DNA of 64,000 nt from Bryoerythrophyllum caledonicum (taxonomy: Eukaryota > Streptophyta > Bryopsida > Pottiales > Pottiaceae): assembly GCA_963971425.1 (NCBI GenBank), contig OZ020515.1, positions 13,966,291 through 14,030,290 of the forward strand. Reading direction: 5' to 3'. This document shows positions 1 to 64,000 of the stretch, piece after piece (within the stretch, counting starts at the first letter, position 1; each line of letters opens with the position of its first letter). A program made the position numbers and the translations under genes. A model generated the notes under the pieces. That model had not been told where the DNA came from and made no database searches. It saw only the letters and a program-made list of their open reading frames with translations.

Positions 1-66
1 TTTCCACTCGACTAAAGTGCACCAAGTGGAAGAAACCAAGCACCAACGTAACAAGCACCACAAACA

Positions 67-411
67 ATGACGGACCAAGAGGATCAGAGACCACTAACTC
101 ATCCACACGTAGTTCAATGTAATGCATCTAGTGATGATCCATCAACAGAGTCTAGTTCTAGTAGTGACGGATATACTTCTAGTTTTGATGGATCGGCAAA
201 TAGTAGTAGAAGATCAAACATAGACTCTGAGGACATTAAAACAGATGTAGAAACTTACTTAGTGAAAAATGCAGAACCGTCATCAGCTGAAGGCATGAGC
301 ACTTCTCCACAGCTCCATTTCCTTGCCATTAGCACTTCTCCACAACTCCATTTCCCTGCCATCAGCAACCCACCACACGGTACATTACTATCTCTACTTA
401 TTAAGTTTTAG
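67..411 (+). CDS. Hypothetical Ser-rich ORF or exon
   Basis: A 114-residue open frame starts at an ATG and is rich in Ser, Asp and Glu over residues 20-60. A 33-bp unit is duplicated in tandem at 298-330 and 331-363, so the protein repeats STSPQLHF. I recognise no family. A possible donor (CACG|GTACAT) lies near 380, so this could be a first exon rather than a whole gene. Chance coding cannot be excluded. Confidence 0.2.
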   Translation: MTDQEDQRPLTHPHVVQCNASSDDPSTESSSSSDGYTSSFDGSANSSRRSNIDSEDIKTDVETYLVKNAEPSSAEGMSTSPQLHFLAISTSPQLHFPAISNPPHGTLLSLLIKF

Positions 412-599
412 TAGAAAAGATTGTACAACTCATATTTCGTATACGTTGGTTCAAATGGTTCTAGTACTGTAATTGTTTTAAGCTCTCTACAGTATAATAG
501 AAAATTGAACACACTTATCATACATTTGCTTAGTCTATGATTTTTAAAAGACGTGGAAGGTCACGCACATGTTCTGAAAGGGTCGATACTCCTGACATA

Positions 600-1085
600 G
601 GTCCACATGCACCTCAAGCACCAGCACCATGAGACTCGTTGAATTGTGATGTCGCTAAATGTACAAGTCATCAGCACTGAGCACCTTGAGACTCGCAGAA
701 TGGTGCTGATGGACATCACAATTCGCTGAATGGTGCTGAGTGCTGATGGATTTAGCGAGTCTCATGGTGCTGAGTGCTGAGTTCTCACGGTGCTGAGTGC
801 TGAGTTCTCACGGTGCTGAGTGCTGAGTACTGATGAATGTGATGTCGGTGATGTACTCTCGTACTCTGAATGTGAAGTCAGTGGTGTACATGTCGCTGGT
901 GTACTCTTGGTTGACTCTTAGGATCGCCGATGTCATAAGTCGTCGACTCTTGTCACGCCGACTCTTGTGATCTGGGTTGATGACGTCGTCATCAATGCAT
1001 CAGTCGGCATCTCGTCGATGAGTCGACGTTGTTGACAGGAGTTGTCATAAGCCGATGTTATGACAACCCGGTGTCATAAGAGTTG
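600..1085. repeat. Simple and tandem repeats (GTGCTGA and GATGTCG types)
   Basis: The stretch is built of short repeats. A 23-bp unit containing GGTGCTGAGTGCTGAG recurs at about 765-830, and imperfect GATGTCGGTGATGT / GTCGACTCTTG units follow to about 1085. A segment near 956-984 (CGCCGACTCTTGTGATCTGG and following bases) recurs in direct orientation near 25567-25594. No gene is visible in it. Confidence 0.6.
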
Positions 1086-1535
1086 TCATAAGCCGATGAT
1101 CTTATCAAGGGTCCAGATATACGAGAACTTCTGATAGACGCCGACGAATGTGACCAGCGACGCCAACACGGACAGAGTGAAGGGGCTCCCCTAGTTGTTG
1201 CAGTGCAGCAAGTTAGACTGCGACACGGCCGTGAGCAAGACACTGAAGAAACCGACCAGATTATATATCTCGTTTTGCTGGTAATTCCACCCCAGCTTGC
1301 GCTTGCGCTCCACGCCCGCTGTGAGCAGGTTCGACTCCCGCTCCCACTCCTCCAGGGCCTTTCTGTGCAGCGCGCTGTTCTCACTCCACATGAGCGTCTT
1401 CACCTCCTGGTAACACTGGGGCAGGTCGGGGAATCGCTCCCTCGAGGGAAGCTTTCTCACTCTCTGCCGCTCCAGGTCATCCAGCTCTTGGTCACGCGCC
1501 TCATCCTCCAACGACGACCCCACCCACGTAGCCAT
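1086..1535 (-). pseudogene. Decayed plant-type membrane protein gene
   Basis: The minus frame opens with MATWVGSSLEDEARDQELDD, has a charged helical stretch, then KLGWNYQQNEIYNLVGFFSV and LLTAVSQSNLLHCNN. An in-frame TAG at 1191-1193 follows, after which the same frame continues with a hydrophobic segment (GSPFTLSVLASLVTFVGVYQ) to a TGA at 1086. NYQQNE-x-YxLVGFF followed by LTAVSQ-NLLHC resembles an uncharacterised plant integral membrane protein family, known to me by pattern only. The residue expected at the TAG is Trp, so TGG-to-TAG is likely. I also judge a few residues to be missing between FFSV and LLTAV. It sits inside repeats, so it is probably a captured or orphaned fragment. Confidence 0.5.
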
Positions 1536-1657
1536 GAACTCCTCGAATCTGACCTGGAGCTTCGCGTCGACAACTATTGGTCTCCATACCGACGATGTTC
1601 GAGCTGCAGGAGGGGCGAGGAGGTGGCCAAAAGTGGCAACATGGCAACTAGCATATG

Positions 1658-1735
1658 TCTTGTTATGATAACCTCGCGACGCCGGATAACATATAACACC
1701 ATATTTGTTATATTGGGAGATTTAGCGACTCCCAA
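1658..1735. repeat. Possible transposon end, inverted relative to 24783-24830
   Basis: The segment holding ATATAACACCATATTTG and TTATATTGGGAGATTT is matched in reverse complement at 24778-24814. CTTGTTATGATAA also lies nearby at 1659, with a counterpart (CTTGTTATGATCA) at 24811. The arrangement suits left and right ends of one transposon family, but no paired end or target-site duplication was found. Confidence 0.35.
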
Positions 1736-1739
1736 ATTA

Positions 1740-2089
1740 ACACATGTAGATCATAAGACCTAAAATGCACATCTAAACTCTACAATATAGAGGGATATGA
1801 GTTTCCATTAAATTGGGAGGTAATGTTCACTACAAAAATCCCTAAAAACATGAGTACTACGGATAACATTACAAATCTAACTATAATATTGAAAAGAAGA
1901 ACACATTGGTCGACACTTCTTTCATACCACTTGTGCATTGTGCTCATTGAATATGAATATCTAAATATTCACACACGATCCTATTAACCTGGATAACCCC
2001 ATGCTTCAAGTTATCTAAAAGTGAGCTAAATGACGGACAAATATCCACTTGTAACGAATTAGCTAAACACATTTTGATGAGCCTTTTTT
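1740..2089. other. AT-rich spacer, nothing recognised
   Basis: AT-rich sequence without a convincing reading frame, RNA gene or structured repeat. Confidence 0.5.
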
Positions 2090-2395
2090 AATTTAAAAGA
2101 ATTTCAGTTTAACTTGTGGAATACACATTGGCTAAAAAAATATGTAACGCGTTTCAAATGATGATGTTCAGAAGTGGAAAAACAAATGCACACACATTAG
2201 TTTACTTTGAACTAAAGTGTCCCCATCACTTAGAAGTGTAATGAACTCAAAAAGGCAATTCCACACACTTTAGCTCCACTTGACCTAACGTGCGCACCAT
2301 TACTAAGTGCAGTGAACTAAATAAGAAGATTTGCTCACACTTTAGCTCTACTGGAGCTAAAGTGTGAACCAGCATTTACTATCTATCATTCACCA
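2090..2395. repeat. Dispersed repeat with imperfect TTTAGCTC palindromes
   Basis: The unit carries CACTTTAGCTC...GAGCTAAAGTG-type palindromes (for example at 2338-2362), alternating with the phrase 'CCATCACTTAG..GTG.A.TGAACT'. The same order of blocks recurs at 10735-11050. These palindromes have a variable, CpG-free centre (CACTTGA, TACTG), unlike the GAGTC/GACTC-centred version at 5840-6243. Confidence 0.55.
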
Positions 2396-2855
2396 TGAAG
2401 GCAATTATTGGGATTATTGGTTTCAAGATTAGAAGCAATTGACGACATTGTTATTTAAAAAAGAAAATGAACCATACTGCAAATTATCACCGGTACGCAA
2501 AAACATTAGAGAATATTTCATAGCAATCATTGGCATCACATGTGGTCGTACAGAGTGTAATCAAATACAAATATTATCTATAATCTTAGCACCAAGAGAT
2601 CTAACCATACTACATGAAGTATTAAGCAGCAGAATCCAAAATCTAGGAAAAGGAAAGTCCATTGATCTAAGTCCACTACGACTCGGACCTGGCAAGTGCT
2701 TCCAAGGAGGCCTTGATAATCGCTATTTGCCCCTTCGGAATTTTTGTAGTTGAATCTTGCACATGACCTCCATCCCTCTTTGAAGACCTAGGTTTCCATG
2801 CTGTCAAGATTGAATCGGTACTCTCCCACGTTATGGCTATCCCCTTCTCAATTGT
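2396..2855. other. 3' flank of the DUF7869-type gene
   Basis: AT-rich sequence downstream of the minus-strand transposase-like gene. A 104-codon plus-strand frame at 2439-2753 resembles no family I know. No terminal inverted repeat could be paired with the other side of the gene. Confidence 0.4.
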
Positions 2856-5507
2856 CTAGCGAAGGTTGCAATCTATATCCCAATCTTTATAGAACTTCAT
2901 AACATCCCGATCGCGCGATATAGGGCGGAAGAATTGGATACGCACGGTGTTTGGCATATCCGGGTTAGAATTAGGATCTGAAATTGCTTGAGCAATCCAA
3001 AATGGGCGCTCATCCCCATCACAAGGCCACAATGCAACAAAATAGCCAGCAAAAAGATCACAACCAACTCTAAAAGAAGGAGGTGGACGATCGCGTCTCT
3101 GACCAACAAAATGCTCATCTTCACGGTACTCCTCGCGAACCTCACCCTCCGCTGAGAACTCATCTTCAATGGCATGGGCAATTCGCGTTGTTGGCCAAAA
3201 GCCGTCTTCCAATGATATCGACGTATCCATTGGAAGGGCCAGAGCATCTCTAACATCGCGCCAATAGTACGATAGCGGCTCAAAACGCGAACGGGCTTCA
3301 ACAGACTCCCGCGACGATTGCTCCCAGTGATCGATGAATCCTGAAAGTCCCTTCACCACCTCATGGAGATGCCGCATCGTAGAAGGCTTCAATGCATCAC
3401 GTTCTCCGCGAGGCCATAAAGACCTTCCTTCAGAATCCTCCTTCCACAATTTGATGCCACTACCTTCTCCTCCCTTAGGAAGCCAATCCTCATCATGGCA
3501 AAGGACTCTATACTTCATTACCGGAGAACCACTGGAATCCACATAAAACTTGAACTGATGAGCCTTCGTATGACCCTGCAAAGCTTCATCACCATCCGCA
3601 ATCATATCCCCAATGAACTTCTTAAAGTCAGGAACCTCTTGAATAAGATGCGGGATTGTGGGAACACTCTCATTTTTCATGAACGACCTCATGAGCAAAG
3701 GAATGGTTGGAAAACTCTCCTTCCTTAGTGTCATACTCCAACGTCCAAATAATGCATCTATATCATCATGTGTATGACCAACTAGCATAAAATTAACATA
3801 TACCTCGCGGAAAATGCGTTTTGCCACAAGGAGGGACCAAAAACAGAAAACAAATCTATTTTTGTTATCACCAACTACATTGTCCATTTGCACGTTCAAT
3901 ATTGGAGGCAAAGGCCTCCCTGAAACTGGGACATCTGGAATTGGCCCTAATGGATCCAAACACATATCTGCACCTCGTAATACCGCCGCATGCAATGGAT
4001 GAGAACTAGATTCTGGAAAGAGTTGCCGGGAAGATGACTTCGGAGGCGCCTCTAGGTCACGCAATAGTTTTGCAAACGACCCGACCGTGTAATTGGCATC
4101 ATGGGAGTATAAATCAAGGCCGTAATGGGCGTAACGTTGGTCCACATGACTATGGGCAAGCATACCAGTGACTGCAAGAGGCAACTTCATAAGCCCATCT
4201 AAGTGCTTTGTTTTATGTGAAAAAATTGGGGAGGCGGTCTTTGAGTGATCCATCTTATCATGCATGATGGTTAGAACCTCCAGGGGCGACGACTTTGATC
4301 GAAATCGGTTCAGATAGTACAAGTCCCGATGTGCAAAAGCAGAATCGATGTGAACCTGCATCTTCTTTTGCCATAGCAGTGATGCTTGTGTTCCAGGTTG
4401 AGTAAACTTCTTCTGATCCTGGTATTTGTCACACGTAGAACAACAAGCAAAGTTGTCTCCACCTTTCTTGGCATAGTACTCAGGGAAGCTCACTCGCCGA
4501 ATCTTGCTCAAGCTTGAGGTTGAGATCGGCGGCAATCCACAATCAGCGAGATGATCATCAAGAAGCGGTATCTGATCCTTCCACTTAAAACTTGAAGGTA
4601 AGACCTTTGCCACAGCCTTCTCGCCAGATACGAGAACACGAGACTTGTGAGGCATGTGGTCCACATGTCTATCGAGGATGGCTCCAAGAGCGGCAGTAGC
4701 CACAACCGTATGACCTCTAGGCTTACGCAAACCGGTATTCCCATGGTGTTGAGCCGCATGACCAGCGGCAGCGTCCTTCGCATTCCGATAGAAAGTACTC
4801 GAACTTACACCCATGATTTTCATCCAAGCATGGGCACAAACGTCCACACCCTCTAGGGTCACAACCTTCCTACCCGAAGAGTTTCTATGAAACTCTCTAT
4901 GAACGTCGAGTTTGATATGATTTCTAAACTGCACAATGGTCTCATTGTACAAACGCGTCCGAAGGGCTTTTATTTTATCTCTAGGGTAGTGTTGAACACA
5001 GTTTTGAGAGCAACAACTATTGCACGCAACTGCGTTAATGGAATGAGGAGTCATGAGGAATTCAACATTCCTGGACACTGTTGGACGAGCATTCCTTGAG
5101 GAATTGTCGTATGAACGGGAGCTCCCACCTAGAGGTCTGTTACGCTCAACCAACCAGACATTGTAAACGTCCCTAAGGCAATGATGGAAGAGACTCACAC
5201 CGTTTAAGAAGACTTGTTGAATAGGCCAGGACTTAAACGAGTATCTCCATTCATCTGGAGCTTCCTCTTGAACAAAAGTACTGGACACCTGTACTACAAC
5301 ATTAGAATCCCCAAAAGGAACAGAGGAACCTAGAATTGCACTAGACCGGACATTCCGAACCAACCCCTCCGCAATGCGAACACCAAAACCATTGTGAAGC
5401 GAAATAGTCATCCCGACCCAGAGACGGCGCGGAATAACATCAAACTCAGGAAGGTCTGGGTTAATGGGAGCGTCAACATGAACATCGTCGCCCTCCGAAG
5501 ACGACAT
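2856..5507 (-). CDS. DUF7869-type transposase-like protein
   Basis: An intact frame of about 883 residues. I chose the ATG at 5507 (MSSSEGDDVHVDAP) because upstream codons run through what looks like a short intron (donor ACAAG|GTATTC, acceptor ATGCAG|GATG). Visible features are a Cys cluster (CNSCCSQNC), a second one (CCSTCDKY), and a C-terminal block with QMDNVVGDNKNRFVF followed by FMLVGHTHDDIDALFGRW. D-N..NKN plus GHTH-D-ID is the signature of the DUF7869 family, a plant and eukaryotic group thought to have an RNase H-like transposase fold. Function is inferred only. The frame is undamaged, unlike most coding sequence here, so the copy may be young or domesticated. The 5' flank carries the palindrome array at 5840-6243, which could hold regulatory or transposase-binding sites. 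Confidence 0.75.
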   Translation of the reverse strand: MSSSEGDDVHVDAPINPDLPEFDVIPRRLWVGMTISLHNGFGVRIAEGLVRNVRSSAILGSSVPFGDSNVVVQVSSTFVQEEAPDEWRYSFKSWPIQQVFLNGVSLFHHCLRDVYNVWLVERNRPLGGSSRSYDNSSRNARPTVSRNVEFLMTPHSINAVACNSCCSQNCVQHYPRDKIKALRTRLYNETIVQFRNHIKLDVHREFHRNSSGRKVVTLEGVDVCAHAWMKIMGVSSSTFYRNAKDAAAGHAAQHHGNTGLRKPRGHTVVATAALGAILDRHVDHMPHKSRVLVSGEKAVAKVLPSSFKWKDQIPLLDDHLADCGLPPISTSSLSKIRRVSFPEYYAKKGGDNFACCSTCDKYQDQKKFTQPGTQASLLWQKKMQVHIDSAFAHRDLYYLNRFRSKSSPLEVLTIMHDKMDHSKTASPIFSHKTKHLDGLMKLPLAVTGMLAHSHVDQRYAHYGLDLYSHDANYTVGSFAKLLRDLEAPPKSSSRQLFPESSSHPLHAAVLRGADMCLDPLGPIPDVPVSGRPLPPILNVQMDNVVGDNKNRFVFCFWSLLVAKRIFREVYVNFMLVGHTHDDIDALFGRWSMTLRKESFPTIPLLMRSFMKNESVPTIPHLIQEVPDFKKFIGDMIADGDEALQGHTKAHQFKFYVDSSGSPVMKYRVLCHDEDWLPKGGEGSGIKLWKEDSEGRSLWPRGERDALKPSTMRHLHEVVKGLSGFIDHWEQSSRESVEARSRFEPLSYYWRDVRDALALPMDTSISLEDGFWPTTRIAHAIEDEFSAEGEVREEYREDEHFVGQRRDRPPPSFRVGCDLFAGYFVALWPCDGDERPFWIAQAISDPNSNPDMPNTVRIQFFRPISRDRDVMKFYKDWDIDCNLR

Positions 5508-5839
5508 CCTGCATTCCAATAAGATAAATATTAAATAATCCTGCCAAATCAGAATGGGTGAATACCTTGTAGGAATAGACATCAATGAAGAAGCATAGGA
5601 AGTAGGAAAGTAAGCTCGCATCGAGGTAAGGTATGGCGCTTGAAAAGAACTTCCAATCGATTGAAATGACATTGTAATACAGGCAAATTTAGCTCGATTC
5701 GAGGTAAACACATATAGTATTATATGACAAGAATGCAATTTCATGTGATTAGTTTACATCCAAAAATAAAATAATCTCATCCTTGACAATGATATTTTAG
5801 CCCGGCCCGACCTAAAATGTTGACTATTAGACAGTATGA

Positions 5840-6243
5840 CAATTTATCTCGAGTCGAGGAAAACAAATATAGAAAATAAGGTATGACAGTTAAGCTCGAC
5901 TTGAGCTAAACTGTATTAGCTAATATCTGATGACAGTTTAGCTCGAGTCGAGCTAAAATGTATTACCTAATATCCTATGACAATTTATCTCGAGTTTAGG
6001 AAAACAAACATAGAAAATAAGGTATGACAGTTTAGCTCGACTCGAGCTAAACTGTATTAGCTAACATCTTATGACCGTTTAGCTCGAGTCGAGCTAAACT
6101 GCATCACCTAATATCTGTTGACAGTTTAGCTCGAGTCGAGCTAAAGTGTAGACAATAATATGTATTGACAGTTTAGCTCGAGTCGAGCTAAACTGTAGAT
6201 AGTATACTGGAATGACAGTTTAGCTCAACTTGAGCTAAACTGC
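5840..6243. repeat. Nine-unit palindrome array, 47-bp period
   Basis: Units begin near 5840, 5888, 5935, 5982, 6029, 6075, 6122, 6169 and 6216, a spacing of 46-48 bp. Most contain TTTAGCTCGA-G/C-TCGAGCTAAA, extended outward by CAG...CTG or CAG...GTG. Two units (5840, 5982) have degenerate arms. The 20-bp intervals are partly conserved (TAATATCT..TGA), so this is satellite-like rather than CRISPR-like. It lies immediately upstream of the DUF7869-type gene. Confidence 0.85.
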
Positions 6244-6870
6244 CCTTCCGTGATTCTCGGCGTCATTTTCGGGATTCGTTTGGAAAAACTCTTCAGCCAA
6301 TGAATCTGTCTCTTAGTTTTCTACAATCCAAATCTTTGCGTAAGCCGTGAAGATACTCGTACTGATGCTTCAAAATCTTAGTAGCAACTGGAACCAGCGC
6401 AATAACCCTAAACACTATCACATCCTAATTGCTAGAGTGCACAAAGAATGCAAGAAGTATACATTGTGTACCTTGTGAAGAAGACAACCGGTGCGTTGTT
6501 GCCTCGCGCAAGCGCCCAACTCAACCGTGCACAACCTATAGATGTTGCCCACCTCAACCTCCGACAGTTGTACTACCTCCAAGCCTCTCCACAACAACCT
6601 TGCACAGCAAACAAAGTGAGAAGGAAAAAATGAAGAAAGTTTTTGAGGATCGGCGAGGTCACTGACGGACACACGACCGTTTCAGAATTGGCGGGAGGAA
6701 ACTTTAGATTTGGCGGGAGGAAACTTTTCCACAGCCCCTGAAAAATTGCAAATTCAAAATCTCAGCGGGAAACTGAATCAATTATTTCCCGGTTGACTAA
6801 AATAAGGAAGAGTACCTACCTCGAATTTACTCGCACATGCGAATAATATACACGGTTTTACTGTAACGCT
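6244..6870. other. Spacer, no gene recognised
   Basis: Mixed-composition sequence with three short overlapping frames near 6418-6672, none resembling a known family. A duplicated GGCGGGAGGAAACTTT phrase occurs near 6690-6729. Confidence 0.4.
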
Positions 6871-6988
6871 AAGGGTTAGGTTTAGGATTTAGGGTTTAGG
6901 GTTTCTGGTCAGGGTTAGGATTTAGGGTTTCGGGTTTGGAATTTCGGTTTAGGTTTTAGGGTTCAGGGTTTAGGGTCCTTGGTTTAGG
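6871..6988 (+). repeat. Degenerate interstitial telomere-like tract
   Basis: The tract is made of AGGGTTTAGGGTTT-type units with variants (GGGTTAGG, TTTCGGG, GGTTTAGGTTTTAGG). The heptamer TTTAGGG is the common plant telomere repeat. The tract is short, degenerate and internal, so it is an interstitial relic or an inserted repair patch rather than a chromosome end. Confidence 0.7.
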
Positions 6989-8565
6989 TGGAATCTTCTT
7001 ATGTCATTTCATTTCAATTTAATAATACTTTGAAGGTTCATGATACTGACAATTCAACTAAGGTATAGGGAATTGTAGAGAACATATTGAGTTGATTAGA
7101 AAGAATTTGTATTACAATCCAAATAGGACTAATCGATGATGTTGAAAGCGAAGACCTTAACAAACGAGTAGCATTTAAAAAAACAAAAAAACATATTACA
7201 TGTACACGTGTATTTTGAACCAAAAAGTATGTATTAAAACATGCTTTGGACATCATTTCTTCGGGGTTCAAAAAATGTGCATAATGATACTATATTGTAA
7301 TCAAATTAGTATGTTCATTCCTTTGCAAGAATACCAAGTGTCCCCATGGTCTGGATTTGGAATTGAAATTGGTTACTATCCATTTAGAGGTACTCGAAGG
7401 CTTGAAATGTGTGCAAACTAATAGTTGGATTAAAATATCTTATTCTTGAGTTCACATTGTATTATCAATTTATCATGAGTTTAGGGTGTGGCAATCTAAG
7501 CATGACATGAAAGATGGAAGAATTCTTGACCATACACAATGTATTTCATGTTTTGACGTGAAATTAAAGACTTTGTCATTTGTAAAACATAGAGAGTGGA
7601 ACAATATTATAAGATTTAAACAAAATACGGAGAGACCTCCTCATGACAAAAAAAGGATAATCAAAATATATTATATAACTAATACAAAGTGTATCACTTA
7701 GTGCATCAGGCATAATATAATGATCGTAATGTAAGTAATTTTGAATTTATTTATACATGCAAAAAAAGAATAATAAGTTTTTGAGCACGTTCCAAAGGTT
7801 GCAAATTATATTTTAAATTCTCAAAATTTTGTAGAAGGATGATAAAAGCCATGAGGCATATTTATAAGTATTTTATTTTCTCACTGAACATCTTTAATAA
7901 AAATAATGCGAGCCAAGAGAGAAACTTCTTGATTGCCGACACGTCGTGCAACCTAAAAAACCTTTTGCTATGACATAGTATGGAATGTGGTATTTTCAAT
8001 ATATAGAAGTAACTAGTATCAGTACCCGTCGTTCCGACCGAGGAAAGCAACATACAACTGACCCTGGGAGAATTTCAAGCACCATGTCCAGCTTCTAAAT
8101 CTCAGAAAGAACAATCAATTCACATGGACTCAAGAGTGTTCATGTAATCATAAACAAAAACCTTGAGTGCAGTAATCATAAACAAATATGCAGATCACAC
8201 CACCAAAAACAATAAAGATGCAGACAACCATACCCACCGGATATCAAGAAAGTCCTTGAGTTTTTTGATGTAGCGTGAAATACAAAAACTTTCTGAAACT
8301 CAGGTTGAAGACCTCAGGAACCTACTACATGTCTACATTGTTAGCGCCTATGAGTCAGGTCAAGAAAAGATGGGGGTAGCGGGGGAAAAAAAGAGCTCGG
8401 ATAAGTGTACAAAGATGAAGAAAGAAAGGTACCCCTTCATTGTTGCGGTCTCTGCATCATCATCTGCTGCTGCTGATGACAGAACGTTACCCCAAGGTTT
8501 GGGCATCCTCCGCCGTTCTTCACCACCTGAGGCTCGGTTGCGATAGTGATGAGAATCTCATTGTG
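6989..8565. other. AT-rich intergenic stretch
   Basis: No supported gene is seen. Short frames on both strands are AT-driven. Nothing resembling an RNA gene or transposon end was recognised. Confidence 0.5.
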
Positions 8566-8817
8566 TTATTTGATCGGGCGCATAAACACGCCATCCCCAT
8601 CGTCCATGCTATAGCTTGCAGTTCCATCTCCAATCCCTTTCTCGCCCCTCTCAAGCTCTTCAAGGAGCCAAAAGTTCCGCGGAACTGCACACAACAACAA
8701 CCATAAAAATTTGCAAACCCTAAAATCACGATCCAGCTTAAAACGTAACAGCTTACCCATAGAGAAAGGAGTCAGGGTCCGCAACGACTTACCCACAACG
8801 GATCCTCCAGAATTCAT
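8566..8817 (-). pseudogene. Ubiquitin E2 variant (UEV1/MMS2-like), first two exons only
   Basis: Exon 1 (8793-8817) encodes MNSGGSVV. A canonical GTAAGT donor and a TTGTGTGCAG acceptor bound an intron of 108 bp, and exon 2 (from 8684 down) joins in phase to give [20 protein letters not shown], then a [13 protein letters not shown] segment. This matches the N-terminus of plant UEV1/MMS2 proteins, catalytically inactive E2 variants that partner UBC13 in K63-linked ubiquitin chain formation. After FMR the frame diverges and stops within four codons, and the rest of the UBC fold (WTGTI onward in family members) is not found nearby. This is therefore a genomic, intron-containing fragment, truncated at its 3' side. 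Confidence 0.8.
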
Positions 8818-10012
8818 CTCAGTCCGTCAATCCTGGGTTAATCGCAACTCCCAACCACCTGCAAAAACATGAACCCTAAAGTTGTCCATCATGTCGAGAT
8901 CCGCAAGGAAAGCAACCCACCCTCATGATCATAAAGCAAACCTCATGTTTCTACAATGTGGAGGATACCTAGTCAGGAAAAAAAAAAGGGAGGAATTCGT
9001 CAGAGTCAGTGCTTGCTGCAGGTAGCACACAAGTTCAATCCCTTGTACACATACGTTGGCATTCCATTGTGCTCAGAGGAAATAGAGGATGTTAGGTTCT
9101 GAAAACATACTTTTGCACTTTAACAACTCCTTGACACATCGATTCCATCCTGAAGTTGAATTCTTCTTTGATTCTTCGTTCAAACTGATGATCCAACTAT
9201 CCTGTACCCAACGTGCCGCTGAGACTTATAACTTAAGCCAAAACCGACCAAAAACATAGGGTACCGGTACGTAAAGTAACTTGGTCTGAAAAGTGGCACA
9301 ACTTTGAATCCATGGACGTCATCACCCAAGAGTATTATTACATCAAAATTTCTATACGGTTGCTCTCCACTGATAGACTACCACCAACACTGACCGCATT
9401 GCACCGCCACCAACTTATGCCTCACTGCTCATCCCCATGTCACCGTCACCACCTACCTGAGCGGCCTCGTTCGATGCCGTCTTCGTCCAGATCGCGATCT
9501 TATATCACCGAACGCTCACCACCGCTCCACAGATCTCGTGGCCCTCCTCAAATTGCTCGCCGATCATCGCCAGCAAATGCGCCCACAACGAACCACATCA
9601 CCACATGGATCTCGCAACACCGCAATAGCCATTGCTAAGGGTGGTAATAATTTCTTCCTCCTCTTCTACGATGTCCCCATCTTCACTGCACCAACAGGGC
9701 AAAAAAAAGGTTTGGAAAACTAAAATTCATAAACACGGAACGGCACACTCTTCTGTAATCCTCCTAAAAACACAAAAGAGCAGGAGAGAATTGGAAAACC
9801 ATGGGCACGCACATCTTGCATGGGGCGCGAGACGGCTTTCACAGCGACTAAGGACACGCCCATGCTGCTGCTGCGCAGATTAGCGTCCAGTTGGGAGAAG
9901 AAGCAAGCGTCGCGAGACGCAGGCGTGATCCGATGAAACGCTCGTCGCGGCGCCACGCACAACACCATCCTCCCCAACACGGCACCTCCACAACCAACCC
10001 TTAACGAATCCC
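8818..10012. other. Spacer without a supported gene
   Basis: Contains the UEV 5' flank and compositionally mixed sequence. Frames at 9312-9638 (+) and 9720-10016 (-) are open but rich in Arg, Ser and Pro and match nothing I recognise. Confidence 0.35.
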
Positions 10013-10336
10013 TCACATCACATGCACCCCTTCTCCTTCACAGTTTCTCAAATTCTCTCCGATCGGATGCGAATTCATCACGGCTTCTCTCGAGGTCGCG
10101 ACTTCCTCAGCAACATCGACCTTCCGCTCCGCATCAACCTGCCGCACACTCTCCCACTCCCTCTCCCTCTCCCCTTGGAAAATGTCCTCCTCCACAGGCG
10201 CATTAAGGTCGAATCCAAGCGGCGTGGCATTCAAGTCCAGATCACCCGAGCCTTCCTCATCGCTAACTCTCTCTACAACTACTATGTTTGTGTGTCCAAC
10301 CTCCCGCGATGGCGTCGAACAGGTATCCGAAGCCAC
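10013..10336 (-). CDS. Putative exon with two DLN (EAR-like) motifs
   Basis: The minus frame contains GDLDLNATP and GFDLNAPVEED about ten residues apart in an acidic context, followed by a charged stretch. DLNxxP is a form of the EAR repression motif, and paired DLN motifs occur in plant transcriptional regulators that recruit TOPLESS-type corepressors. The frame is open upstream to about 10425 without a clear ATG, and a stop follows at 10013, so this is probably one exon or a fragment. No DNA-binding domain is visible. The assignment rests on the motifs alone. Confidence 0.35.
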   Translation of the reverse strand: MASDTCSTPSREVGHTNIVVVERVSDEEGSGDLDLNATPLGFDLNAPVEEDIFQGEREREWESVRQVDAERKVDVAEEVATSREAVMNSHPIGENLRNCEGEGVHVM

Positions 10337-10734
10337 AATGAAGCGACGTAGGCCCCTAACAGCCAGTAGTACGCGCTGTACACGTGAGTCAGGGGAGGTC
10401 GTGTGGCTGAAGCGGTGCTACTTGGTCTTCTTGGTGATGGTCTTCTTGGTCCAACAGGAGCGGCGGTCAGACAGACTGTCGCCTGTTATAGTAGTAGATA
10501 TTAGAACGAATGATATTGTGGAAAAACAAATTATTTTTCTATTGAAAAATAAGATTATATCCCAATTCATACATTTTCACACATTGTCACATATTATTGA
10601 TATAGGGTACCAATAATACTTAGACTTCATATCCATTGAAGACTAGGGGATTGTTAAATTTTGTTCCTTTTTAATTTTACTATTGGAGATTAAGGTCCAC
10701 ATATTTTGAAAATCCTTTTAAAATTCAAAAGATT
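10337..10734. other. Spacer, nothing recognised
   Basis: AT-rich in its right half. No gene, repeat or RNA signal was recognised. Confidence 0.4.
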
Positions 10735-11050
10735 AGTATTTCACTTGTGAAATACTTAACCATAAAGAGAAGTACGGAGTTCAAAATGATTGTTTGAAGA
10801 AGTGGAAATACACATTGCACATACATCAGCTCAGTTTTTAGCAAAGGTGTGCACCATCACTACGTGCAATGAACTAAAAGGAGTGTGTGCACAGACTTTA
10901 GCTCCACTGGTGCTAACGTGTGCCTCATCACTAGGTGCAGTGAACCAAGAAGAAAATATGCACAGTTTAGCTCTACTATAGCTAAATTTTGCACCATCAC
11001 TAAATGGAGTGGATTAGAAAGCAAAAATGCACTATGTAGCTCCAGTATAT
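10735..11050. repeat. Second copy of the TTTAGCTC dispersed repeat
   Basis: Same block order as 2090-2395: GAAGTGGAAATACACA, GTGCACCATCACTA, TGCAGTGAAC and CTTTAGCTCCACTGGTGCTA. It contains at least three imperfect palindromes with arms TTTAGCTC / GAGCTAAA and CpG-free centres. Confidence 0.55.
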
Positions 11051-11269
11051 AGAAGATGGCTTCTAGTGTAGTGGACACTAAATAGGAATCCATACAGTAA
11101 TTGTAAAATTCACAATCAGTGTAGTGACAAAACTATCTAACACTAAATGTCAACTACACCGTTCACTGAATATAGTGTAGAGGTATAGGTAATGTGGATG
11201 AAAATTGATGTGGACCACATCAATTCTAGTTTTGGATGAAAATTAGGGTAGACCACATCAATTTTGGTT

Positions 11270-11580
11270 ATTGTATATAATATTAATATGTTATTAGTTT
11301 ATGTTAATATTATTTTATTATATTATTATTATGTTATTATTATATTATTATATTATTATTTTATTATGTTATATTCTTATGTTAATATTATTTTATGTTA
11401 TATTATATTATATTATTATGTTAATATTCTTATGTAACTTATATTCTTATGTTATAAAATAATAATGTTATGTTATATTATGTTATTATGTTATTATATT
11501 ATTATGTTATTATTTTATTATGTTATTATATTATTATATTATTATTACATTATGTTATTATCATGTTATTATATTATAAT
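11270..11580. repeat. (TTA)n / TTATG microsatellite tract
   Basis: Almost pure A/T sequence dominated by TTATTATGTTATTATATTA with no G/C-containing phrase longer than a few bases. Frames through it are composition artefacts. Confidence 0.8.
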
Positions 11581-13249
11581 TTTGGTTTTGAGTACAATTT
11601 GTAAAGACTTATCCATAGCAATTCCCGTGTCTTTTATTTTGAAACAAGCCACACTATTTCTCATGGACATGATTTGATGTGGATGGAAAATTCAAGTGGA
11701 CTACTTTAATTTGCCATTATTGAAATTACTGTAGGAAATTTCAAATAGTCTAGTCTACACTATATTCAGGGAACGGTGTACTACTCTAAATGTCAATCCT
11801 AGTAAATAGTGGAGCATAAAGTTTTTTACTTGTGGACAGTTACTGTAGGAAACCTTAATCATGATTTGATTACATCTTGAGCATTCTAGTAAAGAAGGGT
11901 TTAGTGCATGTAGAAAAACGAGAATTTGCAAGAATGAGCTTGGGGATAATTGGACGTAGGTATGGAGCAAAAGGAAAATATCAAAAATTGGACAGAGTAG
12001 AATGTAAAATATGGAGGGAAAATGAAACTACAAGTAGAAGATAAGAACATTCTTCTGGTAACGAAAATGAGGAAAAAAAGGAATATTGGAAAAGGAAAAA
12101 ACATAAACATACAATAAATATAGAAATACAAGTAAAATACTCATTAGATATCCATCACATATGCATTCAATGTGAACTACATATTCAGTAAATATTCATT
12201 ACATACTCATTGAATATTCAAATACACAATGATTTTACATTAGAAATTTATGCACTATTCATTAACTCTTCATTAACAGTACATTAAATACCCTTTAAAT
12301 AATCATTAAATATACGAATATTAATTAAACTATCATAAATTATAGTTTTAAAACTTCAAACATTCAATAAATAATGTTTAGATTTTCTTTAAATATTCTT
12401 TAATTAAAAAGTTACAAATATACAAATATACATGAATTATCCTATAAAAAATCATTACAAAGTCATTAGTTATTAGCTAATATGATTACACATTATATAT
12501 TCATTAGAGAATATTAAATGATGAAAAGGAAATAATGCAAGAGATGGGAATGAGAATAGTTGTGGATAAGATGATAAGAAATTGAGGTTGAAGATGAGAC
12601 GAAGAATAAATGCCTGGCGACCGGTATGCAGAAGTTTCTGATCTAATACTATTCATTGAATATTCAAGTTTGTGTGCTAGAGTAGAGTTTTGTTTGAAGG
12701 CTATTACGAAATGAACTGCAGTAGGTGAACGAATGAGGGATAATATTCAGGACAATGGTGGCTAAAAATAGTTCCCAGATTGTTGACATATAGTGTATTA
12801 GAAAAAGCAAATCTCCACGGTGGCGAAGGGACCGGGTTGCAAGAATAAACACGGTAAAGCCCACTCCGCGAGGCGTAGGCTGGTGTCTCGGCACAATGAA
12901 TTGGCGGCGCCGGTTCTTCTAAACAATAAATTTACGAAAAGTACAGGGGACACCAAAACTCCTCGGGAGCATGTGTTCAATCATGTAATGACATGAGGGA
13001 ATTTTAAAAAATGAATAAAAACCCCCAAAACAATTAGCCTACTATGGCGTTAGTGCTGGGAGCTGGCGTTCCCTCAGAGTGGCCAATTCAGGGACAGTGC
13101 GGGGGGAAAAGGGTAACCCCCCTCCCTTCATCTCAAACTTGGGCACCTTCCCGCTGGCCTGGGAAATTCTCCGTCAGGGGTGGAGATACTCTAACTACAG
13201 TATTTGTACCGTTACTGTAAAAGCAAAATGTAGTGAAAAAAAGAAAAAA
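11581..13249. other. AT-rich stretch, no gene
   Basis: 12130-12530 is low-complexity ATTCATTAAATAT-type sequence. 12780-13200 is more balanced, but its short frames match nothing recognised. Confidence 0.45.
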
Positions 13250-13340
13250 TTCACAGTTTAGCTCTATTAGAGCTAAAGTGTGCACCATGACCAAAGAAAA
13301 TATGCACACTTTAGCTCCAATAGAGCTAAAGTGTGCACTG
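13250..13340. repeat. Pair of TTTAGCTC palindromes
   Basis: Two units 57 bp apart have arms TTTAGCTC and GAGCTAAA with centres TATTA and CAATA. The linking phrase GTGTGCACCATGACC resembles the linker in the copies near 2.2 and 10.9 kb. Confidence 0.6.
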
Positions 13341-13871
13341 GCATTTATTTTAAATTTATACAATTGCAAGATGTGGTCTTAACATACTTATTGTATGTTC
13401 GATTCTCATAGTAAATAATATCAAACTCGCAAAAAAGCAAATCTTGAATTAAAAGTAATAGAATCTTAAAATCGTAGCTTTAAAACTCTCTTAAGTGTGC
13501 TTAACCTAGAAACTGGTGTAGGAGGAACTTATATATATCGATGGTAACGAATTTACTCCTTGTCTAAAGCAGAAATTGAAATCGAGTCAAATAAAAGCCT
13601 GTTGATCCACTGAAAGCATTAAAGAAAACTAATCACTATAACACTAAACACTAAAAACTAAATCTGACACTAACACTAGAATCGTTAACTTCTATGCAAT
13701 CCAAGTTTGTGTATTATTGAGAAAATGTCAATTTAAAAGTTATAATTTAGATCATACGAATGAAATTGGAAAGAATCACTTTTCCTTAGCTAGATGCTTG
13801 TTGCCCCAAAATAAAAAAAATTGTAGTGTAAATGGCTCAGATAAATTGTGCAGGAAAATAACGAGTACATA
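13341..13871. other. Spacer left of the foldback structure
   Basis: AT-rich sequence. No gene was recognised. Confidence 0.4.
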
Positions 13872-15398
13872 TAGTGACAAACAAAACTGAGTACAGTTTT
13901 TACTCACTTCCTTTCAAAAAATCATACCATGAATATAGGTGGGCAAAACTGAAATGTGTACAAATCAAAGTTGTAGTACATAATGTATTACATAATGCTG
14001 GAAAGTTTGAGGTGGAGTTGAATTGTGGTTTGGAAGATATCAAATGCCAAATTAGAGTGCCTTCATACTCACTTTTGTTCAAGATTTTTATGAGAGCTTT
14101 CAAAATATACAGAATTTAGAATGAAGCCAATTTTCTTTAGTGTTGTCTTTATGGTATTGTAAACCATCATCTTGAACATGTGTATGCCTTTCATCAATGG
14201 AAATCAACCTTTGTGTGCTTGAGATAAATCTCAAATTGTGGAAAATAGGTGTTTTCTTGTGAAAATGGCATTTGATAATCCTTTGTAGAATTGATAGCAT
14301 GGAATATTAGTGGACATCATAAGTAGCAAACGTGAATCAATATTGGCCATTATTGCATGTATTTCATTTTGTATTTGAATTTTTTTAGTATTCAATAAAC
14401 TCCTTTGTAAACTTGATTATTTATTTTGGAATGATGTGATAGTTTTCTTCTTCGACCAATTTGAAGTGACAATGCTCATCAATGGAAGCTTTCCATCCAC
14501 CACTTTCATTTCACTTACTTGCATTTTGATGACTTTGTATCATAAAATACTCGACGCTCCATTTGGCCCCTTCTTTGATTTTCATTCCAAAAATAGTTTT
14601 AATTGCATTCTTGGTATATATTGATGTTATTCTTCTTATTGAACATCAATATATACCAAGAATGCAATTAAAACTATTTTTGGAATGAAAATCAAAGAAG
14701 GGGCCAAATGGAGCGTCGAGTATTTTATGATACGAAGTCATCAAAATGCAAGTAAGTGAAATGAAAGTGGTGGATGGAAAGCTTCCATTGATGAGCATTG
14801 TCACTTCAAATTGGTCGAAGAAGAAAACCATCACATCATTCCAAAATAAATAATCAAGTTTACAAAAGAGTTTATTGAATACTAAAAAAATTCAAATACA
14901 AAATGAAATACATGCAATAATGGCCAATATTGATTCATGTTTGCCACTTATGATGTCCACTAATATTCCATGCTATCAATTCTACAAAGGATTATCAAAT
15001 GCCATTTTCACAAGAAAACACCTATTTTCCACAATTTGAGATTTATCTCAAGCACACAAAGGTTGATTTCCATTGATGAAAGGCATACACATGTTCAAGA
15101 TGATGGTTTACAATACCATAAAGACAACACTAAAGAAAATTGGCTTCATTCTAAATTCTGTATATTTTGAAAGCTCTCATAAAAATCTTGAACAAAAGTG
15201 AGTATGAAGGCACTCTAATTTGGCATTTGATATCTTCCAAACCACAATTCAACTCCACCTCAAACTTTCCAGCATTATGTAATACATCATGTACTACAAC
15301 TTTGATTTGTACACATTTCAGTTTTGCCCACCTATATTCATGGTATGATTTTTTGAAAGGAAGTGAGTAAAAATTGTACTCAGTTTTGTTTGACACTG
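13872..15398. repeat. Large inverted repeat (foldback), 757-bp arms
   Basis: The left arm 13872-14628 is repeated in reverse complement at 14642-15398 around a 13-bp spacer (ATTCTTCTTATTG). The arms have exactly equal length and differ at only a few sites, so each small frame in the left arm reappears on the opposite strand in the right arm. The outer ends read TAGTGACAAAC and GTTTGACACTG (its reverse complement begins CAGTGTCAAAC), which fits the YARNG start of hAT-like terminal repeats, but no 8-bp target duplication is evident. It encodes no recognised protein. Transcription across it would give a long double-stranded hairpin. Confidence 0.9.
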
Positions 15399-16043
15399 TA
15401 AATACTACACGCGCATAATATTTTGAATATTCTAGTAAGATTAAATTGAGTTCTGGAAATTCCGGGTATTCTGAGGGTATCTCGGGAGCACCGCACGGCC
15501 ACAGGGTTTTGACTTACGGCTTTAGGTGCCCCAGGAAGTACGCGACCAAATCGTGGCGCGACCTTTTGTTCTCCCTCTTTTGGTTGTTGTCCGAGTCTTC
15601 TCTTTTGTTTTGTGAGTCTTGCTGCGTAGGTTTGTCGTTGCGTCTTTGTGGTTTGTGTAAGAGTCGATATCTACAGGGTTTGTTAAGTTTGTGTATATTC
15701 TAGCGCTGTAGTTGAGGCTTTCGTGCGCAATTTACTGGAGTTTAGGGTTTTTTTTGGATAGGGTTTGTTGGACGTGCGATTCTGGTTGTGTGAGTTTATA
15801 AGCAGGTAGATAAGTTTGTGTATATTGTAGCGCTGGAGTTTAGGGTTGTTTGTGTGCGTTTGTGTGAGTTTGTGTGAGTAAATTGTGAGAGTTTGTGTGA
15901 GTTTGTGTAAGTTTGTGTGAGTTGCTGTAAGTTTATGTGAGTTTCTGTGAGCACGTCGACTCTGAAACGGCCGTGTTCGGAGGATTGACGTGAACGAGGA
16001 AGAAGATTTGCAGCTCTAGCAGTCGGATTTCAGAGTTTTAAAG
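15399..16043 (+). other. Probable promoter/5' UTR region with GTTTGTGTGAG repeats
   Basis: A GT-rich run of GTTTGTGTGAG units occupies about 15840-15955. It is followed by more balanced sequence ending AAAG|GTAAGTC at 16043/16044, a strong donor. Together with the acceptor TTTCTGCAG at 16659 this suggests a non-coding first exon and a 616-bp 5' UTR intron for the gene starting at 16707. No TATA box was assigned. Confidence 0.4.
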
Positions 16044-16159
16044 GTAAGTCAACTCATTCACTCTTGCATTTCTTTTGATAGATGTGTAGTATTGCTTTTG
16101 ATATAATGTGATGAATCATTATATATGTGTAGCATTGCTTTTCATGTATGTGTGAGCAC

Positions 16160-16620
16160 GTAGATGAAATTGTGTATTCAATGTGCTGGTTTGAATGTGC
16201 TCGTTCCAATGTAGTGGTTTAGAGTGGTTTGTGGTTGTCTGTGGTGATTTGTGCTGGTTTATGCTAGATAAAATGTGCTGGTTTGTGTTGGTGTCAAATG
16301 TGGTGGTGAATGATAGTTTCAATGTGCTCGTTTGAATGTGCTGGTTTCAATGTGGTGAATTCAATGTGCAGAATTCAATGTGCTGATTACAAAGTGCTGA
16401 TTTCAATGTGAATGATTTCAATGTGTTCGTTTATTTGTGCTGGTTTGTGCTGGTGTCAATGTGCTGCTTAGTGCTAGATTCAGTGTGCTAGTTTCAATGT
16501 GCAAGTTTCAATGTTCTCCTTTCAATGTGCTGGTGTCAATGTTCTGGCTTCAATGTGCTCGTTTCAATGTTCTGGTTTCAATGTTCTGGTTTCAATGTGT
16601 TGGTTCCATGTGCTACTTTG
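16160..16620 (+). repeat. Imperfect TTCAATGTGCTGGT minisatellite inside a 5' UTR intron
   Basis: Irregular repeats of about 14-20 bp based on TTTCAATGTGCTGGT / GTTTGTGCTGGTG fill the intron between 16044 and 16659. Confidence 0.65.
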
Positions 16621-16815
16621 ATTGATTTTGTGTGTGTGGATTTGTTATTGTTTCTGCAGGACAGCTAGTTCCAGCAGAATTTGTCTGGGATTAAAGTTCA
16701 TAACCAATGGCTGAAAGGTGAAACCATACTCACCCAGGCGCCCTAAACCCTGAGCCTTGAATATCATATAACGAAAGACACATCTGCACAAACTGCAATA
16801 AATTAGCTTTTTAAT

Positions 16816-17107
16816 GAACACAATTTAGCTGGACTTGAGCTAAAGTGGGCCCTCCATATTACACCATTGGCCACACTTTAGCTCGGGTCGAGCTAAAGAG
16901 GGATCTCTTGTGTGCTCTTTTGACTGCACTTTAGCTCGACTCGAGCTAAATGTGGCCCAGAGTGCACATTGGATGACAACTTTAGCTCGACTCGAGCTAA
17001 AGTGTGGCCCATTGTGCGTTTTGGCGTACAGTTTAGCTCGACTCAAGCTAAACTGTGGCCCAGAGTGCACAGTCGAGGACAACATTAGCTCAACTCGAGC
17101 TAATGTG
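16816..17107. repeat. Six-unit palindrome array, 52-bp period, in an intron
   Basis: Units begin near 16821, 16873, 16925, 16977, 17029 and 17081, a strict 52-bp period. Arms vary together: CACTTTAG...CTAAAGTG-like in some, CAGTTTAG...CTAAACTG at 17029, and CATTAGCTCAA...GAGCTAATG at 17083. Linkers share GTGGCCCAGAGTGCAC. The array lies in the 976-bp intron 16718-17693. Confidence 0.85.
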
Positions 17108-17570
17108 CAACTCAATAGAGAATTCTGGAGAAAAAGTAATCATAATTTCTACGCTCAAACTCAATAATTTAAACAATCTAAATCTTTTCATCAAAGCCAA
17201 CACACCTTACCTCAAATCGAGCTAAACTGTAAAACAAAGGACCGAATGCACATATCGAATACCTCCACGTTCAGACCTAATGACAATCCGAAAGTAAAAG
17301 TTGACAACGTAATCAATGACTTAACACTAGTCAACTTCTCGTTCACCATTCACAAGTGTCGAAGAGCTTTAGTCCCGCTCCAACCACTTGAGAACCTCGA
17401 AGAGCGAGGTTCGTGAGTGATTAGAGCGTAACTGAAGCTCTTCCACAGATCTGAGTGTTGAACAAGATGTTGATGGAAATTAAAAAACGTCCAAAATGAT
17501 AGACGTCCAAATTATTATTGAAAGCGTCAGAACTTTAAAGATTTACATTTTATGGAATAGCACTTTAGCT

Positions 17571-17622
17571 CGAGTCGAGCTAAAAAAATCGGTTACACTT
17601 TAGCTCGACTCGAGCTAAAGTG
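17571..17622. repeat. Two palindrome copies near the end of intron 16718-17693
   Basis: One copy at 17571 has CACTTTAGCTCGAGTCGAGC with a degenerate right flank. One at 17596-17622 is a full 27-bp palindrome with arms CACTTTAGCTCGA / TCGAGCTAAAGTG and centre C. Confidence 0.8.
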
Positions 17623-17693
17623 ATACCTCTCCTTCCTATTTGGATTCTCAATGCATCAATCTAATATGTTTACTCGCTCTCATGTGTGTGCAG

Positions 17694-19140
17694 ATCTGAG
17701 AGGGACATGATGGTGACTCAGCTGCAGCACTTCTTCCAGCCAAAGCCCGTCGACATTGATGATGACGATGGAGACGACAACAACCACCTAGATTGCTGGG
17801 AGCTCAAGGACCCTTCGATGACTTTGAAGTGGACGCTACTGTGGGCAACCTATACGGATAATCTAGTGTTTGGTCAGACCTTCGCTGGTGACATCGCTGT
17901 ACCCCAGCACACCGACTTCAAGACCAAAATTACTGATGTTATCCACAAAGATAACGATCACGTTAAGTTGTCGTGTGAGACAACCAGTAAGTCCGTAGAG
18001 CCGTATTTGTTTACTATTGTAGTGAACAACAGCTCATCTCCCTTCTGTATCAACGATTTAGTCGAATCACTCAGGGGGTCCAAGTTTGATGAAATAGTGG
18101 CTCAGATCGACCACGAAATCTCTCTAAAGAAATGGGAGACTAGTAGTGGTTAGCCACTGAAAGCAAAGGCTGTAGCTAACAAACTCCGCGTCATTCTATC
18201 AAGAATGAGTACCTTTGCCGCTCTAGATAAGGCCAAGAATATCGCGGCAAGACGCCCGATAGAGCTTTCAACGGTTTCGGGGGCCGTGACCGGTAGCGAG
18301 GATATGAGTCAAGCGTCGGTCCCAATTAGAACACCTAGTGCAAGGACAAGTCGAAGCACACTGCGCAATACGCTGTCTGCTTCCCCTGTCAAGAAGCGGT
18401 CAGCTGCCAAGAAGCCGGAGACATCTTCAAGAAAGAAGTCGAAGCTCGTATCAGAGGAGGAGTTAGCCAATTCGATGGCCTCTGCACTCTTGGAGCTCCC
18501 TAAGGCGCTCGGATACGGAGAGACAATCGACTACAACAACGTCCAACAGATTTATCAGAAATTCTGGACGGAGTGTCAGAGCTGCTTCTTCAAAGGCGAC
18601 CGAGAGATGAAGATCGAACTTGACGTGATGAGGTTGCATAATGCTCCTCCAGAGTGGACGATCCGTGCGTTCGAACCTCGGGGCATGGAGGAGTTGAAAC
18701 ATTACTACCTCCAAATGCCCGACAAGACGCAGAAGCAGACTCTTTGCGTCATGCCCAAGCTCGACGCTATGCCGACGACCCTTGAGGAGCTCAACGACTG
18801 TGACTACTACATCATTAATGGCCAGCACAACGTTGCTGCCTCAAAGGAGATGATAAACGGCAACGTTCCGGAGGTTATGAGGAGGCACTTCCGAACATGG
18901 CAATATTACATTGTCCGGACTCAAGATCCAGAGAAGCTGAGGAAGATATCCGCGTATTATAATCGCGTGAATCACTTGGTCTAGTTCAAGCCGACGTGGG
19001 CAACCAATATCCTCGGCTCTCGTGCTTTGTGGATCCAAGCTGGTAGACCAATGCCCAAGCACTCCGCCACGGGCGTTCGAGGGTCTCACAAGTCAGGTCG
19101 GAGAACTGCAGCTGAAATGGCCAATGACAAGAGGTTTGAG
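17694..19140 (+). pseudogene. Exon: acidic N-terminus, basic tract and ParB-like domain
   Basis: The exon begins after TGTGTGCAG (17693) and ends before GTAATATA. It encodes an acidic tract (DIDDDDGDDNN), then beyond 18205 a basic NLS-like run (KKRSAAKKPETSSRKKSK). A domain with IRAFEPRGMEELKHYYLQMP, LCVMP, DYYIINGQHNVAASKEM and then FRTWQYYIVRTQ...ISAYYNRVNH follows. The order 'predicted strand, I-x-G-Q-H-x-x-A-A-x, then YNRxN' matches the ParB/sulfiredoxin-like fold, in which (L/I)xGxHR..A and ENxxR are hallmarks. This is family-level inference without alignment. In-frame TAGs at 18151 and 18982 break it. The frame continues unchanged after each (for example FKPTWATNILGSRALW), so both look like recent point mutations. 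Confidence 0.55.
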
Positions 19141-19165
19141 GTAATATATCTTAACCAAGGTCATG

Positions 19166-19286
19166 CACTTTAGCTCGAGTCGAGCTAAAGTGTAAATTTG
19201 CTCTGTATCTGTACAGTCATTTGTATAGATATATAGTTGTCATTGTCTGCGCTTGGTATGTAAGTTAGCTCGAGTCGAGCTAACTT
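19166..19286. repeat. Two palindromes in the intron 19141-19367
   Basis: 19166-19192 is a perfect CAC...GTG 27-mer. 19262-19286 has arms AAGTTAGCTCGA / TCGAGCTAACTT. The second differs from the first in both arms in a complementary way. Confidence 0.85.
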
Positions 19287-19367
19287 GCAGTATTTGGACT
19301 GTAATGGATATGATTATATTCTTGCTTTAATTGTAAGCTCAAACGACCCTTTTTATATTCTGCGCAG

Positions 19368-20742
19368 CCATTTCTTAACGCGGTTCGTGAGCGATTCGCA
19401 ATGATCGACGTTGCGAAGAGCGAGGCAGCGCTCAAGAAAGCCGGGAAGGCGAAGGAGCTCTCAATTACGAATGAGGTGAAGATCATCACCGCGACAGATG
19501 AGACCTTCAAGCTCTGGTCGGACGTCATCTCTTCCGCGGTGCATGGCGACCTCATCAACGTGGATTCAACTTCGATGCCCTTGGCAAAGTTCAAGGACGC
19601 GAAGTCTTGGGTGCCGGAGAAGGATGGGGTCCTGACGCGCGAGTTCTTCAAGTTTCTCGGCAACATGACCGAAGCCGATCATGCGAAAATGTGCAAGCAC
19701 ATTCTCAATCGATCAGGGCCATCTCGAAAACTGCCCTACCCTAAGGTGGTTATAAAGATGCCGAATTCTGCGCTAGAGGACTGCTACACAGCCCGGGACT
19801 GGGTGGATCGGAGGAAGAGGAAGGAGGTCGCTCGGATGGAGCTTCAACTGATCAGGCCGGAGCTGGCCTTCTTCAACAGCACTGGAGGGTACAGTCGTTC
19901 AAACTGGCGGACGTTCAAGAAGAACTACAACGTCAGCAAGGCCTCAAAGCGTGCCCTCTTGGATTGGGGACCACCGGATTCGTACTACGCAAACTCGAGG
20001 CAGACGCAGTTTCGCAACTGCAAATGTGAAGATCTTTCTCCGTATGCAAAGGAGTTCTTCAGAGTCTTCATCGATGTGCGGTCGCGGTTCGTTGCACCTA
20101 TTGGAGCCCTGCACTTCCGTTCTAACAAGGCGGCAACGAATTCGCTCGGGACGTGGCCTTCGGATTCGTGGCGCAACCTGGGCTGCAATGTGAAGCTCGG
20201 CATCATCGACTTTCGGAACATCCCCGGGTTCTCTATGACGGCAACGTCGTCGTTGGAGAGGCCCTTCTTCGACGAGTTCATGACGATGTTCGCATCGAAA
20301 GGGCAGCCTCCCCTCACCGATCTTCTAGCCTGGCTCTTCATTTGCGGCAACGAGCAGTCGCACCTTCAAGTGACAACGTTTGCTGAGGGCCCGTCCTTGT
20401 GCCATGCGTACGATTTTCTGCAGTCAAAGTATCTTCTCTCCGAGAACGAGCGCCTGGGAGGTTACCAGCCAAAGACCAACAACGCTCTCGACCCTGTTCG
20501 GCTCCTCTTTCTCTTCAAGTAGGAGCTTACGGTTTAGGGTGATCCCGGCTGTTAAAAAAATCTACGTAGCACCAGAGCATGTGTTGTACACGAAGCTGCG
20601 CAAGTACAATGAGCTGGCGTACTCCATGAATTTGAACGAAGTCAGAATGAAGTTCTTCATCAAGGTCCTCGAGCTGTTTTGCAAGAGGGGGGATTCTGTT
20701 GTCCAGCTGTTTGGCGGGACGAAATTACTGACTGCGAGTGTG
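19368..20742 (+). pseudogene. Exon: DNA methyltransferase-like domain
   Basis: The exon starts after CTGCGCAG in phase 0 (PFLNAVRERFAMIDVAKSEA). It contains LLDWGPPDSYYAN (near 19960-19990), a position that would suit motif IV (DPPY-like) of beta-class amino-methyltransferases. Then come EFFRVFIDV and APIGALHF, and later, in a different frame, VRMKFFIKVLELFCKRGDSV followed by VQLFGGTKLLTASV. The last resembles the SAM-binding motif (GDxVxDxFxGxGTT..A) at the C-terminal side, as in permuted N4/N6 enzymes. Both motifs depart from the catalytic consensus, so enzymatic activity is doubtful. A TAG at 20520 and a switch of frame before the A7 run near 20554 break the exon. Confidence 0.45.
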
Positions 20743-20755
20743 GTAAGAATCCCTG

Positions 20756-20990
20756 CAGTTTAGCTCGAGTCGAGCTAAACTGTTGATACCTTTTCTGACT
20801 CGTGTATAGTTACAATGAGGTCATGTCTATGCTGTTGCGTGACACTTTAGCTCGAGTCGAGTTAAAGTGTCGGCTTTTACTTGTGTATTTTCCAGAAGTC
20901 ATCAACTGCGTTCGTATCCTTTATAGCTGTAATAGCTGAGTTTTTGTGCCAGCATTTGATTGAATTGAGTTTAGCTCGACTCGACCTAAA
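20756..20990. repeat. Three palindromes in the intron 20743-21020
   Basis: 20756-20782 has CAG...CTG arms and 20843-20869 has CAC...GTG arms with one mismatch. The copy near 20966-20990 has GAGTTTAGCTCGACTCGACC with partly mismatched outer bases. Confidence 0.8.
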
Positions 20991-21020
20991 TTGAATCTTG
21001 TTCAACCCATTGGTGTGTAG

Positions 21021-22457
21021 ATGTTGGACCTGGAGGCATTCTGCATTTCCCACGACACCGATGAGCAGGACCTCGACGACGCCTATGAGGTCGCGTTGAC
21101 GTTGGATCGGGCCGGTTTCGATGTTTCTGCGTATCACGTCAACGCGGAGATCTTCCCCGAGCTTGGAGAGGCCGTTGGAAAGGGGAAGGGAAAAGCCATT
21201 GTTGACCTCGGCGAAGAGGAGGAAGATGCGGAACCGAGCGTTGGGGTTACGTGCCCGATTTCGAGCACCGCCACTCCGGAAAATGAGTCCCAGGACGACT
21301 TCGTTGACGCTACTCCGCCTGAATATCAGAGTGCCTCTCAATCTGAAGCAGGAGACGCAATCGCTTCCTTGCGACAACGACTCGACTTCCTGGAGTTGGA
21401 TTCGTTGGAGATTTCCGACAGGCCTCATTCAGCTCCTACCTTGGGCGCCTCATCCGCTCGTCCGGCGGCCAAGAAGAGGAAGGTCGCCAGCGCGAGCGGA
21501 CGCTCTCCGTTGGCTGTTGCGAGCAGCGCTCAGGATGACAGCAGGTTGATTTCCCTTGAGAAGAAGCTCGAAGAGGACGCCACCCGAATGAGGTTGATGG
21601 AGCAGCGGCTGGCGGAGCGCGACGAGGAGCTCAGGGATCTGCAGCGGAGGCGTGACGATGAAATGAAGAGGGACCAAGATCAGAGGCATGCCGAGATGAT
21701 GCTCATGATGCAGAGATTCATGTCGGCTAATTTGCCTGCTGCCGTCACAACACCACCCGTAGTTAATGCTGCGATCCCCCTGCCTCCCGCCTCACCGGAC
21801 GGCGGGTCTGGGAGTCCGTCTCGCGATTTGCAGCTATCATCTCCGTCGGGTACCTCCCCCGTCTCCAGTGGGACTCAATTGCTTCATGTTCTCCCATCCC
21901 CTTCGATCCGTCCCTCTTCCCCCCCGAAGTCGCCCGCTCGGGACGAATCTATCCATGATGTCCGCAGCTCATCCTCAGGTTAGTGTAACGTAGTTGTCAG
22001 TGTATATAGGCAGAACATTTTGTAAATGTCCAATTTTGTACTCCAGTATTTTTTTGTTAATATTACAATGCAGGGCGAGTACTTTAGCTCGACTCGAGCT
22101 AAACTCCTTGAATTCTAACCGCTGTGACTGCGTTGTGTCCTCTGTGCGCATCCTCTGATAGGGTGCAGTTGTTGAAATTTTTCAGATCTAAGTTTCGGTG
22201 ATGACGCGATTGCTCACCCAGTCATAGATGAGGTCGTCCAAACTACAGTCCCAGTCATAGAAGAGGTCGTCCAAGTTTCAGCCGTGCTCGTAGACGAGAT
22301 CAATCATGATTCTGCTGTCCCGGAGCCTCCTCTTCTTGTCCCAGAACCATGCCCCCACATGGATGTCGGCCACTGTGGACCCCTTGACATCATGCAGGGT
22401 TCGTTGGGATCGATGGGTGCCCGAGACGAAATGCTGCAGGACGATGAAGTTCTCGAG
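21021..22457 (+). CDS. Exons: acidic, Ser/Pro-rich and coiled-coil linker
   Basis: Exon 21021-21978 starts MLDLEAFCISHDTDEQ and continues the methyltransferase-like end. It has an acidic patch (DLGEEEEDAEPS), an NLS-like KKRK, a strongly helical charged segment (about 21545-21720, KKLEED...RDEELRDLQRRRDDEM) that should form a coiled coil, then a Pro/Ser-rich tail. The intron 21979-22185 holds one palindrome near 22080. Exon 22186-22457 joins in phase 1 and repeats an EVVQ..V unit. It ends CTCGAG|GTATTC. No enzymatic motif is visible, and its likely role is a flexible or dimerising linker. Confidence 0.5.
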
Positions 22458-22600
22458 GTATTCTTCTAACTCTTTTCGAACTCCACTCTTCTCCCATCAC
22501 TCCTTTCCCCATTTACCTCTTTCGTTCTATGTATTGTTGATTTGTCGTTGTTAATGAATCTGTAGTAATATTGGTCGTTCTCCTGGCGTTTCCGAACCAG

Positions 22601-23395
22601 GTCGGCGAGGCATCAATAAGTGGTGCCAATAATTTAGAAGAAATACCTAGAGTCCGTTCTGATTCCGAGGGCAGGTGGTTAAATATTGTGTTGGACCTCA
22701 ATGGGGTTCTATGCACGTGTGAGCCGTCGTGGCAGGCCAGAGGGTCCAGGAACTCAATCCCGTCCATTCACTCGGCTTCGCTGCCGGCCGAAGTAGCCCC
22801 TAAACTAGTTCGAGTGCGCCCTGGTTGTGCTGAGTTCCTCACGAAGTTGTCTAAGATTGCCACCATCACGATCTGGAGTTCGATGATGGAATCTACAACA
22901 CGTCAGATATGTCAATATCTTTTTCAGCATAGTTCTTTGTACCCTCTCAGGATCTTTGGTAAGGAGAGTTGCGATAGGGTTCCCGAGCGTAGAGTCGGTA
23001 GCAGAACAATCTACATGAAGGAGTCTGGCACTCAGAAGGACATCTTCTTGAAGACCTTATCGAGCCATCTCTTCAATAGGTTGGGTCGTGAGTATACTCC
23101 GGCAAATACGCTTGTCATTGACGACAGCCCGATTAAGCACATGCTCAATTTGCCGGAGAACGTCCTTCTTCTTCCATCATGGTCGCACAAACATGTTGGC
23201 ACGAGAGACGATTCTGTATTGTTGGAGGAATTGCTGCCATATCTCTTTGACCTTCATGAGTTTCCGGGTGGCCTAGCACAGTACCGGGCCGAACATCCCT
23301 CTGGCCGGGAGATGTTTTATAATGATCAGAAGATGTGTGGTCAGTCCGCGAGTATCTGGAACGCAATCCAAGCCTATCAGAATCTCCGCTCTTAA
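22601..23395 (+). CDS. FCP1/SCP-type HAD phosphatase-like domain
   Basis: The domain has WLNIVLDLNGVLCTCEPS as the HAD motif I position, RPGCAEFLTKLSKIATITIW followed by SS as the motif II region (normally hhhS/T), a KDIFLKTLS basic segment, and NTLVIDDSPIKHMLNLPENV for motif III/IV. This is the layout of the NLI-interacting factor / FCP1-like family, whose members dephosphorylate RNA polymerase II CTD and other substrates. Motif I reads DLNGV rather than DxDxT/V. Asn replaces the second, acid/base Asp, as in a plant subgroup with 'LDLNG', so catalysis may be reduced. The frame is intact and ends with TAA. An acceptor at 22600 joins it in phase with the preceding exon. Confidence 0.75.
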   Translation, partial: VGEASISGANNLEEIPRVRSDSEGRWLNIVLDLNGVLCTCEPSWQARGSRNSIPSIHSASLPAEVAPKLVRVRPGCAEFLTKLSKIATITIWSSMMESTTRQICQYLFQHSSLYPLRIFGKESCDRVPERRVGSRTIYMKESGTQKDIFLKTLSSHLFNRLGREYTPANTLVIDDSPIKHMLNLPENVLLLPSWSHKHVGTRDDSVLLEELLPYLFDLHEFPGGLAQYRAEHPSGREMFYNDQKMCGQSASIWNAIQAYQNLRS

Positions 23396-23665
23396 TTCCA
23401 TTGGAAACGCTTAGATGCCTATTACACTTTAGGTCGGATAGAGCTAAACTGTATCGATTGACTGCAGCTCGATTTTGTAAATTTTGTAGGACCAGTTTTT
23501 GTGTATATTTTTTTTTTATAAATGAAATTGAGATGTTTCACCACTTTGTTTGTTGTGGGGATTGGATACCTACTGCTGATGGAATGTCGTGTTATTTTGA
23601 ATGATTTGAATTTTCATCTATTGTTCTAAGGTATGTGAGTGTCGCTGTGGTTAAAATTTCTACAG

Positions 23666-24513
23666 GGCTGTGAGTGTCGGGCGTCCATGGATTCCTTGCT
23701 GGGCCCAGAGGAGTTCGTCCTTTCTCTTCGGAGTAAAGGGCTTTTGTTGCACTCTGCTGCAACCGCGCAATCAACCATGGATTATTCGACCATGGTAGTG
23801 GACGACGGAGTTGTTGAGCCCTATTGCGCGGGAGCCAATTCATGAAAGGAACAACTCACCTTCGCCGCAGTGGCCTCATTCAGTTCCTGGGTCACCGCCT
23901 TTAAATCCGGATAAATGTACTCCAGCAAAGCGTATTCTCTATGACGGTTTAAGGGATGGTACTTCCCAACGCTTGCTTGCGGTGCGTGTTGTGATGACCT
24001 CCAATTTATTGCAGTATTGAGATGTTTTGGCCTAGACAATTTTGGTTTGTTGTTGAGCTACATTGCACTAATGTAGTTTTGGTTCATTTGAGCTTGTTTT
24101 TTTTGTTGGAGGTTAAATGTGCTCTGTGGATCTTTCCTTCTGCATTTTAGCTCCATTCGACCTAATTTGCGCTAGGATGTATCTTAATGATTCAATTTTC
24201 ATGTGTGCTGTGTAGGATTGTTCGACCTAAAGTGTATTTCTTTGGATTGTGTGTGGCGCCTACTGTGCAGGAACCATCCGTTAAATGTCTCCGTCCCCGT
24301 ACTATCTCAGGAAATGCTGCTAGAGGCAAATGCTCTCCTTCCCCCACCCGCCGGCACTCGCTGCCCAAATCAAACAGTGACGAGGTGCGTAGGCGGGGTT
24401 TGCAGCGTCTTCTTGAGAGTCCATTAATGCAAGAGAATGGCGCAACATGGACAAGGCAACGTCAGAGGACTTTTTTGAAGACGCGTATAGAGGCTTATGG
24501 TGGAACTCCGTAG
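23666..24513 (+). pseudogene. Small two-exon gene of unknown function
   Basis: Exon 1 follows TTCTACAG at 23665 and has MDSLLGPEEFVLSLRSKGLL from 23687. Around 23815 the coding frame shifts by one to REPIHERNNSPSPQWP. The exon ends SQRLLA before GTGCGTG (23982). Exon 2 (24271-24513) follows TACTGTGCAG in phase 0, is basic, and ends EAYGGTP*. AATAAA at 24595-24600 fits a polyadenylation signal. I recognise no domain. It might be the 3' part of the preceding locus, since spacing and orientation agree. Confidence 0.4.
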
Positions 24514-24594
24514 ACCATTTGATTAGTGATAGGACGATTATGTTTTGCCTCAGGGTGAATGAGTGTTGTTTGTAACTTTTTTCATGAAGTTTTG

Positions 24595-24600
24595 AATAAA
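24595..24600 (+). terminator. Polyadenylation signal AATAAA
   Basis: A canonical hexamer 82 bp past the stop of the preceding two-exon gene. Confidence 0.4.
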
Positions 24601-24777
24601 GCTTGGAATAATGGTATATGCTTCTTTTACCGTTACCATTTTTTGGGACATTCGGCTAATTTGGTCCATCCATGTAATGATATATAGTATTCTTGGTGCA
24701 TTGTCCATATGCTTTGCACCTACAATTGTCTATATATATTGATACTTCGAAGATCATATATATTCAAAATCATGGAA

Positions 24778-24830
24778 ATCTCCCAATATAACGAATATGG
24801 TGTTATATCTTGTTATGATCACAAGAGCTA
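24778..24830. repeat. Possible transposon end, inverted copy of 1658-1735
   Basis: TCTCCCAATATAACGAATAT and GGTGTTATATCTTG match the reverse complement of 1690-1726 with one or two differences. Confidence 0.35.
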
Positions 24831-25267
24831 GCTGATACCTCTCGTCGCGGTCTACCCGGAGTCATGAACGAGAAGGGATTCGGCGTCGTGGTCCCCGTAT
24901 TCATCTTGAGCGGCATCGTCTTGCAAAGCGAGGCGAGAATCGACTCCTGCGAAGTGTTACGCTTCTGCTTTAGAAGCGCCTCCGCCTCACTGATCCGCGC
25001 CAAAACATGCTGCTTGATCTCATCCTCGTCAAGGCTCCCATCCCCATCACACAAAGGCAGCCGTGACTTGGTCTTCGTCGCTGTCTTCCCACTCGGCGCC
25101 GTGATTATCAGCGGACTCTGGAACTTCTTGTTCGCCGTTGTTGAGAAGTTGACGTCGATGTTGACAAGTTGACGTCGATGTTGAAGTCGATGTTGATAAG
25201 TTGACGTCGATGTTAGTGGCAGCTGCTGGCGATGGACCTCACGACCGCGGAGCAGCGCCTCGCGCAA
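24803..25267 (-). CDS. Hypothetical ORF, possibly a captured exon
   Basis: A 154-codon minus frame with a plausible helical charged segment (DEDEIKQHVLARISEAEALL) and a Pro/Thr-rich C-terminus. No family is recognised. Its N-terminal third is encoded by the GTTGACGTCGATGTT repeat and is unlikely to be real. A plus-strand frame at 25232-25501 overlaps the same repeat. Confidence 0.2.
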   Translation of the reverse strand: MREALLRGREVHRQQLPLTSTSTYQHRLQHRRQLVNIDVNFSTTANKKFQSPLIITAPSGKTATKTKSRLPLCDGDGSLDEDEIKQHVLARISEAEALLKQKRNTSQESILASLCKTMPLKMNTGTTTPNPFSFMTPGRPRREVSASSCDHNKI

Positions 25268-25600
25268 AGGTTGGGCGAGGCCGTCGCTGCCAACCTCATC
25301 CGGAAGTGCGACCCCGACGGCCGGTTTACGCTGGGCGAGGTCAAGAAGGCGCTCAACAGGGCGAAACAGCAGCTGCCACCGGGGATGTTCCGGTACTTAA
25401 TAGACGAAAAGGATGCTCCTGGAAGACCCTCGGTTGCGCAATTCACCTTCACTGTGGACAAGTTGACGTCGATGTTGATGACAACGTCAAGTCGACGTTG
25501 ATGGCAACGACGTTGATGACGACTTGTGCGTTGATCACAACTCTTGTGACGCCGGGTTGATGACGCCGACTCTTGTGATCTGGGTTGATGAAGGCCGACC
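25140..25600. repeat. GTTGACGTCGATGTT repeats flanking a short ORF
   Basis: Repeats occur at 25144-25215 and 25459-25600. Between them a plus frame (MDLTTAEQRLAQRLGEAVAA onward) is open and GC-rich, and may be a captured gene piece. The right end contains the phrase shared with 956-984. Confidence 0.5.
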
Positions 25601-25689
25601 CAGTCTCAGATCGAAGACCCAGAAGCGACGCTCCTTCCAGACCTTGAAGCGGCACTGCTCGTCCATAGGATTCGATCGCACCTAGCTCT

Positions 25690-25785
25690 TCGTCTCGCAA
25701 CCAACTCCTCGTCTCCAACCAACTCCTCATCTCCAACCAACTCCTCGTCTCCAACTAGCTCCTCGTCTCCAACCAACTCCTCGTA
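25690..25785. repeat. 18-bp tandem repeat AACCAACTCCTCGTCTCC
   Basis: About five imperfect copies, head to tail. Confidence 0.8.
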
Positions 25786-26044
25786 AATCTCACAAACTTA
25801 GAATTACTTCTGATATTTTGCAGACACAAGATTCGCAAACGCAACTAGGCTCACCTCTGTAGGACGCGCCAATGCCTCTTCTCTGCAGCCACTTTGCTCA
25901 AGACCTACATCCCAGCATCGCTCCTTTGAATCCCCACCACCTTTCTCAAGAAATGCTCGAGACGCTTCCAATCGACGTCTGTGGAGGCGCGCACAAGCAA
26001 GCAGAAGACGAAGCGGATCCAGAACTTTCGGAGTCCTCCGACTA

Positions 26045-26265
26045 GGCAACGCAGGAACTCTGGAACGCAGGAACTCTGTAACGCAGGAACTCTGTAACGC
26101 AGGAACTCTGTAACGCAGGAACTCTGTAACGCATGAACTGTGGAATGCAAGAACTCTGGAATGCAGGAACGCAAGAACTCTAGAACGTAGGAACGCAGGA
26201 ACTCTGGAACGCAGGAACTCTGGAATTACAACGCAGGAACTCTAGAAATAGTGAACGTGGGAACC
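26045..26265. repeat. 17-18-bp minisatellite GGAACTCTGTAACGCA
   Basis: About a dozen units of GGAACTCTGTAACGCA with GGAATGCA and GAACGTAG variants. It lies just upstream of the piggyBac locus. Confidence 0.85.
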
Positions 26266-26782
26266 TCGAGAACGCGATAAGTGGAGCTCAAGAACACGTC
26301 AACTTCAAAAGGGGAACGGATGACGGCCCTGACCCTGGAGAGACCACAAAGACGGACAAATTTCAACAAGGTATGTAAACTGCCATACCCTTTACAACCA
26401 CTTTCGAACTTTCTTAGAAATATCAAAGTGGCTCTTATTGTAGATCAAAGAAAGTTCTTACTATAAGTACGTAATACAACCACTTTCAAACTTTCTTTGT
26501 AAATAAGTAATACAACCACTTTCAAACTTTCAAACTTTACAGCCACTGAAAAACTTTTTATTAGGTGCTACAATTTAGTCATATTACAAATTATTCTGTT
26601 GCTAATCACTTCCATCTATTCTGATTTAAATAAATGCCATTTACTATGCATGGTTAAATTGCTATCCATTTTATTAAATGAAGGTGGCACTTGCTTAATT
26701 TCATTATATTTTTTTCCAATTGTACTAGTAACATTCAAGTAATTTCTTTGGGTACCTTTTCAACTAATTCTAGCTAGTTCAG
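26266..26782 (+). other. Possible 5' exon and intron of the piggyBac gene
   Basis: An open plus frame reading FKRGTDDGPDPGETTKTDKF then QQ ends at a GTATGT donor (26372). Joined to the acceptor TAGTTCAG at 26782 it continues in phase as GIVANYTSKHGKHPRS. The intervening AT-rich stretch contains three copies of ACAACCACTTTCAAACTTTC. This is inference from phase only. Confidence 0.35.
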
Positions 26783-28761
26783 GAATTGTTGCCAACTATA
26801 CTAGCAAACATGGGAAGCATCCACGGAGTTATGAGCGTCCACAGCCTCAGGAGCTTCGAGATTCTGGAGAACGTCGTGAGCCTAGAAATTGCGTTCACGT
26901 TCAGGAGGTTGCTGACACTTCATATCTTAGACAACGTGGAGAGGGCTCCACTTCCTGGTATACACCCTCTTCCCATGTCCCAAATGAGAATGCTATATGT
27001 AATAGTCAATTGAGGGGCATAAACAAAGGTCATGGAAGACTTTCTGGGCAACGAAAGAGAGGCAAAGGAAACGCAAGGCAAGATATACATCCTAATCTAG
27101 ATCAAGAGAGGAGTTGCAAAAGAAAAGGGAAAAGATTGAATGATATGGATATCAAATATGGGGCATCAACATGGAAGAAAGACACACACTCTTATAAAAA
27201 TCCTCCATTGCCGTTCACTGGGCCCAAACCAGGATGTGTGCACCCATATGGACGACTTCCATCACCTATGGGGATATTTGAAAAATTTTGGTCTCAAACG
27301 TTACAAAGGCGAATTGTAGCTGAGACTAATCGGTATGCATCTGAAGTTATAGATGACAAGTTGCAAAAAACAAGAGGGGGATTATTTTGGGTTCCTTTAT
27401 GCATTGAAGAGTTTCAAGCTTATTTATCAATCTGCTTATACATGGGACTAAAAATTCAACCTTCTAAAAGACTTTATTGGGCTAGGGATGAGCCACATTT
27501 GCATTGCCCTGTCATATCTCAAATAATGACTAGGGAAAGGTTTGAATCAATCACTAGATGTTTACACGTAGCAAATGCCGCACCAGTCTTATCAAACCGC
27601 AAGAGCCCAACTTATGACAAGCTTCACAAAGTTCGGTGGATGTTGGATGAAGTTAGGGATCGGTGTAAAGAAATGTGGAATCCTAATCAGCAAGTTACGG
27701 TTGATGAGACAATGGTCAGATACAAGGGAAAATACGCACCGATTCGAGTTTACATGCCTAAAAAACCAGTTCGGTTTGGATTGAAAGTATGGGAGGTTTG
27801 AGACTCAATTTCCAAATACGTTTGGAGCTTCCAAGTATATATTGGAAAAGGTGGTATTTCTTCTAATGTTGCACCTATCACTCAAATAGGAGTATGTGAG
27901 AGCGGAAGCAGAGGAGGTGATGTACAATATGGCGTGAAGTCAAGCAAAGGTGAAGGGTTTCAAGGCAAAAATGTGGTGATTGATGTGTTGTCTGATTTAG
28001 TAGGAAGAGGCCATATTGTAACAACAGACAACTTTTTTACATCCGTGCCATTATTTATGGAGCTTTTGGAGAATGGCATCATGGCAACTGGCACATGTAG
28101 ATCAGATAGAAAATATTTGCCAAAATCCATGTTTGCAAATGGCATTACAAAGAACAAAGAAATTGGTTGGGTGGATTACAGGATGCATGAATGTAGGGAA
28201 ATCTGTTGTATGGTATGGAAAGATAAAAACCCCGTTTTATTGTTATCAACACATGCGGAACCAATTGCACAAAGTGGGGAAAACTTATATGTGTACAGAA
28301 GGATTGGAGGAGAAAAGAAAAAAGTTTCTACAGGTCCGATGCATCTACAATACACGAGGAATATGAGAGGCGTGGATGTGGCTGATCAGTTGAGGGGATA
28401 TTATTCTTGCTTGACAAAAAGTCACAAGTGGTGGCATAGGCTATTTTTTTTCCTATTAGATACGATTATAGTGAATGCATGGATAATTCACAAAGATGTA
28501 AGTTTTAAAATGAGACTAGAACCAATATCTCATTTTAATTTCCATTTGCAACTTGCAAATGATTTATCTACCAAGTGGAAAGGCAGAAAAACTGGCTATT
28601 CAAGAGTAAAGCCAAAAACAACTGCGGTGCATAGGAGCAAGAACATGGGGAATATGCGTAAAGTGTGTAGATTTTGTCGAAAACGGACCAATCAGATGTG
28701 TCCTGGTTGTGGTGACATTTTTATGTGCAATAGTCCCTGCTATTGGGACAATCACTTTTGA
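26783..28761 (+). pseudogene. piggyBac-family transposase with one in-frame TGA
   Basis: The frame runs through an N-terminal low-complexity part, then the DDE_Tnp_1_7 domain: FEKFWSQTLQRRIVAETNRY, YLSICLYMGL, VTVDETMVRYKGKYAPIRVY, then after a TGA at 27799-27801 SKYVWSFQVYIGKGG, VTTDNFFTSVPL and RGVDVADQLRGYYS. The three catalytic Asp positions (VDET, TDNF, VDVADQ) are all present. A C-terminal Cys-rich domain (CRFCRKRTNQMCPGCGDIFM) follows and would bind the ends. The reading frame is identical on both sides of the TGA, which stands where relatives usually have Cys in a 'CDS' phrase. No TTAA-flanked terminal repeats were found. Confidence 0.85.
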
Positions 28762-29239
28762 CAAGGTTGTAAATTATAGGGCCTTATGTAAATTCATAGA
28801 TTATACTTTGTACCTTTGGAGAATCAAAGGAGGAGTAGAATGGTGTCAATGTTTTGATACTGTTGATCGAAATGAAATTGGAATATCAATAGTATTGTAT
28901 TATTTAGTAGCCTCTACATTATCTTGTTTCTTCTCAGAAAACATACTTTAAAATTATTTAGCACATACTTAAAAACTATTTAGCATATTCAGTTTTGGAA
29001 AGTTGTTGAAATAGCAATGGGAACTCAGTGACAAAATTGTAAGATCCAGGGATGCAGTTTATCGTGCAACCTGTATGTATGATCCAGGGATAGAATTATC
29101 CTGCTCATGCATGTAAGAACATGATGAAATTATTGTGCACATGCATGTCAGATCTAGGAATATAATTATTGTGCACATGCATTCCCATCCTTGGACTGTA
29201 ATAGGTGAGGCCCACCTCCGGACATTGGGTTGCCAACAC
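28762..29239. other. 3' flank with imperfect 45-bp repeats
   Basis: 28985-29185 contains four imperfect units built on GATCCAGGGAT...GTGCACATGCATG. No gene was recognised. Confidence 0.45.
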
Positions 29240-29341
29240 AATGTGCTATTTCAAGTCGCTTGGCAAAAGCACCGTTACTGCCACTTTCAGAATGTGTTAT
29301 TTCAAGTCGCTTGGCGAAAGCACCGTTACTGCCACTTACAG
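29240..29341. repeat. 51-bp tandem duplication
   Basis: Units 29240-29290 and 29291-29341 share TTTCAAGTCGCTTGGC-AAAGCACCGTTACTG with few differences. Confidence 0.85.
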
Positions 29342-31483
29342 TAAGTGCGGAATCTGCACAGTCAGCTCGGAATGGAGCAGTCATCCATTCTAATTCTGCA
29401 CAATCAGGTCGAAGCCCTCGCATCCTGCTCGCAGATCACATTGATATTTGATTGCCGCTTCGTTACGAGTGGCTCAGTTCACTCATCAATTCATAGTGGG
29501 ATGTTATGCTGGCTGTAAAAGATCGTCACATACTCACTAGGAATCGCTTTCCACATCTATCGCACTGTTGCAACCAGTGCGCACCATGAGGCGAGCTTGT
29601 GCAATCCCACTGGACCTCACTTTCTGAATTCGCCACCTTATCCTAATATCCTGTGGTTCAAGCCTGTTGATGGATTGCGGAGCGTTCCAGGTTCGCGTCG
29701 TGGCGGCGATTCAGGCACTGCTGTTTGTAACCTCAGGTGGGCTGTCAAGTTCTATGGTTGCTGAAGTTAGAGTTTGATTTGAGGTTAGGTTTGGTTTGCA
29801 GGGAACCTGTTGCGTTTTTTAGACAAAGCTCAGCTGCAAATTTGCGGCCCTATGGGGTTCTAACTTCAGTCACGCAGACCTCGTGGGAGGATGCGCTGCA
29901 GAGCTCGTGGACTGTGGCCTGTGGAACACAAGTTTTTTTTCTGGAGAGGCTCGAGAGTCCACCTATTTTTATCAGGTATGGCTTGGTTGATGGTTTTGGT
30001 TGAAGTGATCTGTTGAGTTTGTTGTGAAGTCTTCAAGATACGGTGTCCTTGGGACCTTAACTGTGATCATTCGTGTTGTTCTTGTTGCTCCTTCTATTGT
30101 GATGTGAAGTTCGTGATTATTTTTGCCGTTGATGTGAAGTTCTGTTGGTGAAGTTCCGGTCATTGAGATGCCAATAGTGTGTGCTATTGAGCGTGTGCTG
30201 TGCAAGGATGACGTTGTGTGTAGATAGCACTGTATTTAGAAACAAAGCGCGACGAAGGAGCTGCAGTCACTGGATCGGTCGGCGGTGGTGACCTTGAAGA
30301 CGACGGCGTCTCCGGAGGTGGAACAGGAGGACTGCATTGTAAGGGGCTGGACTCGTTCCAAGTGGAGCTTGTTGTGCAATGGCTGCCTTCTACATGAGAG
30401 CAGAAGGAGCGCCGGAATATGAACCCCGTCCGATGTCTACATTTATTTCCTGTCCGAAGTGATTGTTTCTCATTCCAGCTTTTCAATCAGTCAGATTGGC
30501 CTCTATTTCTTATTTAGGACTATCGGGTGTGGTTTGTGTGACGGGGGATGGTTGGTTGATGGGAGAATTTCATTATGGTAATCTTGTTTACATTACTTTG
30601 GGTAAATCAAAGCCTTGATCCGACTAATTCTGCGGTCTTCTTCGTTCTAGCAATACGTGTTTTTCAATCAGAATCAATGTCGGACTCCTGCATTCTACAA
30701 TCGATTTCGTGTCCATATTTGACTTCTAATTTGCTTTGTGTAGGATAATCTTCATTACAGTCTTCGTTCTCAACAACGTCACCATCATCGCCTTGTTAGC
30801 GTCTTCACTGTCGTCGACATTCTGTGATGTGAAAAAACCCACATTAGAGGATGTGGCGGATGTCAGCCATGCGCAATGAGCATCTTCTTGTGTGTGATCA
30901 AGAATTTCCGTCGAACTCAATGTTGACATGTTTTGTGAGTCCCGGGGCAGCGCCTGACGGGTTTCAGGCAGCTCCATGGTTTCCAACTCTCTACAGTGTC
31001 ATTTCCCTGCCCTCTCTGTTTTCCTCAAACACGCCTTCTGTACAGACTCATTTGCAAGCTTGGTTGCTATTTATTCTTGGGGTTTTCTTCTAAATCCATG
31101 ATTTCTTTCTATCAATGTACTACACTGCTTCATAAAGATACCTTTCCCTAAACCGTGTCACAATTTTTGGAAATGCTTTTCCATTTTTTCATTACCTGCC
31201 CGAAGTACATAAAATGCCCTTTCTTCATTGAAATCATAAATTTCGTCATCTTCATTGGGTTCTTTTCTACTAATAAATTACTTTTCACATTCCTGACTCT
31301 CCTTGCTATTACGTTACAATATACTTTTACAAATTTCTTTGATATTTATACTACCAATGATGTTTGCAACAACGCCAACGGTAAAAGGTCTACAACTCTG
31401 ATTCCATGGACGGCTTTAGGTCCGACGCTTAAGGGTTAACAGTTTGACATATGGGAAGGACAAATTTACGGCTGTTTTAAGAA
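29342..31483. other. Long non-coding spacer
   Basis: Balanced base composition, no frame over 100 codons, and no recognised domain. It may hold the promoter and 5' untranslated exons of the gene starting near 32037, but I could not place them. Confidence 0.4.
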
Positions 31484-31646
31484 TTCAGCAACCAATTCTG
31501 AATTGGCTTAGAAACCAAACCCTAAACCAATTCAGAAACCAAACCGTAAACCAATTCAGAAACCAAACCGTAAACCAATTCAGCAACCAAACCTTGAACC
31601 AATTCAGCAACCAAACCTTGAACCAATTCAGCAACCAATTCTGAAT
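31484..31646. repeat. 24-bp tandem repeat
   Basis: About six units of AACCAATTCAGAAACCAAAC / AACCAATTCAGCAACCAAAC with the following four bases. Confidence 0.85.
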
Positions 31647-32036
31647 TTAGACGTACTACGTAGATAATCTAGGACCTCTATTCATCCATTGTGATCGTGA
31701 ACATACGGAATTGAGCAGATGCAATCGGCATTGAACTCAACGGCAGGCTCCTCTTCAGACTTAGCTGCACTTTGCCTTCATACCTTGAGTGGAATTTCTG
31801 GATCGCAGCATTGAATTCCAATCTAACCCAACATGTCTGGCGTGTAGTGGTCTCGCAAATTATGCAAGGTTGCACTGACAATGGATAGCGACAGCAATAG
31901 TGTTGGCAGTGGAGGCAATGGTAAGCTATTTCTCAATCTTTCCTCAGAGTTTTGTACCAATCTTAATTGTAGGTGTTTCCTTTGCAATCCTGAACTCTGT
32001 TTATAACCCTCAAACATATCTCAAAAGCGCTAGAAA

Positions 32037-35000
32037 ATGGTGTTGGGTGACATCACAGATTCATACAGGGCGGACAGAAGCTACACTCCCAGCGCCGTGT
32101 TGCCTGCAAAGTATCGCCCAACAATTTTACGCGGAGTACCGCTTTCTCAGCAAACAGCCAGATCCGAATTCCCAGCGAAACGGCGGGCGGGGGATACCAA
32201 CCTTGACCTCTGGCTAGATGGTAGCATTTATCCGGAACATCCAAAGACCCAGCAGACACCTCCATTCCGGGATCTCAAGAGCCTTCTCTGCTACGTGGGT
32301 GATGGGGAAAATGGATTGTTTGGGTATGCGAATTCACTACGGAATAGTTCGGAGTTTGTGCAGCGCTGTACCGAATTGATGGACGCTGTGAGTTCAATTG
32401 ATGCAAGGCGTCAAGAAATGGAAGCCCAATTGCTTGCGGAGAAGGCAACTCGAGTGCAAGATGAACTTCTCTTCGCAAGTCACGTCTCGACATTGGAGAT
32501 ACGAGCGCATGAGGCCCTGATCGCATACCAGAGACATGTTGCAAAGCTGAATGAAGACATTGTTGCGCATCTTCAAGATAAACTCCGGCATATTGCGGAA
32601 TCAGCGGCCGACATAGATTCTATTGAAGCGCGCAACGTTGCCCAAGTCGAAAGGTTGACTGTTGGTTATCGAACGCAGATTCAAGACCTCAGTCTTCAGC
32701 TACTCACCGTGAAGAACGACCTTTTGCTTTGTCAGTTACGGTACAATAGATTGTCTTCTCGACGCAATCATGGGCGAAAGAGAATGGATTTCTCTAAATT
32801 AGCAAAGAAAGGAGGGCGTGCAAAACAAGTCCGGTTACAATTTCGGTAAGATAGAAAGAACTCTTCAATGTTCATTCTTCTTGGCAAGTTTTGTGTGTTG
32901 AGAGGGAGTATGGGGCAGCGAGGGGGTGGTGGGAGGATCAATTACTCTGGGGATTTCGGTTTCTTTTCTCTAACAGCACTTGTGTGATTCCCTGCAGAGA
33001 GCTGATCGTACCAGAGGTTGTCCAAACCATCCGCAATTCAAACATCACAACCGGTAGTCGCAAAAGGCTTTGTGGTGATCAACCTCAGCAAAGCACCACA
33101 GGAGCGGCAATGGGTGAACTTCTCTCGAAGGGCGAGGCGGATGTGCTTATGGCAGACCCCAAATTTGCCAAAGTTGCGGCCGGAATAACTAACAGACACA
33201 TGCAGGCTGTCGGGGCGGTGGTGGATGAGTACGCCATTCTAGGAACGATGGACGATGACGACGTTCCACACAGTGCTTACAACAAAATGGTACAGATCAT
33301 GAAGAACGGCGTGCGCCAGGTTGAAAAAAAATCTGAATTTCAAGTCGATGCCTTCCGCATTCTGTGTAAGCCATTTTCCTACCAAATCCTATGCTCCCCC
33401 GCTTGCAGACATACTCATCTCTCCTTCTGTCGTTCACTCTCATGTTTGGAGACTGTACTCAAATCTCACCTTCTATGGGTCACTATTGTGCTTCCTCCTT
33501 TTGTTTGCTCTTCCTATTGCACACTCATATGTGCTTACCTTTCGCCTAAAATGAATTGCAAATGTAATCTGAGCAGGTAGGCCTCCTTCGAACAGAAATG
33601 AATTCTAAATTGCAGGAATTTGTGGACGAGTACTTCCATATCAGCAACTCGTATGAGATTCCCTTGGAGGCCAACGAAGATCCAAAAAAACGAACTCGCC
33701 CAACACACCTTCACTTGGATGAGTCTAACAATTTGTTTGTCGACCTAGTGACGGTGCAACGATCTATGATTTCTCACTATGAGATAACTGCAGAAGATAT
33801 GTTGAGCAATTTGAAACTCCCACCCTTTTCAACTTCCTGTATTCATTGGATTGTGCAGTGTAATTTCCTTGTCCTTGTAGTTGTAATCTTGTTTGCAGAG
33901 GTGGGCAGTAAACCGCTTATTTTCGTTATGAAGCTTGACGAGGCAGAGATTGTGAAGGGCGAAAAAATGGAGAGAATGTCCATAACATTGATGAATCGAG
34001 CCCTAGATGAGCCAGAGCTGTCGAGGAAGGATCCTCGTTTTTTCTCTGTTCAATCAGACCGTGACATCTGGCCAATTGGCACTTTCCGTGTGCACAAGGA
34101 AACACATGAATGTCTGAAGTGGGTTCTCAACCAAACACCGATCCCTGCAGTAGTCAATGCACAATCAGCTGGTCAGAAACTCTCGGTTGAAGGTATAGGA
34201 GAGTTTGTAATAGAGTGGCACCTCGCATGCCATATGAAGACCGTGAAATGTTTGTACGGATTTGCGCACGGAGCAAATGCCCAGCACTCGTGCATGTATT
34301 GTTGGCAGAGGAAGGCGGAGAAGAGACCGCTGTCAGCTGCGGAAGCTCAGGAACCCTGGAAATTTCGACAGCCATGGTCTGGAGGATTGTTTGCAAGAGG
34401 AGCCTAGGCGAAGCCCACGCGTGGTCCGGGAGGAGGGCCAGATGGAACAGGGAAATGGGCCCCTATCTTGGACATCCCAGTGACTCGAGTCCACTTCTGT
34501 ACACTCCATGCAATGTGCCGTGTAGTCGAGAAGATTGTCCACCTCCAGATTTCCTATGTCTGGCTGATTAAAGATGCCAATGAGCAAAAGCTTGCAGTTG
34601 CGGCCATGGAGCATGCTCTGTCAAAGGCCGGCCTCTGCTCAGGTGCTGTTGTGCTCACGCGTGACACTAAACTATCTGGAGAACATTCCGATCTACCCAA
34701 CAGAGTATCATTCAATGGAGCAAAGTGCCGTAAGATGTTCAAGCCGTCCTCTTGGTCAAATTTTGATGTTGTTTGGAAAGATGTTTGCGAGGCTGAGCAC
34801 AATAATACAAACAGGGGACAATCTAAACTACAACGACAAGAGGTGTGGGCTGCGTTTGAGGAGTTGTTGCCGTATTTCCAATGCATGACAAAGCCTAGTC
34901 AGAGGAAAACATCAGGGTTCTACTTGAGTCCTGCACAACGCAAGGCTTACAAAGGTGTTGTGGAGCGGTGGGGTAGAGCTTATGTGGCAGCATTTGGCGA

Positions 35001-35518
35001 AGGCTCTGTAACCCATTATGTGGTAAGTATCAATGCTAAATTCTTAGCTTCTTCCCTCCAAAATGGTTGTTGTAATTGAATGTTTAATTATAAGTTCCTG
35101 CCTTGTATATCGATTACAAATTAATCCTCTTTCCGCTTGCAATCAGCACGTTATTGTCAAGCACAGCTCTTGGTTTGTCATGAAGTACGGCAGTCTCTCG
35201 GTATGGTCTACACAAGGCATGGAAAAGTCCCACTATGCAACCAAAGTGGCTTATATGAAGCATTCACAACATGGTGGGACAAAAGAACATCATTCAGCTA
35301 TTGTGCAGATTTTTCAATGGTGGTATAGAACAATTCAGCACAGGGAGAAGAAGAGAGCTAGGGCTAGGGCATTGGCGAGCAATCCAACGGTTATTGCTGC
35401 TCGTGCTCTTGTAGCAAGAAGGCGTGAAGCGTCTCTGGCATCGTCAGCAGCTGAACGACTTGCAGAATGGCGAAACGGTCGCCATCGGAATGGTTCACGG
35501 TACGTGCCAAGAATGTGA
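32037..35518 (+). pseudogene. Spliced transposase-like gene
   Basis: Exons are 32037-32845, 32998-33365, 33581-35022 and 35147-35518. GT-AG introns keep phase 2, 1 and 0. Exon 1 has a conserved-looking N-terminus (LRGVPLSQQTARSEFPAKRR, DLKSLLCYVGDGENGLFGYA) and a coiled coil. Exon 3 has FVIEWHLACHMKTVKCLYGF, HGANAQHSCMYCWQ (zinc-ligand-like), VHFCTLHAMCRVVEKIVHLQ and VSFNGAKCRKMF. Exon 4 has HVIVKHSSWFVMKYGSLSVW followed by STQGMEKSHY, then a basic tail. The series 'H-x-C-x-YC, LHAMCR, NGA-C, WSTQGMEK' recalls a TE-derived transposase-like family present in plants and animals; I cannot name the superfamily. An in-frame TAG at 34405-34407 breaks exon 3, with the same frame continuing on both sides. 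Confidence 0.55.
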
Positions 35519-35524
35519 GTTCAG

Positions 35525-35790
35525 GTGAGTTCGGAGGCCCAAATTCAAGTGATGCAGGAGTGCAAGCCGGGCGTGAGAGAGTACCAGCTGGAGGCCATAT
35601 TTCTGCACCATGTGTACCATTACGGAGGGTGGATCTGCACAGAGGCCAAGAGTAAGCTGGGTGGATCTGCACAAACTGGCGGAGACACGCATCCTGGAGA
35701 CGCTGAAGTAGAGCGGCATCGTGCAAGGGGAAGTGGAAGCAATGCAGGAGAGCAGGCTGGGAGCGGTGTTCATGCCGCACGGATTGATTA
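35525..35790 (+). pseudogene. Captured, internally deleted prolidase (PEPD) fragment
   Basis: The first part reads QIQVMQECKPGVREYQLEAI then FLHHVYHYGG, the N-terminal start of the Xaa-Pro dipeptidase catalytic domain. After a 31-bp offset repeat of GGGTGGATCTGCACA (35627 and 35658) the second part, in another frame, reads WVDLHKLAETRILETLK*SG then VQGEVEAMQESRLGAVFMPH, a later part of the same domain. The intervening metal-ligand region is missing. A TAG interrupts the second part. Its position directly behind the transposase-like gene suggests capture by a mobile element. Confidence 0.65.
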
Positions 35791-36190
35791 CATCAACGCA
35801 GCTAATTATGCTTTTCACTTCCTAGCTCATAGCATTTTTTATGTTACATGTGTAAGAACATATCCCAAGCAAGCGGAAGCTGTCCTTTGTCGTTGTGTTT
35901 AAACAATTGTTTCCGTAGGATTATTGTTCCATTTTTATCCCTCGTCTTTCAGTATAGCGGTATCCAACTACAGGACTTTCTAAGAATAAACATTTCCGTG
36001 TTGGCAAGTACTTCCGGTTGCATGCTCCAATGAGATCGCTGGGCACTGACAGAAAGGTCTTGATGACAAGGTGAGCGGGAATAGGGGAAATCCACCTTTC
36101 CTCTTCGGTGGTACAAAAATAAAATCAATTACGACCCTCCTTGCACACTTTTGAAGCGGCCCTCCACAGGCCCGAAATTTTCTGTAATGT
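35791..36190. other. Spacer up to the 3' end of retrotransposon copy 1
   Basis: No gene was recognised. Homology with retrotransposon copy 2 begins at about 36191 (plus strand TCCTTCTTTCGAGGGTAGAC). Confidence 0.5.
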
Positions 36191-36335
36191 TCCTTCTTTC
36201 GAGGGTAGACACTATGCAACGCGTAGCCAGAAACCAGCCAAACAAACAACCAACCCCGACCTAACTAACTAACCAAACAAGTAGCAAAGACCACACTCAA
36301 TCAGCCAATTAGGAAGAGTCAAGGCGGCGAAGTAT

Positions 36336-36890
36336 TTAAGGGGGGTCTTGTGTATCAGGGAGGACTTGGTTGTTTTTGATTTTGCGTTTGTGTAGGAGAA
36401 TAGACATGGCATATTGGATAGCGATGGTGTTGATGTTTTTAAAGGTAGTTTTAATTGTGTCAATGGGTATCTTGAGTGTATCTTCTAAGGTTTTCATAGA
36501 TGGGATAAAGGTGGTGGCACGAGTGCCGGATGTGATTACAATAAGGGGGTCGACATTCCATCTGAGGGCAATGATGTTGTCAATAAGGGGTTGATATTTA
36601 TTTATTTTATTTTGGATTGTTTCCGGGGAAAATCTATCGTTGCAGTATGTGAATTCAATGAATTGAATGGTGTAGTCTTGGTTGATGTTATCGGGTGGTG
36701 GGTCATTATATGGTAAACCTTTAACACAAAGGATGTCCGGTTTGAGCCTAGCGTTGCAATGGCATCTTTGGGTCATACAAGAGCATGGGAGTAGCCAAGG
36801 GGGGACTGTATTTTCTTGTGGGTTGATATTAAAAGTGCCGGCGTTCATTAGTATAATACATCTCGATTTGTTGTAAGAGGTGATTAGTTT
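36336..36890 (-). CDS. PD-(D/E)XK-like C-terminal domain, copy 1
   Basis: In frame with, and directly after, the TGA at 36893-36891 (KLITSYNKSRCIILMNAGTF). It contains CSCMTQRCHCNARLKPDILC, then IQFIEFTYCNDRF, then NKINKYQPLIDNIIALRWNV and ITSGTRATTF. The series 'C-rich, (R/K)PD, 15-25 residues, EFT, K-x-x-KY, GW' is what restriction-like endonuclease domains at LINE C-termini show. If the frame is used it depends on TGA readthrough or reinitiation. The catalytic assignment (D of KPD, E of IEFT, K of KY) is inferred. Confidence 0.5.
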   Translation of the reverse strand, partial: KLITSYNKSRCIILMNAGTFNINPQENTVPPWLLPCSCMTQRCHCNARLKPDILCVKGLPYNDPPPDNINQDYTIQFIEFTYCNDRFSPETIQNKINKYQPLIDNIIALRWNVDPLIVITSGTRATTFIPSMKTLEDTLKIPIDTIKTTFKNINTIAIQYAMSILLHKRKIKNNQVLPDTQDPP

Positions 36891-38475
36891 TCAGACTTCC
36901 CATACCGCTTTATTATGTCTTTTAACAATTAGAGAGTGTATGTGGTGGTTTTGGCATTTGAGTAGAACATACAACCATGTGTCGGGGTCCGTTGAGGGGC
37001 ATATGGGGCATGTTGTGGATGGAAATCCTTCTATTCCAAAGAATAGTTGTTTACGAGCGTTTCCCATATATTGACCAGTACGGAATTTGATGAGGCATGT
37101 TATTTGTGAGTCTGAGATGATGGGGTTTTTCCAAAAATTTGTAGAGAGTTCATTATCTATGTCGTTATTGTTAGTCCATTTTTCTATGTTAGGAATATTT
37201 TCTGTGATTGTGTCAAGGTTATTGTAGAGGTCTTGTTTTTTGAGATATTTGCCCAAAAATCTAATTGGGCCTTTGTCAGGGGTATCTTGTTTGGAAGGCC
37301 AATCTTCTTTTTGAAAGTAGTATGGGGTAGCATGGGCATGTTCGTGTGGATCTTTGGCATTTTTGTGTGTTTTTTCTCGGCCTTCTTTTGCTAATTTGTC
37401 TCCTTGTTCGTTGCCATCAATGTTGGCATGAGCTCTCACTTTGTGGAGGGTGGTGATTTGTGTACGATTTTGTAACATTTGGACCATTGATATTAATATG
37501 GTTTGGTCGGGGTGGCTATTGTGAAGGGTAGGGTGTGTTATTTGAGTGTTTAGTAGGTAAAGTGCATTTATACAATCAGTGAATATGTGTGCGGGTTCAT
37601 TTTTGTATTTTGTTGTGATGATTTGTAGTGTTTTGTGAATGGCCATGAGTTCTGCTCTGAGGATATTTTGTAGTCCGTGGAGTCTTTTAGCTAGTTTAAT
37701 TTCTTTGGTAGGGTTATATATGCCATAGCCAGCTTTTTCTCTGCGCCAAGAGCCCGGGCTTATTTGTTCTGGTGGTTTAAAGGAGCCATCAGTGTAATAA
37801 CTGTGTGCGGGATTAAATTTTGGTGTGGTATTAGTTGAGTATTCTGGAAGAGGGGGAGGTGTGACGGAGTAGTTTAATGTGTTGTTGACATAGTTTAGTT
37901 TTGACCAGGTTTTACTTTTGTTTACGGGGGTTTGTATGGGTGTTGGTGGGGCCAGTTTTGTGTACAGCCGGTGTATGTCTAGGCTTTTTGTTATGGAGGT
38001 AAGTTCCGCAAGTTGTTCTAGGGAGCCAAGGGTTTGGTTTCGATGATAGACGCATAGTATTTGTAATGTAGATGGCTCGATTCGGGGTTTTTTTAGCTCG
38101 GGTGGAATGGTAGGTTCTTCGTATGGCATTGTGTCTGCCTCAAATAATGCAATGATATGTGAATCTGGAAATGGGTTTGATTGTTGGTTGTTGTTTTGGT
38201 ACCAATTGTTGTTTGGTGTGATGATGATTGTATCTGTGTTATTTGGATCGTTTTTGGCGGCAAGTCTAGCCCAATGTATGGCTTGTTCCATGTCCTTCTC
38301 GTTGTGGGGGTGAGCTATACCATTACCATTCCATTTATAATCAAAGGCCTTTCCTAGGGATCCAAATATTTTGTCTCTTTCGTAAGGTGAGTAGAATTTT
38401 TTTAGCTTGGTAGAACATGTGACCGGGGAAGAAAAGTATGATTGTTCAATGTCGAAGTATGAGATTAGTGAGTCT
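36891..38475 (-). CDS. Methyltransferase relic, RNase H and Cys/His motif, copy 1
   Basis: The segment begins near FYSPYERDKIFGSLGKAFDY and the degenerate motif AHPHNEKDMEQ, then IIITPNNNWYQ, resembling PCIF1-type adenine methyltransferases with the NPPF motif lost. RNase H follows: YYTDGSFKPPEQ, RAELMAIHKTL, HIFTDCINALYLL and HANIDGNEQGDKLAKEG give D-E-D-D. The end has TCPICPSTDPD and LKCQNHHIHSLIVKRHNKAV, a C-C-H-type zinc motif common just before LINE terminal domains, then TGA at 36893-36891. The ATG at 38291 is internal; the frame is open further upstream and joins the preceding segment through a frameshift near 38490. Confidence 0.75.
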
Positions 38476-38968
38476 AAAATGGGAGTGGGTATTGTGTACT
38501 GCGCATTTTTAGGGGGTCCGTTTTTTGTATTCGGTATTTATATCTTTGATATAACCATATTAGTTCGGTTTCAAAGGATTGGGTCATTGGTTCGATGTTT
38601 GTTGGGGTTTGTAACTTTGTATTATATTGGTTCCATAGCCATTGGAGTCGATTAATAGGGATGGTGTGTAAATGTCGACCATTTTCTTCGTATAGATGTG
38701 CTTGGTTGTTATCTATTTGAATTGTGTTTGAGGATGTAATGATATCAGTTTCGGGGTTACATTTTGTTGAGTAGATGTTTAAGAGTGGGATAATTATGGG
38801 TGGTGTTACGGCTCTTGAGTCTGAGAGTTGTTCTTGGGGGTGGTGGGCTAGGATGATATCCGAGTATGTTTTGTATTGAATTTTTTGGTAGTATTGTTTT
38901 AATTTTTCGATGTTATGTGTGGCAGTATTGTTGTCGTGTCTTGGAAAAAGGTCTCTTGGGGAAGCCAT
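38474..38968 (-). CDS. ORF2 linker after the chromodomain-like segment, copy 1
   Basis: Frame-shifted continuation of the ORF2 body between the chromodomain-like part and the methyltransferase relic, clearly homologous to residues 115-270 of the copy 2 frame at 54199-51788 (IIPLLNIYSTKCNPETD, HLYEENGRHLHTIPINRLQW, FETELIWLYQRYKYRI). No catalytic motif is visible. Confidence 0.6.
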   Translation of the reverse strand: MASPRDLFPRHDNNTATHNIEKLKQYYQKIQYKTYSDIILAHHPQEQLSDSRAVTPPIIIPLLNIYSTKCNPETDIITSSNTIQIDNNQAHLYEENGRHLHTIPINRLQWLWNQYNTKLQTPTNIEPMTQSFETELIWLYQRYKYRIQKTDPLKMRSTQYPLPF

Positions 38969-39366
38969 TTATTGTATGTATTATTATTGTGTTGCCATTG
39001 GCATAGATATTTTGTGTAGTTATTTTGTCTGTTATTTGTGTCTGTGTGTTGGATGTGTTTATGGCGTATGATGTTCTTAATGGGGTATGTGGTAGGGTTT
39101 TTGGGGATGTATGTTGGCGGATGGGGATGGTATGTATGTGGAGGGTTAGGGGGATTGATTGGTGTGGGGATATTTCTTGGGTATATGTTATTGTTGAGGG
39201 TGGTGAATGGATCTTTCAGTATATGAGAGTATGCGTGTATGTTACAAGGAGTAATACTTGTAGTGGGGCATGTTGGATGGCAAAATAGTTGTTTAACAAC
39301 GTTTAAGGCACTTTTTATTAGTTTGGATGGGGTGAAGTGGTAGGTTTTGAAGTCCTCATTGTTCAT
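38899..39366 (-). CDS. Chromodomain-like segment of ORF2, copy 1
   Basis: Starts MNNEDFKTYHFTPSKLIKSA and has a Pro/His/Thr-rich stretch. It then has TTYPIKNIIRHKHIQ and NYTKYLCQWQHNNNTYNKWL followed by PQ. The pattern Y-x-(I/V)-(D/E/K)-x-I, then YL-x-x-W, then N-x-W-x-P matches chromodomains, with Y, W and W at aromatic-cage positions. The frame is lost immediately after by a T-run length change. Confidence 0.5.
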   Translation of the reverse strand: MNNEDFKTYHFTPSKLIKSALNVVKQLFCHPTCPTTSITPCNIHAYSHILKDPFTTLNNNIYPRNIPTPINPPNPPHTYHPHPPTYIPKNPTTYPIKNIIRHKHIQHTDTNNRQNNYTKYLCQWQHNNNTYNKWLPQETFFQDTTTILPHITSKN

Positions 39367-39730
39367 GATGTGTGTGCCGTTGGGTAAAGTAATTTGGGTT
39401 AGTTCGATAATATTTTTTGAGAGGAGTTTTTGTAGAAGCTTTTGGGAGAGTTGGGCATTGAGTGTGTTGTGGTTTAGTGTTTCTTGGCGCCATAGTATTT
39501 CCAGTGGTGTAGGATTGATGAGGAAGTTTGGGAGCGTACATTTAAGGTGGACTTTAGCTATGTGTTTTAATAAGAAGAATGTTCGTGTGATTGGTGATCT
39601 TATGGAGTCACTTCTTTAATTCTGGGTATGTATTCGGCGCCACCGTATTGGGCAAGGATATATTGAGTTAATCCATTATATATTTTTCCAAGTCTACCTT
39701 TATCGTTTAAAGCATTTTACAGTTGCTCGC
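39367..39730 (-). pseudogene. RT-to-chromodomain linker with a 29-bp duplication nearby, copy 1
   Basis: Homologous to copy 2 54240-54640 but out of frame. The adjacent RT end contains a 29-bp tandem duplication (TATACACCGGAGATATG at about 39732 and 39761) absent from copy 2, which ends the RT frame early. Confidence 0.55.
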
Positions 39731-42256
39731 CTATACACCGGAGATATGTAGTTGTTCGCCTATACACCGGAGATATGCATTTTTGAGGGAGAAAGCTTCA
39801 AGTCCAAATAGGTTATGTGGGAGTTGTGTTATTGCGTTTGACATACATTTTGGTAATCCACATATGGTTTTTTGTATGGCTATTATTTTTTGATCAAGTT
39901 TTTTGATGGCTGGCATAGAGTATGGTACACCGTAGAAACTATATGCCACACCTGGGCGTAGTACGGTGTCGACCATTTTTATTTTTTGTTTCATGGTGGC
40001 CGGACATGTTGTTAGTTCTTTGCATTGTTCGATGAGTTTCGTGGTTGTAGTGTGAATTTGGATTTTCCATTTTAGTGAAGGAACAAGGTTTGTCCCTAGG
40101 TATATGTATGGTTCATTTTGGTGTAGTGTAGGGATTGGTTGGTTACGGTAGTTGATGTCGGAGGCTTGTATTAGGGCTTTGAAAGTGGTAGGGTTCAATT
40201 TGGATTTGTTTGGGCATCCGGTAACGGCACATTTTGGGACACCTACATCCATACCAGCCCATTTACAATATCTATCAATTTTATTGAGTTGTGTTTGGAT
40301 TGATTTGATTTTGTTGGTTATGGTGGCTAGGTCATCTGCGTATGCCGCAGAGTTTATTGTGGTTTGTGATGTGCCAAAAGTATATCCGTTGTTGCCTCTT
40401 TCAAGCCATCTGAGTAGTGGTTCTAAAAATATAATAAATAGATATGGGCTAAGGGTGTCCCCCTGTATAGTTCCTCTTTGAATGGGTATAGATTTTGTTT
40501 TCCCAAAGTGTTCACCAATGTAGTAAGTGGATGACTTGGAGTAGATGTTTCCAACAAGTATAGTTGCCTCTCTTGGGTAACCAAGGTCCGTCATTATTGT
40601 TAGTAGTCGGGCATGATCTATTGAACCAAAGGCATTTTTGAAGTCAACGTATAATATGTATATATCTTGGTTAGTAAATTTTGCGTCTTCTAGTGCGGCT
40701 ATTATGGTTTGGATTTGTCGAGCGGTACTTCTTTCGGCTCTAAATCCTTCTTGACTATCATGTAGGATTTTGAATTTTTCACCATATGAGGATAGTATAA
40801 AAGTGAGTGTGTTGGTAAAGAGTTTATATATTGTGTTAGCTAGTGCAATTGACCTATGGTTGGGTAGTATTGATGGGTCATCTTTTTTGTATAGTAAGAT
40901 TGTTGCACTTGATTTCCATGAGTCTGGTATTTGTTTTTGTTTATAGCAGTGGGAGAAGAATAGGAATAATAGCTTATGAAATCTTGGGGGCATGTTTTTG
41001 AGTATTGAATTTGGTATTCGATCTAGACCTGGGGCTTTATTGTTATCAAGATTTTGAAGGCATGTGTTATACGTGGCTTTGTTAAAGTATTTATTTAGTG
41101 GAATTTCATGTTCGCCTCGTTTGTCAAGGGTATTTCCATCCAGGTCATGCCATGGGTATTGGCGTACTGCACATGTACATTCGTTTGTATGTTGTGGTTG
41201 GTAATTACATGTTGGTCTGTTGGTTATTGTTTGTTGGTTGAATATTTCATTCGCAATGTCTTCTGGGCTAGTTAGAATATTATTATATTGATCCCTGATA
41301 CAATCCATAGGCGGGGATTCAAGGTTTTTAAAGACTTTTTTGTTGATTTTTTTTGGGCTAGTTTCATATAATTGTCTATATTTTGAAATGGCTTTTTTAA
41401 TGTTATCTTTGGTGTATTTCGTGATTATTTTTCTGGCTTGTATGTTGGCTTTCTTTGCAATTAGTGCGATATCGTTTATCCATGTATCATGGGGAAGGTC
41501 CGGAGGTGGCAGGGTGGGGATTTGAGTGTGTTGTAAAATTAGTAGTTCAGTGCATATGGGGTGATTTCGCCATTGAGGGTTGTTTGTTACCATTCTAATG
41601 GTTTTTCGTATTATATGGTATGTGGTTAGGTGTTGTTTCCAAGTTTTAGAAAGTTTTCGGGGTAAGTATCCGCCTTGTTGAGAAGTTCTGTTTGTCATTT
41701 GGGGTATTGGGGGTGCTCTACAAGTTTGTTCTAGTGTATCAGAGATTTTATTGATGAGTTTGTCTAGGGTGTGGCATGCTTCTTGCCATTGTACTTGTGT
41801 TAGTTGGTTATTATTTTCAAGAGTGTTTATGAGGGAGTCTATTTGTATGGAGTTTTCTTCGAAGAGTTTTGTGTTGAATTTTTCTATGTTGTTTTTTGGA
41901 ATGGGGTTGAGTATGCATGTGGTGTCTTTGTTTAGGATTGTAGGGGTTCTACTAATTAGTGTATTATTTGGAATGTGTAATTGTATGGGTGAGTGGTCCA
42001 AGTTAAGGATAATATCTTTGTTTGTTGTGGAGGTGCATTGTGTATTGTTGTTAGTATTTATGTAGAATCCATCTATTAGACTCCAATCGCTATAATTATA
42101 GCCACCTTGTCTAGAGAATTGTGTATCTGTATTGATGTAAGTGAAGTTTAAGTTTTCTGTGAAGCGGCGCCATTGGTAATCAATATTTGGGGGGGGGGGT
42201 GATGGTTTCCATTTTGGCGGCCAATTAGCGCTATGTCTCTGTTGAAATCTCCACAT
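39731..42256 (-). CDS. APE endonuclease C-terminus and reverse transcriptase, copy 1
   Basis: About 841 residues. The first 90 complete the endonuclease (WSLIDGFYINTNN, LDHSPIQLHIPN: the S-D-G and D-H motifs). The RT has APGLDRIPNSILK, SWKSSATILLYKKDDPSILP, NHRSIALANTIYKLF, GFRAERSTARQIQTIIAALE, YVDFKNAFGSIDHARLL, IQRGTIQGDTLSPYLFIIFL and the catalytic SAAYADDLATI. This is a complete non-LTR type RT with fingers, palm and thumb. The N-terminal junction is a frameshift at a G10 run near 42190. Confidence 0.9.
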   Translation of the reverse strand: MWRFQQRHSANWPPKWKPSPPPPNIDYQWRRFTENLNFTYINTDTQFSRQGGYNYSDWSLIDGFYINTNNNTQCTSTTNKDIILNLDHSPIQLHIPNNTLISRTPTILNKDTTCILNPIPKNNIEKFNTKLFEENSIQIDSLINTLENNNQLTQVQWQEACHTLDKLINKISDTLEQTCRAPPIPQMTNRTSQQGGYLPRKLSKTWKQHLTTYHIIRKTIRMVTNNPQWRNHPICTELLILQHTQIPTLPPPDLPHDTWINDIALIAKKANIQARKIITKYTKDNIKKAISKYRQLYETSPKKINKKVFKNLESPPMDCIRDQYNNILTSPEDIANEIFNQQTITNRPTCNYQPQHTNECTCAVRQYPWHDLDGNTLDKRGEHEIPLNKYFNKATYNTCLQNLDNNKAPGLDRIPNSILKNMPPRFHKLLFLFFSHCYKQKQIPDSWKSSATILLYKKDDPSILPNHRSIALANTIYKLFTNTLTFILSSYGEKFKILHDSQEGFRAERSTARQIQTIIAALEDAKFTNQDIYILYVDFKNAFGSIDHARLLTIMTDLGYPREATILVGNIYSKSSTYYIGEHFGKTKSIPIQRGTIQGDTLSPYLFIIFLEPLLRWLERGNNGYTFGTSQTTINSAAYADDLATITNKIKSIQTQLNKIDRYCKWAGMDVGVPKCAVTGCPNKSKLNPTTFKALIQASDINYRNQPIPTLHQNEPYIYLGTNLVPSLKWKIQIHTTTTKLIEQCKELTTCPATMKQKIKMVDTVLRPGVAYSFYGVPYSMPAIKKLDQKIIAIQKTICGLPKCMSNAITQLPHNLFGLEAFSLKNAYLRCIGEQLHISGV

Positions 42257-42675
42257 AATAGGTATGTATGATTGGGATTATTATTAATTTGGGATGTAAT
42301 AGTGTTTTGTATATCTAGGAGGAATCTAGTATCCTCGGGATGGGATGGCATATACATGTGAAAGATTAACCACGGTTGAAGTGGATGATTAGTGATTTTG
42401 ATTATTTGGATGTATGGTGATATGTGCATTGGGGTAGGGATTTTGTTAATGTTGCCCGGGAAAGCATATTTTTTGTGTATTAGTGTGAGTAGGCCACCGC
42501 GGCCCGGTGTGTATGGTCTTCGTTGTTGAATGCATCTTGTAAGTGCATGTGTGTTGTTAAAGATGAGTTTATAGTTTTGAAATATATTTTGTATGCATTT
42601 TGTAGATTTTGTGGCAGTTAGTTTTGTTTCTTGTATAACTATGAGGGCCAATGGTGTGTCTATGTGTGTGACCAA
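42148..42675 (-). CDS. APE-type endonuclease N-terminal part, copy 1
   Basis: Contains LALIVIQETKLTATKSTKCI (catalytic Glu in QET), RRPYTPGRGGLLTLIHKKYA and YLLCGDFNRDIALIGRQNG (GDFN). These are the exonuclease/endonuclease/phosphatase fold motifs used by LINEs to nick target DNA. It is joined to neighbouring segments through frameshifts at G runs near 42775-42800 and 42190-42200. Confidence 0.85.
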   Translation of the reverse strand: MVTHIDTPLALIVIQETKLTATKSTKCIQNIFQNYKLIFNNTHALTRCIQQRRPYTPGRGGLLTLIHKKYAFPGNINKIPTPMHISPYIQIIKITNHPLQPWLIFHMYMPSHPEDTRFLLDIQNTITSQINNNPNHTYLLCGDFNRDIALIGRQNGNHHPPPQILITNGAASQKT

Positions 42676-43750
42676 AGTTTGCAGGCTGGGGAGGGCAGTG
42701 TTTAGTGAGGAGGCATTCCATGTGATTATGTATGTCTTTTCTTGGCTTGATCTTATGTTTTGATTTTGTGGGGGGGGTGTAGGGAAGAGGTGGGGGGGGG
42801 TGAGTGTATTCTGGTATAGGGTCTAGGCATTTTAGTGATTCATTAATGAGTTTGTTAGAGAGGTAAGGGAATTTTAGTTTTATTGTTTCATTTGACGGGG
42901 GTACTGTTTGGCTATGTAGAAAGTCATATAAGTCTTTGTGTATTGAGTTCTCATGGTTTATAATATTTTGGTTGTCTTCAAGGAACTTTGTATAGGGGTG
43001 CACAATGTGGATGTGTCGTTCTGGTGGATTTTGTAAATTTAGTAAATTTTCTAGAAGTGTATTGATCCATGTAATTGTGTTTAAGTTTTGTATGTTTAGG
43101 AGATGGTTACATTCATCTATGTGTGGGTGGGTAGTGACTACTAGGGCATATAGAATGTGGGGTGGTGGGTGCGTATTTTTTTGTTGTATGAATTGGGCAA
43201 TGTTTGGGTGTGTATTGTTATGTGTGTGATGTAATGTGTGTGTGATTTTTAAGAAAGGTGCGAAGGATTTTGCAATGTGTTTATATTCCGGTTGTAGTTT
43301 TATGGTATTAGGTATGAAGTAAATTTTTGCATTTTTTTTATGTGAAGTAGGGTGTCTTTTTAGTATATTAGGCATGGGTCCTGGGTTAGTTTCTATGTCA
43401 CCCCCTAGAAGTAGTAGGAGTTTATGGTATGTATGTTTAGTGTTATGTTTTGATGTTGTTGTTGTTGTTGTTGTTGTTATTGTTTGTTTGTGTGTAATTT
43501 GATGGGGCTTTGTTATGTTATTATAGGCTTGTTTGTTTGGGGGTAGGTGGGTGTTTATTTTTTGTATGCGGGTAATGTGTTTTTTGTTAATCTTTTTTAT
43601 GGTGGGAATAACTAATTTTTTAGGTGTACATGTGTTTGTTTGCATAGTTGCTTTTGTTTTATTAGTGTTTTGTAGATGTGTGTATATTTGTTTATATATA
43701 TATTTTTTGGTTGTGTTTGGTCTTGTGTATATGTGTTCGGAGACCGGCAT
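42569..43750 (-). CDS. ORF2 head with 2A-like motif, copy 1
   Basis: The frame begins MPVSEHIYTRPNTTKKY, is rich in T, N, K and H, then has HTYHKLLLLLGGDIETNPGP followed directly by MPNILKRHPTSHKK. The following 270 residues, shared with copy 2, have no named domain and lead into the endonuclease. The frame upstream to 44440 is also T/N/Y-rich with a TAA at about 43981, so the real ORF2 start is unclear. The first codons overlap the GC-rich hairpin phrase GCCGGTCTCCGAA also seen at 50.96 and 58.44 kb. Confidence 0.7.
   Translation of the reverse strand: MPVSEHIYTRPNTTKKYIYKQIYTHLQNTNKTKATMQTNTCTPKKLVIPTIKKINKKHITRIQKINTHLPPNKQAYNNITKPHQITHKQTITTTTTTTTSKHNTKHTYHKLLLLLGGDIETNPGPMPNILKRHPTSHKKNAKIYFIPNTIKLQPEYKHIAKSFAPFLKITHTLHHTHNNTHPNIAQFIQQKNTHPPPHILYALVVTTHPHIDECNHLLNIQNLNTITWINTLLENLLNLQNPPERHIHIVHPYTKFLEDNQNIINHENSIHKDLYDFLHSQTVPPSNETIKLKFPYLSNKLINESLKCLDPIPEYTHPPPPLPYTPPTKSKHKIKPRKDIHNHMECLLTKHCPPQPANFGHTHRHTIGPHSYTRNKTNCHKIYKMHTKYISKL
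43376..43426 (-). promoter_or_regulatory. 2A-like ribosome-skipping motif, copy 1
   Basis: LLLLLGGDIETNPGP|M. The D-x-E-x-N-P-G-P core of 2A peptides is complete, with a hydrophobic run before it as in 2A sequences reported from animal and trypanosome non-LTR elements. Skipping would release the T/N-rich leader and leave Pro as the first residue of the downstream protein. Confidence 0.75.
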
Positions 43751-44439
43751 TCTTCTTCTTCTTGTAAGGGTATTTGTGTGTAGGTTTATTTTGGTATTTG
43801 AGGGGGTATTTAAGTTGTTTTTATGTGTATTTGTATTAGTATGTATGTTGGGATTTATATTAGTATTTGTTTTGATGTTTGTATTAGTATGTGATACTGT
43901 ATCTATACTGATGTTTATACTTGTATTTGTATTTGTATAAAGGTCAATATTTTTGTCTAGTATGTGTATTTGTATATGAATTTATATGTGTGTATGTATG
44001 TATATGTGTATGTGTATGTGTATTTGTATATGTATTGTATATACTGTATTTGGTATAGTATTTGTATTTATTTTGTGTTTCAGTATTGTATATGTATATG
44101 TATTTGTATATGTAATGTGTATAGAGTATTTGGTATAGTATTTGTATTTATTATTTGTTTCAATACAGTATGGATATACCATATGTAGACTGTATAGCGT
44201 ATATCTTGTGTGGTATATGTCTATGTATGCTATTATGTATTCTATCATGTACTCTATTGTGCAATCCTCTCTATATACATTGTATATTACTATATAGTCT
44301 ATTAGGAGTGCTACCTTGTATCCTATTATGTATTTCAATATGTATTGTGTATAAATATTGCAATTACAAAGCATGTAATTCTTGCATATATTATCTATTG
44401 GTATGTATGTAATACCTTTTTCCTTGCGGTCTTCAAACT
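43751..44439 (-). other. ORF1-ORF2 junction, (TATGTG)n-rich, copy 1
   Basis: Between the ORF1 stop (AAAATGTGA) and the ORF2 head the sequence is dominated by TATGTGTATTTGTATA-type repeats on the plus strand. Read on the minus strand they encode YTNTYTYT-like low complexity with one TAA. Confidence 0.55.
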
Positions 44440-46260
44440 TCACATTTTTGGCGGTCCATCTTCAATTCTTGGTGTGCTCATGGCTTCGGTTAAGGCTTGT
44501 AATGATGCAAGAGTTGCACTCATCGTTTGTTGAATGTTGAGCATTTGGGTCTTCAATTCATCACTCTTCTTGTCCGCATATGCTTGAGTTTCTCTTCGTA
44601 TTTTCTTGTTGCTTTCTTCCACCACGGTCTCCACTATGGCAAGGATATCTTTCTTCGTGATGCTTTGAGGTGTTTCTTCCATTTTGAAGGCCTCCACGGT
44701 GTTAACAATGGCTTTGTTAACATCCGTGAAGCCAAATTCCTCTACTTGCTCCTTGGTAGGAGGCTCAATTCCATCAAGGCTTCTTCTATGTGGGGCAAAA
44801 TCCACATAGTGGCCTCCTAGCTTGATGACCTTGCCCACGAACTTCCTGTAGATTATAGCATTAGCACAATGGACATTGGCACTTCCATTGTGCCTATGTC
44901 CATTGTCACGATGGAACCAAATGTGATTTATGTTACCTATACCCATAACTTTGTGGATTTCAACACTAGTGTCATCAACATTCATACGAATAGGTAATTG
45001 GGTTAGAGTTAGGGTAATGGCATCCTTCTTTGCCTTACTCTCCCGTGTGTTGCCACTTGAGGATTCTCCTGCATTGCCCGTTGGTTGGAGCATTTCATGG
45101 TTGGTGGCAACGTGATGTAACTTAATCTTTGCCGCTTGTTGTGGGGTTGGTGCGATAATGAATGCATGGCTCTCTTCTTTCCCTTTCTGCACACTAGTTA
45201 CTTCAAACTCAAGCCCACGGTTAAAACTATTACTAAGAATGTCCACAAAGAGGAAGTTAGCTGAAATGCCCTTGAGAGACTCACTTTTAATTTTTGTGGA
45301 GAGATTAGAGTTTCTTGCAATGGCATGATAGATTTTACATACTTTTCCTATCACATATTGTTTATTTAACTTGAGGATGAAAGGTCTTAGACCTTTTAGG
45401 AGGTTTATGCCATCAATCTCAGGGTTAAGAAGGTGCAATTTAATTGAACCCGCCCAAACTCCTCTCTTCCCGGCATTTTTCACACTCATGCAAAGGATGG
45501 AAATAGGGTCAATGATCTCATTACCTACTTCAATTTCCATGAATTTTAGTCTTTCAATCACCAAGATTTTGACATCATCATGCATGAGGGTAAGATTATC
45601 AACCTCAAAGTGGATGGACACATGAAAATCAAGGGCAAGTCCGGTAGTGTCACTTACCGGGATGTCAAATGGTATTTGGGTTATGTTGTAGTGTTGTCCA
45701 ACCGACTCCTTCCTTGCACATGGGTAGAAGATTTGAGGGATTCGTGGGAATGCCGGAGTTGCTAGGGTGATTTCTTTGGCCTCCACTTCTTTAATTCCTC
45801 TTGTTATCATGTCGGGTATGGTCTCATCATTGATTAGTGGCTCAAGTCCCTCCTCCTTGGCCATATCCTCCATAACTTGAAATCCCAACCAAAATTTGAA
45901 GGAGGAAACAACGGGTTCGAGATAGTGCACCATACCTTCCTCATTGGAGCTCTTCTTCTTCTTGTTGGAGGGAGATATTCCATCTTGGCTTGTTGTAGAA
46001 GCAATGCTTGGGTGTCTCTTAATTTTTTCACCGGATGCGTCAATTTCCATGTCGTCTCCATACATAAGAGTCCTTCTGCTGCTCCATTGTTCCATATCTA
46101 TACCTTGCTCATACACTTGTTGAGGTGAACTAGAGCTTTTAAAGCTATGTAACTTGTATTTTGGTTTTAGTTTTGGTTTTGAACGCTGATTTTTTGTGAT
46201 ACTAGTTAGTTTACATAGAGCTTTTGTTATTTTGATTAATTGTGGAACACATATATGCAA
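44440..46260 (-). CDS. Retrotransposon ORF1 protein, copy 1 (intact)
   Basis: About 606 residues with no stop. The conserved core, shared with copy 2, includes FKFWLGFQVMEDMAKEEG, DMITRGIKEVEA, FPRIPQIFYP, FDIPVSDTTGLALDFHVSIH, GSIKLHLLNPEIDGINLLKG, GKVCKIYHAIARNSNLSTKI, LEFEVTSVQKGKEESHAFII and APTPQQAAKIKLHHV. The last 100 residues are charged and helical (coiled-coil-like). It has no CCHC zinc knuckle, RRM motif or esterase motif that I can name. By position it should be the RNA-binding/chaperone ORF1 product. A GTAAGT donor at about 46287 (minus) just upstream hints at a 5' exon. Confidence 0.65.
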   Translation of the reverse strand: MHICVPQLIKITKALCKLTSITKNQRSKPKLKPKYKLHSFKSSSSPQQVYEQGIDMEQWSSRRTLMYGDDMEIDASGEKIKRHPSIASTTSQDGISPSNKKKKSSNEEGMVHYLEPVVSSFKFWLGFQVMEDMAKEEGLEPLINDETIPDMITRGIKEVEAKEITLATPAFPRIPQIFYPCARKESVGQHYNITQIPFDIPVSDTTGLALDFHVSIHFEVDNLTLMHDDVKILVIERLKFMEIEVGNEIIDPISILCMSVKNAGKRGVWAGSIKLHLLNPEIDGINLLKGLRPFILKLNKQYVIGKVCKIYHAIARNSNLSTKIKSESLKGISANFLFVDILSNSFNRGLEFEVTSVQKGKEESHAFIIAPTPQQAAKIKLHHVATNHEMLQPTGNAGESSSGNTRESKAKKDAITLTLTQLPIRMNVDDTSVEIHKVMGIGNINHIWFHRDNGHRHNGSANVHCANAIIYRKFVGKVIKLGGHYVDFAPHRRSLDGIEPPTKEQVEEFGFTDVNKAIVNTVEAFKMEETPQSITKKDILAIVETVVEESNKKIRRETQAYADKKSDELKTQMLNIQQTMSATLASLQALTEAMSTPRIEDGPPKM

Positions 46261-46429
46261 AACATAGATGGCGAGGGTGAAGTGACTTACCTGGCTTGTT
46301 GGGTCGGAGCTGTGGGGAGGTGGGGTGTTGTGGTCGAGGTCGTTGAAGAAGGTAGGGGGGTCGCAACTCTGGTTGGGGGGGTCGTTACTCCATCTAGGAA
46401 GGTCGCTGCTCCTATTGGGAAGGTCACTG

Positions 46430-46625
46430 TTTGCGTGGGGGAGGTCTTTGCGCCGTGCAGGGAGTCGCTGCGCCTTGCAGGGAGGTCGCTACGCCTTGCA
46501 GGGAGGTTGCTGCGCCATAAAGGGAGGTCGTTGCGCCATGCAGGGAGGTCTCTGCGCCGTGTAGGGAGGTCGTTGCGCCGTGCAGGGAGGTCGCTGCGCC
46601 GTGCAGGGAGGTCGCAGTCTCCGCC
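46430..46625. repeat. 21-bp minisatellite GGGAGGTCGCTGCGCCGTGCA
   Basis: About nine units, each a multiple of three, so several frames stay open through it (7-residue repeat). It lies immediately 5' of ORF1 of copy 1 and may be part of its 5' UTR. Confidence 0.85.
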
Positions 46626-47570
46626 TGGGATGACGCTGTACCGTTGGAGGGGGTTGCTGTCTATTTGCGGGAGGTTTCTCCGCCGATTGGGAGGGGGGTC
46701 ACAGTCTCCGAGGGTGGGGTTCCAGTAGACAGGTCTCGGGGGAGGGACACTCGGGGAGTTCTGCTGGGTCAGGGAGCTGGGGGCGGAAAGTCTGAGGAGG
46801 GCGGGGAATGTTATGCTGTCTGTGAGTGTGTCGAGGGAGAGGCTGGCTAGGGGTGAGGAGGGTTCAGACGTGAGGTGGGACGGGAGTGCGAGTGTAAGAG
46901 CTGAGAGGGTTGTGTGAGTGAGGGAGTTGTGAGTGAGTGTGTGGGGGATTCGTGCGTAAGACTGTGAGGGGGTTGTGAGTGAGTCTGTGAGGGGTTTAGT
47001 GTGTGGAGGGGAGTGTGGAAGTTCGGGTGTGAGAGGCGATGGTAGTGCAGGTGTGAGAGGGGAGGGGAATGCAGGTGTGAGTGAGTCGTGTGTGGATCTG
47101 TGAGGGAGTTTTGAGTGAGTTTGTGAGTGTATCGTGGGTGAGTCTGTGAGGGTGTTCGTGAGAGGAGAGTGGTGGGGGAGTATGGGTGTGAGAGGAGAGG
47201 GGAGTGCGGGTTTGAGAGGGGAGGAGAGTGTGGGTGTGAAGAGGGGGGGGGAGTGCAGGTGTAAGGGGGTCGTGAGTGAGATAGTGAGGGCGTCGTGAGT
47301 GAATTTGTGAGTAGGTCGTAAGTGAGTCTGTGAGGGTGTTTGTGGAGAGAGGGGAGTGGGGGAGTTCGGTTGTGGGAGGTGGATTGGGAAGGCGGGGAGG
47401 GGGATTGAGGTTCGGTTTAGGAGGGGAGGGGAGGGAGGGCAGTCAGGGTGGTTGGGTCTGTGGGAGAGGAGAGGGGGGAGGGGAGGGCAGCCAGGGGTAA
47501 TGAGTCGATGGGGGAGGAGGGGAGGGGATCTGAGGGAAGAGTCCTGGGAGAGAGGTGAGGGGGGAGGGGC
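46626..47570. repeat. G-rich GAGTGTGTGAGGG-type low-complexity tract
   Basis: Irregular repeats of GTGAGTGAGTCTGTGAGGG and GGGGAGTGCGGGTGTGAGAG. Open frames (for example the minus frame 47443-48273) are consequences of this composition. It could act as a G-quadruplex-prone promoter region for the element, but nothing in the sequence proves it. Confidence 0.65.
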
Positions 47571-48766
47571 TGGTTTGTATTGTAGCTAGTTCGCTGTGGT
47601 GAAATTTTTTTTGGTTTGCTGCTATGATTCTGCTGGAAAATGGACAGCGCTTCCGCGTGAGAAGTGGAGATCTGGTCCATGTTTTGTTGGAGTGGATGTG
47701 CAAGGAAGAGGTAGATCTATTTTTTTTGCTGTTGTGTCTACCTAGTAATGTGTGTGGAAGAGAGGGTGGGTATTCTGGAGTTTTTCTAAGTGGTGTTTCT
47801 TGTTTAGGTGTTGTGATACTAGTGGTATGTCTAGATGTATGAAACGTGCTGCTAAGTGAGGGGGAGGCAGGGGATTGATGGATTGGGGTATCCTTGTGTT
47901 TGCAACAAGTAAAGGAGTAATAATGTAAGTGGGTAAGAGACATACCTGGATCCGGTAGAGCTGATTTACTTGTTTGTTTGCGCAGATCTGGTCGCCCTCT
48001 TACTGTGCTCCACGTCGCTGTGATAGGATCTTCCGCTCCGCTCCTTCTTCTGCGTGGTGTGTTCTTCGTCGCGGTGAATGTTGCTGCTGCTCCTCGTCTT
48101 TTCGGGGCGCTATTGTTGCTCGTTATACTCTCTCTTGCAGGAGTATGTGTTGTTGCTACTACGCGCCTTCCGAGTGCGGATCTACTACTGCTACTCCTGG
48201 ATCTTATAAGAAGACATATTAATGTGTATTCTCTGTAGCATATGATGTAAATGAAATCTGATTCTAATAACAAAAATTTGTAAGAGATGGAAGGGTGAGA
48301 TATAGCATGTGAGGGCGGATTGGAGTTGCGCTGCAGCAGTGCTGAATGATGCCTTCTCTCTATCTTGAAACTGAAGTTCCTGGTAGGGGAAGGGGAGACT
48401 TGTTGGGTGGGTTTCTAGATCTACTCTCGGTATTCCAGATCTAGGATGGGTTGTTTTCTGTGAACTAAGTGGTTGCAGATCTGACCCCAACACAAAGTTC
48501 CCCGCTTCAGACCTTACTTGCACGGATCTGCCCCTACTTAGGACCACTTCCAACTTCCCTCCTCAGATCTGGTATTGAGCGGTCCAACACATCTCCTTCG
48601 CATCTCAAAAACCTCACCCAACACCATAGATTCACTCACTACGAGGGCTCTCAATAGGGCCAGCCAACTCCTATCGCACGCAGTGTGCAACTCACAGGCC
48701 AAGTCCCCCACCTCCCCTCACCAGGAAATACGGAGCTCACTCTCTAGTCCACATTTTTTTTGAAAG
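47571..48766. other. Spacer with a possible minus-strand 5' exon
   Basis: A minus-strand donor CCGGATCCAG|GTATGTCTC lies near 47946. Upstream of it the sequence is Arg/Ser/Thr-rich in translation without a recognised domain. Several AGATCTGG/CAGATCT phrases recur between 47660 and 48570. Confidence 0.3.
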
Positions 48767-48961
48767 ATGATAGTTCCACATAACCAAAATAATGTGCAAG
48801 TAGAATTCAATGATCCTGTGGAGAATGACACAACTAATTTTGAAGACATGGATATTAAAGATGAAACGAGACAACATCGTGAAGACATGATCAAAGCCAT
48901 GTTACAGGAAGCTACTCGAACTCACAATCTTGGCCAAGAACTATTAGATGAACCATCTTGA
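48767..48961 (+). CDS. Short hypothetical acidic ORF
   Basis: 64 codons from ATG (MIVPHNQNNVQVEFNDPVEN), charged and helical in its second half. No family is recognised and it could be a transposon exon. Confidence 0.2.
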   Translation: MIVPHNQNNVQVEFNDPVENDTTNFEDMDIKDETRQHREDMIKAMLQEATRTHNLGQELLDEPS

Positions 48962-49130
48962 GAAAACATCAACGGTAACAATTTCCTGTAAATCCAAATG
49001 ATAACATAGATGATAACTAGGGTTTGTCAATGAGACAATCCATTTGGAGATCTACCTTCTGTAGCAATTTGTTTGTTTTACTCAAATGCTCCAACATTGT
49101 TCCATTGTCTACCGTTTTTCCAAAATAAAG

Positions 49131-49960
49131 TTAAGCTTGATCTTGGAATTTGGCCTTCCTTGGAGGTGGTGAAGATCTAGCTTGCAAGGTATGATCATAT
49201 AATAAATCTTGAGAATCATCACGGACGACATCTTCCCTTGCATCTTTCATACCACCATCTATATTGTCCATTGTGGTTGCACTCACATGTTTCATAATGG
49301 ATCCTGCTTGATGCCACCATTTCAGATCTAAAGAGTCATAAAACTTACATCCATGTCTGTCGTTCCCCAAGATTGAATTAAGAAGCTTGTCTTGTTTGTA
49401 AGACTTCAAAATGGTTTCAAACTTCTTCCGGCATGCTTCAAGAGTGCGGGAGAATTTAAGAATTGCGGCAAGCATACATGCTTGAAGTCGAATCCACGTA
49501 TCCACACCTGTAAAAATGTACCATGTTGTAAAAGAAAAGAATGTATCTAAATGTTATTGTATATAAAAATTGGATATTGCCAAATCAATAGAAATTTATA
49601 AGCATTAAAATTATTTTCAAAATTTAAGTACTTGTAATCTTACAAAAAATGTAGTCACAATGAATGAAGAGCATACCTTGTTTTTTTAGCATTTCTTTCA
49701 AATTTTGCGTGCATTTCACCTCCAATTGGAATAAGTTGCTCAACTTCACTGTCCAACTAGTTCTTCTTCTTCTCCTCCTCTATGTCTACTTCTTCAACCT
49801 TCAGTGTCTTGGCTTTCTTCTCTTTTTTGGCTCTCTTCTTTACTAGAGTCTTCCTCTTTGACAGTCCACTTCTTACTTTCTTGGTGGATTCAACAATCTG
49901 ACAATCTTTGTGTTTATGTACTTTCTTCTCTTCAACATCCATTTTGTTCTCCTGTGGCAC
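49131..49960 (-). pseudogene. Trihelix/Myb-SANT-like protein gene remnant
   Basis: The 5' part (49960-49680) has Lys/Glu-rich sequence, an in-frame TAG at 49757-49759 where Trp is expected, then LDSEVEQLIPIGGEMHAKFE and RNAKK. An A7 run then shifts frame before the donor CAAG|GTATGC. The next exon (from 49507) reads VDTWIRLQACMLAAILKFSR, CRKKFETILKSYKQDK and ILGNDRHGCKFYDSLDLKWW. This is the plant trihelix-like DNA-binding layout (W..E...LI, then R...C..K+...+YK, then FYD.L). Such proteins occur both as host factors and as the second protein of PIF/Harbinger transposons; no Harbinger transposase was found nearby. Confidence 0.6.
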
Positions 49961-50244
49961 ACTTTATCCAATCATGGCTGTAGTAGTCAATGAGGGATGC
50001 TCATTGTAGGTCTTGAAGGCACTTTCAGCTCGAATTGAAGGACTGTAAAAGTTTTCAGCTCCCACATATTCTTCCTCTTTGTTGGAAGCCAACGGTTGTT
50101 GGAAACTAGCCATCTTTACAAAGAAAAAGTAACAAGTAGTAATCTCCTACCTGAAACTCAAGCCCCACAATCATGTCATTCACAATTAAAGAACAATTGA
50201 AAATCAATAGCAATAAAAATTTGCAAATATGCAGAACCCCCATC

Positions 50245-50505
50245 CGCTAAAATGCACGTAACTCACTCAATACTAATTGAAATGACTTGAAATTTGTACC
50301 ACACAAACAAGACATAAAATTAGCATCTTTCTAAACAATAGGTATTGAAAAAAAGACCTTCCACCATGAAGTTACAGTACGCCAAAGTTGTAGTGTTCAA
50401 GATTGACCCTGATTTTTTTGGCGGAACCCTCTTATACTAAAATGCACGTGACTCATTCAATACTAATTGAAATGACTTGAAATTTGTACCACATAATTTA
50501 GACAA
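50245..50505. repeat. Pair of ~65-bp direct repeats
   Basis: The phrase AAAATGCACGTAACTCACTC continuing to TTGAAATTTGTACCACA occurs at 50249-50308 and again at 50442-50501, 193 bp apart, with two or three differences. It might be a tiny LTR-like or tandem-insertion structure. Confidence 0.7.
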
Positions 50506-50533
50506 AAATGCACAACTTATCCATCAATCTTTT

Positions 50534-50945
50534 TCAAAATAGACACTCATGGAAGAGGAAGCCAATAAAGCTTTTGCCTTCGTAAAGTCTCCGCGATACA
50601 AAAATTTGACGTGATTGTTTTCCAACCTCAAATGATGGCTCATCTGTCCAAATCACATTGCCCCAATCATCAACCGTTTGAAACAAATGTTGTTTTGCAA
50701 AGGCCAATCTCTTGGCTTTAGATATGCCACTCAGAAACGGCTTCTTCACTGCAATGCAACTATTAACACCAAGCATATGAATCTCTTTCTATAAAGTCAC
50801 CATGCCTACATGAGGTGCAATATTCTCACAAAATTTCGCAAGAAGAGCACAACAGTTGCTACTAATATCTATCATGAGCCTTTTCCTACCCTTATCACTC
50901 AATTTAAATGGCCCACTGGGCTTCTTTGTTGGCTTGTTAGAGCCA
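50534..50945 (-). pseudogene. Tc1/mariner-like transposase fragment
   Basis: Reads GPFKLSDKGRKRLMIDISSN, IAPHVGMVTL*KEIHMLGVN, AVKKPFLSGISKAKRLAFAK and TVDDWGNVIWTDEPSFEVGK. The order helix-turn-helix remnant, LS...RL.FA..H, VIWTDE.SFE is that of the Tc1/mariner (DDE_3) family, with the first catalytic Asp in WTDE. A TAG interrupts it, and the rest of the catalytic domain is absent beyond the stop near 50534. Its right side is abutted by the hairpin repeat and the 3' end of retrotransposon copy 2. Confidence 0.8.
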
Positions 50946-50953
50946 CATTCAGA

Positions 50954-51000
50954 AGAAGAAGAGCGCCGGTCTCCGAAGGAGGCCAGCGTGAATAAAGTGT
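50954..51000. repeat. GC-rich hairpin repeat, inverted relative to copies at 43.74 and 58.43 kb
   Basis: GCGCCGGTCTCCGAAGGAGG and CCAGCGTG form an imperfect hairpin with arms of about 12 bp. The reverse-complement orientation occurs at 58424-58460 and a half copy at 43738-43760, both within retrotransposon ORF2 heads. Confidence 0.6.
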
Positions 51001-51244
51001 CTGTTCGTTCCACTACTAAGACCATGCCCACTGGACAAGGAATTAGTGAGCTAGAACTACTTCCCTCTCTCGAGGGTAGACACTATGTAACAAGAAACCA
51101 AAGAACCACAAGTCAACCAACCAACCAACGAATCACAAACCAAGCAACTAGCCAACGAACTAACCACAAACCAGGCAAGTAGTCAAAAACCTTAAAACCA
51201 ACTAGTCATGAAAATCAAGGCGGGGGGAGAATTTAGGGGGGGTC

Positions 51245-51787
51245 CTATGTATCGGGGAGGGCTTGGTTGTTTTCGATTTTACGTTTATGTAGAAGAATGG
51301 ACATGGCATGTTGGATAGCTATGGTGTTAATGTTTTTAAAGGTAGTTTTAATTGTTTCAATGAGTATCTTGAAGGTGTCTTCTAGAGTTTTCATAGATGG
51401 AATAAAGGTGGTGGCCCGAGCGCCGGATGTGATTACCATAAGGGGGTCGACATTCCATCCGAGGGCGATGATGTCGTCAATAAGGGGTTGGTATTTGTCT
51501 ATTTTGTTTTGGATTGTTTCTGGAGAAAATCTATCGTTGCAATATGTGAATTCAATGAATTGAATGGTGTAGTCTTGGTTGACGTTATCGGGTGGTGGGT
51601 CATTGTATGGTAAACCTTTGACACAAAGGATGTCCGGTTTGAGCCTAGCGTTGCAATGACATCTTTGGGTCGTACATGAGCATGGGAGTAGCCACGGGGG
51701 GACCGTATTTTCTTGTGGATTGTTATTGAAAGTGCCGGCGTTCATTAGTATAAAACATCTCAATTTATTGTAGGAGGTGACTAGTTT
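51245..51787 (-). CDS. PD-(D/E)XK-like C-terminal domain, copy 2
   Basis: Follows the TGA at 51790-51788 in the same frame (KLVTSYNKLRCFILMNAGTF). It keeps CHCNARLKPDILCVKG, IQFIEFTYCNDRF, KIDKYQPLIDDIIALGWNVD and ITSGARATTFIPSMKTLEDT. The strong conservation with copy 1 past the TGA argues that this part was translated in the ancestral active element. Confidence 0.55.
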   Translation of the reverse strand, partial: KLVTSYNKLRCFILMNAGTFNNNPQENTVPPWLLPCSCTTQRCHCNARLKPDILCVKGLPYNDPPPDNVNQDYTIQFIEFTYCNDRFSPETIQNKIDKYQPLIDDIIALGWNVDPLMVITSGARATTFIPSMKTLEDTFKILIETIKTTFKNINTIAIQHAMSILLHKRKIENNQALPDT

Positions 51788-54199
51788 TCAGACTTCCCAT
51801 ACCGCTTTATTATGTCTTTTAACAATTAGGGAGTGTATGTGGTGGTTTTGGCATTTGAGTAGAACATGTAGCCATGTGTCGGGGTCCGTTGAGGGGCATA
51901 TGGGGCATGTTATGGATGGAAATCTTTCTATTCCAAAGAAGAGTTGTTTGCGGGCGTTTCCCATGTATTGACCGGTACGGAATTTGATAAGGCATGTTAT
52001 TTGTGAATCGGTGATGATGGGGTTTTTCCAAAAATTTGTAGAGAGTTCATTGTCTATGTCATTGTTGTTAGTCCACTTTTCTATGTTAGGAAAGTTGTCT
52101 GTGATTGTGTCAAGATTGTTATGTAGGTCTTGTTTTTTGAGGTATTTGCTCAAGAATCTGACCGGGCCTTTATTGGGGGCGTCTTCTTTGGAGGGCCAAT
52201 CTTCTTTTTGGAAATAGTAAGGGGTGGCATGGGCGTGTTCATGTGGGTCTTTGGCATTTTTATGTGATTTTTCTCTTCCTTCTTTTGCAAGTTTATCTGC
52301 TTGTTCGTTGCCATCAATATTAGCATGGGCTCGGACTTTGTGGAGGGTTGTGATTTGTTCTCTTTTTAGTATCATTTGGACCATTGATTCTAGTATGATT
52401 CGGTTGGGGTGACTATTATGGAGGGTAGGATGTGTTATTTGGGTGTTTAATAAATATAGTGCGTTAATGCAATCTGTAAATATGTGCACCGGTTCATTGT
52501 TGTATTTTGTTGAGACGATTTCTAGTGTTTTGTGGATGGCCATTAGTTCTGCTCTGAGGATATTTTGCAGTCCATGTAGTCTTTTGGCTAGTTTGATTTC
52601 TTTCGTAGCGTTGTATATTCCATAACCGGCTTTTTCTCTGTGCCAAGATCCCGGGCTAATTTGTTCTGGCGGTTTAAAGGAGCCATCAGTATAGTAGCTA
52701 TATTCGGGGTTAAATTTAGGTGGGGTGTTAGTTTGATACTCCGAGAGGGGTGGGGGTGTTAAGATGTAGTTTAGTGTATTGTTATTGTAGTGTAGTTTTG
52801 ACCATTTTTTGCTTCTGTTGACGGGTGTTTGCATTGGCATTGGTGGGGCCAATTTTGTGAGTATCCGGTGTACGTTTAGAGTCTTTGCTATGGAAGAGAG
52901 TTCTTCTAGTTGTTCTTGTGTGCCTAGAGTATGATTTTGGTGGTGGATGCATATTATTTGTAGGGTGGATGATTCAATTCTGGGTGTTTTTAGATCTAGT
53001 GGGATGGTGGGTTCTTCATATGTTATTGAATCCGCTTCGAATATTGTGATGATGTGTGTATCGGGAAAGAGGCCCGAGTGTGGATTATGATTTTGGTACC
53101 AGTTTTTGTCTGGGGTTATGATTAGGGTGGAGGTGTGGTTTGGGTCGTGTTTGGCCGCGAGGTGGGCCCAATGTAGAGCTTGTTGTGTTTCTTCTTCATT
53201 GTGTGGGTGGGCCATACCATTACCTATCCATTTGTGGTCAAAGGCTTTGCCTAGTGATCCGAATATTTTATCTCTTTCAAAGGGGGAGTAAAATTTGTTG
53301 AGTTTGGTGGGGCATGTGACAGGGGAGGAGAAATATGAGTGTTGGATGTTGAATGTGGATATTAGTGAATTAAGTATAGGTGTGGGTAGTGTATATTGTG
53401 TAAGTTTAAGGGGGTTATTTTTTGGTAATCTATATTTATATCTTTGGTATAGCCAAATGACTTCGGTTTCGAACGGTTGGGTTGTTGGTTCAATGTTTGT
53501 AGGGGTTTGTAGTTTAGTATTGTATTGGTTCCACAACCATGTGAGCCTAGTGATTGGGATGGTAAAAAGATGCCTTCCATCTTCTTCGTATAAGTGTGCT
53601 TGGTCTTTGTCAATTTTTATTGTGTTAGATGAGGTGAGAGTGTCTTTTTCGGGGTTGCATTCCGTTGTGTAGATGTTTAGTAGGGGAATTATTGTGGGTG
53701 GGGTGACAGACCTTGTGTCTTGGGGTTGGTTTTGTGGGTGGTGAACTTGGATAATTTCGGTGTAGAATTTGTATTGAGTTCTTTGATAATATTGTGTCAA
53801 TTTATTTGTGTTGTGTGAAATGGTGTTTAGGTTGTGTCTTGGGAAGAGGTTTCTTTGGGGGAGCCATTTGTTGTAAGTGTGGTTATTGTGAGTCCATTGG
53901 CATAGATATCTAGTGTAATTGTTTTCTATTTGGTTTTTATCTATTTTTTCCTTGTATTCGTGGTGTATGATGTTGTCAATGGGATAGGTGGTGGGATTTT
54001 TGAGGATGTGGTTTGGGGGGTGGGGGTGGTGTGGGTGGTAGTAGGGAGGGTGGATCGATTGTGTGGTGATATTTCTTGGGGTGATATCATTGTTTATAGT
54101 GATGAATGGGTCTCTAATTGTATGAGAGTATGTATGTGTATTGGTATGTGTATTGGGTGGGGGGGGGATATATTGGGTGACAAAAGAGTTGTCGTGCAA
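51788..54199 (-). CDS. Chromodomain-like, methyltransferase relic, RNase H and Cys/His motif, copy 2
   Basis: 803 open codons. Residues 71-125 are chromodomain-like (TYPIDNIIHHEYKEK, YTRYLCQWTHNNHTYNKWLP). Residues 300-425 are PCIF1-like (FYSPFERDKIFGSLGKAF, KWIGNGMAHPHNEEE, LIITPDKNWYQ); AHPH replaces the catalytic NPPF, so no activity is expected. Residues 500-640 are RNase H (YYTDGSFKP, RAELMAIHKTLE, HIFTDCINA, HANIDGNEQADKLAKEG). Residues 760-800 are a C-x-x-C...H..L..C..H motif (TCPICPSTDPDTWLHVLLKC). It ends at TGA, with the next domain in frame. Confidence 0.75.
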   Translation of the reverse strand: MHDNSFVTQYIPPPPNTHTNTHTYSHTIRDPFITINNDITPRNITTQSIHPPYYHPHHPHPPNHILKNPTTYPIDNIIHHEYKEKIDKNQIENNYTRYLCQWTHNNHTYNKWLPQRNLFPRHNLNTISHNTNKLTQYYQRTQYKFYTEIIQVHHPQNQPQDTRSVTPPTIIPLLNIYTTECNPEKDTLTSSNTIKIDKDQAHLYEEDGRHLFTIPITRLTWLWNQYNTKLQTPTNIEPTTQPFETEVIWLYQRYKYRLPKNNPLKLTQYTLPTPILNSLISTFNIQHSYFSSPVTCPTKLNKFYSPFERDKIFGSLGKAFDHKWIGNGMAHPHNEEETQQALHWAHLAAKHDPNHTSTLIITPDKNWYQNHNPHSGLFPDTHIITIFEADSITYEEPTIPLDLKTPRIESSTLQIICIHHQNHTLGTQEQLEELSSIAKTLNVHRILTKLAPPMPMQTPVNRSKKWSKLHYNNNTLNYILTPPPLSEYQTNTPPKFNPEYSYYTDGSFKPPEQISPGSWHREKAGYGIYNATKEIKLAKRLHGLQNILRAELMAIHKTLEIVSTKYNNEPVHIFTDCINALYLLNTQITHPTLHNSHPNRIILESMVQMILKREQITTLHKVRAHANIDGNEQADKLAKEGREKSHKNAKDPHEHAHATPYYFQKEDWPSKEDAPNKGPVRFLSKYLKKQDLHNNLDTITDNFPNIEKWTNNNDIDNELSTNFWKNPIITDSQITCLIKFRTGQYMGNARKQLFFGIERFPSITCPICPSTDPDTWLHVLLKCQNHHIHSLIVKRHNKAVWEV

Positions 54200-54239
54200 T
54201 TTTTAGGGCACTTTTAATAAGTTTTGATGGGGTGAAGTG

Positions 54240-54640
54240 ATAGGTTTAAAATTCTTCATTGTTCATGATGTGTGTTCCGTTGGGTAGGGAGATTTGTTTT
54301 AGTTCGTAGATATTTTTTGTTAGGAGTTTTTGTAATAACTTTTGAGATAATTGTGTGTTGAGTGTATTATGGTTTTGTGTTTCAAGAGTCCAGGCTTTTT
54401 CTAGTGCTGTTGGTTCTGTAAGAAAGTTGGGGAGAGTGCTTTTTAGGTGGACTTTTGCTACGTGTTTTAGTAAGAAGAAAGTACGTGTTATTGGTGATCT
54501 TGTACAATTTGTCTTTTTTATTCTGGGTATGTTTTTTGCCCCCCCATATTGTGCGAGGATGTGATGTGTTAGGCCTTTGTATATTTTCCCAAGTCTGCCA
54601 CTGTCATTTAGAGCGTTTTAGAGTTGTTCTCCTATGCATC
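54240..54640 (-). pseudogene. RT-to-chromodomain linker, copy 2
   Basis: Reads LKHVAKVHLKSTLPNFLTEP and ISLPNGTHIMNNEEF, then a TAA where copy 1 reads through (MNNEDFKTYHF). Homologous but broken. Confidence 0.55.
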
Positions 54641-56205
54641 TAAGGTATGCATTTTTTTAGTGAGAAGGCTTCTAGTCCAAATAGGTTGTGTGGTAGTTGG
54701 GTAATTATGTTAGACATACATTTTGGCATGCCGCAAACGGTTTTTTGTGTGGTAGTTATTTTTTGGTCCAGTTTTTTGATGGCGGGCATTGAGTATGGTA
54801 CCGCGTAGAAGCTGTATGCCACGCCCGGTCTTAAAATTGTGTCGATCATTTTTATTTTTTGTTTCATAGTGGCCGGACAAGCTACTAGTTCTTTGCATTG
54901 TTTGATTAATTTTATGGTGGTGGCATGAATTTGGGTTTTCCATTTTAGGGAGGGGACGAGACTTATTCCTAGATATGTGTATGGTTCGTTTTGGTGTAGA
55001 ACGGGTATTTGTTGGTTTCGGTAATTAATGTTAGAGGTTTGTATTAGGGCTTTGAATGCGGTGGGGTTTGTTTTTGATTTATTTGGGCATCCAGTGATGG
55101 CACATTTTGGGACCCCTACATCCATACCTGTCCATTTGCAGTACCTATCTATTTTGTTAATTTGTATTTTTATGGCTTTGATTTTGTTGGTTATGGCCGC
55201 AAGGTCGTCCGCGTATGCCGTGGAGTTGATGGTGGTTTGTGATGTCCCGAATGTGTATCCATTGTTGCCTCTATCTAGCCATCTAAGTAGTGGTTCTAGG
55301 AATATAATAAATAAATATAGGCTTAGGGTATCTCCTTGTATTGTTTCCCTTTGGATGGCTATGGGTTTGGTTTTACCAAAGTGTTCTCCTATGTAGGAAG
55401 TTGAGGATTCGGAGTATATATTTCCCACTAGTGCGGTGGCGTCTTTGGGGTATCCAAGGTCCGTCATTATGGCTAAAAGTCTAGCGTGGTCAATAGAGCC
55501 GAAGGCATTTTTAAAGTCGACATACAGTATAAATATGTCTTGGTTTGTAAATCGTGCATCTTCTAATGCGGCTATTATTGTTTGGATTTGTCTAGCGGTG
55601 CTTCTTTCTGCGCGGAATCCTTCTTGACTATCATGCAGTATTTTATGTTTTTCGCCATATGATGATAGTATTGATGTGAATGTGCTCATAAATAGTTTAT
55701 AGATGGTATTGGCTAGTGCGATGGATCTATGGTTCGGTAGCATGGATGGATCTCCTTTTTTGTATAGTAGGATCGTTGCACTTGTTTTCCATGAAGCGGG
55801 GATTTGTCTTTGTTTGTAGCAGTGGGAGAAGAAGAGGTTTAGTAGTTTGTGGAACCTTGGGGGCATAATTTTTAGGATAGAGTTCGGTATGCGGTCCGGT
55901 CCGGGGGCTTTGTTATCTCCTAGGTTACGTAGGCATGAGTCATATGTAGCTTGATTAAAGTATGTGTGTAACGGGGTTTCCGGATCTCCTCTTGTTTCTA
56001 ATGTGAATCCATCTAGGTCATGCCATGGATATTGTCGTACTGCGCATGTGCATGTAGTGCGGTGGTCCGGTTGATAGTTGTATGTTTTTACCGTAGGTGT
56101 GTTGTTTTTTGTTTGTTGGTTAAATATTTCGTTTGCAATGTCTTCTGGGCTAGTTAGTATATTGTTATATTGGTCGATGATGCAGTCTAATGGTGGGGAC
56201 TCCAT
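54640..56205 (-). CDS. Reverse transcriptase domain, copy 2
   Basis: 521 residues with KAPGPDRIPNSILK, SWKTSATILLYKKGDPSMLP, GFRAERSTARQIQTIIAALE, YVDFKNAFGSIDHARLL, IQGDTLSLYLFIIFLEPLL and STAYADDLAAI. All RT palm motifs including YADD are present. The fragment ends in SLKKCIP* through a frameshift where copy 1 continues. Confidence 0.88.
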   Translation of the reverse strand: MESPPLDCIIDQYNNILTSPEDIANEIFNQQTKNNTPTVKTYNYQPDHRTTCTCAVRQYPWHDLDGFTLETRGDPETPLHTYFNQATYDSCLRNLGDNKAPGPDRIPNSILKIMPPRFHKLLNLFFSHCYKQRQIPASWKTSATILLYKKGDPSMLPNHRSIALANTIYKLFMSTFTSILSSYGEKHKILHDSQEGFRAERSTARQIQTIIAALEDARFTNQDIFILYVDFKNAFGSIDHARLLAIMTDLGYPKDATALVGNIYSESSTSYIGEHFGKTKPIAIQRETIQGDTLSLYLFIIFLEPLLRWLDRGNNGYTFGTSQTTINSTAYADDLAAITNKIKAIKIQINKIDRYCKWTGMDVGVPKCAITGCPNKSKTNPTAFKALIQTSNINYRNQQIPVLHQNEPYTYLGISLVPSLKWKTQIHATTIKLIKQCKELVACPATMKQKIKMIDTILRPGVAYSFYAVPYSMPAIKKLDQKITTTQKTVCGMPKCMSNIITQLPHNLFGLEAFSLKKCIP

Positions 56206-56870
56206 ATTTTTGAATATTCTTCTGTTTATTTTCTTGAGGCTAGTTTCATATAGTTGTCTGTATTTGGAGATGGCTTTTCGAATGTTTTCTTGGGTATGTT
56301 TGGTGGTGATTTTTCGGGCTTGTATGTTGGCATTTTTTGCAATTAATGCTATGTCATTTATCCATGAGTCGTGAGGTAGGTGTATGGAGGGTGGATTAGG
56401 GATTTGTGTGTGTTGAAGATTTTGGAGTTCGTTGAGAATTGGGTGGTTTCGCCATTGGGGGTTGTTATTTACGATTCTTATGGTTTTCCGTATGGTGTGA
56501 TAAATTGTTAGATGTTGTTTCCATGTTTTAGATAGTTTCCGGGGTTAATATCCACCTTGTTGTGATGTTCGATTTGTCATTTTTGGTATGGGTTGGGTTT
56601 GCAAGTTTGTTCAATTGTATTGGATATATTGTTGATGAGTGTATCTAGGGTGTGATAGGATTCTTGCCATTGTGTTTGGGAAAGATGGTTGTTAGATTCC
56701 AATTTGTTTATTAGGGAGTCAATGCGTAGTGAGTTTTCCTCAAAGAATTTTATATTGAATAATTCTATGTTGTTTTGTAGGATGGGGTTGAGGATACATA
56801 TGTGGTCATTGTTTGTGTTGGTTGGTGTACGGTTTATAAATGTGTTGTTTGGAATGTGGAGTTGTATAGG
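56206..56870 (-). pseudogene. Endonuclease-to-RT linker, copy 2
   Basis: Homologous to the region after the endonuclease in copy 1 (PIQLHIPNNTFINRTP, IDSLINKLESNNHLSQTQW), but interrupted by a TAA near 56543 and a frameshift near 56600. Confidence 0.5.
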
Positions 56871-58253
56871 TTAGTGATCAGAATTCAGTTGAATGTTATT
56901 GTCTGTTGTGGAAGTAAATGTGGTATGGTTAGTTGCATGTACGTAGAATCCATCAATTAGGCTCCAGTTGTTATAGTTGTATCTTCCTTGTCTAGAGTAT
57001 GTAATGTTTGTGGGAATATAATTGAAGTTTAGATTTTCAGTAAATTGTTTGTATTGTAGGTCTATTATTTGTGGTGGTGTGTGTTCGTTTCCGTTTTGTC
57101 TGCCTATGAGGGCAACGTCTCTATTGAAGTCACCACATAAGATGTGGTTGTGGTTGGGATTATTGGTGATATGGGTGGTGATGTTAGTTTTGATGTCCTC
57201 GGTGAGTCTGATGTCTTCGGGGTGGGATGGCATGTATATATGGTGGATTAGCCATGATTGTAATGGGTGATTGGAGATTTCCATAATTTGGAGGTATGTG
57301 GATATGTTCATTGGGGTGGGGATTTTTTTAACATTGTCTGGAAAGGCGTAATTTTTGTGTATGAGGGTGAGGAGGCCCCCTCGGCCCGGTGTATATGGTC
57401 TTCTTTGTTGTATGCATCGTGTTAGGTCATGTGTATTATTGAAAATAAGTTTGTAGTCGGGAAATAGTCTTTGTATGTATTTTGTGGATTTTGTGGTCGA
57501 TATTTTTGTTTCTTGTATGACTATGAGTGCCGGTGGTGTGTTAGTGTGTATAATTATGTTTTGTAGGTTTGGGAGCGCAGTGTTTAGGGATGAGGCATTC
57601 CATGTTATTATGCTTGTATTGTTGTTCGTATGTGGATTATGGTTTTGTGGTGGGATGTAGTTTGGTGGTGGGGGTGGATGCGTGTATTCCGGGAGGGGGT
57701 TTAGGCATTTTAGTGCCTCATTTATGATAGTGTTAGGGAGGTAGGGAAATCTTTGTTTTAACATGTCATTTGTTGGGGGTGTATTTTGGTTGTGTATAAA
57801 GTCATATAGTTCTTTGTTTATCGATGTGTTGTGGGTTATGATGTTTAAGTTGGATTCAAAAAATGTTGTGTGAGGATGTGGGGTACTAATGTGTCTTTCG
57901 GGGGGGTTTTGTAGATTATGTAGAGTGTGAAGGAGTGTATTGGTCCATTGGGTTATGGTTTGATTTTGTGTGTTTAGGAGTTGATTGCAGAGGTCTATGT
58001 TGGGGTGTATAGTGATGGCTAGGGCATATAGAATGTGGGAAGGAGGATATTCGTTGTGTTGGTTTATATATGTGGCGATATGTGGGTATGCGTTATTATG
58101 TTGTTGATGTAATATATGTGTGGTTTTGAGAAGGGGGGCAAATTTTTGGGCGATGTGTTCGTATTCGGGTTGTAGCTTTATGGTATTTGGTATGAAATAT
58201 GTTTTAGCATTGTTTTTGTGTGAATTGGAGTGTCTTTTTAATATGTTCGGCAT
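56871..58253 (-). CDS. Post-2A region and APE endonuclease, copy 2
   Basis: 460 residues starting MPNILKRHSNSHKNNAKTYF directly after the 2A motif. The endonuclease has SIITWNASSLNTALPNLQN, PPALIVIQETKISTTKS, GRGGLLTLIHKNYAF, HILCGDFNRDVALIGRQNG and NWSLIDGFYVHA. It ends NSDH*, where copy 1 has DHSPIQ, so TCA changed to TAA just before the final motif. This is the only copy with an unbroken endonuclease frame. Confidence 0.85.
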   Translation of the reverse strand: MPNILKRHSNSHKNNAKTYFIPNTIKLQPEYEHIAQKFAPLLKTTHILHQQHNNAYPHIATYINQHNEYPPSHILYALAITIHPNIDLCNQLLNTQNQTITQWTNTLLHTLHNLQNPPERHISTPHPHTTFFESNLNIITHNTSINKELYDFIHNQNTPPTNDMLKQRFPYLPNTIINEALKCLNPLPEYTHPPPPPNYIPPQNHNPHTNNNTSIITWNASSLNTALPNLQNIIIHTNTPPALIVIQETKISTTKSTKYIQRLFPDYKLIFNNTHDLTRCIQQRRPYTPGRGGLLTLIHKNYAFPDNVKKIPTPMNISTYLQIMEISNHPLQSWLIHHIYMPSHPEDIRLTEDIKTNITTHITNNPNHNHILCGDFNRDVALIGRQNGNEHTPPQIIDLQYKQFTENLNFNYIPTNITYSRQGRYNYNNWSLIDGFYVHATNHTTFTSTTDNNIQLNSDH

Positions 58254-58304
58254 AGGTCCTGGGTTAGTCTCTATGTCTCCTCCTATTAATATTAGTAGAT
58301 TGTA
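58254..58304 (-). promoter_or_regulatory. 2A-like ribosome-skipping motif, copy 2
   Basis: YNLLILIGGDIETNPGP|M. The core GGDIETNPGP is identical to copy 1, although the upstream residues differ (NLLILI versus KLLLLL) and the upstream frame has decayed within about 40 codons. Confidence 0.75.
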
Positions 58305-58367
58305 GTAGATGGGTTTTTTGTTTTGTTTAAATTTTTTTTGTTTTTGTATGTGACTTTGGCGTTTTTT

Positions 58368-58919
58368 TTATTGTATGTGTTTGTTTTTGTATGTGTGTAT
58401 GTATATGTATGTGTTACGATTCACGTCGGCCTTCTTCGGAGACCGGCGTTCTTCTCTGTATGTGTTACGTTGATGGTGTGTTGTTGTCTTTGTGTGTGTA
58501 TATGTTTTTTTATTTGTTTTCGTATTATTATTTATTCGTATGTTCGTATTAGTATATACCTCGGTTTTTGTCTCGGTGTTTGTATCAGTATCCTTGTTAG
58601 TATTCGTGTTATAACTCGTACTAGTATACGTACCAATATTCATATTGGTATTTGTATTAGTGTAAGTATCAGTATTTGTATTAGTATACGCAACAATATA
58701 TGTATATGTATACATACCATTATATAGATATTTATACAGATACGTACCAGTATACAGAAAAAATATATTGATATTTATTTCAAACAGATTCGTATATATT
58801 CTTACTGTCATTAGATTTTCTATTTTTAGTAATTCTATTTTTGGCACCTTCGGCGCCCGCCCGGCCGGCGAGACATAAATCCCCTCTCCTATTCTTATTA
58901 TTCTAGATACTCTCAACAA
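58368..58919 (-). pseudogene. T/N-rich ORF2 leader, copy 2
   Basis: Contains NTNTDTYTNTNTNMN-type low complexity and ERRSPKKADVN encoded by the hairpin repeat. It is frame-shifted relative to the 2A motif. It corresponds to the leader before 2A in copy 1. Confidence 0.45.
58424..58460. repeat. GC-rich hairpin repeat within copy 2
   Basis: ACGTCGGCCTTCTTCGGAGA followed by CCGGCGT. Arms of about 10 bp surround TCTTCGG. A second unrelated GC-rich hairpin (GGCACCTTCGGCGCC) with adjacent GCCCGCCCGGCCGGCG lies at 58847-58877, in otherwise AT-rich DNA. Confidence 0.6.
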
Positions 58920-58934
58920 TTTTCTACTATTTAA

Positions 58935-60060
58935 TCAGAAACTCTTCTCATCTTTATATATGTCAATTTTAATGTTACTATAATCTTTCCTTTTCTCCCT
59001 ATAATTTATATTCCAAATTCTATTTTTAGTATGTACTATTTTATTATTACTATCTTCCCTACTTATTTTTACTTTGGATTTTTTGTTTCTCATTACAAGT
59101 TTGGTTAATTTTCCATCCCTTATTTTTGATTTTCTTAGGAAGCATATTCTATTTTTAGTACTTCTCTTTATAGCTATTTTCTTCATATTTGTATTCATAT
59201 TGTAATTAATTCTTATTACTACTTTGGTTAATTTTCCATCCTTTAATTTTGATTTTCTTAGGATGTATATTCTATTTTTAGTACTTTTGTTTATACCTAT
59301 CTTCTTACTATTTGTATTCTTATTATAATTAATTCTTATTCCTACTTTGGTTAATTTTCCATCCCTTATTTTTGATTTTCTTAGGAAGCTTATTTTATTT
59401 TTAGTACTGCTGTTTATACGTATTTTCTTAATATTTGTATTCTTATAATTAATTCTCATTACTACTTTGGCCATTTTTGTATGCCTTATTTTTGATTTTC
59501 TTAGGAGGCTTATTTTATTTTTAGTATGGCTATTTATAGCTTTTTTCTTAATATTTGTATTCTTATAATTCATTCTCATTACTACTTTGGTTAATTTTCC
59601 ATCCCTTATTTTTGATTTTCTTAGGAAGCATATTCTATTTTTAGTACTTCTGTTTATAGTTATGTTCTTAATATTTGTATTCTTATTATAATTATTTCCC
59701 ATTACTAATTTTGTTACTTTACCATCCCTTATTTTTTATTCTCTTAAAAAGCATATGCTATTTTTAGTGCTGCTAATTGTTGCTCTCTTCTTAATATTTG
59801 TATTTTTATGATAATTATTTCCCATTACTAGTTTGGTTAATTTTCCATCCCTTATTTTTTATTTCCTTAAGAAGCATATTCTATTTTTTGTACTTCTGTT
59901 TGTTGCTATGTTCTTATTATTTGTATTCTTCTGATTATTATTCCTCATTACTATTTTGGTTACTTTTCCAACCCTAATTTTTTATTTTCTTAGGAAGAAT
60001 ATTCTATTTTTAGTACTGTTGTTTGTTCCTATGTTCTTGTTATATGTTTTCTTATGATAA
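58935..60060 (-). repeat. ~120-bp tandem repeat encoding a Lys/Asn-rich repeat
   Basis: About eight units, each containing TTTTGATTTTCTTAGGAAGC (plus) near 59123, 59243, 59366, 59486, 59609, 59729, 59849 and 59969. On the minus strand the first six read as a 40-residue repeat (STKNRICFLRKSKIRDGKLT). The 255-codon open frame may simply reflect the multiple-of-three unit. It is absent from copy 1. Confidence 0.8.
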
Positions 60061-60176
60061 TGGTTTTCTACCTTATCCTTTATTTTCTTTTTATATATCC
60101 TCTTCGATTTTTTCCTTTTATTTTTAATATTACTTGCTCTATTTGGTACCTTTGAAATTTTATAAATATCTATCTT

Positions 60177-61175
60177 CTACCTATTTAATTTATAATATCC
60201 CATTTTATAATCCTTGATCTTCCTATTTTTAGCCATTTTTACTTTCCTCCTCTTCTGATGGTTTTTGAGTTTACATTCCCTTCTACCCTTATTTATTTTT
60301 ATTACAATATTTCCATTATTGTTTTTATTATTATTGTTTCCTTTTTTGTTATATGTAATTATAATACTTATTTTCTCTTTCCTTTTATTATTTATTCTAA
60401 TTCCGTCTCTTCTCTTATTCGTTTTATTTTTTATTTTGGTTTTGAAGTCCCCTCCAAGTGGTATTAGTAGCTTGTAGTGGGTGTGTTTCTTGTTTTGTTT
60501 TGGAGTTTTTTGTATGCGGCTTGGATGTTTTGTTTTGTTCTTTTTTGATTGTATGTATTCAACTGTGTATGTGTATGTGTATGTGTAGCTTTGATGATAT
60601 GTAGTTGTTTTTGTATTTGTATGTGTATTTGTATAAGTATTAGTATTCTTGTGTCTTTTTGTATTAGTATGTGTCTCAATATTCGTCTTAGTATTTGTTT
60701 CCGTTTTTATATTAGTATTTGTATTGAGGTTTTGTGTGTATAGTCTGGGACTTGAATTATGGAGTGTGTTTTTTTTTGGGATTTGTGTTTTCTGTTTCAC
60801 TTGGACTGTGGATTTTGAATTTGTATAGGGTATGGTATTTGTATTTTTTGGAAAGTGGTATTTGTATTGATTGTAATAGTAACTACAGTATTGAATATGG
60901 TATAGACTATGGAATGTATTTTGGAATTTAGAGGTTCTAATACGGTGAACATTCAGCGTATTTATAAACTTGTATGTTGATACGTAGTCAATACTTGGTA
61001 CTTGTATTGATTTATTGTGGAGGGAATTGGTGATGTTTGGGTTTCTTGTTTGTTGGTGTTTGAGAGGTGTGTAGGGGAGTTGTGTGTTGGTTGTACTTTG
61101 GTGTTTGAGTGCTGAAAAGATTTGTATGTGTATTGTTGTGTGTTGCGTATGAGGTTTGAGTGGTATGATTCCCAT
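60177..61175 (-). pseudogene. Second, decayed ORF2 head with degenerate 2A motif
   Basis: The frame has the same layout as the 58.3-58.9 kb leader: T/N-rich repeats (ETNTKTNIETHTNTK), KKHTHYKLLIPLGGDFKTKI, then Lys/Asn-rich sequence. GGDFKTKI aligns with GGDIETNP of the intact motifs but lacks NPGP, so it should not skip. Copy 2 therefore carries two ORF2 heads in tandem. Confidence 0.5.
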
Positions 61176-61688
61176 GCCATAGACATGTATAATTGGGGTG
61201 TATTTTCATATATTGAATTTGGAGGTAGTACAATGTTACTATAAGGTGTAGTCTCTCTTTGAGTCTACTACTCATCCTGTGGAAAGATTGTGTTTGTGAG
61301 GATCTATTGAGAGATATGACTATTGATAGAGAGGCTTGGCAATTAGAGAGATGAAAATGATCTAATAGAGTAGTGAGAGAGTGTAAGGTATTATTTATTG
61401 AGAGTGGGAATACTATAGAGTGAAGACAATTTCTAAAGAAGATCAAACTTAGCATATGTGTGGGGGGAATTACATTAAAGAGAGTTGGGAGAGGAAAATC
61501 TGTGGGAGGGGTAGAAAGGAGATATGATTGTATATCTAATGAGAGTAAAGGTGTTATAAATATGTAAGAGAAATCTACCTTGTGAAATATAAGAGAGGGA
61601 AGAAACATATTGAGGAGACTAGGATAAATGAGAGATAAGGGTAGATGGTGAATCACCCAATGGTGATGCCGTCGTGGGTAGTCCTTGG
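61176..61688 (-). other. ORF1-ORF2 junction, copy 2
   Basis: A minus frame opens over the ORF1 stop and runs to 61012 (PRRHHHWVIHHLPLSLIYPS), hydrophobic and Ser/Leu-rich. It is unlike copy 1 and probably spurious. Confidence 0.35.
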
Positions 61689-64000
61689 TCAATCCACGTT
61701 TGATGGGTCGTTCGAGGGTGGGACGGAGAGCGCCGGGCCGCCACTGTTGATGTCTTGCATCACTGACAAGGCATTCAACATTAGTAGTTCCACCTTCTTG
61801 AGTTTGGTTTGTACCTCCTCCGTGCGTGTGTCGGTATACTCCCTAGTCTCCCGAATGATGTCTTCTTTGAAAGAAGAGAGCTCCAAGCGAAGTTGCTTGT
61901 GGCTTTCTTCCATGATTGCAGTCACTTCCTCCCGTAGAGTGCTGGTGTTGTTGGGGGTGTTCGTCATGGAGGCCACGGTGTTGACTAGCGCCGTGTTAAT
62001 ATCATTGAACCCCCATTTTGTTACCAAGGTGTCAGATGGCGGGTTATTACCTTCCAAGCTTCGACAATGTGGTCTAACCTCCACTTGATGCAGTCCAATG
62101 TTAAAAGTCTTGTTAAGGTGTTGCCGATACACAATAGGGTTGAGAACTTCGACATTGGTGGAACCATTGTGCTTGCCATCTTCTTTTCTGTGAAACCATA
62201 CGTTGACAACATTCTTGGCCTCCAAAGCATGAGTGATGGCAGCCGTGGTATCATCCACGCTCATGAGGATGGGTAGCTGGGAGAGGGTGAGTGTTAAGGC
62301 ATCCCTCTTGGCTCTGTCACTGGTGTTAAAAACACTAGAGCTACTAACCTTGGCAGGGAGGATCTCTTGGAAAGTCGTGATTTGATGGCGCTCCAACTTC
62401 TTCGCTTGTGTGGGGGTAGGTGCAACAATCCAAGCATGGGAGTCTCCTGACTCCTTCTGCACGTCTGTCACCTCGAATTCAAGGTTTCTATCGAAACCAT
62501 TCTTCACTACATCATAAAATAGTGCTCGTGCGGTGATGCCCTTGAGGTTGTTGCTTTTGATGCGGACCGAAAGGCCCTGGCGAGCCACCGCGTGCCATGT
62601 TTTGCACACCTTCCCCAAGGTCACTGGGCCTAATGGGTCAAGAGGCAAAACGAAGTAACGGGTGCCGCGAAGGAGGGCGATAGCATCAGTCTTAGGGTGG
62701 AGTAAGTGCAACTTGATAATACCTGAAAACACACCCTTCTACCCCTCTTTTTTGACCCCTTTGCAAAGGATTGCGAGGGGGTCAATGAGATTAGTACCCA
62801 ATGCTATGTCCATATGTCTAAGTCTAGCCCTAGAGAGTTTTTTAATGTCATCGTGGAATAGAGGTTGACTAGGCAACTCAAAATGTATAGCGATGTGGAA
62901 ATCGTTAGATAATCCAGTCTCAATGTTAGTAGGAATGTCAAAGGATAATTGTGTGATGTTGAAGTGTTGACCTTCAACACCGTCATTTCTCACCTTGGGG
63001 TAGAGTAACTGTGGGATCCTGGGGAAAGCTATTGTGGCCTCCAAAGCTTCCTCAGCTTCACTCTTGGGCACACCTCTTGTGATCATATCTGTGATACTCT
63101 CTCCTTTCTGCAAGACGGTTTGCCCTACATCTTGTGCGAGCTTCTCCATGGTGGAGAAACCAAGCCAGAAGTGGAATATAGATATAGCAGGTGAAGATAC
63201 ATGGTCTGTGGTTTGGGAATTACCTCTTGGTTTTTTGTGGGGGTTATGTGCCTTGGCAGAAGTGGAGGCTGAGGTCCTGTCTGGGATGGTTTGCCTGTGG
63301 TTGCTTCTCGGGGTTTCGATGTCCATTGCCTCTTCCTCTACTCGAGTCTCTTATTGCAGTTGCATTGTTTCTTGTGCAAGTAGCGTCCTAGGTCGAGAGA
63401 GAGATTGAGTGGGGCTGACCGGGGAGGCGGGGGATGTGTCATGGGCGAGTCGCATCATGCTTCCGCCTTGGCTTTGGCTGTTGGCGGGCTCCGATATTGG
63501 GGTTTGGACGGGTGCTGTCGATGCCTTCTTTAGTCTCGGCGATGTGCGGGTTATCGGTGCTGATGTCTGGCGTCTGCTTTTCTGACCGTTGGCTCTTGCG
63601 GATGCTGTAGGGACGCGGTTGCTGGCTTTCGTGTTGGCGTCGAGGCTAACTGCGAGTTGTTGACGTTCTTCCAGTATCGGCTCCTCTTGGTCTTCGTCAC
63701 TCTCTGCTACTGCTGGTATGTAGGTCCGTTTTCTCCTGCCGATGCGCTTCTTCGGGTGATCTACTTCTGCGCCTCTTTTCTCCTGTGTTCTCGGTCTCAA
63801 GGCTAAGGTTGGCAGCACGTCGTTGGGGTCTCCGGGGATTTTGGTTCTCCTTGCTGTTGGCTGCGGGGCTACGGCAGTGCTGCGATTGCTGTTGGTGTTA
63901 GGTACATTTGCTGGAGCTCCTACTTGGCTGTCTTGGGTCTGTTCGTCTGTTGACGATTTGATGATGATTCTGCGTTTGTGTGATTGTTGTCGTGCTTGCT
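61689..64000 (-). pseudogene. Retrotransposon ORF1, copy 2 (partial at window edge)
   Basis: The frame is open from the window edge (basic, Ser/Pro/Arg-rich N-terminus with KRRIIIK and KKRIGRRKR). It is interrupted by TAA at 63351-63353 and TAG at 62739-62741, and ends PSNDPSNVD*. The core matches copy 1: FHFWLGFSTMEKLAQDVGQ, DMITRGVPKSEAEEA, FPRIPQLLYP, GIIKLHLLHPKTDAIALLRG, GKVCKTWHAVARQGLSVRIK, SHAWIVAPTPTQAKKLERHQ. Where copy 1 has GKRGVWAG this copy has G*KGVFSG, so the TAG probably replaced a Lys codon. The last 90 residues are helical (EESHKQLRLELSSFKEDIIR). Confidence 0.7.

Follow-up and report, generated by a model that had tools for sequence, protein, structure and literature searches.

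The window (the whole stretch of DNA analysed, 64,000 nt of Bryoerythrophyllum caledonicum contig OZ020515.1) contains two copies of a long interspersed element (LINE), both on the minus strand (Table 1). Copy 1 can be traced from 36190 to 46488 or beyond, with no 5' end located, and it lacks the final ~109 bp of the element 3' end. Copy 2 runs from ~50951 past the window edge, and no element match was seen between ~48,500 and 50,950. Elsewhere the window holds a 965-aa ORF with DUF7869 (2856-5753; 5.5e-42) that is perhaps another mobile element, a short array of TTTAGGG-like units (6874-6976), a 1.5-kb palindrome (13864-15406; 97.9% identity between the sequence and its reverse complement), and an NLI-interacting-factor-like phosphatase (22541-23395; 1.8e-18). 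Two adjoining ORFs at 26743-28761, split by one stop, match the two halves of DDE_Tnp_1_7 (6e-37 and 4e-31), and we read the pair as a piggyBac-type transposase.

Table 1. Features of the two LINE copies in the window (RT, reverse transcriptase; APE, APE-type endonuclease).
Feature	Positions	Strand	Evidence
Copy 1 3' UTR, ending inside the first conserved hairpin (3'-truncated)	36190..36335	-	
Copy 1 C-terminal restriction-like endonuclease (R2-type PD-(D/E)XK), downstream of in-frame TGA	36336..36890	-	
Copy 1 TGA stop, Arg in intact relatives	36891..36893	-	
Copy 1 CCHC motif, then RHNKAV helix (R2-like)	36894..37097	-	Alignment
Copy 1 RNase H	37380..37802	-	PF00075 6.4e-12
Copy 1 PCIF1-like module, over two frames; AHPHN (replacing ANPPF) at 38301-38315	38040..38767	-	PF12237 1e-8
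Copy 1 chromodomain	38944..39123	-	PF00385 0.022; profile
Copy 1 RT core; AYADDLA at 40325-40345	39836..41068	-	PF00078 3.6e-26; PDB R2 4.8e-29
Copy 1 APE endonuclease, over two frames	41981..42735	-	PF03372 6.1e-6; motifs
Copy 1 2A core, Met directly after	43376..43399	-	Pattern
Copy 1 ORF1, gag-like by position, without Pfam match	44440..46488	-	42-51% aa identity to copy 2 ORF1
Copy 2 structured 3' end, two hairpins (GNRA-type and UUCG loops), then (TTC)n tail	50951..51088	-	7-copy alignment and fold
Copy 2 restriction-like endonuclease	51245..51787	-	
Copy 2 TGA, same as copy 1	51788..51790	-	
Copy 2 CCHC motif	51791..51994	-	
Copy 2 RNase H	52277..52696	-	PF00075 5.6e-14
Copy 2 PCIF1-like module; AHPHN at 53198-53212	52907..53668	-	PF12237 4e-11
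Copy 2 chromodomain	53798..54022	-	PF00385 0.012
Copy 2 RT core	54735..55941	-	PF00078 1.2e-23
Copy 2 APE endonuclease	56871..57614	-	PF03372 4.6e-6
Copy 2 2A core, Met directly after	58254..58277	-	
Copy 2 ORF1, two pieces in the same frame	61689..63350	-	

Both window copies are broken by frameshifts, and they share 77.4% DNA identity between 36190-43468 of copy 1 and 51061-58347 of copy 2. They also share an in-frame TGA, and in both the restriction-like endonuclease (RLE), the last domain, lies downstream of it. Recoding or readthrough at this codon is not the reading we favour most, since Arg stands there in the relatives long enough to include it and in an intact genome copy; the 3087-aa frames of genome copies run through the position. 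Between the window copies, dS is 0.23-0.30 over the CCHC motif and RLE (36336-37097 and 51245-51994) compared with ~0.85-1.39 elsewhere. We read this low value as exchange of the 3' part, and the 3' parts seem to be younger in their common origin.

Pfam domains occur in the same order in both copies: Exo_endo_phos, RVT_1, Chromo (weak), PCIF1_WW, and RNase_H. The RT of the window copies is of LINE type, and among solved structures it is closest to R2, with L1 at 1.2e-16. APE and RLE are both present in the element (Pfam and predicted structure), as is RNase H (Pfam), and catalytic-type motifs of both nucleases can be recognised by eye. In an intact 3087-aa genome copy, Pfam confirms RT, PCIF1, and RNase H; the Pfam APE model has no match there at E up to 1, and the APE assignment in that copy comes from motifs and alignment with the window copies. 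The CCHC motif followed by a PD-(D/E)XK fold matches R2 in the structural model of the relative P0002, to which the window RLEs are 63% identical. This match is by fold only; an RLE profile compared with PDB sequences gave no R2 match.

Ahead of pol, both copies have the 2A core GDIETNPGP (pattern search). It was found in four further relatives, and the relative C11 has NPRP in the 2A copy that precedes pol. Some LINEs carry a 2A motif near the protein start; we know of none that also has the additional modules described here. A Pfam scan of the copy 1 ORF1 gave no match. The copy 2 leader contains a 123-bp minisatellite of eight units (59087-60061), and the relative C11_14.7 has minisatellite-like 41-aa repeats in the same frame as pol (a 3764-aa frame).

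The PCIF1-like module matches PF12237 above the curated cut-off in both copies, and its fold is supported by structure prediction. Aligned to PCIF1 (reference 6irx), the NPPF motif corresponds to HPHN in the window. Letters are present at this site in 42 of 53 aligned proteins (HPHN in 20, HPHT in seven, HPPP in two, NPEY in two distant relatives, and 11 others once each), and the NPPF catalytic motif occurs in 0 of these 42; the PCIF1 profile was built from 13 sequences inside the searched set, and those rows match by construction. A Pfam scan of 10 ORFs (E up to 1) gave no WW domain match. The module is found in all 12 near relatives long enough to show it.

The Chromo matches are weak, with 15.1 bits in copy 1 and 16 bits in copy 2 against a curated cut-off of 25.1, and 13.2 bits (E 0.09) in the intact genome copy, also below cut-off. 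Structure prediction supports a chromodomain fold. By eye, the alignment has Y/F in most rows and an invariant W, and the third aromatic was not seen, at the positions that we take to form the three-aromatic methyl-lysine cage. Over this stretch, dN/dS between the window copies, which are degraded, is 0.39. The initial annotation had read ORF1, a 2A-like motif, APE, RT, a chromodomain-like segment, a PCIF1-like methyltransferase relic, RNase H, a Cys/His motif, and a PD-(D/E)XK-like terminus in this order in both copies, and Pfam, motifs, and structure prediction together bear the order out. Its PCIF1-like assignment and its PD-(D/E)XK-like terminus are upheld, the latter as an R2-type RLE by the predicted structure of P0002; its chromodomain-like segment agrees with the predicted fold and falls short at the Pfam cut-off.

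The home genome (437 Mb, 894 contigs), in which at least 58 light-harvesting (PF00504) matches indicate a photosynthetic eukaryote, was searched for further copies. With the PCIF1-RNase H-CCHC part of copy 1 as query (it ends just before the TGA codon and says nothing on that codon itself), the best 79 of 9178 candidates were scored, and all 79 reached at least 91%. By hand count, 32 of the 79 are in a 3087-aa frame and 14 are in a 2809-aa frame; because only the best candidates were scored, these three numbers are not totals. In a search with PF12237, the best 150 of 2614 candidates were scored and all were above cut-off, and at least 116 scored genome matches were obtained with the copy 2 ORF1 piece at 61689-62738. 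What had been described as an element in two copies is thus a large repeated group of the genome. PF12237 had no match in 14 control genomes, a weak control with perhaps no eukaryote among them. Six 3087-aa frames in five loci were examined. Motifs for 2A, APE, RT, chromodomain, PCIF1, RNase H, CCHC, and RLE are present in the two 3087-aa frames read in detail. Two genome copies are identical over 9,894 bp; the identity of intact copies suggests recent movement, and the element group has probably been active recently in this genome.

Among the matches listed, RT and 3'-end matches are 5.45-5.50 kb apart in all six pairs, the window's own included, and these pairs include no copy lacking the middle modules, the case that the initial annotation had named as contrary to its reading. 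At eight or more places (paired by hand), PCIF1 follows ORF1 on the same strand at a distance of 7.0-7.3 kb. In family B, a 1229-aa ORF1 frame overlaps ORF2. No ORF1 match was seen inside the element in five family A loci, and ORF1 may be supplied in trans to family A elements. Comparison of intact frames of families A, B, and C11 gave dN/dS of 0.07 for RT, 0.04-0.07 for the chromodomain, 0.13 for PCIF1, 0.11-0.15 for RNase H, 0.09-0.10 for APE, and 0.09-0.14 for RLE. The short CCHC has a ratio of 0, and the stretches linking the modules have 0.05-0.22. For PCIF1, the same value of 0.13 was obtained between the window copies. By these ratios, purifying selection is evident on all pol modules.

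Insertion sites have the target site duplication (TSD) and 3' tail of a non-LTR element, and element ends are variable. TSDs of 10-13 bp are present in 21 of 25 loci (12 bp in 14 of them); the remaining four are one with an N in the flank, two without a TSD, and one with 7 bp only. Between the TSD and the reference start there are 0-32 extra bases, and locus C4:2.19, which is less sure, has 60. The first TSD base is T in 21 of 21, which has a probability of 6e-9 if T occurs at 0.41; if the tail's own T is taken into account as a source of ambiguity, our estimate is ~1e-4. LINE sequence lies on both sides of 17 of 24 readable sites (15 antisense and two sense), on one side of two, and on neither side of five, where hits at identities as low as 68%, and hits in repetitive leader sequence, are counted as LINE. 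Because these loci come from among the best matches, the counts do not express enrichment; nesting in LINEs may reflect their abundance only. At the 3' end, seven copies have in common a structured region of ~120 bases with 45 predicted pairs, two of them with changes on both sides, which closes with a UUCG hairpin and a TTC-repeat tail. The covariation term of this fold is small (-0.28), and an Rfam scan of the 3' end found nothing above gathering score. With the 3' end as query, at least 40 scored matches among 2622 candidates reach 96% identity or more.

Protein searches with the copy 2 ORF and with the RT returned 47 and 285 proteins, respectively, and 120 of the 285 RT matches were listed. 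P0002 has RT end, chromodomain, PCIF1, RNase H, CCHC, and RLE in one frame. In 23 proteins the sequence continues for 450 residues or more past the RT end, and 17 of these have PCIF1. The six without it are P0119 and five distant relatives (P0123, P0124, P0129, P0141, and P0142), which have 461-729 residues after RT and no PCIF1 match; P0119 is an artefact, and its sequence ends inside the RT. P0124, with 729 residues after RT, counts most against universality of PCIF1 among distant relatives. The 23 include 12 near relatives, each with a chromodomain and PCIF1. Because the copy 2 ORF search had PCIF1 in its query, the fairer count is that of proteins listed by the RT search only, in which PCIF1 occurs in nine of 14 (P0119 dropped). 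Among proteins with at least 330 residues before RNase H, PCIF1 occurs in 14 of 14, copy 2 included, mostly from PCIF1-containing queries.

An RT tree of 36 rows places the window copies in a 10-row clade (support 100/100) inside a 29-row clade (100/99), which stands apart from R2 and from P0159, P0162, and P0163. The references were R2 and one L1; the fork between them has support of 66/11, and a root between R2 and L1 has no support in this tree. Distant PCIF1 matches above the Pfam cut-off are P0139 (1.5e-10), P0158 (1.2e-7), P0166 (3.3e-11), and P0167 (9.4e-14), the last two retrieved by the PCIF1 search itself; P0151 (6e-5) and P0127 (0.004) are below it. In P0151 the segment from RT to PCIF1 contains a PHD finger (4.9e-6), and P0158 and P0166 seem by eye to have one. 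P0166 (2125 aa) has RT, PCIF1, RNase H, and a zinc motif in one frame and is 33% identical to the query's PCIF1 part; an RLE is seen by eye only in P0166 and by profile in P0167 (3e-6). No relative was found in viral contigs (scans with P0002 and with the RT alignment) or in prokaryotic genome contigs (scan with the RT alignment).

Dualen/RandI of Chlamydomonas codes for an APE and a PD-(D/E)XK-like nuclease (PMC3636483) and has an RNase H (PMC4640811). Our element has these in common with it, together with short-repeat tails that are not poly(A) (PMC3636483; PMC4640811; PMC3747384). The available portions of these descriptions name no chromodomain, PCIF1-like domain, or 2A. R2 consists of ZF/Myb, RT, CCHC, and RLE and uses one rDNA site (PMC6895275, in part). 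The element is like R2 in its RT and in its CCHC and RLE fold; unlike R2, it adds APE, RNase H, chromodomain, and PCIF1-like domain and has dispersed sites. A chromodomain in a retroelement polyprotein is also found in chromoviruses (Ty3/gypsy), and LTR elements of oomycetes have captured chromodomains (PMC5348765, in part); unlike in chromoviruses, which have LTRs and an integrase, the chromodomain here lies between the RT and RNase H of a LINE. With PCIF1, a cap-specific m6Am methyltransferase, the element has the fold (PF12237) in common, whereas NPPF is replaced and no WW domain was found. The poplar LINE Celine is likewise mostly inside other (centromeric) elements; it has an ordinary endonuclease and RT, and its authors detected no chromodomain in it (PMC11288735). 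In the literature consulted, mostly listings and passages of open papers, no LINE is described with PCIF1 or a chromodomain in ORF2. Because Dualen/RandI pairs APE with RLE and no such LINE was found described, we regard the element as a variant of the dual-endonuclease LINE with extra modules.

A recently active group of dual-endonuclease non-LTR retrotransposons, with APE, RT, chromodomain, PCIF1-like domain, RNase H, CCHC, and R2-type RLE in one pol frame, is a probable explanation of the observations as a whole, and we are highly confident of the element's identity and architecture. In the mechanism that we propose, 2A would free pol from the leader, and pol would bind the 3' RNA structure. 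The chromodomain would dock on methyl-lysine-marked chromatin, for example older LINE arrays; for such targeting of insertion we see even chances. One endonuclease, more likely APE, would nick the first strand and target-primed reverse transcription would start, RNase H would remove the template, and RLE would make the second cut ~12 bp away on a branched junction. The role of RLE is proposed because R2 protein is reported to cleave an open four-way junction (PMC6895275, in part), and by this analogy the order APE first and RLE second comes somewhat short of an even chance. The PCIF1-like domain would most likely hold the capped element mRNA without methylating it, which would favour use of full-length transcripts; this role is put forward tentatively.

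A composite of this kind could be produced by nesting, with pieces of other elements or genes inserted in an ordinary LINE; nesting of LINEs is frequent at the loci studied here, and neither window copy is intact. Such an artefact is extremely improbable given that 32 of the 79 scored matches are in one 3087-aa frame, that metagenome-type proteins of other origin (P0001 and P0002) and the 2125-aa relative P0166 show the order again, and that the six RT/3'-end pairs listed are evenly spaced. With the composite taken as real, a single endonuclease could do the cutting while the other is kept for DNA binding. Other LINEs do with one nuclease. Both nucleases of this element have catalytic-type motifs, however, and both are under purifying selection, and we think a single working nuclease unlikely.

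The PCIF1-like module admits two other readings. The initial annotation called it a relic, and the absence of NPPF from all 42 aligned proteins and a dN/dS higher than that of RT would suit a decaying module carried without function by the rest of pol. The ratio of 0.13, found between intact families and between window copies alike, and the retention of the module in 12 of 12 near relatives of sufficient length contradict that label, and decay is now a poor prospect. An adenine methyltransferase still active on RNA or DNA through an unusual motif, marking element RNA or cDNA, is slightly less improbable; against it, the site in the close family reads HPHN, HPHT, HPPP, or similar, with both the Asn and the aromatic of the motif missing. 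Cap binding without methylation is the reading we prefer.

It is conceivable, though unlikely, that, across a wide clade of LINEs with two endonucleases, a chromatin reader (a chromodomain, in some a PHD finger) and a PCIF1 fold lacking the catalytic motif have been long-standing working parts of pol, in which the reader would aim insertion at marked chromatin or old LINE arrays, the PCIF1 fold would hold the capped 5' end of the element's own mRNA for full-length copies, and the nucleases would share first- and second-strand cuts. On how LINEs cut the second strand and how they choose chromatin, an element recently active in its genome that joins two unlike nucleases to a chromatin-reader fold would let both questions be addressed module by module. 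A retroelement that conserves the PCIF1 fold but not its catalytic motif would put the cap-methyltransferase fold to a new use, and it suggests that the 5' cap may serve in LINE RNA selection.
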